Positions 1 to 37,827 of a DNA stretch of 37,827 bases are shown piece by piece (the first letter of the stretch is position 1; each line of letters starts with the position of its first letter). The position numbers were made by a program, and so were the translations under genes. Source of the DNA: Chryseolinea sp. (GTDB taxonomy: Bacteria > Bacteroidota > Bacteroidia > Cytophagales > Cyclobacteriaceae); contig JAICGJ010000037.1 of NCBI GenBank assembly GCA_025923195.1, positions 1-37,827 on the forward strand, read 5' to 3'. The notes beneath the pieces are model-generated. The model did no database searches. It was not told the DNA's origin and saw only the letters and a program-made list of their open reading frames with translations.

Positions 1-2
1 AC

Positions 3-1763
3 TTTCAAAACTGGTGGAACAATCTTCTCTACACCTATGCACGCGTAGATAATCCGTTGGACGTCGGCTATCTCAATGCACATTTCAATCAATTCATGGA
101 CAAGTATTTTGCCGATGACTTTAGGAAGATTGGCAACCGCACTGGGTTAAAGCTCGAGCCACTGCACGACATCTACTTCAACTATGAAACCCGCTACGAG
201 CGTAATATTGCTCATGGCAATAAACTCTATGTGTATGTATTTGGCAGTCTGGCATTGCTGTTAATTGCACTTGCGTCCATTAACTACATCAATCTTGCCA
301 CAGCTCAGTCAGTCGAAAGGGCAAAGGAGGTAGGTATTCGCAAGACGCTTGGCTCAAGTCAGCGAAGTATCGCCGCACAGTTCTTGTCCGAATCACTAGC
401 GTTATGCCTTATGGCGATGGTATTAGCGGTCATCATAGCGCAGCTAACCATCCCGTTGTTCAACAGGTCGTTCGCGACGTCAATCCCTCCCGTTCACACC
501 GACAATCATCTGTGGTTTTTCTTAGGAGCCATGGTATTGGTCATTTGTCTGTTATCCGGCAGTTACCCGGCCTTTCTTTTGTCTTCTTTTAAACCGATCC
601 GCGTATTGAAGGGCGAAGTCAAAGGGAATTTTCAGTACATCATGGTGCGTAAGGCGTTGGTTGTTTTTCAATTCGGGATATCAGCCTTGATGATTATGGC
701 TACGCTTTTTATTGGGAGACAATTGCGTTACATGCATGAAAAAGAGCTGGGATTTGATTCAGACCAGGTTGTTAAGATCAGGATCAATAACCCTGTTGTC
801 GGTCAAAGGCTGCAGTCCTTTAAAGAAAGATTGCTGGCCGAAAAAAATATCCTAAACGTCTCCGCGACGTCCGGTCATCCTGGTGGATTCTTTGATGCTT
901 CAACGGTGAAAATTGAGGGAGAGGAAGAAACCGTGAGAATGCGTACCGTGTGGGCGGATGAAAATCTCGTGCCTACACTGGGTATTAAAATGGTAGCGGG
1001 AAGGTTTTTTTCTAAAGATGCACCCTATGATAGCATTGGATCTGTCGTACTGAATGAAACTGCAGTGCGATACTTGGGTTGGACGGCGGAAGAAGCTATT
1101 GGGAAGAGAGCGTTCATCTCCCAATTTGACAGCCTCTACAAAGAGGTGATTGGCGTGGTGGAGGACTATCATTTCCAGTCTTTAAAGGAAACGATTGAGC
1201 CCTTGATCATATCCAACCGTCAGACGAGCCGCAATTTGCTGATCAAGGTTTCTGGCGGAAATGTAAACGATGCGGTCGGAGATATTGAAAAGATCTGGAA
1301 CTCGTATGAGTCCGGGTTCCCGATCGAAATGGTTTTTCTTGATGACGTCATTGGACGCCTTTACGCCGGCGAGGCTAACCAAGGGAAAATGTTTAGGGTG
1401 TTCTCCGGGATTTCCGTGCTGATTGCGTGCTTCGGTATTCTTGGCTTATCGACCTACATCGCTGTGCAGCGAAAGAAGGAAATCGGTATCCGAAAGGTCT
1501 TAGGAGCGTCAACCAGTCAGTTATCCATTCTATTGACTAGAGACCTTGTTGCATTGGTTCTTTTGGCAAATGTGTTGGCAGCACCCTTTGCTTACCTGGT
1601 CCTGAAAAAGTGGTCCGAGAACTTTGCATACCGGGCGACCTTTGACCCGCTGATATTCGTGTTAGCAGCGTTGGTGGTGACGGCTATTGCGTTGGTTATT
1701 GTCAGCGTGAACGCTGCGAGAGCCGCAAACGAGGACCCTGTAAAGGCCTTAAGGCCGGAATAA
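3..1763 (+). CDS. ABC transporter permease, MacB/FtsX type (5' truncated by window edge)
   Basis: The open frame enters from the left edge, so the N-terminus lies outside the window; the TTG at position 57 is only an internal codon. About 586 residues are visible. Two FtsX-type membrane domains can be seen: the first has a transmembrane segment followed by ERAKEVGIRKTLGSS and more hydrophobic segments, and the second, near the C-terminus, has QRKKEIGIRKVLGAS followed by the last two membrane segments. These 'KEIGIRKxLGA' boxes are hallmarks of MacB/LolC-like permeases. A large periplasmic MacB_PCD-like domain lies between them. Such proteins work with a separate ATPase and often serve efflux or export of peptides and lipoproteins; the substrate here is unknown. 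The ATPase gene is not in the window. It ends 96 bp before accA, which has its own promoter box, so co-transcription is not required. Confidence 0.9.
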   Translation, partial: FQNWWNNLLYTYARVDNPLDVGYLNAHFNQFMDKYFADDFRKIGNRTGLKLEPLHDIYFNYETRYERNIAHGNKLYVYVFGSLALLLIALASINYINLATAQSVERAKEVGIRKTLGSSQRSIAAQFLSESLALCLMAMVLAVIIAQLTIPLFNRSFATSIPPVHTDNHLWFFLGAMVLVICLLSGSYPAFLLSSFKPIRVLKGEVKGNFQYIMVRKALVVFQFGISALMIMATLFIGRQLRYMHEKELGFDSDQVVKIRINNPVVGQRLQSFKERLLAEKNILNVSATSGHPGGFFDASTVKIEGEEETVRMRTVWADENLVPTLGIKMVAGRFFSKDAPYDSIGSVVLNETAVRYLGWTAEEAIGKRAFISQFDSLYKEVIGVVEDYHFQSLKETIEPLIISNRQTSRNLLIKVSGGNVNDAVGDIEKIWNSYESGFPIEMVFLDDVIGRLYAGEANQGKMFRVFSGISVLIACFGILGLSTYIAVQRKKEIGIRKVLGASTSQLSILLTRDLVALVLLANVLAAPFAYLVLKKWSENFAYRATFDPLIFVLAALVVTAIALVIVSVNAARAANEDPVKALRPE

Positions 1764-1835
1764 TTTTGAGCGAGCCTTGATTTCGATTTCCCTCCAAATC
1801 TATCCATGATAATTACCGATATTTGCCAATCCTTA

Positions 1836-1843
1836 TAACTTTG
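1836..1843 (+). promoter_or_regulatory. Bacteroidota-type -7 promoter box for accA
   Basis: TAACTTTG matches the Bacteroidota -7 consensus TAnnTTTG exactly and lies 16 nt upstream of the accA ATG. A TTTG at 1822-1825 lies closer than the usual -33 spacing, so the -33 element is not clear. The predicted leader is about 10 nt. Confidence 0.5.
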
Positions 1844-1859
1844 TGCGGAAATAAACCCT

Positions 1860-2807
1860 ATGCTATTGGATTTTGAAAAGCCGATCGCGGAGCTGGAAGC
1901 TAAACTTGGTGATATGACTCACCTTACCAGTAATGGCGATCCGGAGTTGCAGGCGGCCGTTAAGGCTCTGGAGAAGAAGATATTAGAGCTGAAGAAGGAA
2001 ACGTTCTCTAACCTCACTGGTTGGCAGCGTGTGCAGCTCTCGAGGCACCCCGACAGACCCTATACCCTCGATTATATCTACGAAATTACCTCCGATTTTA
2101 TCGAACTTCATGGCGACCGGAACGTTGCCGACGACAAGGCCATGGTGGGTGGATTCGGAAGCATCGAGGGTCAGACCTTCATGCTGATCGGTCATCAGAA
2201 GGGCCGGAATACCAAGCAACGGCAGATGCGAAATTTCGGGATGGCAAACCCGGAAGGGTACAGAAAGGCTTTGCGGTTAATGAAGCTGGCGGAGAAATTC
2301 AACAAACCCATTGTTACATTCATAGATACCCCTGGAGCTTTTCCGGGCCTCGGCGCGGAAGAAAGAGGGCAGGGCGAAGCGATCGCCCACAATCTCAAGG
2401 AGATGTTCATGCTTAAGGTGCCAGTCATTTGTTTGATTATTGGAGAAGGGGCATCAGGAGGGGCACTGGGTATCGCTATCGGAGATCGCGTGCTCATGTT
2501 GGAAAATACATGGTACTCTGTTATATCCCCGGAGTCCTGTTCATCTATTTTATGGAGAAGCTGGGATTATAAGGAACAGGCCGCTGAGGTATTGAAGTTG
2601 ACAGCAAAAGATATGCTTGCTCAAAAACTTATTGACGGCATTGTAAAAGAACCACTGGGAGGCGCCCATGTCGATGTAAAATGGATGGCGAATGAGGTTA
2701 AGAAAGTTATTCTTACCAAGACGAGTGAGTTATTGAAGATGACGCCGGAAGACCGTATTGAACAACGGATCGCTAAGTTTGCTGCGATGGGCGTAGTGAA
2801 GGAGTGA
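1860..2807 (+). CDS. accA: Acetyl-CoA carboxylase, carboxyltransferase subunit alpha
   Basis: The 315-residue protein has the length and sequence of bacterial AccA. This subunit, with AccD, transfers the carboxyl group from biotin carboxyl carrier protein to acetyl-CoA to make malonyl-CoA, the first committed step of fatty acid synthesis; it is cytosolic. Recognisable blocks include [19 protein letters not shown] near residue 60, [14 protein letters not shown] near 85, the carboxyltransferase segment [19 protein letters not shown] near 155, and the oxyanion-forming [11 protein letters not shown] near 195. The start ATG is supported by the N-terminal helix typical of the family and by the -7 box just upstream. 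It appears monocistronic; accD is not in the window. Confidence 0.97.
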
Positions 2808-2943
2808 GTAATCTGTAATCGGTGGCGTATAGACTTACCGTAATAAGAAAAAATTACATTTCCCATCCTGAAAATTCGTCCGCGAATGCGGCCTTACCGC
2901 CTACTTCCTGCCACAGACATTATATTGATCACGAGAAAGAAGA

Positions 2944-3789
2944 ATGAAACTTCACATCATTGAAACTGGTTTTTTCAAACTTGACGGCGGAGCTATGTTT
3001 GGCGTAGTGCCGAAATCCATCTGGCAGAAGACTAACCCAGCAGATGAAAATAATTTGTGTACATGGGCCATGCGTTGCCTGCTGATTGAGGACGGAAAAC
3101 GCCTTATTCTGATTGACAATGGAATAGGATCAAAACAAAGTGAGAAGTTCTTTAGCTACTATCACCTCCACGGAGCTGTCAGTTTGGTCGATTCATTGCA
3201 TGCCGCTGGGTTTGAAGAGGATGACATTACCGATATGTTCCTCACCCACCTGCATTTTGATCACTGCGGAGGTGGTGTAAGAATTCACAACGGTAAGCCT
3301 GAGCTAACTTTCAAAAATGCCCGGTACTGGTCGAATGCGGATCAATGGGAGTGGGCTATTCATCCGAATCCCAGGGAGAAAGCAAGCTTTCTTAAAGAAA
3401 ATCTAATACCTATGAAGGAGAGCGGCAATCTTCATTTTATAGATACGTCGGCAGCATCGCCTTTTCCACATTTTGACATTGAGTATACTTCTGGCCATAC
3501 TGACAAGATGATGATACCCAAAATCAGAATAGGTGAGAACGTCATTTGTTTTGTAACGGATCTGCTTCCTTCTGTCGGGCATATACCCCTGGCTTACGTG
3601 ATGGGCTATGACACACGCCCGTTGATTACGCTCACGGAGAAGGAGAAGTTCCTGAATGAAGCGGCTGATAATCGGTATATACTTTTTTTTGAGCACGATC
3701 CCGTCAATGAATGTTGCACGGTCAAGAGGACAGACAAAGGCGTGCGGCTGGATCAGGTGTTTAAGTTGAGTGAGGCGGGGCTAAGCTGA
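2944..3789 (+). CDS. MBL-fold metallo-hydrolase
   Basis: This 281-residue cytosolic protein has the metallo-beta-lactamase fold metal motif HLHFDH (His102, His104, Asp106, His107). Later ligands are likely the His of GHTDKM, the Asp of FVTDLLP and the His of FFEHDP near the C-terminus. No signal peptide is present. The family includes lactonases, glyoxalase-II-like enzymes and many uncharacterised hydrolases; the overall layout, with HxHxDHxGG and a long N-terminal lead-in, resembles the AHL-lactonase-like branch, but the substrate cannot be read from sequence. Oddly, the final Ser codon and the TGA stop lie inside the first heptamer of the repeat element that follows, so the last codons appear to be supplied by the element. 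Confidence 0.88.
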   Translation: MKLHIIETGFFKLDGGAMFGVVPKSIWQKTNPADENNLCTWAMRCLLIEDGKRLILIDNGIGSKQSEKFFSYYHLHGAVSLVDSLHAAGFEEDDITDMFLTHLHFDHCGGGVRIHNGKPELTFKNARYWSNADQWEWAIHPNPREKASFLKENLIPMKESGNLHFIDTSAASPFPHFDIEYTSGHTDKMMIPKIRIGENVICFVTDLLPSVGHIPLAYVMGYDTRPLITLTEKEKFLNEAADNRYILFFEHDPVNECCTVKRTDKGVRLDQVFKLSEAGLS

Positions 3790-3911
3790 CAGCTGACAGC
3801 TTACGGCTTACAGCGAACAGCTCAGGCGTGCAGACTTTGTAGGCTTGTACGTAGTTGACATGAACCTTGGCGCAGGTACTGTGTTGACCATCATACTAGC
3901 TGTCAGCTGAA
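3784..3911. repeat. Heptamer-armed post-stop element 1, copy a
   Basis: The left arm is six in-phase heptamers from 3784 to 3825: AGCTGAC, AGCTGAC, AGCTTAC, GGCTTAC, AGCGAAC, AGCTCAG. A core of about 70 bp follows, then a right arm with AGCTGTC and AGCTGAA (3898-3911). AGCTGACAGCT in the left arm and AGCTGTCAGCT at 3898-3908 are exact reverse complements. The core is largely repeated in copy b. Confidence 0.85.
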
Positions 3912-3996
3912 CCAGCTAAACGCTTGCGCGAGCGGAACTTGCAAACATATACGCAAAGGATATGAACAGTTTTATCTCAGAGACTTTATTGACGCT

Positions 3997-4132
3997 AGCT
4001 TACAGCTTACGGCTTACAGCGAACACCTCAGGGCGTGCAGACTTTGTAGGCCTGTACGTGATTGACATGAACCTTAGCGCAGGGGCGTTATTGACCATCA
4101 TACTAGCTGTCAGCTGTGGGCTGTCAGCTGTC
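3997..4132. repeat. Heptamer-armed post-stop element 1, copy b
   Basis: This is a second, diverged direct copy of the 3784-3911 element. The left arm 3997-4031 reads AGCTTAC, AGCTTAC, GGCTTAC, AGCGAAC, ACCTCAG. The core shares long runs with copy a (for example GCGTGCAGACTTTGTAGG and TTGACCATCATACTAGCTGT). The right arm 4105-4132 is four in-phase heptamers AGCTGTC, AGCTGTG, GGCTGTC, AGCTGTC. It ends 5 bp before the ATG of the phospholipase gene, so that gene's leader lies in repeat DNA. The 3912-3996 spacer between copies shows no gene. Confidence 0.85.
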
Positions 4133-4137
4133 CACTC

Positions 4138-4899
4138 ATGAAAATCGGTCTCGCTTTGTCAGGAGGAGGGGCAAGGGGTATTTCCCATTTAGGCGTTCTT
4201 AAAGCCTTGGAAGAATTCGGCGTACAGATCGACTGCATTTCGGGAACAAGCACGGGTGCTCTGATTGGCGCGCTGTATTCTTATGGCCTTTCACCGGAAA
4301 AAATCTTAGAGACCTTTATCAACACGCGCATCTTTACTTCGCTGCGCCCGGCCTGGACCTGGACTGGACTGGCAAATGTGAATGGGCTACAAGAGGTGCT
4401 GCTGAAAGTGATGCCAGAAAATAACTTCCAATCCCTTAAGATCCCTGTAACCATCGTCGCAACAAACTTAAAGAAGGGCAGACCTGAATATTTTACTTCG
4501 GGTGAATTGGTAGTTCCATTGCTTGCCTCCTGTTGTGTGCCTGTATTATTTAGTCCTATCAACATCGATGGAGAAGTCTATGTAGATGGAGGAATTATGG
4601 ATAACCTGCCTGCAGACTGTATCCGTAGAGAATGTGACCTCGTGATCGGTTCAAGCTGCAATCATGTCAGCAGCGAATTTGATGTCAAAAATTTCCGGTC
4701 CGTGATTGAACGCAGCCTGATGATTGCCATCAGCGGCAATACCGTGATCAGCAAACACCTTTGTGATGTTTTGATAGAACCGCCTGAACTCGGTAAGGTC
4801 AGCGCATTCGATTTGAGTGATCCGCGCCGACTTTTTGATATTGGATATGCCTTTGCAAAAACCAACTATGACAAACATAGTTTCGAAATTAGTAAATAG
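4138..4899 (+). CDS. Patatin-like phospholipase family protein (RssA-like)
   Basis: This 253-residue protein has the patatin catalytic set: the oxyanion-hole glycine motif SGGGARG (residues 8-14), the nucleophile elbow GTSTG (36-40, Ser38), and the catalytic Asp in DGG (Asp150). Patatins are Ser-Asp dyad lipid acyl hydrolases. The short single-domain form without signal peptide resembles the cytosolic RssA/YchK group, whose physiological substrate is poorly defined. The ATG at 4138 is chosen because the motif begins only a few residues later, as is usual. The gene lies 5 bp downstream of a repeat element, with no recognisable Shine-Dalgarno sequence, so the repeat arm forms its immediate upstream region. 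Confidence 0.92.
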   Translation: MKIGLALSGGGARGISHLGVLKALEEFGVQIDCISGTSTGALIGALYSYGLSPEKILETFINTRIFTSLRPAWTWTGLANVNGLQEVLLKVMPENNFQSLKIPVTIVATNLKKGRPEYFTSGELVVPLLASCCVPVLFSPINIDGEVYVDGGIMDNLPADCIRRECDLVIGSSCNHVSSEFDVKNFRSVIERSLMIAISGNTVISKHLCDVLIEPPELGKVSAFDLSDPRRLFDIGYAFAKTNYDKHSFEISK

Positions 4900-5237
4900 G
4901 TGATTTTGACGTTGTATTCAACTGTCCAGAGCAAGCAATATTCACAAATTAGCCAGCAGGACGCCAAGACCCAAAGTATCGCGAAGTGGAATCTCCCAAC
5001 GATTATCATCCAGGATAAAGTCTAACTCATTTAATCAATGAACGGCTAAAATGCATTTTGCGCGCAAGGCTCACCGTTGTGCGACTGGATATTCAAAGAC
5101 ATAAGTGTTATATTCGAAGAGACCTTTTGATCTTTGCTTCCGTAGGTTTGCAATGGCCGAACTATACCCAACATTGGCAAACAACCCTTTTAGTGCTTTT
5201 GACTAAAGTAGTCAATTCAAAAAACAACCAACCTTAT
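4900..5237. other. Intergenic region with possible promoter and small palindrome
   Basis: No convincing gene is visible in these 338 bp. An open frame runs through from 5058 into the next gene, but it starts at TTG and would place a signal peptide 60 residues into the protein. TAGGTTTG at 5143-5150 fits TAnnTTTG. GACTAAAGTAGTC at 5201-5213 is a 13-bp palindrome just before the barrel gene and could be an operator; both are weak calls. Confidence 0.35.
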
Positions 5238-5828
5238 ATGAAAAAAATTACAATCCTTGCAATTGTTATTTGTTCCACTTTTGGAGCATACGCCCAGTAT
5301 AGCAAGGGGCGAATGCTTGTCGGCGGCAGCCTGAGTTTTTCTGCTGAAACTGAAAAAACAAAGTATGACGGAAACACACAGACTGATGGTAAATGGACCA
5401 GCTTTTCCTTCGAGCCCCAATTCGGCTATTTTGTGATCGATAATTTAGCCGTGGGTGCTAGCCTTGACCTTGGGCTTAGCAAGTGGAGAGATGATGATGA
5501 CAGCGATGATGACTATACATCGACGTCTATAGAATTTCGGCCCACTGTTCGTTATTACTTGCCACAGAATATTTTCTTTCAGGGTCAAGTGGCTTTCGGA
5601 TCTTCCAAATATAAATACGGAAGTGGAAATGTGGATGAAGATAAATACAGCAATTCCGGTTTCACGCTCGGTGTCGGCTACGCCTATTTCTTAAACGATA
5701 ACATCGCAATTGAACCTTTGATAGGGTACGGCTCATGGGGAGAGAAAGACAAAGACACAGACGTAAAGTATGTAGATAATGGTCTCTTCCTGCGAATAGG
5801 GTTCCAAATCTACCTAGATGAATTTTAG
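5238..5828 (+). CDS. Outer membrane beta-barrel protein
   Basis: The start is placed at the ATG at 5238 because it opens a clear signal peptide, MKKITILAIVICSTFGAYAQ, with cleavage after AYA; the frame is open further upstream but that stretch is unlike protein. The 196-residue product has alternating hydrophobic/polar strands with aromatic girdle residues (FSFEPQFGYFVI, VRYYLPQNIFFQGQVAFG, GFTLGVGYAYFL) and ends in a strand with LFLRIGFQIYL, consistent with a small 8-strand outer membrane barrel of the OmpA/OmpW-like porin group. One loop is very acidic (WRDDDDSDDDY, near residues 83-93), possibly binding cations. The role is unknown. A terminator follows directly, and a second barrel gene lies downstream. 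Confidence 0.8.
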   Translation: MKKITILAIVICSTFGAYAQYSKGRMLVGGSLSFSAETEKTKYDGNTQTDGKWTSFSFEPQFGYFVIDNLAVGASLDLGLSKWRDDDDSDDDYTSTSIEFRPTVRYYLPQNIFFQGQVAFGSSKYKYGSGNVDEDKYSNSGFTLGVGYAYFLNDNIAIEPLIGYGSWGEKDKDTDVKYVDNGLFLRIGFQIYLDEF

Positions 5829-5869
5829 TATCTCGATAAATTCTGGGATTAACAGACAACAAAATGATA

Positions 5870-5900
5870 AAACCTCTGTTTAAATAGCAGGGGTTTTTTA
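5870..5900 (+). terminator. Rho-independent terminator after the barrel gene
   Basis: AAAACCTCTG pairs with CAGGGGTTTT (one mismatch) around a TTTAAATAG loop, followed by a T-rich run. It lies 42 bp after the stop of the gene ending at 5828. Confidence 0.75.
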
Positions 5901-5947
5901 TTGGGGCTCAATTTTTGCCCCAGCAATTTTTAAAATTACATGCTTCT

Positions 5948-6577
5948 ATGAAACAGATTATTATTACACTATTTTTTGTAACGACTACCTTGCTTTCGTT
6001 TTCTCAAACGCAATTTGCCATTGGAATAAAAGCAGGGCCCAACTTTGCAACTATTGACTCAGACGCAAGCGCCGTTCAAAATTATGAGAACCGAACGGGA
6101 TGGCACGCTGGCGCTTTTCTCCAGATTCGTGGTGAAAAAATTGGATTTCAGCCCGAGGTAATATTCTCCCAACAGGGTTCGGAATTTAAGTACAGTACAT
6201 CCAATGCGTCGCTAGAACAAAATTTTAGCTACGTCAATATCCCACTTATTGTAAAACTCTATACAGTTGCCGGCCTTAACTTGCAGGTAGGTCCGCAAAT
6301 TGGATTCCTGACTTCCGCTGAGAGAGAAGATTACGCATCGGGACAAAGTGGACCAATAACCGAGCAGGATATTAAGGACGATCTTAAGAAAGTAGATTTT
6401 AGCCTCGGACTTGGTGTTGGTTGGGATCTTCCATTTGGCCTTACGCTCGACGGACGCTACAACTGGGGACTTACCGACAACGATGATGGCGCTACTACCA
6501 ATAGTGGAGCTCCTATCGGTGAAATAAAAAATCAAGTATGGCAGATTTCAGTAGGCTATAAGTTATTCAAAAATTAA
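5948..6577 (+). CDS. PorT-family outer membrane beta-barrel protein
   Basis: The ATG at 5948 opens a signal peptide (MKQIIITLFFVTTTLLSFSQ); the upstream open frame is discarded. The 209-residue protein begins after cleavage with FAIGIKAGPNFATI, the typical first strand of the 'outer membrane beta-barrel' PorT-like family of Bacteroidota, and continues with alternating strands such as GWHAGAFLQIRGEKIGFQPEV, FSYVNIPLIVKLY and LNLQVGPQIGFL. It ends with QVWQISVGYKLF, a C-terminal strand typical of BAM substrates. The family is widespread and mostly uncharacterised; PorT itself is a factor of the type IX secretion system, but most paralogues are not. It has a strong terminator of its own and converges with tyrS. 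Confidence 0.85.
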   Translation: MKQIIITLFFVTTTLLSFSQTQFAIGIKAGPNFATIDSDASAVQNYENRTGWHAGAFLQIRGEKIGFQPEVIFSQQGSEFKYSTSNASLEQNFSYVNIPLIVKLYTVAGLNLQVGPQIGFLTSAEREDYASGQSGPITEQDIKDDLKKVDFSLGLGVGWDLPFGLTLDGRYNWGLTDNDDGATTNSGAPIGEIKNQVWQISVGYKLFKN

Positions 6578-6597
6578 ATAAGACGACAGGACACCAG

Positions 6598-6631
6598 TAA
6601 AAAAGCCACCGGTTTCGGTGGTTTTTTATTT
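6598..6631. terminator. Bidirectional terminator between convergent genes
   Basis: GCCACCG and CGGTGGT form a stem around GTTT, with an A-run on the left and a T-run on the right, so it can act on both strands. It separates the PorT-like gene (ending 6577) from tyrS (ending 6630) and overlaps the tyrS stop. Confidence 0.85.
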
Positions 6632-7916
6632 AATCCACTTTTATCAGGTAATAGTTCTTTTTTCCTTTTTGGGCCAGCAGGTATTTATTCTGAAGCAGTA
6701 CAAATGACCCCTTCGCGTTAGCATCTTCTATCTTTGTTTTGTTAATACTAACTCCTCCTGCCTGTATCATTTTTCTGGCCTCACCCTTCGATGTAAATAC
6801 AAAGCCATTTGTCGTTACTGACAACAAGTCGGTGACGTTAGCATGATTTTCAAACGCCGATTTACTAATTGTGGTTTGCGGCACACCTTCAAACACAGCC
6901 AACAAAGTCTCTTCGTTTAAGCTTTGCAGTTCTTCTGTAGTGGAATTTCCAAAGAGAATATTGGAAGCTTTGACGGCGAGATTAAACTCCTCTTCTGTGT
7001 GTACCCTTACCGTAACATCTTTCGCCAAAACTTGTTGTAGTTTTCTTTGGTGAGGGGCAATCGCGTGTTCGTTCACCAATGATTCAATTTCGTCCTTACT
7101 TAACTGCGTAAATATCTTAATAAAGTTGGCAGCATCTTCATCCGAAGTATTCAGCCAGTATTGATAGAACTTGTAGGGGGAAGTTTTCTTGGGATCAAGC
7201 CAAATGTTTCCTTCCTCCGTCTTGCCAAACTTTGAGCCATCGGCTTTTGTAATGAGCTTGGTCGTCAATGCGTAGGCCTCACCGTTGGCTTTTCTGCGGA
7301 TCAATTCCGTTCCAGTAACAATATTTCCCCATTGATCGCTGCCTCCCATTTGAAGTTTACAATTCTTATTTGTGTACAACCAATAGAAATCGTATCCCTG
7401 TACCAGTTGATACGTAAATTCAGTAAATGACAACCCCGCCTCCAGACGCTTTTGTACGGAATCCTTCGCCATCATGTAGCTGACAGTAATATGCTTTCCA
7501 ATATCTCGGATAAAGTCCAGGAACAAGTAATTTTTAAACCAATCGTAATTGTTGACCATTTCTGCGGCATTGCTTCCCTTGAAATCCAGGAATCGCTCCA
7601 GTTGATTCTTCACACACGCGACATTGTGCTGCAGGATGTCTTCGGATAAGAGATTTCTTTCTGTGGACTTTCCTGACGGATCGCCTACCATGCCGGTTGC
7701 GCCGCCAACGAGTGCGTAGGGTTTATGTCCAGCCCGCTGAAAGTTCAATAGTGTCATGATTTGAGCGAGATGCCCGATGTGCAGAGAGTCGGCAGTAGGA
7801 TCAAAGCCAATATATCCGGCAACATTTTCCCTTAACAAAAGTTCTTCAGTTCCCGGCATTACGTCGTGCAATATTCCGCGCCAGCGCAGCTCCTCCACAA
7901 AATTCTTTGTAGCCAT
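6630..7916 (-). CDS. tyrS: Tyrosyl-tRNA synthetase
   Basis: This 428-residue class I aminoacyl-tRNA synthetase charges tRNA-Tyr with tyrosine using ATP. The HIGH motif appears as LHIGHLAQ after GFDPTADS (about residues 45-50), followed by a typical TyrRS tyrosine-binding region ([23 protein letters not shown]). The KMSKS loop appears as KFGKTEEGN, the usual TyrS variant. A C-terminal S4-like RNA-binding domain includes [19 protein letters not shown]. Length and order match bacterial TyrS. The gene has its own -7 box upstream and sits 65 bp downstream of the carbonic anhydrase-like gene on the same strand; no terminator is visible between them, so some readthrough is possible. Confidence 0.98.
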
Positions 7917-7931
7917 TGGTTAGATTTGGCA

Positions 7932-7939
7932 CAAATATA
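7932..7939 (-). promoter_or_regulatory. -7 promoter box for tyrS
   Basis: On the minus strand this reads TATATTTG, an exact TAnnTTTG, 15 nt upstream of the tyrS ATG. CTTGC lies a short distance upstream as a weak -33 candidate. Confidence 0.6.
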
Positions 7940-7981
7940 AAAAAGCAAGTTTGTGGAACGAGTAAAAAATTGCGGAAGAAA

Positions 7982-8608
7982 TTATGCAAGAGAGGTCACT
8001 TGCCTGAGTCGTCGGTTTGCTTCCATGGAAAATACCTCCTGTAATGCTCCGGTGTCGAGGTCAAAGTACCAACCTAGCAAAACAGGATGATCACTTTTCT
8101 CCCAAGCCTTCCGGATCACATCCAGCTCACTGAGATTTTCAATTTGTGCGCGAATGTTCAATTCACATAGACGCCTGGTTCGCTGTTCAAAATCCATGTC
8201 CCAGAGCTCTTCCTTATTGTTCTCGTATAAAGCATTGAGTTCGTTCAACCATCTTTTGACATATGGGCGGTCATCGTTTCCCAATATCACATCTTGAATT
8301 CCGGAACAATGGCTATAGCCGCATACGATTATGAATTCAACACGGGCCATTTGAACGGCGTCCTCTATGGTAGCCATAAGACTCAGATCATCTGGCCGAA
8401 TCTGGCAGCCCATGTTTTGATACTCGAGAACTTCGCCTGGATCAGCATTGATAAGCTCTCCAACTGGCACCAGGCTATCGATCGATCCAATCCATAAAAT
8501 ATCGGGTGTATGCATGCCAGAGAGACGTTCGAAATAAGCCTGATCCAGGCTTAGTTTCTCCATCACCCATGCTTTACTTTCCAGGAACATTTTTTCTTTT
8601 GGTGTCAT
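7982..8608 (-). CDS. Beta-carbonic anhydrase homologue lacking key active-site residues (probable pseudoenzyme)
   Basis: This 208-residue protein aligns without gaps to the neighbouring true carbonic anhydrase through the active-site region. Position by position: zinc ligand Cys42 is Ser (WIGSIDSLVP instead of WIGCSDSRVP), dyad Asp44 is kept, dyad Arg46 is Leu, zinc ligand His98 is Tyr, and Cys101 is kept (VCGYSHCSG instead of VCGHYGCGG). Two of three protein zinc ligands and the dyad Arg are therefore lost, so ordinary CO2 hydration is unlikely. The rest of the fold, including the C-terminal GWYFDLDTGAL strand, looks intact. The ATG overlaps the SulP stop in an ATGA, indicating translational coupling. 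A regulatory or scaffold role for the transporter is inferred. His100 might give altered metal binding. Confidence 0.85.
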   Translation of the reverse strand: MTPKEKMFLESKAWVMEKLSLDQAYFERLSGMHTPDILWIGSIDSLVPVGELINADPGEVLEYQNMGCQIRPDDLSLMATIEDAVQMARVEFIIVCGYSHCSGIQDVILGNDDRPYVKRWLNELNALYENNKEELWDMDFEQRTRRLCELNIRAQIENLSELDVIRKAWEKSDHPVLLGWYFDLDTGALQEVFSMEANRRLRQVTSLA

Positions 8609-10161
8609 GCTTTAAATAGTGCGTTATGTGCTTTTACTGATTGCTTAAGTTCCACAGAGATCTCTCGACTTGAGGCGGATTCTCTGAAATCATTGATGGT
8701 CTCAAGAATATCCTGGTCGATAAAAGCTGACCGGGAACCATCAATGATCACTTTGCTTCCTTCAGGTATTTCTTTGAACGTTTGGCGAAGAAGTGCTTTG
8801 TTCAAGAAGGAGACATCTTTTGTCAGTCGAATCAGATAATTGCCATTTTCATTAACGCTGAAAAGCGCTCGGTGAAAGTTCGTTTTAAGAACAAAGAATA
8901 ATCCCACCAATATTCCAATTGTAATGCCAATAAGAAGATCTGAGAGGAGAATTGCAATGATCGTGACGGCAAATGGAATAAATTGGTCTTTTCCCTTGTA
9001 GTACATATTCATAATCAGCGATGGCTTTGCAAGTTTGTATCCCACCATAAGGAGGATCGCAGCGAGCGATGCGAGTGGAATTTTATTCAATAATTGAGGG
9101 ATAAAAAATGCGGTGAGCAACAACAGTAGTCCGTGCGTGATCGTGGAAGCCTTCGTTTTCGCACCAGAGGCAACATTTGCCGAACTCCGAACTATTACAG
9201 CTGTAATAGGTATTCCTCCAATGAGACCGCTGATCATGTTGGCAAGTCCCTGTGCCTTAAGTTCGCGGTTTAAAGGCGTTGGTCTTTTATAGGGATCGAG
9301 CTTGTCGACTGCGTCGATACTCAGCAGGCTCTCGAGGCTGGCTACAACTGCAATGGTAAATGCCACTTTCCAGCCTTCACTGCTCCAGACCGCGGAAAAA
9401 TCCGGAAAATCAAATTGATTAATGAAGGAGGGTAGGTCGTCTGCCACCGGCAATGATACCAAATGCTCTCGTTGAATGACGATAGCGGGGAAGAAATTAA
9501 AGAACAACCCATTCAATAGAACACCCGCTAAGACGACCAGCAATGGCGCAGGTAGGAGCGTGAAAAATGATTTCCTTTTGATGAAAGGTCTTTCCCACAA
9601 AATCAGTATTGCTATAGCGATGAGAAAAATGATGATAGCACCCCAATTGATATATTGAAACGCATTGATGATCTCAGAAAAAGTATTTTCACCGTCAGCC
9701 TGAAAAAAGCTTTCATCACCTTCGAAGTCTTTGTCATAACCCACGGCGTGAGGTATTTGCTTCAAGATGAGGATTATCCCGATCGCGGCAAGCATTCCCT
9801 TAATGACAGAAGAGGGAAAATAATTTCCGATCGTACCGGCTGCAAACAGTCCCAACGTAAATTGGATTGCGCCTGCGAGAACAACAGTGGTGAGGAATGC
9901 CTGGTAGCTTCCCAGGGATGTAATGGAAGCCAGGACGATTGTTGTAAGCCCCGCAGCAGGGCCGCTTACACTCAGCGCTGATCCACTAATAGATCCGACA
10001 ACGATGCCGCCGACAACTCCGGCGATAACTCCAGCGAAAAGAGGAGCTCCTGAAGCCAATGCCACTCCAAGACAGAGTGGCAAGGCTACTAAGAAAACTA
10101 CTATGCTGGCGGGTAAATCATGTTTAAAATTCTTTAACGGGCTAAATTGGTCCTTACTCAT
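8605..10161 (-). CDS. SulP family anion transporter with C-terminal STAS domain
   Basis: This 518-residue inner membrane protein begins with the SulP signature region (DLPASIVVFLVALPLCLGVA), continues with the paired-repeat membrane domain (about residues 20-420), and ends in a STAS domain (about 440-518, with SKVIIDGSRSAFIDQDIL). SulP proteins carry sulfate, bicarbonate or dicarboxylates. Placement between two carbonic anhydrase family genes argues for bicarbonate, as in BicA-type or SulP-carbonic anhydrase systems, but substrate is inferred from context only. The start ATG directly abuts the stop of the upstream carbonic anhydrase (no gap), and its stop overlaps the start of the pseudo-carbonic anhydrase, so the three are tightly coupled in one operon. 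Confidence 0.92.
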   Translation of the reverse strand: MSKDQFSPLKNFKHDLPASIVVFLVALPLCLGVALASGAPLFAGVIAGVVGGIVVGSISGSALSVSGPAAGLTTIVLASITSLGSYQAFLTTVVLAGAIQFTLGLFAAGTIGNYFPSSVIKGMLAAIGIILILKQIPHAVGYDKDFEGDESFFQADGENTFSEIINAFQYINWGAIIIFLIAIAILILWERPFIKRKSFFTLLPAPLLVVLAGVLLNGLFFNFFPAIVIQREHLVSLPVADDLPSFINQFDFPDFSAVWSSEGWKVAFTIAVVASLESLLSIDAVDKLDPYKRPTPLNRELKAQGLANMISGLIGGIPITAVIVRSSANVASGAKTKASTITHGLLLLLTAFFIPQLLNKIPLASLAAILLMVGYKLAKPSLIMNMYYKGKDQFIPFAVTIIAILLSDLLIGITIGILVGLFFVLKTNFHRALFSVNENGNYLIRLTKDVSFLNKALLRQTFKEIPEGSKVIIDGSRSAFIDQDILETINDFRESASSREISVELKQSVKAHNALFKA

Positions 10162-10833
10162 CTATGCCTCCTCTGCTTCAACCCGCTTATGCTCCCCAAC
10201 GTTATTCTCAACACGATATATAGGAGGTAACTTCAAAGTATTATCAAAGTTCACCCCGAGATCTTTTATTAATCCCGTCTTCAGGCTGTAAACCCAGCCG
10301 TGAACTTTAGGACTATTTCTTTTTCTCCAGGCGTTTTGAATTATGGTTGTTTTTGTAAGATCTAATACTTGTTCAATGACATTTAGCTCGACGAATCTGT
10401 CGAATCGTTGTTCTTCATTCTTGATAGCATCCAGTTCGGTGCTATGCATCCGGTAAACGTCCTTGATAAAACGGAGCCAGTTGTCAACCAGTCCGTATTG
10501 TTGATTGTCCATCGCTGCTTTTACACCACCGCAGCCGTAGTGGCCGCAAACGATGACGTGTTTAACTTCCAGAATGTTCACTGCGTAATCGAGAACACTT
10601 AGCAAATTCATATCGGAGTGTACGACCATGTTTGCAATATTCCGGTGAACAAATATGTCACCAGGGCGCGTATTGGTAATTTCGTTTGCAGGTACACGGC
10701 TGTCAGAACATCCTATCCATAAGAACTGAGGGCTTTGACCCTCCGACAATTTTTTAAAATATTCAGGGTCGTGTTCCAATTGGTTCTGCACCCATTTTTT
10801 ATTTCCTTCTAGTAGTGAGTTGTATAATTTCAT
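10162..10833 (-). CDS. Beta-class carbonic anhydrase
   Basis: This 223-residue enzyme interconverts CO2 and bicarbonate. All active-site residues are visible: zinc ligands Cys42, His98 and Cys101 and the Asp44-Arg46 dyad, in WIGCSDSRVPANEI and VCGHYGCGG. These positions equal the numbering of E. coli Can, so the start is well supported. The gene lies between two SulP transporter genes (13 bp after the upstream one, 0 bp before the next), which indicates a coupled bicarbonate uptake/interconversion operon. The C-terminal extension after GWVYSLKTGLIKDLGV is typical of Bacteroidota homologues. Confidence 0.96.
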   Translation of the reverse strand: MKLYNSLLEGNKKWVQNQLEHDPEYFKKLSEGQSPQFLWIGCSDSRVPANEITNTRPGDIFVHRNIANMVVHSDMNLLSVLDYAVNILEVKHVIVCGHYGCGGVKAAMDNQQYGLVDNWLRFIKDVYRMHSTELDAIKNEEQRFDRFVELNVIEQVLDLTKTTIIQNAWRKRNSPKVHGWVYSLKTGLIKDLGVNFDNTLKLPPIYRVENNVGEHKRVEAEEA

Positions 10834-10846
10834 TATTTGATATGAT

Positions 10847-12157
10847 TTAACCTGTAATAAGTTCCCCCTCTGCTTCAGAGATCTGTTCGAAATCAGATTC
10901 GACGTCCTGAACCTTCCAGAAGTATTTTGAAATATAAAAGAATGCAGTGCCCGTAAGAACGGCGATGTTTAGGTCTATGAGGACGGTAATGACTGTTGTG
11001 TAAATAATGAATAGAAGCTGTATGTTTCTGACAGGTGAATTGAACCACTGATACTGAAGGTAGTATGTGGGGAAATCCTTGTCGAAGACATCCAGCCCTG
11101 CTTTCAGCAGCACACCTACAAAAACTGCTGCTGGCACGAGGGCGAGGTAATCTTTAAAGAGCAGAATGCTAAGTAGGGCGAATAACCCTATCAAAACGCC
11201 AGCGAGTCGGGTCTGGGCTCCTTCTTTAATCAAAAGAACCGAACGTATTGTGGCCTGGGCGCCTGGTATACCCTGGAAGATCCCGGACATTCCATTTGCT
11301 AACCCCTGGGCTACTAGCTCCCTATTCAGATTGGATTTCTCTCGCGTCATCCGGTCTATGATTAACGCAGTCAGCAGCGAATCGAGATATGCCAAAAGTG
11401 TAAGCTGCAGCGCAAAAGGAATCGCCATGATGATGTAGCGTTGTTGCAGAATTTCGGATGGAAAATAGTTTGCAAGCATAGCGCCAAATTCGGTGAGTGA
11501 GCCAATGGTATTCCCCAATTGGATTCTCTCAAGTGATAGTCCCAGTGCAAGGCTGATGCCTGTCATAATAATAATGCTCCATAACACACCTGAGATCAGG
11601 GAACGGATTTGTTTCCGGATATTGAGCTTTTTTAACACCCACACAATTCCATAGATCATCCCAAACGTTATCAGCGCCAATATGATATTTAGCACAATAC
11701 CGCCTTCCATAATTGGCTTGCCATTGATGGCCAAGACTTTCACGAACTGATCTTTCCAGATCAGCAATGCTATCCCATTCATGAAACCGAGAATAACAAC
11801 GTTGGGAACGTACGAAATCAGTTTTCCCAGCCTGACGGCTCCAGCCACCAGCAAACAAACTGCATTCAAGAGGAAGACCAGCGTAATGAATTGCTCAGCG
11901 AGTGCTTTCTCAGGAAAATTATCATAGGCAAAGGCAACCGTGAGTGCCGAAACGGCAGTCATTGGTGCCGTTGGTCCGGAAGCTTGTAATCTTGTTCCTC
12001 CAAAAGTTGAAGCGATAATTGGTATGACCGCAGCTCCGATCATACCTGCAAATGCGCCACGGCCGGACATAGCACCAAATGCGGCGCCTAGAGAAATGGC
12101 AGCGAAACTTACTGTAAGACCCGCAGTAACGTCGCCGAGGAATCGTTTTCCATCCAT
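10847..12157 (-). CDS. SulP family inorganic anion transporter (no STAS domain)
   Basis: This 436-residue membrane protein has the SulP core from its N-terminus (RFLGDVTAGLTVSFAAISLG; SGPTAPMTAVSALTV) through about 12-14 hydrophobic segments, but stops shortly after the last one (YISKYFWKVQDVESDF), so the usual C-terminal STAS domain is absent. SulP members usually carry STAS, so this is a short form. It lies 13 bp upstream of the carbonic anhydrase gene, suggesting inorganic carbon as cargo; sulfate cannot be excluded, although no sulfate assimilation genes are nearby. It differs clearly in sequence from the other SulP, so it is not a recent duplicate. Confidence 0.9.
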   Translation of the reverse strand: MDGKRFLGDVTAGLTVSFAAISLGAAFGAMSGRGAFAGMIGAAVIPIIASTFGGTRLQASGPTAPMTAVSALTVAFAYDNFPEKALAEQFITLVFLLNAVCLLVAGAVRLGKLISYVPNVVILGFMNGIALLIWKDQFVKVLAINGKPIMEGGIVLNIILALITFGMIYGIVWVLKKLNIRKQIRSLISGVLWSIIIMTGISLALGLSLERIQLGNTIGSLTEFGAMLANYFPSEILQQRYIIMAIPFALQLTLLAYLDSLLTALIIDRMTREKSNLNRELVAQGLANGMSGIFQGIPGAQATIRSVLLIKEGAQTRLAGVLIGLFALLSILLFKDYLALVPAAVFVGVLLKAGLDVFDKDFPTYYLQYQWFNSPVRNIQLLFIIYTTVITVLIDLNIAVLTGTAFFYISKYFWKVQDVESDFEQISEAEGELITG

Positions 12158-12236
12158 GATGAACTGTTTAGTGAGAAAAATGAAGTGATGTGACGGAACA
12201 GATCGCCGTCAAAATGAAATCAAGTGAAGAGTCGGA

Positions 12237-12596
12237 TTATACTTCGGGTGGGGGGCTGAATATTTCGTACGTGCCCAGCAGAAGTAATTGCTGATCATGG
12301 ATGTAACGGTTATCCTTTATTAATAAGATGTGATTGTTGAGGCTATGCGTGGAGTAATTAAATATCAAATCAACTTCCTTTGCGGAACAATCCTCATCGG
12401 CATGTCCGCCAAACGCATCTTTTTCTTCCTCAGCTGCACTGCTGGAAATTAGCTTGGCAATGTTTTCAACCATCTTCTTATCCTGCGTCAGTTTCAATGC
12501 CGACACTTCAGCGAGGAAAAAACTCATATTCAGGAATACTAGCCCCGTAAAAAGAGCCATCGCATTCCTAACATATGTGTTTCTAAAAAGGATCAT
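12237..12596 (-). CDS. Small hypothetical protein, possibly membrane-anchored, head of the SulP-carbonic anhydrase operon
   Basis: I do not recognise a named family. The 119-residue product starts with one hydrophobic segment (NAMALFTGLVFLNMSFFLAEV, residues about 11-31), followed by a helical stretch (KKMVENIAKLI), an acidic stretch with a His and Cys (GGHADEDCSAKE), and a C-terminal part rich in hydrophobics ending YEIFSPPPEV. The ATG at 12596 is preferred over the TTG at 12602 because the TTG overlaps the perfect -7 box. ATG at 12560 is an alternative that would turn the hydrophobic segment into a shorter signal-like N-terminus. It lies 79 bp upstream of the SulP gene on the same strand and may be its first cistron. 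Confidence 0.65.
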   Translation of the reverse strand: MILFRNTYVRNAMALFTGLVFLNMSFFLAEVSALKLTQDKKMVENIAKLISSSAAEEEKDAFGGHADEDCSAKEVDLIFNYSTHSLNNHILLIKDNRYIHDQQLLLLGTYEIFSPPPEV

Positions 12597-12599
12597 GGT

Positions 12600-12607
12600 C
12601 AAAAATA
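12600..12607 (-). promoter_or_regulatory. -7 promoter box almost touching the start codon
   Basis: On the minus strand the sequence reads TATTTTTG, an exact TAnnTTTG, only 3 nt before the ATG at 12596. Transcription would start at or very near the ATG, suggesting a leaderless mRNA or use of the ATG at 12560. Confidence 0.45.
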
Positions 12608-12820
12608 GCCATTTTTTTCTAAATACTAACGGAAGCCTTATTCAGGCGGTCGTTCAACCGGATAAAGAACCGCTAAATCCTATCGGTTTAAAACCTGTAC
12701 CCGATGAAATGATTATAATATTAACCTCACATTGCGGGATTAGTTTATTTTTGAACCTCAAATTTTCTATCGTCCCAAACTAAAGCTGCTTTTCAATTAA
12801 TGTCTTACTTATTTTAATTT

Positions 12821-13324
12821 ATGAAACAACCTGAATCATTGGAACTTGTCGCTGAATTTCATAAAACATTCAAGCATCCTATCCTTCCTGCTCCGGGAAT
12901 ACCTGCTGAGAATCGTTGCAAATTGAGGGTCGCTTTAATAGCTGAGGAGTTGAAAGAATTGGAGGTAGCTATCCTTGAAAAAGATATTGTAGAAGTAGCC
13001 GATGCGTTATGCGATATTCAGTACGTGCTATCCGGGGCGATCCTAGAATTTGGGCTGGGCGAAAAATTCAAGTCCTTATTTGAGGAAGTTCAACGTTCAA
13101 ACATGAGCAAGGCCTGCCAGTCGGAACAAGAAGCAATTGACACCGTTGAGCATTATCAGAAAAAAGATGGTACTGAATGTTACTACCACAAAGAAGGGGA
13201 CAGATGGCTCATTTATCGGAAATCAGATAACAAGACACTAAAATCCATCAACTATAGCCCGGCAAACCTCGATAAGATTTTAAAAGACGCTTCACTCCCG
13301 GTTCACACAAAGAACTCGAACTGA
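12821..13324 (+). CDS. MazG-like nucleoside triphosphate pyrophosphohydrolase
   Basis: This 167-residue protein contains the all-alpha NTP-PPase motif: EELKELEVAILEKD (EExxE) followed by VEVADALCDIQYVLSG (ExxD), which together bind Mg2+ and the triphosphate. The N-terminal FHKTFKHPILPAPGIPA resembles the PRA-PH/MazG-like subgroup found in phages and bacteria. Such enzymes hydrolyse (d)NTPs to NMP and pyrophosphate in house-cleaning. After residue 120 there is an additional stretch with KDGTECYYHKEGDRWLIYR, beta-rich in appearance, which is not part of the catalytic bundle and has no assigned function. The 3' end overlaps the 3' end of a minus-strand small gene by 22 bp. Confidence 0.8.
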   Translation: MKQPESLELVAEFHKTFKHPILPAPGIPAENRCKLRVALIAEELKELEVAILEKDIVEVADALCDIQYVLSGAILEFGLGEKFKSLFEEVQRSNMSKACQSEQEAIDTVEHYQKKDGTECYYHKEGDRWLIYRKSDNKTLKSINYSPANLDKILKDASLPVHTKNSN

Positions 13325-13536
13325 AAAACAGTATCCTGTCCCTTTTGTTGCAAGGGATTGATAGCCAATATGTGTGAATCGTTATAGGCCTTGATGAATT
13401 CGGTGCGGCTGATCCGCAGCTTGCTCTGACCAGGTTTAATGCGATGGTACTGCATTCTCCCGGAAGAATTGGCAGTTGCGCTGTACATATAACTGAACTG
13501 TAGAGCGATAGGTGAGGGAACGTACCTCATTTTCAC
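13303..13536 (-). CDS. Small hypothetical protein, second gene of an overlapping pair
   Basis: This is a 77-residue product of unknown family (starts MKMRYVPSPIALQFSYMY, ends QDTVFQFEFFV). The composition is protein-like, with a basic middle part (HRIKPGQSKLRIS). Its start overlaps the stop of the upstream small gene by 4 bp (ATGA), which supports both being translated. The 3' end overlaps the end of the convergent MazG-like gene. No transmembrane segment or motif is evident. Confidence 0.5.
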   Translation of the reverse strand: MKMRYVPSPIALQFSYMYSATANSSGRMQYHRIKPGQSKLRISRTEFIKAYNDSHILAINPLQQKGQDTVFQFEFFV

Positions 13537-13793
13537 TTGTATGTATTGCTGAAATTCTTGTTGATTATTGAATTTTGTCTTGAGTTGTATTGGGCCAGTA
13601 GTTGGTATGCCGAGCTGGGTACATACTCAAAACGCCTTTCAAGCTCTTCGATTTTCAGACAAAGCTCACGTACATAAAACCTTATTTGCTCCAAATCCTT
13701 ACAATCACTGGGCTTTTCAAAATTTCTTAAGGCAAAACTGTTTAGTTCGTTCTCTACTTGTTTCCTGTCTACGGGTAGCATGGTGTTGTGCAT
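13533..13793 (-). CDS. Small hypothetical protein, first gene of an overlapping pair
   Basis: This is an 86-residue product of unknown family. The central part (DLEQIRFYVRELCLKIEELERRFEYV, described in parts: positions about 32-58) is predicted amphipathic helix or coiled coil. The rest is polar. The ATG at 13793 or a second ATG at residue 5 could be used. It is coupled to the next gene by an ATGA overlap. An inverted repeat lies just upstream. A two-gene unit with an upstream palindrome resembles toxin-antitoxin organisation, but neither protein matches a family I know, so this is not claimed. Confidence 0.5.
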   Translation of the reverse strand: MHNTMLPVDRKQVENELNSFALRNFEKPSDCKDLEQIRFYVRELCLKIEELERRFEYVPSSAYQLLAQYNSRQNSIINKNFSNTYK

Positions 13794-13797
13794 TAAT

Positions 13798-13842
13798 ACA
13801 CAATTATACTAAAAATGAAGCCTGGTGCGCAACTAATTGTGT
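13798..13842. promoter_or_regulatory. Inverted repeat upstream of the small gene pair
   Basis: ACACAATTA (13798-13806) and TAATTGTGT (13834-13842) are exact reverse complements 27 bp apart. The first half overlaps a near-match to the -7 box (TATAATTG on the minus strand) right before the start codon at 13793, so this could be an operator. Confidence 0.4.
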
Positions 13843-14139
13843 GAAATAATACACGCGATTACGCGATTCGATCTAGATACATTAGTTCATACAGCTATGC
13901 TTAACATTTTGATTAGCTGTTGTTTACAAGTCGCCAGTAGAAATTTCTGTTGAGGGCTAGGCATTGTGGATTCCACTCGTTTGCAACAACATTCGCAGAG
14001 GCAATAAATACCGAAGGCGGATATTTGTTCTTAATCGGTGATCACATTACATCAAGCAAGTGTTTAAAGTAAATGCAGCAAATAAGCCCAACTCAACTAA
14101 TTCGTTTAAATTATTATATTTAAAATTCGCAGAACGCCT
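13843..14139. other. Intergenic region, no gene seen
   Basis: Together with the inverted repeat this is a 346-bp AT-rich gap between divergent genes. I see no gene, RNA or repeat in it; the AT-rich stretch at about 14100-14125 probably holds the promoter of the downstream gene. Confidence 0.4.
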
Positions 14140-15042
14140 ATGGAAAATGTAGCCTCAAGCCCTTTTTTGAATCTTTGGCATTTAGCTATGATTGTTGGTG
14201 CGATTGTGATGACCGCCGCGGCCATTGGCTTGTACCTGATCCACAACATAAAAATATCGACAATCAAAGATTACAAAGGAAAGTATAACTACATCCTTGA
14301 ATATGAAATCAAAACCTATAAGAGGGTTTTTGTATGCCTGGGTCTAGCCGTCATGTTGCTCATCAATATATATGGCATGGGCAAGTTGCATAATATCGGT
14401 GTGTGGTTCTTTGTGCGGTTGTTCATTTCAGTAGCAGGTGGAACGCTGGTGGCCTATGTGGCATTCCTGATACTTGAGTACTACTATCCGACGGTCGTCC
14501 ACCGAAAACTCAATAAATGGCGGTATATGCCCCGCACAGGCAGCGACGGAACAAAATTGCGGCTGCTCAGTGAGGATGAGGAAGATGTTCATTTAGCAGA
14601 GGGAATGCGTGCAGAAGAAAACGTCTTCTCCATAGACTATGACGTTTGGATTGATGAAAAAAAGGGTGAGGTAAAAATCGAAAAATATCCAGGCCATCTG
14701 CAGGCCTTGAAATGTAACAGCTGCGGTTTTTATACGATGAAAGTAGTGCGGGAAGAAATTACACGCCAGCCTGGCAAGGATGTGACGGGCGAGTTGATCA
14801 AGCACTACCAATGCTATTATTGCAAATCAGTCCGGGCAACAGCATTCAATATTTCGACGCGCGAAGCTGACGATTATAGGTCAATGGCTAAGCATAGCTA
14901 TAGGAAGAATAAAGATATCGATTTGGTCAGGGTTGAAATTCATACTTCTACAGGAGGTAAGAAGTTCTTTGAATTTCAAACGATTGGACAGGCGCAGAAG
15001 TTTCTCGATGGATATGATGCCGAAAAGGTATCCGGATCCTGA
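14140..15042 (+). CDS. Membrane protein with cytosolic zinc-ribbon-like domain, function unknown
   Basis: The 300-residue protein has three N-terminal hydrophobic segments: about residues 11-33 (AMIVGAIVMTAAAIGLYLI), 65-84 (VFVCLGLAVMLLINIYGM) and 88-112. A polar domain follows with two CxxC pairs, Cys192-Cys195 (CNSCG) and Cys225-Cys228 (CYYC), spaced like a zinc ribbon. A basic region (AKHSYRKNKDIDL) and a C-terminal FEFQTIGQAQKFLDGYDA follow. I do not recognise a named family. Zinc binding is inferred from the four cysteines. It lies upstream of the Prc protease on the same strand but 126 bp away, so co-regulation is uncertain. Confidence 0.75.
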   Translation: MENVASSPFLNLWHLAMIVGAIVMTAAAIGLYLIHNIKISTIKDYKGKYNYILEYEIKTYKRVFVCLGLAVMLLINIYGMGKLHNIGVWFFVRLFISVAGGTLVAYVAFLILEYYYPTVVHRKLNKWRYMPRTGSDGTKLRLLSEDEEDVHLAEGMRAEENVFSIDYDVWIDEKKGEVKIEKYPGHLQALKCNSCGFYTMKVVREEITRQPGKDVTGELIKHYQCYYCKSVRATAFNISTREADDYRSMAKHSYRKNKDIDLVRVEIHTSTGGKKFFEFQTIGQAQKFLDGYDAEKVSGS

Positions 15043-15168
15043 CCATATATGGAATTTTTGGCTTGATCTATGTCACATTTTGTAATCTATTCGCCCGAAT
15101 CTGCGTTTGTATGAAAAGGCATCAAATTTGCCGATCATCATCTGTTTGATAGTTAAATATTTATAATA

Positions 15169-17211
15169 ATGAAAAAATTATTTTTTGCCGGAATCAGCGT
15201 TTTCGTGGTGTTGTGGAGCTCTCATCTCGCTGTTGCGGCGGTATCGGACACGACGCAATTAAGGTCCAAGGCAATTTATGGGAAGGAAGCCAAAGTCATC
15301 ACCTATATTCTGGATAACAATCATTATCGGAAGATCAACCTCGATGATTCCCTGTCTTCGGTAATTCTTGATGAATACATTAAGGGGCTGGATAACAATA
15401 AGCAATATTTTACCACTGCAGACCTGCAGGCCTTCGATAAATATCGTGACAAGATGGACGATTTGATCCGCGCAGAAAATGTCGAAGTCGCTTACCTCAT
15501 TTATAACGCATTTAGGAAACGGTTTGACGAGCGCATGAATTACGCATTGACTAAACTTGTAAACCAGGAGTTTGATTACACCACAGACGAGTACTATGAA
15601 ACTGACCGCGACAAAGAACCTTGGTGTGCGAATGAAGCCGAGCTGAATGAAGTCTGGAGAAAAATAATCAAGAGTCAGGCGCTCAGTTTGAAGCTCACTG
15701 GAAAATCACAGGTCGAGATTGAAAAGATGTTGAGAGAAAGATACGAGCGGTTGAGCAAATCCATCAAGCAATTCAACAGTGAAGACGTCTTCAGCTTGTA
15801 CATGAACGCAGTAACTGAATCTTACGATCCTCATACAAATTATTTGTCGCCGAAGGCGGCAGATCTGTTCAAGCAACAGATGTCCCTTTCACTCGAAGGC
15901 ATAGGCGCCAGGTTGCAGACCGAGAATGACTACACACGCGTTGCAGAAATTATTACAGGGGGTCCAGCCGAGAAAAGCGATTTGATTCACGTCAATGATA
16001 GAATAATTGGGGTAGGTCAAGGTGCCTCTGGTGAGGTGGTTGATGTAATTGGCTGGAGAATCGATGAAGTCGTTAAGCTCATTAAAGGTCCTAAAGGTAC
16101 GACGGTGAGACTGCAACTTTTACCGGCCGAGACAGGCGTCAACGGACCATCTAAGACCATAACGCTGGTCCGCGATAAGATCAAACTTGAGGACCAACAA
16201 GCTCAAAAGAGTTTAATACCTTATCAGAAAGGTGGAAAAGATTTGAAATTGGGTGTTATTACACTACCCCAGTTTTACATGGATTTTGACGCGTATCAAA
16301 AGGGGGATCCCAATTATACCAGTACCACCAGAGATGTCCAGAAATTGGTAAAGGAACTACAAGCAGAAAATATTGATGGGCTGGTTTTGGATTTGCGCAA
16401 CAACGGTGGAGGTTCTCTTACAGAAGCCATTGACCTGACGGGATTATTTATAAAAAATGGCCCTGTCGTTCAGGTGAAAAACTCTGCCAATAAGATCGAA
16501 ACGCTAACCGATGACAATCCCTCCTTGGTTTACAACGGTCCACTCGTCGTATTGACGAATCGTTTCAGCGCATCCGCTTCTGAAATTTTCGCAGGCGCGA
16601 TCCAGGATTATCACCGTGGAGTTATTGTTGGTGAATCCAGCTACGGAAAAGGAACAGTTCAAACCGTTATTAATCTGAATCGTTTCATCAATGATCCAAA
16701 GAATCAGGTTGGGGAGTTGAAGATTACATTTCAAAAATTCTATAGGGTCACGGGAAGCAGCACACAGCACAAGGGGGTTACACCTGACATAAAGTTTCCG
16801 ACAGCATTGAGCCCCGAGCAATTTGGAGAAAGCTCAAGCCCGAGCGCGTTGCCTTGGGATGAGATCAAAGGCACGTTATATCAAAAGACACCCATGATCA
16901 ATGACAAAGTTCTCAACAACTTAACCAAAGCATACCAGGATCGACTTAAAACGGATGCGGCCCTTCAACGCTTTGTAAGCGAAACAGAGGAAACAACCCG
17001 AAGCTATAAGGAGACAAAAGTATCGTTGAATGAAGTGACCCGAAAGAAGGAAATTGAAGAGGCCGAAAAGAAGAAAGCTGCTAACGATAAGTTAGACACC
17101 AAGATCGTCGGTAAAGAAGGCACGCCGGTCGATTTGATGAATATGGAAGACGAATACCTCCGGGAAGGACTGTTCGTCCTGGGTGATTTAATTACCACAA
17201 AATTGGGTTAA
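15169..17211 (+). CDS. prc: C-terminal processing peptidase (Prc/Tsp, S41A family)
   Basis: The 680-residue secreted periplasmic protease has a signal peptide (residues 1-24, ending AVAA), an N-terminal helical domain, a PDZ domain (about 235-335, SLEGIGARLQTEN start) and an S41 catalytic domain (about 340-560). The Ser-Lys dyad is visible: Ser469 in RFSASASEIFAGAIQDY and Lys494 in SSYGKGTVQT, 25 residues apart as in E. coli Tsp (Ser430/Lys455), with Asp480 matching Tsp Asp441. A C-terminal helical, Lys/Glu-rich domain follows (EIEEAEKKKAANDKLD). Tsp enzymes degrade or trim periplasmic proteins from the C-terminus and act on cell-wall hydrolases. A strong terminator follows 22 bp after the stop. 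Confidence 0.95.
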   Translation: MKKLFFAGISVFVVLWSSHLAVAAVSDTTQLRSKAIYGKEAKVITYILDNNHYRKINLDDSLSSVILDEYIKGLDNNKQYFTTADLQAFDKYRDKMDDLIRAENVEVAYLIYNAFRKRFDERMNYALTKLVNQEFDYTTDEYYETDRDKEPWCANEAELNEVWRKIIKSQALSLKLTGKSQVEIEKMLRERYERLSKSIKQFNSEDVFSLYMNAVTESYDPHTNYLSPKAADLFKQQMSLSLEGIGARLQTENDYTRVAEIITGGPAEKSDLIHVNDRIIGVGQGASGEVVDVIGWRIDEVVKLIKGPKGTTVRLQLLPAETGVNGPSKTITLVRDKIKLEDQQAQKSLIPYQKGGKDLKLGVITLPQFYMDFDAYQKGDPNYTSTTRDVQKLVKELQAENIDGLVLDLRNNGGGSLTEAIDLTGLFIKNGPVVQVKNSANKIETLTDDNPSLVYNGPLVVLTNRFSASASEIFAGAIQDYHRGVIVGESSYGKGTVQTVINLNRFINDPKNQVGELKITFQKFYRVTGSSTQHKGVTPDIKFPTALSPEQFGESSSPSALPWDEIKGTLYQKTPMINDKVLNNLTKAYQDRLKTDAALQRFVSETEETTRSYKETKVSLNEVTRKKEIEEAEKKKAANDKLDTKIVGKEGTPVDLMNMEDEYLREGLFVLGDLITTKLG

Positions 17212-17233
17212 AACTTTTATGATTCATTACCGA

Positions 17234-17259
17234 GGCAGGACCAAAATCCTGCCTTTTTT
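17234..17259 (+). terminator. Rho-independent terminator after prc
   Basis: GGCAGGA (17234-17240) pairs exactly with TCCTGCC (17247-17253), followed by TTTTTTG and more T. This is a strong intrinsic terminator. Confidence 0.92.
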
Positions 17260-17326
17260 GTTTTTTGGTGGATTCCCTCATTAATTCATATTTTAAACTT
17301 TATTTTGCCCGCATTAACGCAGATTC

Positions 17327-20300
17327 ATGAGTGAGGAACTTCTCAAAGCCATTTTACAACTCTTTGCCATCGTTGCTCGTGAGCGTGTTACAGAAGCTGA
17401 GCGCACCAACATCAAAGAGTTTCTCGGCCTTCATCTCAATCGCGAGGCTACGCACTATTATATTAAGTTATTCGACGAATTTGCGGCTACAAGTCATATT
17501 GATGAACGCCAGGACCTTCGCAACGTAGACGCAGACACCCAACAGTTTGTAGACGACTGGGCCAAGATCATGCGCATTGTCAAGCAAGTAAATCAAGCCC
17601 TGACCATGCAGCAGAAGGTTGTGCTGATCGTTAAGATCATTGAATTAGTATATGTGGATGACGACATGTCAGAACGCCAGGCAAACCTGGTTTTCTATAT
17701 TGGACAATCCTTAAAAATTCCTCAGGCTGATCTGCATGCACTACAATCATTTGTGGCTGGCCATGACATAGACGAGCTAGCCTCCAAAGATGTATTGATC
17801 ATCGACGAGGGATCCGGTGAGTATCCGGGGCCGCGGATAATCGAAAAAAATCTCACTGGCCTTATCGCCATTCTCCGTCTTCAAGATGCTGATACTTACT
17901 TTATCAAGTACCTCGGCATTACCACTGTTTACCTAAATAGCATTATTCTTAAAAGTCGCAAGATCGATGTGTTCCCGACGGGTAGCACTATACGCGGCGA
18001 TAAGGTCGGTCCGTTCTATTACAGCGACATCGTTGGCAAATTCTTAACTGATGAAAGTCATACAACGATAACATTTACTGCCGATCATATATTCTATCAT
18101 TTTAAAAATGGAAAAGCCGGACTCCAGAATGTTAATATCGCCGAAAAAGGAGGGAAGCTCATCGGGCTGATGGGAGTGAGTGGATCCGGAAAATCCACGC
18201 TGCTGAATGTCCTGAACGGTTCGGAAAAGCCATCAAGCGGTCTGGTTCTGGTTAACGGTATCGATATACACATGCGCCCAATGGATGTCCAAGGTATCAT
18301 CGGCTATGTACCGCAGGATGATCTGCTGATCGAAGAGCTCAGTGTTTTTGAAAATTTATACTATGCAGCCAAACTTTGCTTTGGTCATTATTCTGAGACT
18401 GAGATTATTCAATTGGTGCTGCAAGTACTAGCCAGCCTCGGACTGACTGAAATACGGAATCTAAAAGTTGGCTCTCCCCTGGAAAAAACCATTAGTGGCG
18501 GACAGCGCAAGCGTTTAAATATTGCTCTTGAATTACTTCGGGAACCTACGATTCTCTTTGTGGATGAGCCCACGTCTGGCTTATCATCCCGCGACTCGGA
18601 AAACATCATGGATCTTCTGAAGGAGTTGAGTCTACGGGGTAAGATGATCTTTGTCGTAATACACCAACCTTCATCAGACATTTTTAAAATGTTCGATACA
18701 TTGGTCATTATGGATTCTGGCGGTTTTCAGATATACTATGGAAATCCGATTGAGTCAGTAATATACTTCAGAGACATCATCAACGCGGCAAACAAAACTC
18801 AGGGGGCGTGTCCGGAGTGCGGCAATATCAATCCAGAGCAAATTTTTAGCATTATTGAAACAAGGGTGGTAAACGAATACGGCCGCCTGACGCAGACCAG
18901 GAAAGTTTCGCCGGGTCAGTGGTATCAATATTTCAAACAAAAAATCAAAACACCAAAGATCGAGCATGTAAAGGAAGCGCTACCTGTTGTTCAAGAGATA
19001 CCGAACTGGTTCAAGCAATTCAAGATCTTTGTCATACGCGATGTGCTTTCTAAAGCTGCTAACAAGCAATACCTGTACATCAACCTATTTGAGGCACCCG
19101 TACTGGCATTTTTTATAGCCTTTATGGTTAAATATTATAATGCAGCCGAGGGGAGCGGAGACTACAGTTTTTATCATAACAAAAATATTCCCGTCTATTT
19201 TTTCATGAGTGTAGTCGTGGCGTTATTTTTTGGACTTACAATGAGTGCAGAGGAAATTTTTAAAGATCGCAAGATTTTGAAGCGCGAAAAGTTTTTGCAC
19301 TTGAGCCGAAGCAGCTACCTGGTTTCGAAAGTCTCTGTGATGTTTTGTATGTCTGCTATCCAAACGTTTCTTTTTATACTGGTTGGCAACTCCATTTTAG
19401 AGATTCCGCTTGAAGAAGTCCGCTATTGGGTTATACTTTTTACAAGCTCGTGTTTTGCGAACATGCTTGGCCTCAACATCTCAGCATCTTTCAACTCAGC
19501 CGTTACAATCTATATCCTGATACCGCTTCTCATTATTCCGCAGCTGCTGCTCAGTGGCGTGGTGATCAGTTTTGACAAGTTCAACCCGAGGGTGACCAAA
19601 CCTATTGGCGTACCCCTGGCGGGTGAGATCATGGCTTCGCGATGGGCCTTCGAGGCGTTTATGGTTACACAATTTAAAGACAACAAGTTTGAAAAACGAT
19701 TTTATGAACTGGATAAGACCATGGCTAAGGCTGAGTATAAAAGAGTGTACCACATACCCGCACTCGAGTCGAAGCTTGCCTATTGCCTCAACAATCGTTC
19801 ACAGTGGCGCAACCGCGCAGACAGCAAGATGGCTGCAAGTTTGCAATTAATAAGGGATGAGATCAGCAACGAGCTTGCTTCTATTGGTGAGGATAAATTC
19901 TTGGCACTTGACAAGCTGGCACCAGGGAAATTTGATTCCACGGTGTATTTGGAGACTGATACGTTTCTTACTGTATTGAGGCGATACTATGGTAATAAGC
20001 TGACCAATGCCGCTAACGAAAAGGATCGACGTATCGCTGAACTCACATCAACCCCCGCTAAAAGTTTGGCCTTCGAAAAAGAGCGGATGACGTATGCGAA
20101 TGACGCCGTCGCCGATGCCGTGCTAAATGCAACGGCGGTTGAACGCATTGTCGAATATGATGGAAGGCTGGTTCAGAAGATCTACCCGATCTATCTCGAC
20201 GATCACCGCCCCGAACACATCTTTGATTTCTCCGCGAACCTGTATCAGCCTACAAAACATTTTGCGGGTGTTTATTGGAACACCCTGTACTTCAATATTG

Positions 20301-20416
20301 TTGTCATCTGGTCAATGACTATTCTACTGTACGTTACGTTGTACTTCGACATCCTGAAAAGGCTTGTCACAAGATTGGAGGGCAGCAGGAAATTTAAAAG
20401 AAAGGTCAAAGAATGA
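17327..20416 (+). CDS. ABCG-like ABC transporter with TerB-like N-terminal domain
   Basis: The 1029-residue protein fuses several parts. Residues 1-160 are helical and TerB-like (VVLIVKIIELVYVDDDMSERQ). About 170-250 forms a small beta domain, possibly FHA-like. The ABC ATPase occupies about 250-480, with Walker A GVSGSGKST (283-291), signature ISGGQRKR (389-396) and Walker B ILFVDEPTSG. A CPECG cysteine pair (Cys495, Cys498) follows. An ABC2-type membrane domain spans about 580-790, then a large soluble, helical, probably periplasmic loop (about 800-970), and a last membrane segment near 985-1005. The ATPase-then-membrane order is that of ABCG half-transporters. Cargo is unknown. It overlaps the possible start of the next gene by 4 bp, which suggests coupling with that lipoprotein. 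Confidence 0.88.
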   Translation: MSEELLKAILQLFAIVARERVTEAERTNIKEFLGLHLNREATHYYIKLFDEFAATSHIDERQDLRNVDADTQQFVDDWAKIMRIVKQVNQALTMQQKVVLIVKIIELVYVDDDMSERQANLVFYIGQSLKIPQADLHALQSFVAGHDIDELASKDVLIIDEGSGEYPGPRIIEKNLTGLIAILRLQDADTYFIKYLGITTVYLNSIILKSRKIDVFPTGSTIRGDKVGPFYYSDIVGKFLTDESHTTITFTADHIFYHFKNGKAGLQNVNIAEKGGKLIGLMGVSGSGKSTLLNVLNGSEKPSSGLVLVNGIDIHMRPMDVQGIIGYVPQDDLLIEELSVFENLYYAAKLCFGHYSETEIIQLVLQVLASLGLTEIRNLKVGSPLEKTISGGQRKRLNIALELLREPTILFVDEPTSGLSSRDSENIMDLLKELSLRGKMIFVVIHQPSSDIFKMFDTLVIMDSGGFQIYYGNPIESVIYFRDIINAANKTQGACPECGNINPEQIFSIIETRVVNEYGRLTQTRKVSPGQWYQYFKQKIKTPKIEHVKEALPVVQEIPNWFKQFKIFVIRDVLSKAANKQYLYINLFEAPVLAFFIAFMVKYYNAAEGSGDYSFYHNKNIPVYFFMSVVVALFFGLTMSAEEIFKDRKILKREKFLHLSRSSYLVSKVSVMFCMSAIQTFLFILVGNSILEIPLEEVRYWVILFTSSCFANMLGLNISASFNSAVTIYILIPLLIIPQLLLSGVVISFDKFNPRVTKPIGVPLAGEIMASRWAFEAFMVTQFKDNKFEKRFYELDKTMAKAEYKRVYHIPALESKLAYCLNNRSQWRNRADSKMAASLQLIRDEISNELASIGEDKFLALDKLAPGKFDSTVYLETDTFLTVLRRYYGNKLTNAANEKDRRIAELTSTPAKSLAFEKERMTYANDAVADAVLNATAVERIVEYDGRLVQKIYPIYLDDHRPEHIFDFSANLYQPTKHFAGVYWNTLYFNIVVIWSMTILLYVTLYFDILKRLVTRLEGSRKFKRKVKE

Positions 20417-20454
20417 GGATAAATTCAATTTGTATAACCAACATATATGTAATC

Positions 20455-20892
20455 ATGCTTACTAAGAAATTTATATCGTACCTGGTCGCTGTACTATCGA
20501 TTCTCGCATTGGCGTGTTCGACAAAGAAAGATGATCACAATCATCATGAAGATCAGGCAGCGGCTGGCGACGAGTGGAAGGAAATGGATGAGTTCCATAT
20601 CGTTATGGCCGACGCTTTTCATCCGTATAAAGATTCTTCAAACCTGGAGCCTGCGAAGAATAATGCAGGTGCCCTGGTAGAAGCCGCCGATAAGTGGGCG
20701 CAGGCTCCGCTTCCATCAAAATTCGAGGGAGATGACGAAATAAAATTTAAGCTCAACCAGCTTAAGGTGGACGCATCCACCTTTGAAGGAATTGTTAAAT
20801 CCGGAGATGATAAATCGATCGGACAATCATTGACCAAGCTGCATGATCTCTTTCATGAAATCCAGGAATCGTGGTATGAGGAACGCGAGTAG
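20455..20892 (+). CDS. Small helical lipoprotein, function unknown
   Basis: The start is placed at the ATG at 20455 because it opens a lipoprotein signal peptide, MLTKKFISYLVAVLSILALAC, with lipobox LALAC (Cys21); the ATG at 20413, overlapping the ABC transporter stop, would put 14 extra residues ahead of it. The mature part begins with a His/Asp-rich linker (DDHNHHEDQ) that might bind metal. About 110 helical residues follow, ending LTKLHDLFHEIQESWYEERE, reminiscent of four-helix-bundle proteins of the cytochrome b562/c' type, but without a CxxCH haem motif. Close linkage to the ABC transporter suggests it is an accessory envelope component. The stop codon is immediately followed by a heptamer-armed repeat element. 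Confidence 0.75.
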   Translation: MLTKKFISYLVAVLSILALACSTKKDDHNHHEDQAAAGDEWKEMDEFHIVMADAFHPYKDSSNLEPAKNNAGALVEAADKWAQAPLPSKFEGDDEIKFKLNQLKVDASTFEGIVKSGDDKSIGQSLTKLHDLFHEIQESWYEERE

Positions 20893-21170
20893 TTAAGTTA
20901 TCCGTTATCCGTTATCCGTTATCCGTTGTCTGTTATCCGTTATCCGTTAACAGGGGGAGTGAGCAAGGGTGTGTAGCTCGATTACAACTCGAATGGGAAA
21001 TAATCGACAAGATTAAAAATTCATGATGTTACCCGATTGGCATCCCGTACTAATTGTGATCGAGCGACACACCCTTCCCCGCACCCACTATTAACTATTA
21101 ACGGATAACAGACAACGGATAACGGATAACGGATAACTATTAACGGCTAACTATTAACGGCTAACGGATT
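20893..21170. repeat. Heptamer-armed post-stop element 2 (TTATCCG type)
   Basis: The left arm 20898-20953 holds eight in-phase heptamers, mostly TTATCCG, with one TTGTCTG and a last TTAACAG. The right arm 21087-21170 holds twelve in-phase heptamers (ACTATTA, ACGGATA, ACAGACA, ACGGCTA and so on). A 39-bp stretch at 20904-20942 is the exact reverse complement of 21099-21137. Inside, 20965-20982 and 21059-21076 form a second inverted repeat with one mismatch in 18. It fills most of the 330-bp gap between the lipoprotein stop and the permease gene; 21171-21222 is AT-rich and probably carries the promoter. Confidence 0.93.
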
Positions 21171-21222
21171 AGGGATAAACTATTTCTTTTTATATTTCCA
21201 TCTTGAGTATAAAGTAAAGTAC

Positions 21223-22770
21223 ATGCACACTACTGTCGTCACCCCTAAGGAGAAGTCTAAACTTTGGTTTGTTATCGCAGCCTCTTCCGTGGGTACCCTG
21301 ATTGAATGGTATGATTTTTACATTTTTGGAAGTCTTGCAATAATATTGTCGGAGCAGTTTTTCCCGCAGTCAAATCCCACGACAGCGTTGCTTTCGACCC
21401 TGGCTTTTTTTGGGGTTGGGTTTGTGGTTCGACCCTTTGGAGCTATTGTATTTGGCCGGTTGGGAGATCTTGTAGGGCGGAAATATACTTTTATGGTGAC
21501 ATTAATCTTAATGGGTGGATCGACATTTGCGATTGGCCTGATTCCAGGCTTCCAGACGATTGGTTACTTGGCCCCGGCGTTAGTGTTGGTCCTTCGCATT
21601 CTACAGGGCCTCGCCCTCGGTGGAGAATACGGCGGCGCGGCGACCTATGTTGCTGAGCATTCTCCGGCATCTCAACGGGGGTACTATACTAGCTTTATCC
21701 AAACGACGGCCACCCTTGGGCTATTCGTCTCAATTGGGGTCATTCTTGGTGTCCGCCAGAGCATGGGAATAGAGGAATTCAATGTCTGGGGATGGCGTAT
21801 TCCGTTTCTGTTATCTGCTGTGCTGGTAGGCGTCTCTGTATTTATACGTCTCCGCATGCAGGAGTCGCCATTATTCTCAAAGATCAAAGCGGAAGGAAAA
21901 ATTTCTAAAAACCCTATAAAAGAAAGCTTTGGGAAAAAAGAGAATCTTAAACTTGTGCTTTTGGCGTTGTTTGGTGCGACTGCGGGGCAGGGTGTTGTGT
22001 GGTACACGGGGCAGTTTTATGCCATGACTTTCATTGAATCGACCTGCAAAGTTGAATTTGTACAAACGCGAAATATCATCGCGATAGCGTTGCTTATTGG
22101 CACGCCTCTTTTTATTTATTTCGGCTGGTTATCCGATAAAATAGGCCGTAAAATAATCATGATGATCGGAATGTTGGCCGCTGTACTATTGTATCGCCCC
22201 ATTTATAAGCAGATGTACAAGGTCGCCGATATCTCCGGCCAAACAGAACTGGCAGCGCAAAGCCGAATTGAAAAAACCCAGACTATAACCGCTCAAGGTG
22301 ATACCATCGTTACACAACGGTTCATTAAATTTTATACGGAAGGAAATAGCGTTGTTGAAAAAAACGTGAAGACCGTACCGGGAGTCAATAGTAGTACTGA
22401 GGAGAAATCAGAAACAAAAGCGGAGATTCTGTTGGGCAGGGAATCATTTTGGCTGATGATAGGACTTGTACTTATTCAATTAGTTATGGTAACGATGGTT
22501 TATGGCCCCATTGCCGCATTTCTGGTAGAACTTTTTCCCACGCGAATACGCTATACCTCTATGTCATTACCATATCACATCGGGAATGGCGTCTTCGGTG
22601 GCTTAACGCCTTTTATTGCAACATCATTGTATGTAGCGAGTAAGTCGGAAGCTAATCCCGACGGCGATCCGATCGCGGGCTTGTGGTATCCTATTATTGT
22701 TGCTGCTGTTTGCTTCATAATTGGGATGATATTCTTAAGTAACAAGAAAGTAGCTGATGTAATAGAATAA
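21223..22770 (+). CDS. MFS transporter, metabolite:H+ symporter (MHS/ProP-like) family
   Basis: The 515-residue inner membrane protein has MHS family marks: GTLIEWYDFYIFGSLA in the first membrane helix and GRLGDLVGRKYTF in the loop between helices 2 and 3, plus LQGLALGGEYGGAATYVAEH in helix 4 and GWLSDKIGRK at the second-half loop. MHS proteins carry small organic solutes such as proline/betaine, shikimate, citrate or alpha-ketoglutarate with protons; the cargo here is not assigned. An extra polar stretch of about 80 residues (about 325-405, containing the run IEKTQTITAQGDTIVTQRF) interrupts the usual spacing between helices 8 and 9. The next gene starts 32 bp downstream on the same strand. 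Confidence 0.9.
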   Translation: MHTTVVTPKEKSKLWFVIAASSVGTLIEWYDFYIFGSLAIILSEQFFPQSNPTTALLSTLAFFGVGFVVRPFGAIVFGRLGDLVGRKYTFMVTLILMGGSTFAIGLIPGFQTIGYLAPALVLVLRILQGLALGGEYGGAATYVAEHSPASQRGYYTSFIQTTATLGLFVSIGVILGVRQSMGIEEFNVWGWRIPFLLSAVLVGVSVFIRLRMQESPLFSKIKAEGKISKNPIKESFGKKENLKLVLLALFGATAGQGVVWYTGQFYAMTFIESTCKVEFVQTRNIIAIALLIGTPLFIYFGWLSDKIGRKIIMMIGMLAAVLLYRPIYKQMYKVADISGQTELAAQSRIEKTQTITAQGDTIVTQRFIKFYTEGNSVVEKNVKTVPGVNSSTEEKSETKAEILLGRESFWLMIGLVLIQLVMVTMVYGPIAAFLVELFPTRIRYTSMSLPYHIGNGVFGGLTPFIATSLYVASKSEANPDGDPIAGLWYPIIVAAVCFIIGMIFLSNKKVADVIE

Positions 22771-22802
22771 TCGAGTTTAAAGCTGGTATAAATCTAATTT
22801 CC

Positions 22803-23558
22803 ATGCCATTTACGCCCGCTCATCCAGCCATCATCCTTCCCGTGATCCGGTCCCGATATTTCTCTGCGACAGGATTAATCATAGGCAGCATGAGCCCTGA
22901 TTTCGAATATTTCTTTAAGATGAGTGTAAACGGTATCCATAGTCATACCAAAGCTGGTCTGCTTTACTTTGATCTTCCGGTGACCATTTTACTTTCTCTG
23001 ATCTTTCATCTCATAGTCAAGACCAACCTGCTCATTAATCTTCCCCCAATATTCCAAAAGCGCTTTCATGATACGCTAAGCTTGAATTTCCTTAACTATC
23101 TAAAAAGAAACTGGGGAATCTTTCTAATCTCAGCGGCAATAGGGGGCGCATCACATATTTTTTGGGACAGCTTTACACATAACAACAGATTCTTCGTCCG
23201 GCAATTTGCCGAGATATATCAGACGACCTATGTGCCATTCGATGGGGCAAATTATCCGCTGTTCTACGTCTTACAACAAATCAGTACTGCCGTTGGATTG
23301 CTTGTGGTATCGCTTTATATAATCTTTAAGAAACCGGTTAATAATATCGAGGCTGTGAAGCCTAAAATCAGCTACTGGCTTTTCGTCTTTGGCATAGCCA
23401 TAATTGTTTTGCGGTTGCGTTTCTTCCTCGAGCCATCGGCCTATAACCTCGGCAACGTAGTGGTTACCAGCATAAGCGGATTGCTAATCGGAATAATATG
23501 TTGCGGATTCATTAACTTTAGAAACACTGTTCCTTATCAGAATAGCCTGAATGGCTAA
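22803..23558 (+). CDS. DUF4184 family membrane protein
   Basis: The 251-residue protein begins MPFTPAHPAIILPVI and continues with GLIIGSMSPDFEYFFKM, the characteristic start of DUF4184, which recalls the zinc-dependent membrane hydrolase YdjM/LexA-regulated group by its HP and SPDxxY motifs, although function is not established. Several membrane segments follow (VTILLSLIFHLIV; IFLISAAIGGASHIFWDSF with a His-Asp pair; two or three C-terminal helices). Its stop overlaps the ligD start by 8 bp, indicating translational coupling; a role in DNA repair is not implied by sequence. Confidence 0.85.
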   Translation: MPFTPAHPAIILPVIRSRYFSATGLIIGSMSPDFEYFFKMSVNGIHSHTKAGLLYFDLPVTILLSLIFHLIVKTNLLINLPPIFQKRFHDTLSLNFLNYLKRNWGIFLISAAIGGASHIFWDSFTHNNRFFVRQFAEIYQTTYVPFDGANYPLFYVLQQISTAVGLLVVSLYIIFKKPVNNIEAVKPKISYWLFVFGIAIIVLRLRFFLEPSAYNLGNVVVTSISGLLIGIICCGFINFRNTVPYQNSLNG

Positions 23559-25878
23559 GCGGAAATCACAATGGGCCCAGGTAGGTAAACGCGAGGTTGA
23601 GCTGTCGAACCTTGATAAAGTTCTTTTTCCGAAGGATCATATCGTAAAAGCGCAGGTAATAGAATATTATCTCAAAATTGCGCCGACGTTACTCATATAT
23701 GCCAAGGGCCGTGCCCTCACGCTTATTCGGTTCCCAGATGGGATTTACGGTGAAAGTTTTTATCAGAAGAACAGGCCCGATTGGGCTCCATCATGGATTG
23801 AATTTGTTACGCTTGGCAAGGAAGCAAAAGACTACATTATCGCGACCGAACCCGCCCTGCTGGTATGGCTTGCTAACCTAGCTTCAATAGAACTGCATCA
23901 GCTTCACAGCCGAAATCCAAATTTTGCTTGCCCCGATTATATCGTATTTGATCTGGATCCACCTGAAGGATATCCTTTTAAGAAACTAATTCCAATAGCA
24001 CTTGCCTTAAAGGATCACATTGAAATGTATGGTTATACCACGTATGTAAAAACAACGGGAGGAAAGGGCTTGCATATTTGCTGTCCAATAGAACCGTCGT
24101 GGGATTTCCATACTGTTTTTGAAGCCGCAGAGGACATTGCCAAACCATTTGTAGACAGCAGGCCAAATGAAGTAACGCTTCAAATAAAAAAAGATGCGCG
24201 AAAAGGACGCGTCTTGGTCGATATATTCCGCATCAGGTCAGGTCAAAGCATTGTGTCACCCTATAGCCTAAGGGGAAGAGATGGTGCACCGGTTTCGATG
24301 CCCCTGACTTGGGATGACTTGAAATCGACGGAAAGTCCATTGGATTATACGATCCATACCGCTGTAGATAAAGTATTGCGAGATGGAGATGCCTGGCAGG
24401 GATTTGATGCGTATGCGGTGGCCCTTCATACACATCGCAAAAAAACAGCGCCGAAAAAAACCGCACCAAAGCCTAATCCGAAATACAAGTCACCGGAACA
24501 ACTCGAAGCCTATGCGAAGAAAAGGGATTTCAGCAAAACGCCTGAGCCCTCGGCAAAAGTACCGGATGAGCAAGGAAATAAATTTGTGGTGCACCGGCAT
24601 CATGCATCGCGTTTGCATTATGACTTGCGCCTTGAAAAGGACGGTGTTTTAAAATCATGGGCGGTGCCCAAGGGATTGCCACCCTACCCCGGTGTCAAGC
24701 GTTTAGCAGTTCAAACAGAAGATCACCCCCTAGAATATTTGACCTTTGACGGGAAGATCCCTAAAGGTCAGTATGGTGCTGGAGAAATGTGGATCTACGC
24801 ATTAGGTAAATATCAGGTAACAAAAGATAAGAAGGATGGATTTTATTTCCGGTTAAACAGCAAGGAGATCGTCGGTGAGTTTCGCATCCACAAGATGAAG
24901 GAAAAGGAATGGCTGCTGGAAAGAGTTGATGAACCTCAGCTGAATTTTCTGCATCATGACTTCGGGCCCATGTTATCCGAGTCCAGCGACCGGCCGCCGC
25001 TTGATAAAGACTATATTTTTGAATTGAAATGGGATGGCATCAGAGCATTGATTGCTCTGGAAGATGGGCAGATCAAAATAAGGACACGAAATCAAAATGA
25101 TGTCAGTGCCCAATTCCCTGAATTACAGCTTGGAGAAAAAGCATTCAGAGCAACGAATGGTCTGTTTGATGCAGAGATCGTATGCCTCGATGAATCCGGA
25201 AAACCTATTTTCAAGCGTGTTATCAACCGGCTGATGAGCACCGGTGAATCAGCCATTCAAAAACTATCCAAAACAAATCCTGTTCACTGTTATGTATTTG
25301 ATTGCCTTTATCTGGATGGCAGATCCCTCATAAATGAACCACTTTTAAAACGAAAAGAATGGTTGGCCGATGCAATCCGGGCGGACACACCTTACCGCGT
25401 TAGTGAACATGTTGAAGATGGAGCTTCGCTTTTCGAAGCCGCGAAACATCATGGTCTGGAAGGGATCATGGCCAAAAAGAAGGATAGTAAATACTTGCCC
25501 GGAAGAAGAAGTGACTGCTGGATCAAAGTAAAGGTCAGACAAACGTCCGAATGCTATATAGTCGGATATACAAAGGGCAAGGGCGATAGGGGACAGACTT
25601 TTGGGGCACTGCATATCGCGGAAAAGGTTGGCGATGAATTGCATTATCGCGGCAAGGTGGGGACGGGGTTTGATGACGCCACGACAAAGGAAATTTCGGG
25701 TGCACTGAAAAATATCAGGGTGGCTAAAAGTCCAAATGTCATCGGCAAGCTTCTAGATGAGAAAGTATCGACATGGCTAGACGCACAAGCCATGGTTGAG
25801 GTGAGTTATTCAAAACTGACGCCTGACAAGATGTTTCGCGAGCCGGTATTTGTGCGATTCAGACCCGACCTCGGATAG
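23551..25878 (+). CDS. ligD: ATP-dependent DNA ligase LigD (polymerase-phosphoesterase-ligase)
   Basis: The 775-residue NHEJ enzyme has three domains. The polymerase/primase (about 20-290) contains the metal-binding YIVFDLDPPEG (Asp134, Asp136). The 3'-phosphoesterase (about 320-475) starts with FVVHRHHASRLHYDLRLE (His348 onward) and includes PKGQYGAGEMWIY. The ATP-dependent ligase (about 480-775) has the nucleotidyl-lysine motif ELKWDGIRA (Lys493) and ends with EVSYSKLTPDKMFREPVFVRF. The order POL-PE-LIG equals that of mycobacterial LigD and differs from the PE-LIG-POL order of Pseudomonas. LigD fills, trims and seals double-strand breaks bridged by Ku, whose gene is 3.5 kb downstream. The linker between POL and PE is rich in Lys and Pro. 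The ATG overlaps the upstream gene. Confidence 0.97.
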   Translation: MAKRKSQWAQVGKREVELSNLDKVLFPKDHIVKAQVIEYYLKIAPTLLIYAKGRALTLIRFPDGIYGESFYQKNRPDWAPSWIEFVTLGKEAKDYIIATEPALLVWLANLASIELHQLHSRNPNFACPDYIVFDLDPPEGYPFKKLIPIALALKDHIEMYGYTTYVKTTGGKGLHICCPIEPSWDFHTVFEAAEDIAKPFVDSRPNEVTLQIKKDARKGRVLVDIFRIRSGQSIVSPYSLRGRDGAPVSMPLTWDDLKSTESPLDYTIHTAVDKVLRDGDAWQGFDAYAVALHTHRKKTAPKKTAPKPNPKYKSPEQLEAYAKKRDFSKTPEPSAKVPDEQGNKFVVHRHHASRLHYDLRLEKDGVLKSWAVPKGLPPYPGVKRLAVQTEDHPLEYLTFDGKIPKGQYGAGEMWIYALGKYQVTKDKKDGFYFRLNSKEIVGEFRIHKMKEKEWLLERVDEPQLNFLHHDFGPMLSESSDRPPLDKDYIFELKWDGIRALIALEDGQIKIRTRNQNDVSAQFPELQLGEKAFRATNGLFDAEIVCLDESGKPIFKRVINRLMSTGESAIQKLSKTNPVHCYVFDCLYLDGRSLINEPLLKRKEWLADAIRADTPYRVSEHVEDGASLFEAAKHHGLEGIMAKKKDSKYLPGRRSDCWIKVKVRQTSECYIVGYTKGKGDRGQTFGALHIAEKVGDELHYRGKVGTGFDDATTKEISGALKNIRVAKSPNVIGKLLDEKVSTWLDAQAMVEVSYSKLTPDKMFREPVFVRFRPDLG

Positions 25879-25930
25879 GTCCTCCATAACGGCGTTCGGA
25901 AGTGCGCCGTCGTGAAAAGGAGTACCCTTC

Positions 25931-27142
25931 TCACTTGCAGATCTCCTTTTTCATTTTGTCGGTAACCGCGAGGCCGAGCGATTCGGCCTTCTTGAGATCC
26001 TGGCAGGCCTCTACGGATTTCTTCGCCCGCTGCCGCGCGATTGAACGGTTATAGAAGGCCGCTGCATAGTCTGGATTGAACGTAATGGCTATCGTATAAT
26101 CTTCAATTGCCTCCTCGATGCGCCCTTGCTTGCTGAGCACATTTCCGCGGTTGAGCCATGCTTTTTCAAATTTTTCATTTAGTTCTATCGCCTTGGTGTA
26201 ATCTGAATAAGCACCCTTCAGGTCATCCAGTTTCTCCCTGACATGCCCGCGATTAAGCCAGATCTCCGGGTCTTTAGGCTGGATTTCCAATGCCCTGTCA
26301 TAATCTTCGAGCGCGCCCTTGTAAAACCCGCCTTCCATACGTTGGAACGCGCGCTCAAGGTAAGGATACAGCATGCTGGAATCGCTTTCTATCGCTTTTT
26401 CAAGCTCATCTTCCATAGTGCTCGACTCGCCTTTCTTTCGTTTTAAGGCAGCGATGTTATGCAAGGCAAGCGCATGGTCTGGGTGTAACGATAAGGCGGT
26501 CTGATAGTCCTGCATGGCGGTTGCATCATTCAAACCTTCCTTGGCTATTCCGCGATTCACAAAATAATCAGCCTCCTTGCTTTTGAGTCGGATGGCGGAG
26601 TCGAGCCAGGTTATAGCGCTCTGATAATTACCTAGTTTTGTTTCAACGAGACCCAGGTAATTAAAGATCTGGGGCTTGATGTTACCTTGTGCAGTTAGAA
26701 TTTGGTTCGAACCGGTTGCTGAGGCGGACTGGTTAAAGAAGATTGTTTGTGTTTCTCCTGGTGGGAGCGTAAGCAGTTTCAGTAGATCAGCTTTTGCTTG
26801 ATCGTATAGTCCCAGTTGATATCGTACCGTCGCCCTGCTAAACAGGGCTTCAGGCTGATCTGGCTTTAATTCGAGATAAATGTTATAGTCGGTGTTGGCT
26901 CCCCTCAGATCATCCAACTGCTCGCGGGCAGATCCACGGGTAAAGTAGGCATCGGCAAAACCAGGGCTCTCCTGCAGGCATTTGTTCAGATATTCAAGCG
27001 CAAGCTTATAGTTGCCCGCGTTATGGGCCGCTTCACCCTGCTCATACAATTTTTTCGAATCTGCGCGTTTATCCTGCGCAAATAAAGCCGTTGGGATGAA
27101 CAAGGCGACGAGTGCCAGCGCCTCATAAAATTTGCGTAGCAT
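25931..27142 (-). CDS. Secreted tetratricopeptide repeat protein
   Basis: The ATG at 27142 is chosen because it begins a signal peptide (MLRKFYEALALVALFIPTALFAQ). Upstream ATGs in frame (27187, 27226) would add an unlikely leader. The 403-residue product is built from about nine or ten TPR units; the clearest are AGNYKLALEYLNKCL, DLRGANTDYNIYLEL, DLKGAYSDYTKAIELN and GRIEEAIEDYTIAITFNPDYAAAF in parts. TPR arrays are protein-interaction scaffolds; here it would act in the periplasm. The gene is on the opposite strand to its neighbours and sits between ligD and the TetR-like gene, so no functional link to NHEJ is implied. A 6-bp inverted repeat lies in the short gap after ligD (25889-25910). 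Confidence 0.85.
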   Translation of the reverse strand: MLRKFYEALALVALFIPTALFAQDKRADSKKLYEQGEAAHNAGNYKLALEYLNKCLQESPGFADAYFTRGSAREQLDDLRGANTDYNIYLELKPDQPEALFSRATVRYQLGLYDQAKADLLKLLTLPPGETQTIFFNQSASATGSNQILTAQGNIKPQIFNYLGLVETKLGNYQSAITWLDSAIRLKSKEADYFVNRGIAKEGLNDATAMQDYQTALSLHPDHALALHNIAALKRKKGESSTMEDELEKAIESDSSMLYPYLERAFQRMEGGFYKGALEDYDRALEIQPKDPEIWLNRGHVREKLDDLKGAYSDYTKAIELNEKFEKAWLNRGNVLSKQGRIEEAIEDYTIAITFNPDYAAAFYNRSIARQRAKKSVEACQDLKKAESLGLAVTDKMKKEICK

Positions 27143-27258
27143 CGTTATGATCCTGACCAGTCTTGCAGGGATTTTGAATACGTACATGATGCTGAAATTA
27201 ACGAAATTATCACGAGCAAAGTGCAAACCATTTTAATTGAATTTCAGTTAATAGAGTC

Positions 27259-27933
27259 ATGGAAACCGCCAAAAAAACTTCCCGCAGATCCGAGAGCAAG
27301 GCTTCGGACGACAAGATCAAGGCTGCCTATATCGAGTCTGTGCTCACACATGGATCCAGGCCTGTTTCAGTGTACAAGTTCTGCGTGGATATTGGCATCA
27401 AGGAGGAGGAGTTTTATAATCGATTTGGGTCATTTGACGGGCTTGAAAACTATATCTGGAAGGGTTTTATTGACAAAACGCTTGGCCGTTTGAAGGCCGA
27501 CAAGGCTTTTCAAAGTTTTATCACCCGCGAAAAAATTTTAGCATTTTATTTTACCCTGCTGGAAGAATTGAAATCCAGTCGAAGCTATGTCATATTTCAG
27601 CTGGAGCACTCCAAGAAATTTGAGCTTGTTCCCGAATACATCAAGGGGTTTAAGGCTGAGTTCGAGTCGTTTTTTGAGTCAGTCCTCAATGTGGCAAAAG
27701 GGAAGGGAGAAGTTGCCACGCGACCGGTAATTGATAAACGTTATCCACAACTTTTTTGGCTGCACCTGGGATTTATACTTCTATTTTGGAAACAGGACAG
27801 CAGCGCTGGATTTGAAAAAACAGATGCCGCAATTGAAAAATCCGTTAACCTGGCATTTGATCTAATTGGAAAAGGTGCGGTTGACTCGGCAATAGATTTT
27901 GCCAAGTTTTTATATCAAAACAAAATCAAATAA
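27259..27933 (+). CDS. TetR-like transcriptional regulator
   Basis: The 224-residue protein has an N-terminal TetR-type HTH (about residues 15-65: IKAAYIESVLTHG, VSVYKFCVDIGIKEEEFYN, RFGSFDGLENYIW) in which the usual 'YYHFxSKxxL' appears as FYNRFGSFDGLE. A helical ligand-binding-like domain follows. The N-terminus is basic (KKTSRRSESK). It lies 9 bp upstream of the AarF-like kinase gene and is probably co-transcribed with it, a pairing I believe is recurrent in Bacteroidota. The signal sensed and the operator are not known. Confidence 0.8.
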   Translation: METAKKTSRRSESKASDDKIKAAYIESVLTHGSRPVSVYKFCVDIGIKEEEFYNRFGSFDGLENYIWKGFIDKTLGRLKADKAFQSFITREKILAFYFTLLEELKSSRSYVIFQLEHSKKFELVPEYIKGFKAEFESFFESVLNVAKGKGEVATRPVIDKRYPQLFWLHLGFILLFWKQDSSAGFEKTDAAIEKSVNLAFDLIGKGAVDSAIDFAKFLYQNKIK

Positions 27934-27942
27934 CAAGCCCGC

Positions 27943-29235
27943 GTGAAAGAATTTGATCGAATACCCGTCTCGAAGGTGCAACGGGCTTCTAAGTTTATAA
28001 CTACTGGTGCCAAGATCGGCTCAAATTATCTTAAACATTATGGTAAAAAGCTTATCAATGGCGAAGTGAGCCGTGACGAACTGCACCTTGATAACGCCAC
28101 CGACATCTATAACTCGCTGAGCGAGTTAAAAGGGGGAGCGTTGAAAGTAGCTCAGATGCTCAGCATGGATAAGAATCTCCTGCCAACAGCATACCAGCAA
28201 AAGTTTGCTATGGCTCAGTACAGCGCACCACCGTTGTCTTATCCACTCGTTGTGAAGACATTTCAGAAGTACTTTGGAAAGGGACCTGCGGAGATCTTTG
28301 ATTCATTTACAACGAAGGCGACGAACGCGGCCTCTATGGGCCAGGTTCATCAGGCAGTTCTGAGAGGCAAAAAGCTCGCGGTCAAGATTCAATACCCGGG
28401 CGTGGGTGACAGTGTTAAGTCCGATTTAGCCATGGTGAAGCCCATAGCGCTGACGATGTTTAAGCTAAACCCCGTGGAGTATGATGAGTTTATTCAGGAG
28501 GTTGAGTCCAGGATGCTGGAAGAAACGGATTATGCGCTGGAGCTTCGGCGGTCAATGGAACTCTCAGCCAAGACTCGTCATTTGAAAAATATCAAATTCC
28601 CGACCTACTATCCCGAGTATTCCTCTGATAAAATTCTGACCATGGACTGGATCGAAGGCAGGCCTCTTGGTGAAGTGCTGAATGAAACAATTCCGCAGAA
28701 GGAGCGAGACAAACTTGGTCAGGCGCTTTGGGATTTTTACCACTTTCAAATGCACACTTTGAAGGCCGTTCATGCCGATCCGCATCCAGGGAATTTTATC
28801 ATTACCGATGATTATCAGCTGGGTATCATTGACTTTGGTTGCGTAAAGGTCATCCCGTCAGAGTTTTACCAGGTCTATTTTCAACTGCTTGAAGAGGATG
28901 TGCTGACAAACCTCCAAAAGCGGGATAAAACCTTCCGGGAGCTGCGGTTCATTCATGCACAGGATACAAAGAAGGAAGTGGAATTTTTCACAGGTATATT
29001 CGTGAAGTTGGTGGAGCTATTGGGCAGACCATTCCGTTCAGAGACGTTTGACTTTGCAGATAATGCATATTTTGATGAGCTGTATTCTTTTGGAGAGAAG
29101 CTTTCGACAATGAAAGAGCTGCGCGAATCAAAAAGAGCGCGAGGTGTGGGAGAGGCTGTTTACCTCAACCGTACCTATTTCGGTTTGTATACGATATTGC
29201 ATGATTTGAAGGCGAGGATAAATACGAATTGGTAG
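27943..29235 (+). CDS. AarF/ABC1/UbiB family atypical kinase
   Basis: The 430-residue protein uses a GTG start at 27943. It has the UbiB-family marks: the KxGQ-like motif SELKGGALKVAQMLSMD (the Gln after the Lys-Gly segment), the alanine-rich loop NAASMGQVHQA, the catalytic Lys of LAVKIQYPGV, the Glu of EVESRMLEETDYALE, and the catalytic region HADPHPGNFI with the metal Asp in GIIDFGCVK. UbiB proteins are ATPases/kinases that support quinone or isoprenoid lipid metabolism in some bacteria; the precise role in this organism is inferred at most. It follows the TetR-like regulator with a 9-bp gap. Its TAG stop is followed directly by a repeat element. Confidence 0.93.
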   Translation: MKEFDRIPVSKVQRASKFITTGAKIGSNYLKHYGKKLINGEVSRDELHLDNATDIYNSLSELKGGALKVAQMLSMDKNLLPTAYQQKFAMAQYSAPPLSYPLVVKTFQKYFGKGPAEIFDSFTTKATNAASMGQVHQAVLRGKKLAVKIQYPGVGDSVKSDLAMVKPIALTMFKLNPVEYDEFIQEVESRMLEETDYALELRRSMELSAKTRHLKNIKFPTYYPEYSSDKILTMDWIEGRPLGEVLNETIPQKERDKLGQALWDFYHFQMHTLKAVHADPHPGNFIITDDYQLGIIDFGCVKVIPSEFYQVYFQLLEEDVLTNLQKRDKTFRELRFIHAQDTKKEVEFFTGIFVKLVELLGRPFRSETFDFADNAYFDELYSFGEKLSTMKELRESKRARGVGEAVYLNRTYFGLYTILHDLKARINTNW

Positions 29236-29350
29236 TTTAAAGATTATAGTTTAAAAGTGTTTAAAGTTCAAGGTTTCAGGCTGCCAATCTTGTGCCCTGT
29301 AGCCCGCTTTGTCGCATACGTAACGTAAACCTTAAACTTGAAACTTGGAA
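29236..29350. repeat. Heptamer-armed post-stop element 3
   Basis: The element starts at the first base after the AarF-like stop. Left arm heptamers include TTTAAAG, ATTATAG, then TTTAAAG, TTCAAGG, TTTCAGG (29260-29280); the right arm 29322-29349 reads AACGTAA, ACCTTAA, ACTTGAA, ACTTGGA. Positions 29259-29276 and 29327-29344 are reverse complements with two mismatches in 18. The core of about 45 bp is unique in the window. Confidence 0.8.
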
Positions 29351-29404
29351 CATTTTTTATATCTTAGCTCCCGCCTGATTCACTTTTTAATCTAACTTAA
29401 TGTT

Positions 29405-30256
29405 ATGAGAGCAATCTGGAAAGGACACATTCAATTCTCCCTCGTTACCATTCCCATCCGTATTTATAACGCCATTGACTCAGGTCAGACGATAAGTTTT
29501 AACCTGTTGTCGAAGGAGGGCCACAACCCCGTCAGTTATGAAAAGAAAGATAAGGTAACGGGACAGACACTTAGGGCGGAAGACATTGTCAAAGGATATC
29601 AATATGAGCCTGGTCAATATGTGATCATCGAGCAGGAGGACTTCGATAAAGTCAAATTGAAGAGCGAGAGAGTGATCGAAATCCAGGGTTTTGTTAGTGC
29701 TGGTGAAGTACATCCGACCCTGTACGAATCGCCCTATTACCTTGGTCCCGACGGAGACATGGCTTCTAAGACCTATGGACTTCTGAGCCAGACATTAAAG
29801 GAAACTGGCAGAATTGCCGTGGGAAAAGTTGTGCTGCGTGACCGCGAAACTCCTGTTCTGATTTCGCCCCACGAAGGTGGAATGGTGATGTATAGGCTGC
29901 GATATCCCAATGAAGTCCGAAGCATCCGCGAGGTACCTCAGCTACTGGATGTCAAGACCGATAAGGAACAACTCAAATTAGCGAAGACGTTAGTCGACTC
30001 GATGACCACCAAATTCGCTAACATCGAGATGAAGGATCATTATTACGATGCCCTCAAGGCAATAATCGATGCCAAAGTATCAGGCAAAGAAATTGTATCC
30101 ATTGTTGAGGAAGCGCCCAAAGTGGTAGATATAATGACGGCGCTGAAGGCCAGTATCGATGCTGCGAAGAAGCCGATGGAAAAAGCCAAGGGAACATCAG
30201 CAAAAAAGGAAAAGGCCGAGAAGCCAGCCAAGTCGGTGCGCCGAAAAGCGAGCTGA
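29405..30256 (+). CDS. ku: Ku homodimer NHEJ protein
   Basis: The 283-residue protein starts MRAIWKGHIQFSLVTIPIRI, the standard opening of bacterial Ku. Core blocks are ISFNLLSKEGHNPVSYEKKD, VTGQTLRAEDIVKGYQYE, SPYYLGPDGDMASKTYGLL and REVPQLLDVKT. Ku forms a ring-shaped homodimer that binds broken DNA ends and recruits LigD. The C-terminal 40 residues are strongly basic (AAKKPMEKAKGTSAKKEK, then VRRKAS), like the Lys-rich tails that add DNA binding in other bacterial Ku proteins. It lies 3.5 kb downstream of ligD on the same strand, with three unrelated genes between. The start at 29405 is supported by family N-terminus; a repeat element occupies much of the gap before it. Confidence 0.96.
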   Translation: MRAIWKGHIQFSLVTIPIRIYNAIDSGQTISFNLLSKEGHNPVSYEKKDKVTGQTLRAEDIVKGYQYEPGQYVIIEQEDFDKVKLKSERVIEIQGFVSAGEVHPTLYESPYYLGPDGDMASKTYGLLSQTLKETGRIAVGKVVLRDRETPVLISPHEGGMVMYRLRYPNEVRSIREVPQLLDVKTDKEQLKLAKTLVDSMTTKFANIEMKDHYYDALKAIIDAKVSGKEIVSIVEEAPKVVDIMTALKASIDAAKKPMEKAKGTSAKKEKAEKPAKSVRRKAS

Positions 30257-30306
30257 TCAAAAATCTATGGCTGAATATTTATTCGATGCAGTTAAGAGAT
30301 AACAAT

Positions 30307-30314
30307 TAACTTTG
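30307..30314 (+). promoter_or_regulatory. -7 promoter box immediately before a start codon
   Basis: TAACTTTG is an exact TAnnTTTG, 4 nt upstream of the ATG at 30319. ATTTATT at 30277-30283 is a loose -33 candidate. The transcript would be leaderless or nearly so. Confidence 0.5.
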
Positions 30315-30318
30315 CACG

Positions 30319-30915
30319 ATGGCGAAGATCATCAAGTTTCCTATTCCTACACCAGAAAAATTCGGACCTCAGCGGGTTCGAAACAGGAAGGATCAGCGTC
30401 GTGACCCCACGGGCCAGCTAAATCTGTTTACGGGGGGCAAGGTTGTTAAATTAAACCAACTCACGATCTTCGAAGAAGCCCTGCAACTAGATGAGCAGGG
30501 AAACAAGCAGCGCGCCAGAATCGGTTACCTCCAGGCCATTGAACAGAACGATTCAGTTGCCGACGCATACTGCAATCTCGGAATTATTGAATCCACCGCC
30601 GGCGCGCATGCAAAAGCCTTGGATTGCTTTACACAGTGCCTCAAGACTGACCCACGCCACTTCGAAGCGCATTATAATTTAGCAAACCTTTATGGGGAGA
30701 TTGGGAACTTCGGATTGGCAAAAGCGCACTACGAAATTTCAATCCAGTTAGAACCATCATTTCCCAACAGTTACTTCAATTTGGGCCTTACGCTTGCCAT
30801 GAACAAGGAATTTGAGCTGGCTGTTGATGCCATAAAGCAATTTAGAAAAATTGCCCAGCCGGCGGACCAAGAGCTTGCTGATAACCTCATTCAAAAGTTG
30901 ACTGCTGCTTTGTAG
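30319..30915 (+). CDS. Tetratricopeptide repeat protein (cytosolic)
   Basis: The 198-residue protein has no signal peptide. After a basic N-terminal 45 residues (RVRNRKDQRRDPTGQLNLF), it has about four TPR-like units: ALQLDEQGNKQRARIGYLQA, ADAYCNLGIIESTAGAHAKA, FEAHYNLANLYGEIGNFGLA and SYFNLGLTLAMNKEFELA. TPR folds bind partner proteins; the partner is unknown. The ATG is supported by the -7 box just ahead, although that placement leaves almost no leader. The TAG stop is followed immediately by a repeat element. Confidence 0.85.
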   Translation: MAKIIKFPIPTPEKFGPQRVRNRKDQRRDPTGQLNLFTGGKVVKLNQLTIFEEALQLDEQGNKQRARIGYLQAIEQNDSVADAYCNLGIIESTAGAHAKALDCFTQCLKTDPRHFEAHYNLANLYGEIGNFGLAKAHYEISIQLEPSFPNSYFNLGLTLAMNKEFELAVDAIKQFRKIAQPADQELADNLIQKLTAAL

Positions 30916-31010
30916 GTGTTTAAGTGTTTACGTGCTCGTGTTGGCGCAGCAAACTATCTGCAATGCGCCTGAACTTAGACACTTAAACACCTGAACACCT
31001 GAACACATTT
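30916..31010. repeat. Octamer-armed post-stop element 4
   Basis: It begins at the first base after the TPR gene stop and fills almost the whole gap to the convergent gene. The left arm reads GTGTTTAA, GTGTTTAC, GTGCTCGT; the right arm from 30979 reads ACACTTAA, ACACCTGA, ACACCTGA, ACACATTT. Positions 30916-30930 and 30976-30990 are reverse complements with one mismatch in 15, and GGCGCA (30943-30948) pairs with TGCGCC (30964-30969) inside. It could act as a terminator-like hairpin for both genes, though it lacks a T-run. Confidence 0.82.
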
Positions 31011-31016
31011 GAACCT

Positions 31017-31529
31017 TCATCCTATTTCTTTAAGCACTTTCCTTCCTCGACTTCTAAACGCGGCTGAGCTTTGGAGGATCTGATCTTCTAGAATTAACTT
31101 CAATTCATTTCTTAATTCAGGCTGGCCGCGGGTGATGTTGTTGAGTACTGTCATAGAAAACACCCGTATGGCAATGGCTACCTTTCTGTCCTGAAGGTAT
31201 CTGAAGCAATGATCAGCAACTTCACCTTGAAATCGTTTGGGTACATCAACGTATTGCAGCAGTCTGAAGGTATTGCGGATGAACGCGTCATGTACGTGGG
31301 GATCATGCAAAAAATTGAGCAGTGTTTTGAAATGAGGATCAAGTAAATAAGGCCACTTTTCTACACAAATGGTTAATGGCCAGGCAGCACGTTGTGTCAG
31401 CCGGAAAGGCCCTTCTTTATAGACCTCAACTAATAGTTTAAACCGGTCCCGTCTACCATCCACGTATTCAACAATTTCGTTAGTTTGCGATTTTGACTGT
31501 CCCAATTCAAGCCTCTTTTTCAAATCCAT
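31017..31529 (-). CDS. Helical-repeat (HEAT/ARM-like) hypothetical protein
   Basis: The 170-residue all-helical protein has repeated pairs of helices with hydrophobic spacing, for example KLLVEVYKEGPFRLTQRAAW, HFKTLLNFLHDPHVHDAFIR, FRLLQYVDVPKRFQGEVAD and VAIAIRVFSMTVLNNITRGQ. This resembles HEAT/ARM-like repeats of the kind seen in adaptor proteins. I do not recognise a specific family. There is no signal peptide or membrane segment. The start ATG is at 31529. It is convergent with the TPR gene and shares the repeat element between them. Confidence 0.7.
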   Translation of the reverse strand: MDLKKRLELGQSKSQTNEIVEYVDGRRDRFKLLVEVYKEGPFRLTQRAAWPLTICVEKWPYLLDPHFKTLLNFLHDPHVHDAFIRNTFRLLQYVDVPKRFQGEVADHCFRYLQDRKVAIAIRVFSMTVLNNITRGQPELRNELKLILEDQILQSSAAFRSRGRKVLKEIG

Positions 31530-31637
31530 TTGAAGGAAAATTTGGTCGGGTTATCGTTGCTATAGGCCAATAGGCAATTGCTAATGAGCGGTTATAATAT
31601 GATAAGGTAATTTGAGGTATTAAACAACCACCTTGCT

Positions 31638-31739
31638 ATGGAACTAATTTTAACGATTGTCTCTACAGTTGCTGTTCAACTCGGCATCTGTATATTTTGC
31701 TTTCTTAAAAAACGTTCAGAAGTCGGTGTTAGCAGATAG
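31638..31739 (+). CDS. Possible 33-residue single-span membrane peptide
   Basis: ATG at 31638 to TAG at 31737 encodes MELILTIVSTVAVQLG and then ICIFCFLKKRSEVGVSR: one membrane segment with a positively charged tail, a typical small membrane protein layout. No Shine-Dalgarno or -7 box is clear. Its last 24 bp overlap the 3' end of the convergent HD/Pycsar-like gene. Short frames of this type arise by chance, so this is tentative. Confidence 0.25.
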   Translation: MELILTIVSTVAVQLGICIFCFLKKRSEVGVSR

Positions 31740-32927
31740 CCGGAATGCGATGATGAAAGATAGAATTGCTATGACAAAGCCATACATAAAAATACTGTAG
31801 GCAACTCTTAAGTGACGGTACTTTCTTCCCAGCACTTTTCCCAAATAATAAATGTCTTTAATAAGACTGCCGTACAAGTAATCCGCATCTTTCATCATCT
31901 CTTTCATTCCCCATTGATAATCTTCCACGGTCATGGCGTGGAAATTCCCAAAGAATAACAAATTGGTCTGTTTGTTTTTAATGTCTTCCCTGGTGAATTT
32001 TCCTGAGGAGACATTGGGCCTGCTCGCCAAGATGGAGAAAACCATGGTCGCCAGACACACCGAGATGAGCAATATGGTGGGCACCAGCAGATATGAATTC
32101 TCCTCCAGTTTGCGGATGAGCACAGATACAATGAGCGACAGAATTATCGAGTTGATCGTTATCAAAATGCTCGCCTTGCTGTCGACCATTTGACTGAGCA
32201 TAATGTGATTGTGGGAAGTTGTGCGAAACAATGTTTCAATGCCGCGGTCTGGCTTCAATACCTTCTCCTTCTCTAGTTTACCTTTTAACTTTTCAACCTC
32301 TTCTTCAAGCTTTCGGTATTTCTTGAAGCTTATTTCAGGTCGAAGGGACTTCTTCAGTCTCTTGATATTTTTTTGTTTAGCTTGTTCCAAGACGGTTCGA
32401 CCATACAGCGTGTGGTAGGAATGACCTTCCATGAACTGAACTGTAGAGTTGAGCCATTCCTCATTCGTCATATCCTTGGTTCCAAGTGCTCTAAGCTCCT
32501 CTCTCAGCATGCTGGATTTCTCCTGACACTCTTCCGTGGCCAGGTGGTAAAGGTCAGCATCGCAGAGAACCTGCGCAACGATAGAAGTTGGCTGCTGCGG
32601 CATGCGGGTGGCCAGTATCGCTTCTGTTACGACCCCAACTTTTTGCGAAGGGGCGCCAATTTTTTCCAGGAGCTCCCGCGCTTTTTGGGCGGAAGCTTCT
32701 TCATGGTTCTTCGAGCCGTTGGCGTAGCCCACATCATGAAGCCATGCGGCGACCAGCGCTGACTCCATTTCATCCGCGCTCAACGTCGCATGCCTGCCTA
32801 TAATTCCAACAGCGTCAACTACTTCCTTGGTGTGATCAAAATTATGAAACAGATGCTTTTCAAATGATCTGTTTTTGAACACCTGTTCTGCGAAGGTCCT
32901 GGCCTGCCGAATGTATTCCGAATCCAT
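31716..32927 (-). CDS. HD-domain protein with Pycsar-effector-like transmembrane domain
   Basis: The 403-residue protein has an N-terminal HD phosphohydrolase domain with His32, the His64-Asp65 pair in AAWLHDVGYA, His75 and a later Asp in LCDADLYHLAT. A charged coiled-coil linker (EEEVEKLKGKLEKEKV, about 205-225) follows. The C-terminal region (about 240-400) resembles the Pycsar effector membrane domain (DUF5706-like): DSKASILITINSIILSLIV, a second segment (LVPTILLISVCLATMVFSI) and a last one near 378-398 (SIFMYGFVIAILSFIIAF). Pycsar effectors respond to cCMP/cUMP and disrupt the membrane during phage infection; HD domains often hydrolyse nucleotides. No uridylate/cytidylate cyclase gene is beside it. 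Whether this protein defends against phage is inference. Confidence 0.85.
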   Translation of the reverse strand: MDSEYIRQARTFAEQVFKNRSFEKHLFHNFDHTKEVVDAVGIIGRHATLSADEMESALVAAWLHDVGYANGSKNHEEASAQKARELLEKIGAPSQKVGVVTEAILATRMPQQPTSIVAQVLCDADLYHLATEECQEKSSMLREELRALGTKDMTNEEWLNSTVQFMEGHSYHTLYGRTVLEQAKQKNIKRLKKSLRPEISFKKYRKLEEEVEKLKGKLEKEKVLKPDRGIETLFRTTSHNHIMLSQMVDSKASILITINSIILSLIVSVLIRKLEENSYLLVPTILLISVCLATMVFSILASRPNVSSGKFTREDIKNKQTNLLFFGNFHAMTVEDYQWGMKEMMKDADYLYGSLIKDIYYLGKVLGRKYRHLRVAYSIFMYGFVIAILSFIIAFRLSANTDF

Positions 32928-33053
32928 ACTGTTGTTAATTGTTAAAGGTAAAAATATTTTTCTCTTTCACTCCGACAGCTCTCATAAACGACGCGCAAAC
33001 TTTTCTACATTACAGGGCGTATTAGCGAAGCCGGTGAATCGGATTGAATTAGC

Positions 33054-36000
33054 ATGGGTAAATCCTTACTATTTTCCTTTTTCCTCCTAATGCATTGCTG
33101 TGTCTTGGGTCAACGCGAACCTGACCCTTTGACGCATTCAATTTATTTCGTTGGCGATGCGGGCGAGCCCTATATAACGCAAAGTACTCTTGGCAGAGTA
33201 CTTCGCTCTACTCTTGACGCTTCCGATACAAAATCTACCGTACTTTTCCTGGGCGATAATATCTATCCTCGGGGTATGCCGGGGCCAACTGACAAGGATA
33301 GGGCGATGGCCGAAAAGATCTTACAGACACAGGTGGACTGGATACGCGGACTGGACGATGTCTCTGCAATTTTTGTTCCCGGAAATCACGATTGGATGCG
33401 CGGTCGGAGGGATGGCTGGGAACAACTAATGAATCAGCAGCAATGGCTGGATTCCTTGAAAGATGAGCATATAACTTTCTTACCTAGAGATGGATGTCCT
33501 GGACCTATTGAAGTTCCACTAACCGACGAGGCAATACTGATTATAATGGATACCCAATGGTTTCTACATCCATGGGGAAAGCCAGGTGAGGAGGGTCCGT
33601 GCGATGCCAAAACGCCGGCTGATGCCTTGGTATTGATTAGTGATGCATTCAGCCGCAACGCGGGTAAAAGGATCATCCTAGCTGCCCACCATCCACTTAT
33701 CACCTATGGTGAACACGGTGGAGTGTCAACCTTCAAAGACCATCTTTTCCCGCTGACATCCGTTCATTCCAAACTGTACATTCCTCTGCCTGTGGTGGGG
33801 TCCATATACCCCCTGTACCGGAAGTGGCTGGGTGACATTCAGGACACGTCGCATCCTATTTATAAGCAAGTCTCTTCAACCATCCGGACACTCATGGCCG
33901 AATATCCAGGGTCCATTTATGCAGCAGGTCACGAGCATGCACTTCAGGCCATTGCGAAAGATAGCACATATTTTATTGTTAGCGGGTCCGGCGCGAAATC
34001 GACTGTCGTAAAGAAGAAGAAGTATTCGAAGCTTGCGGCCAGCGTAACGGGGTTTGTAAGGGCCGACATCTTCGCTAGGGGTGACGTAAGATTTACCTAT
34101 TATCAGGTTGATGCTGACTTCCCGGACGGTAAGGTAGTATTTCAGGATTCACTGCCGGTCCTCAAGTCCTTGCAGGTGCGCGAAAAGGAGCCGCAGCAGC
34201 CAGACTTTACCAATAAAACCGTTCGCGTTAAGGGTAGTCACCAGTACATTGCTGGCAAGGGCAGAACGAGAATGCTGGGCGAGAATTATAGGCCCGAGTG
34301 GGGGCAGGAAATCGAAGTTCCCGTGATCGATCTAGGAACAGAAAAGGGCGGCTTAAAGATCACGCAAAAAGGCGGGGGTATGCAAACGCTTTCGCTGAGG
34401 CTTGAGGATTCGCTCGGGCGGGAATATGTCTTGCGATCTATCGAGAAGTTTCCGGAAAAGGCTGTACCGGAAATGTTTCGTAAAACCTTTGTTCAAGGTT
34501 TGGTCCAGGACCAGATCTCGGCAGCACATCCGTACGCCGCCGTGGTGATACCGCAGCTCGCTGATGCGGCCGGAATTTACCATACTAATCCGAAAGTTGT
34601 GTTCATTCCGGACGATCCGAGGCTCGGTATTTACCGGAACGACTTCGCCAACATGCTTGCCCTCTTTGAAGAGCGACCAGCCGGCGACTGGTCGGACAAA
34701 CCCTTTTTTGGCAACTCTGAAGACATTATTAACACGAGTAAAGTTTTAGAAAAGCTCGCGAAGGACAATGACAACCGCGTTGACCAGAGTTTTGTACTCA
34801 GGTCCAGATTGTTTGACCTTTGGATTGGTGACTGGGACCGGCACGATGACCAGTGGCGGTGGGCGAGCTTCGAATCAAAGAACGGCGAGCTGTACCGGCC
34901 CGTGCCACGCGACCGCGATCAGGCATTTTTCGTGAACGAAGGAATTGTCCCGAAGATATGGAGCCGGCGTTGGGCATTGCCTAAATTCGAAGGCTTTAAT
35001 GACGAGGTACGATGGCCGTCAGGTCTATCTTACAACGCCCGCTACTTTGACCGATCCTTTCTTACCGAGCCCTCAGAGGAGGAGTGGATCGCAACCGCCC
35101 GGGACCTCCAGCAGCGACTTACCGACGATGTAATAGAAAGATCGATAAAGGCCTGGCCCCAGGAAATCTATGATCTGCATGGCCAGGAGATCATCCGTAA
35201 ACTCAAAGCCCGAAGATCCAGGCTAGCGGAATATGCAGTTGACCATTACAAATTTCTGGCTAAGCACGTAGATGTGGTGGGCTCGAACAAGCGCGAGCAG
35301 TTTGAGGTGACGCGGCTGCCCGATGGCGATGTCCGGGTCAGCGTGTACGATGTGAAGAAGGAGGGTGAGCTGGGGAAGAAAATGTATGATCGCCTGTTCC
35401 GACACAACCAAACGAAGTCTATCCAGATCTATGCCCTCGGTGGCGATGACAGGATCCTGGTCGAGGGCAAATCACGCAAAAGTATATTGGTTCGCGTAAT
35501 CGGCGGTGACGGTGCCGACACCTTAACAGACAAATCACATGTAAACGGACTACGGCGAAAGACCGTGTATTATGATGCTAAGAAGGCCTCCGGGCAACTG
35601 CAATCTGAAGGCGAGGCGGCTGACAGAACTTCTTCGAGTCCGATTGTAAACACCTATGACCGCAAAGCATTTAAATATGATCGGCTTGCGCCCCTGGTCT
35701 TTGGAAATTATAACCCGGACGACGGACTTTTTCTGGGTGGCGGGTTTTATTTTCAAAAGGAAGGGTTCAGGAGTAATCCATTTAAGAGCCGGCATATCGT
35801 CCTCGCTAGCTTCGCGCCGAGGACAGCCTCCTATAATTTCCTCTATCGGGGCGATTTTACCAACGTAATTAAGAAATGGGGAGTGGAGATCAATGCCGAT
35901 TTGAAAGCACCGAATTATGTCAATAACTTTTTTGGACTTGGAAATGAGACCGTATACAACAGCGACATAGACGATGACCCCCAGTTTGAGCTCGACAATT

Positions 36001-36785
36001 CCATCGATTATTACCGTTACCGGTTTGAGGAACTCAGATTGGAGACTTATTTAACGCGCAGACTGGGCGGATTCGGGGAATTCAAAATAGGACCAGCGCT
36101 CCAGCGTATCGAAATAGAGGAACCTGGCGAGGACCGGTACATAAACGAATTCGCCAGCACCCTTCCATATGACCTGTACTCAGAATACAACAACTATACA
36201 GGCGTGAGTTGGAGTTTTACTATAGACAAGAAAAATAGTCCACAGTTGCCTTCGCGGGGCATTGTGTTTAACGTATCGGGCAGAAATATGGCGGGAACCG
36301 ACGACCGGGCGAGTGATTTCTCATCTTTCCAAAGCTTCGTTTCCCTTTACCAATCTTTTCGCGTGCCGGCGAGGGCAGTATTGGCCGCGCGGGTAGGCGG
36401 AGGGTGGAATGTAGGTGATTATGAATTTTATCAGGCGCAGATCCTGGACGGTAAAACCGAGTTAAGAGGTTTTCGCAAGACCCGCTTCTATGGTGACAAG
36501 AAGTTTTATGCCAATATCGAGATGCGCATTAAGTTGTTTAGCATCCGCACGTATCTCTTTCCGGCAAGCATGGGTATTTTGGCATTTCATGATCTGGGCA
36601 GGGTGTGGTACAAGGACGAAGACGGTGTTGATCCTACGGCGCCCTCGGGAAAATCGAACGCATGGCACAAGGGTTGGGGAGGAGGAGTTTGGTTTACACC
36701 CTTCAATTTGACGGTACTGTCATTGGAAGTGGGGCATTCGAACGAGGGAACGCTGGGTTATATCAGGTTGGGATATTTGTTTTAG
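33054..36785 (+). CDS. Fusion: secreted metallophosphoesterase, kinase-like domain and BamA/TamA-type outer membrane barrel
   Basis: The 1243-residue protein has a signal peptide (MGKSLLFSFFLLMHCCVLGQ). A calcineurin-like phosphoesterase (about 28-340) follows with metal motifs GDAGEP, GDNIYP, GNHDW (110-114), AAHHPL (210-215) and AGHEHAL (291 on). The middle part (about 400-780) includes GGGMQTLSLRL (440 on) and YVLRSIEK (Lys465), then IGDWDRHDDQW (591-601) and PRDRDQAF (Asp620, Asp622), an arrangement like the catalytic loops of HipA/CotH/FAM20-type kinase folds. A short segment with GGDD and GGDGADTL recalls RTX-like Ca2+ motifs. The last 370 residues are a BamA/TamA-like barrel ending in IRLGYLF. 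Activity of the kinase-like part is inferred. The barrel would place the enzyme parts on the periplasmic side if oriented like BamA. Confidence 0.85.
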   Translation: MGKSLLFSFFLLMHCCVLGQREPDPLTHSIYFVGDAGEPYITQSTLGRVLRSTLDASDTKSTVLFLGDNIYPRGMPGPTDKDRAMAEKILQTQVDWIRGLDDVSAIFVPGNHDWMRGRRDGWEQLMNQQQWLDSLKDEHITFLPRDGCPGPIEVPLTDEAILIIMDTQWFLHPWGKPGEEGPCDAKTPADALVLISDAFSRNAGKRIILAAHHPLITYGEHGGVSTFKDHLFPLTSVHSKLYIPLPVVGSIYPLYRKWLGDIQDTSHPIYKQVSSTIRTLMAEYPGSIYAAGHEHALQAIAKDSTYFIVSGSGAKSTVVKKKKYSKLAASVTGFVRADIFARGDVRFTYYQVDADFPDGKVVFQDSLPVLKSLQVREKEPQQPDFTNKTVRVKGSHQYIAGKGRTRMLGENYRPEWGQEIEVPVIDLGTEKGGLKITQKGGGMQTLSLRLEDSLGREYVLRSIEKFPEKAVPEMFRKTFVQGLVQDQISAAHPYAAVVIPQLADAAGIYHTNPKVVFIPDDPRLGIYRNDFANMLALFEERPAGDWSDKPFFGNSEDIINTSKVLEKLAKDNDNRVDQSFVLRSRLFDLWIGDWDRHDDQWRWASFESKNGELYRPVPRDRDQAFFVNEGIVPKIWSRRWALPKFEGFNDEVRWPSGLSYNARYFDRSFLTEPSEEEWIATARDLQQRLTDDVIERSIKAWPQEIYDLHGQEIIRKLKARRSRLAEYAVDHYKFLAKHVDVVGSNKREQFEVTRLPDGDVRVSVYDVKKEGELGKKMYDRLFRHNQTKSIQIYALGGDDRILVEGKSRKSILVRVIGGDGADTLTDKSHVNGLRRKTVYYDAKKASGQLQSEGEAADRTSSSPIVNTYDRKAFKYDRLAPLVFGNYNPDDGLFLGGGFYFQKEGFRSNPFKSRHIVLASFAPRTASYNFLYRGDFTNVIKKWGVEINADLKAPNYVNNFFGLGNETVYNSDIDDDPQFELDNSIDYYRYRFEELRLETYLTRRLGGFGEFKIGPALQRIEIEEPGEDRYINEFASTLPYDLYSEYNNYTGVSWSFTIDKKNSPQLPSRGIVFNVSGRNMAGTDDRASDFSSFQSFVSLYQSFRVPARAVLAARVGGGWNVGDYEFYQAQILDGKTELRGFRKTRFYGDKKFYANIEMRIKLFSIRTYLFPASMGILAFHDLGRVWYKDEDGVDPTAPSGKSNAWHKGWGGGVWFTPFNLTVLSLEVGHSNEGTLGYIRLGYLF

Positions 36786-36811
36786 AGAAGAAAACATTAC
36801 GGATGCGTGAC

Positions 36812-36939
36812 GGCCTGTCTCCGCAGTTTCTCCGATGTCAGGGGACTCTGACGGACTGCAGTAACCTTCCCCAAAAAACTTTTGTTAAAAAGCGTTAAAC
36901 AGCGCAGCGTCCCTTAGCAGGAGACGCTGCTGCGACTGC
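36812..36939. repeat. Two-hairpin repeat unit A
   Basis: This is the first of four related units in the gap after the BamA-fusion gene. The first hairpin is degenerate here (CGCAGTTTCTCC...GGGGACTCTGACGG); then comes the shared linker with ACTGCAGTAACCTTCCCC and GTTAAAAAGCGTTAAACAGC, and then the second hairpin GCAGCGTC...GACGCTGC with loop around TTAGCA. Confidence 0.85.
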
Positions 36940-37082
36940 GCTTTCGCCCGTGTAGGTGTTGATATCAAGTACTGCACATCCTGCCGTTGTTCGGTGTTGT
37001 GCGTCGGAATCACCAACAACCCTACGCGTTCGGATAACAGAGGGCATGACTTCATCCTTTAAGTTGAGATGTCTTGTTTATA

Positions 37083-37237
37083 TCGATTGGAAAACAATTC
37101 ACAAAGCACGGCCCGTCTCCGCAGAGTCTCCTGTCTCAGGGACTCTGATGGACTGCAGTAACCTTCCCCAAAAAACATCTTGTTAAAAAGCGTTAAACAG
37201 CGCAGCGTCTCTTAGCAGGAGACGCTACTACGACTGC
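37083..37237. repeat. Two-hairpin repeat unit B (best preserved)
   Basis: Hairpin 1 at 37122-37147 has CAGAGTC pairing with GACTCTG and inner CCTG with CAGG around TCT; the flanks TCCG/TGGA extend it. Hairpin 2 has AGCGTCTC (37204-37211) pairing exactly with GAGACGCT (37219-37226). The preceding 27 bp (CGATTGGAAAACAATTCAC and on) recur before unit D at 37513, so the unit extends left of the hairpins. Confidence 0.9.
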
Positions 37238-37302
37238 TTCCTCCATCAGGAAGTGTGAGGTTGTGCCAGCTATCATCGATAGTTTTCGATCAAGCCCTAA
37301 CC

Positions 37303-37425
37303 AGCCGTCTCCGCAGAGTCTCCGTCTCGGGGACTCTGTCGGTCTGCTTTAAAAAAAATCACAAGGTTCGTTTCGACGCACTGAAAAACGCAGCGTCCCT
37401 TAGCAGGAGACGCAGCTACGACTGC
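37303..37425. repeat. Two-hairpin repeat unit C
   Basis: Hairpin 1 is CAGAGTC...GACTCTG with a shortened inner part (TCCGTCTCGGG); the linker is more diverged than in A and B. Hairpin 2 (GCAGCGTCCCTTAGCAGG then AGACGC) is followed by CTACGACTGC as in B. Confidence 0.85.
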
Positions 37426-37511
37426 TTGCTTTATCCTTGTAAGTAAGCTTACCATGCGAGTTATATTTTGTATAAACCTATCCCATGACTTTACATTTGG
37501 AGACGTATCTT

Positions 37512-37606
37512 ACGATTGGAAACAATCCATAAGAAGCACCGCCTGTCACCGCAGAGTCTCCTGTCTCAGGGACTCTGACGGACTGCAGTAACCTTTGCCA
37601 AAAAAC
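37512..37606. repeat. Two-hairpin repeat unit D (partial, hairpin 2 missing)
   Basis: It carries the left flank (CGATTGGAAACAATCC) and hairpin 1 (CAGAGTCTCCTGTCTCAGGG and ACTCTG), then the linker as far as CCAAAAAACAAAC, and stops; the second hairpin is absent. It ends about 30 bp before the start of the lipoprotein gene. Confidence 0.85.
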
Positions 37607-37636
37607 AAACATTTATAAATCCGCCTGCCAAAAAAT

Positions 37637-37827
37637 ATGGGAAAGCAGATTATCCTTCTTACAATGAGTACACTTGTTGCGGTGAGTTGTCTTAGCCAGC
37701 AACGAGGAGAACAGCTAATGAAATTACTCGTGGTAGTAGCCGATAAACTAAGCCACGAATATAAAACGCAACAAATATTGCAATTTGATAACACGCTTTG
37801 CAAGCTCGTGATATTGAATCCAAAAGG
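37637..37827 (+). CDS. Lipoprotein, partial (runs off the window end)
   Basis: An ATG at 37637 begins a frame that stays open to the last base (63 complete codons). The N-terminus MGKQIILLTMSTLVAVSC is a lipoprotein signal peptide with Cys18 as the likely lipidated residue, followed by polar sequence (QQRGEQLMKLLVVVADKLSH). The product cannot be identified from this fragment. The two-hairpin repeat cluster ends about 30 bp upstream, so its promoter may lie in or beside unit D. Confidence 0.6.
   Translation, partial: MGKQIILLTMSTLVAVSCLSQQRGEQLMKLLVVVADKLSHEYKTQQILQFDNTLCKLVILNPK

Follow-up and report, generated by a model that had tools for sequence, protein, structure and literature searches.

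Four loci in a 37,827-nt stretch of DNA from a draft genome (6.57 Mb) of a Chryseolinea relative (the window, hereafter, is this whole stretch) carry, beside stop codons, 7- or 8-nt words arranged as inverted arms around a core, and they raise the question of how loci built from different words come to share one layout. An earlier note had read them as a post-stop family with an architecture but not a sequence in common, the product of a process that generates or maintains 7/8-nt units rather than of simple copying. The features concerned are the following.

3784..3915, no strand assigned: locus 1, copy 1, with an AGCTGAC/CAGCTTA heptamer left arm, a core and an AGCTGTC right arm
3997..4132, no strand assigned: locus 1, copy 2, a direct copy of copy 1 (fold computed on 3990-4135)
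20897..20949, + strand: locus 2 left arm, GTTATCC heptamers
20950..21086, no strand assigned: locus 2 core, itself containing an inverted repeat and resembling other copies of the GTTA family (see below)
21087..21176, + strand: locus 2 right arm, TAACGGA/TAACTAT heptamers, reverse complement of the left-arm type
29236..29273, + strand: locus 3 left arm, degenerate GTTTAAA/GTTCAAG words directly 3' of a stop codon, weak and recognised by eye
29326..29351, + strand: locus 3 right arm, a period-7 array
30916..30934, + strand: locus 4 left arm, GTGTTTAA octamers directly 3' of a stop codon
30973..31006, + strand: locus 4 right arm, octamers of the ACACTTAA/ACACCTGA type

The post-stop starts were confirmed at all four loci: the stop codon of the upstream metallo-beta-lactamase-fold gene (TGA, 3787-3789) lies within the first heptamer of locus 1 (3784), the locus 2 array (20897) begins 4 nt past a stop ending at 20892, and the arrays at 29236 and 30916 follow their stops directly. 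TRF returned period-7 arrays at 3784-3822, 3997-4020, 4105-4132, 20897-20949, 21087-21102 and 21099-21178, period-8 arrays at 30916-30934 and 30979-31006, and no array at 29236. The best period-7 score of each spacer (period-8 at locus 4) was equalled by none of 400 Markov shuffles at any of the four loci, the best array in this test being the right arm at both 29236 and 30916. Hairpins at locus 2 (20893-21178; z -15.6) and locus 4 (30916-31010; z -4.6) were matched by 0/200 shuffles each, the folds of locus 1 by 2/200 for copy 2 (z -2.6) and 16/200 for copy 1 (3784-3915; z -1.6), and that of locus 3 by 38/200 (29236-29355; z -0.9). The description of inverted periodic arms thus stands for periodicity throughout and for the hairpin at loci 2 and 4, which are strong; locus 1 combines periodicity with a moderate fold, and the hairpin of locus 3 is weak. 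Rfam covariance models gave no match in the window at gathering score.

A scan of 838 kb of the source genome, of the kind the earlier note had proposed, revealed that the phenomenon is genome-wide and the four loci a small sample of it. In the spacers scanned, 37 arrays had period 7, 9 had period 8 and 26 had period 14, with 0-3 for each remaining period within 4-20; shuffles gave 0.3-2.4, and the coding DNA held a single array at period 7. Arrays occurred in 28 of 459 spacers. For 29 of 49 arrays the same spacer contained an inverted partner with a score of at least 12, and a clear one was present in 16 of the 28 array spacers (spacers counted by hand). When the same arrays were paired with up to six other array spacers this score was still reached for 16/49, because words are shared between spacers. 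Some array spacers have, by eye, a single arm or two different arm words. Where two arrays were present, the left was G-richer than the right in 14/17 spacers. Because the excess of periods 7, 8 and 14 is seen in spacers but is missing from genes, and involves many words, a process working on 7/8-nt units whatever the word is supported, as the earlier note had proposed; unrelated words sharing period 7 or 8 are not explained by copying alone.

The exclusion of simple copying did not survive. Locally the four loci do share architecture and not sequence, but their arm words recur elsewhere: TTATCCGTTATCCG, allowing at most one mismatch, has 130+82 matches genome-wide against 1+1 for the reversed control, the AGCTGAC and octamer arms recur elsewhere in the DNA compared, and the same holds for the arm words of most array spacers. 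Against plain copying, 6 of the 28 array spacers, including locus 3, have no match elsewhere in the DNA compared, and outside the GTTA family arms are common to several loci while cores are not, which plain copying does not predict. The GTTAnnn...nnnTAAC family, to which the locus at 20893 belongs, comprises 25 left-right pairs against one right-left pair, with cores of 34-241 bp. CCCAC/CACCC stands just inside the right arm in 17/25 elements and GTGGG/GGGTG just inside the left in 12/25 (either side 21/25, both sides 8/25), against 3.4% and 3.0% of random 45-mers from element-free spacers, the motifs having been picked after the sequences were inspected. The core of locus 2 has a relative on contig C5 (89% identity over 145 bp) and end-only matches elsewhere. 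This family is therefore dispersed, MITE-like, copied and of one polarity; its dispersed copies share terminal inverted repeats, a trait established here for the GTTA words.

Relatives suggest a recent origin. The GTTA pattern gave 0, 0, 3, 0 and 0 matches in five congeners, and 20 congener stretches (343 kb) contained one array scoring at least 13 (L171). At orthologous junctions where the source genome has an element, 0/26 carried a period-7/8 array in relatives, so the elements are not conserved and look like recent gains; the figure was 6/64 where the source genome has none (spacers of 50-700 bp in three stretches of the source genome and 19 of relatives, scored for periods 6-9 only). A rule that elements recur at shared junctions was accordingly rejected. 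Two cases outside the 26-junction count hint at preferred sites: at the hand-picked L024 junction the three congeners tested (G001, G003 and G004) have period-7 arrays of other words, and in L031 the locus 3 junction bears an array of period 15 (7+8). Chryseosolibacter carries 74+85 matches of another word (control 0; none in three other genomes), and 15 of the 18 clusters read there are two-armed.

The post-stop character holds in part. Arm edges lie within 10 nt of a stop in 18/32 cases against 10.1 expected (5,000 random placements; p 0.0004), that is, an excess after stops is present; within 10 nt of a start they lie in 4/24, against 5.8 expected from random placements. Three of the 28 array spacers, however, are divergent. 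By spacer bases divergent spacers are under-used (3/28, p 0.02) and convergent ones over-used (7/28, p 0.01), biases that are not significant by spacer count (p 0.25 and 0.08). Single elements do abut a start codon: copy 2 of locus 1 ends 5 nt ahead of the ATG (4138) of a patatin-like gene, and L006 is a second case. Although the association with stops is significant, short spacers and an avoidance of start sites can account for it. No mechanism aimed at stops need be invoked, because the spacer left over at convergent elements has the length of element-free convergent spacers (7 and 10 leftovers entered by hand, part read by eye); replacement of spacer by the elements, as opposed to addition, was rejected on the same lengths.

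To one explanation we give about even credence: that the four loci belong to several kinds of short, non-coding, dispersed repeats with arms of 7(8)-nt units, spread by dispersal and then reshaped by slippage. New copies would arise when an arm-bearing palindrome disperses into spacers in a MITE/REP-like manner, after which the arms may lengthen and diversify in 7/8-nt steps via slippage or unequal exchange. Location beside stops would mainly reflect short spacers and selection removing insertions near promoters and start sites. If transcribed, the hairpins would lie at mRNA 3' ends or between operon genes, where any effect may be a by-product or a locally recruited function. The mobile-element role suggested earlier is best supported for the GTTA family, though no mobiliser or target duplication was found: target-site duplications were not readable by eye (ends vary and empty sites have diverged), and the loci of the four Y1_Tnp genes in the source genome (2.3-3.3 kb) held no period-7/8 array scoring at least 10, so that REP/RAYT linkage was rejected, and no autonomous copy or transposase linked to the elements was found there. 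Locus 2 had only weak matches to plasmids (71%, 32% of the query, in six Borreliella plasmid records) and locus 1 none to phages. No SbcD scored above cut-off in the source genome or five congeners (G005 has one below it). Loss of SbcD as a permissive cause was rejected, given that among 59 genomes those rich in heptads (at least 10 GTTA or reversed-pattern matches, counted by hand) numbered 7/31 without SbcD and 5/28 with it.

Birth in place is possible, if rather unlikely: slippage in 7-8-nt steps with hairpin-templated strand switching would yield inverted arms with no mobile copying beyond occasional duplication. It would account for period 7/8 being common to unrelated words and for cores mostly unique in the DNA compared, it agrees with an earlier hypothesis, quoted in PMC4692102, tying heptamer slippage to polymerase contact size, and at locus 2 the two arms share the rare word GTTGTCT, whose occurrences pair in the fold. 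Against it stands the copying of the GTTA family, however, and the near absence of that family from the five congeners would go unexplained. Moreover, the unit order of the 25 GTTA elements is not mirrored between arms (0.711 vs 0.722 shuffled; units without GTTA dropped), which argues against in-register arm-to-arm templating as a general rule and leaves locus 2 as one mirrored rare word.

Dedicated 3'-end function, in which the elements would be bidirectional terminators, insulators or mRNA-end protectors selected beside stops, appears improbable. It is favoured by the adjacency to stops, the strong hairpins of loci 2 and 4, and an element (L145:11881-12110) that by eye occupies the site of a canonical intrinsic terminator in four congeners (G001-G004). 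Yet a strict script found canonical terminators at 2/32 gene ends in element spacers and at 25/277 in other spacers of at least 60 bp, a lack of difference that gives the terminator role no statistical support and led us to reject terminator replacement as a rule. The same script found no GC-rich stem with T-run in the four window spacers, a T-run 3' of the right arm is not general among elements, and terminators are kept beside elements at L087:4937 and, by eye, L145:15699. Against such a function also stand the lack of conservation at orthologous junctions and the flanking genes of locus 1, which by alignment ends lie ~15-62 bp apart in four congeners. At locus 3 a T-run follows the weak stem.

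Protein-binding arrays, in which a short motif would be recognised every 7 nt, are very unlikely. Most GTTA units keep GTTA and vary at the other three positions, a pattern the search itself selects, and mismatches fall in few columns in 3/5 arrays (GTTA spacers L134, L137:19280 and window 20893; p 0.005-0.024). Over 35 arrays, however, the contiguity of conserved columns does not exceed chance (3.23 vs 3.22), which leaves a conserved tetramer with variable triplet unsupported as a general rule, and the words vary by locus and lineage. Chance low-complexity sequence can be dismissed: although the fold of locus 3, taken by itself, does not beat its shuffles, for the class the idea is refuted by the period spectrum, the control counts and the shuffles at the four loci.

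What is new is that many words in one genome obey one 7/8-nt rhythm: unit length, not sequence, recurs, often with the same inverted layout, across unrelated words and in a related genome. We tentatively suggest, while thinking it doubtful, that an enzymatic or replicative process common to Bacteroidota makes or lengthens inverted arms in 7/8-nt steps without regard to the word, with a vocabulary particular to each lineage and a common strand polarity of arms; if true, each lineage would fill its spacers with its own hairpin vocabulary. The contrast between blooming genomes (the source genome and Chryseosolibacter histidini) and congeners nearly without the GTTA pattern makes a search for the generator directly testable. 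The repeats alter spacers and, as at locus 1, can replace a stop codon.

Open PubMed Central papers yielded no description of word-independent 7/8-nt inverted arms in Bacteroidota. Like the REP elements of RAYT transposases, as far as the consulted part of their description extends (PMC3733652), the repeats are short extragenic palindromes in many copies, but they show no Y1 transposase linkage, their arms are tandem units and their words differ between lineages. BrickBuilt, a Porphyromonas gingivalis MITE described in the consulted part of its source as a 23-nt minisatellite between inverted ends (PMC4596501), is likewise intergenic, with small inverted ends and tandem repeats within one element, whereas here the tandem units themselves make up the inverted arms. 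TAACTGA direct repeats of Beggiatoaceae, cyanobacteria and some Bacteroidetes, with larger heptamer assemblages in Elizabethkingia, form 169 direct sets and one indirect set in a Beggiatoa genome, mostly just 5' of start codons as proposed regulator sites (PMC4679880); ours resemble them in being intergenic heptamers with words of a similar class (TAACGGA, TAACTAT), but are often inverted and more often beside stops than starts.

The closest known system is the inverted GGGAATC heptamers of Xanthomonas, whose 70 and 75 inverted pairs in two genomes (PMC4692102) show that the lack of inverted arms, which the earlier note had remarked for cyanobacterial STRR heptamers, does not extend to all known heptamer repeats. 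These heptamers (GGGAATC and GGGGA(C/T)T in Xanthomonas/Nostoc, conserved at unit positions 1-4 and 6) are 89-93% intergenic in the two Xanthomonas genomes, lie on average 28 nt from the 5' ORF and 160 nt from the downstream ORF, are few between divergent ORFs and have no assigned function; the study, which also notes heptamer over-representation in bacteria and quotes for it slippage as the sole hypothesis, concerns one G-rich, quadruplex-forming word, with most sites between the same genes in two species (PMC4692102). Elsewhere in our genome, GGGTATA-type spacers come near G-tract units. Akin to the Xanthomonas/Nostoc heptamers, the repeats described here are dispersed tandem 7-nt intergenic units with part of the unit conserved, close inverted pairs, a position nearer the 5' ORF and few cases between divergent ORFs. 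Unlike them, they have no period-7/8 counterpart at any of the 26 orthologous junctions compared, few of their words have G-runs (those of the four window loci, as read from the sequence, lack a GGG run and hence quadruplex-type units), and they comprise many words in one genome, octamers too, the GTTA family having in addition a core and an inner motif.

The window makes up contig C37 in a draft genome of 6.57 Mb, here called the source genome. Among named relatives, Chryseolinea sp. H1M3-3 comes closest to it, judged by one protein only, the ABC1 kinase (90% identity). The sequence of the four loci was read and compared with ORFs, tandem-repeat calls, shuffled sequence and predicted folding. 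All four exceeded their shuffles (0/400 each), so that the 7/8-nt periodicity is not due to chance at any of them. Predicted folding was strong for loci 2 and 4, moderate for locus 1 and weak for locus 3:

2944-3789, metallo-beta-lactamase-fold gene
3784-4132, locus 1, one element in two direct copies that fold moderately (z -1.6 and -2.6)
20893-21178, locus 2, extraordinary predicted hairpin (-141 kcal/mol, z -15.6)
29236-29351, locus 3, weak fold (z -0.9)
29405-30256, Ku gene, directly 3' of locus 3
30916-31010, locus 4, clear predicted hairpin (z -4.6)
36884-36904 and 37182-37202, two short arrays about 300 bp apart, both with unit GTTAAAAAGC (tandem-repeat calls)

The earlier note placed the start of locus 1 inside a stop codon; the first heptamer contains the stop of the metallo-beta-lactamase-fold gene, which thus gets its stop from the element (overlap 3784-3789). 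In the congeners inspected the same gene stops in ordinary sequence; the gap to the patatin gene, between aligned ends, is about 15-137 bp (n=5; G005 by coordinates only), and no heptads were seen there by eye in the four congeners inspected.

We scanned 838 kb, made up of the window and 20 kb from the start of each of contigs C2-C36 and C38-C42; genes called there by a hexamer script left 459 spacers of >=20 bp (90 kb). Arrays scoring >=12 numbered 37 at period 7, 9 at period 8 and 26 at period 14; the remaining periods gave three (15), two (10, 12, 13, 16, 18), one (4, 6, 20) or none (5, 9, 11, 17, 19), and shuffled controls 0.3-2.4 per period. The 669 genes yielded a single array at period 7. 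These counts show that the source genome has a 7/8-nt rhythm in arrays restricted to spacers. At score >=11, period-7/8 arrays occupied 28 spacers, and by eye their words fell into eleven kinds or more. Inverted arms are frequent: a partner scoring >=12 lay within the same spacer for 29/49 arrays (16/28 spacers, hand-counted), compared with 11/49 for a direct partner and 16/49 when the same arrays were matched to up to six other array spacers, a control that is high because words are common to different loci. The left array was G-richer in 14 of 17 two-array spacers, and two different arm words shared one spacer at L087:4025, L095:5838 and L090:18199 (by eye).

The earlier note had these elements sharing architecture but no sequence, and so arising by a process rather than simple copying. 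The first part stands for the cores of the non-GTTA kinds in the DNA searched, but not for their arms, which are common to loci, with between-locus matches of about 23-60 bp; 6/28 array spacers had no match at other loci searched, and the L095:14131 spacer had a 152-bp match inside its own stretch. The second is supported for the rhythm, seen across many words, but not for the GTTA family, which includes locus 2 and has been copied. Its 4-unit pattern gave 198+155 matches in the source genome, while the five congeners had 0, 0, 3, 0 and 0; it occurred in 20/59 relatives and 127/395 genomes of the phylum. Since its reverse-reading control also gave many hits in some genomes that carry other heptads, these counts indicate patchiness, not a GTTA rule. 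GTTA preceded TAAC in 25 pairs and followed it in one, at loci partly picked by the TTATCCG pattern and hence biased; five left arrays and some right ones were unpaired within 350 bp. Motifs picked after inspection of the sequences lay at the inner ends, CCCAC/CACCC inside 17/25 right arms and GTGGG/GGGTG inside 12/25 left arms (background about 3% of random spacer 45-mers). The unit triplets form a small vocabulary (TCC 128, ATA 74, TTA 40, ATC 17, TTC 15, TCA 13).

Period 7 was prominent in the relatives too, at 66 loci that total 1.15 Mb and hold 710 spacers (26 arrays at score >=11 vs 5.0 in shuffles); arrays listed at score >=13 were confined to six loci, four N-run rows set aside, and among 20 congener stretches (343 kb) only L171 held one. 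The Chryseosolibacter histidini genome carried GGTACGANNTACGANNTACGA 74+85 times (control 0), a word absent from the genomes G011, G019 and G052. Its clusters were two-armed in 15/18 cases, some with a common core motif (by eye), and 6/11 with a plus-strand gene upstream began 1-11 nt past it.

Orthologous junctions were compared: a period-7/8 array (p 0.01) was found in the relative at 0/26 element junctions and at 6/64 junctions lacking an element in the source genome. The elements were thus gained relative to the congeners tested, although simple gain has exceptions in the L024 junction and the locus 3 junction of H1M3-3 (L031), which hold arrays of other words. At the former, the source genome has GTTATCC arms, and congeners G003 and G001 (L247 and L249, about 1230-1500) have a canonical intrinsic terminator flanked by CCAGGAG/CTCCTGG heptad arms (by eye). 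At the ABC1-Ku junction, that of locus 3, the array of H1M3-3 has period 15 (7+8), and a period-11 array follows its TPR gene (L031 arrays: 11290-11540 and 13095-13330). Where the source genome has the L145:11881 element, four congeners have a canonical terminator (by eye); at other sites terminators were retained beside the element.

The earlier note placed the elements after stop codons. Indeed, 18/32 array edges lay <=10 nt from a stop vs 10.1 expected from random placement, and 4/24 lay <=10 nt from a start vs 5.8 expected, but no special post-stop process is required. Divergent spacers were under-used (p 0.02) and convergent ones over-used (p 0.01) by bases, a bias that was not significant when spacers were counted instead (p 0.25 and 0.08), and the length left around convergent elements resembled that of convergent spacers free of elements (n=91; Mann-Whitney p 0.62 and 0.33). 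Together with the edge and orientation data, this normal leftover length means that insertion into short spacers plus start-site avoidance suffices to explain position.

We propose that a putative mobiliser may disperse the elements, that slippage may alter their units and that selection would shape their position. A staggered cut with fill-in and end-joining was considered as a candidate origin of the 7-nt duplications. Y1 transposase genes at C146, C295 and C247 (L129, L130 and L131) adjoin ordinary short palindromes (GTCCC..GGGAC or CCATGGGC..GCCCATGG; by eye), separate from the heptad arrays. SbcD exceeded the family cut-off in 28/59 genomes searched, and in none of the source genome and its five congeners (G000-G005).

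PMC4692102 describes Xanthomonas heptamer arrays that include 70 and 75 inverted pairs, lie near the upstream ORF, are rare between divergent ORFs and are mostly transcribed, from either strand, in one species; it gives no known function and quotes polymerase slippage as an idea. PMC4679880 describes heptamer assemblages in Bacteroidetes, TAACTGA repeats among them, and comparisons with MITEs and REPs were drawn from PMC4596501 and PMC3733652, respectively. What is new relative to known heptamer repeats is that many words fall under one rhythm.
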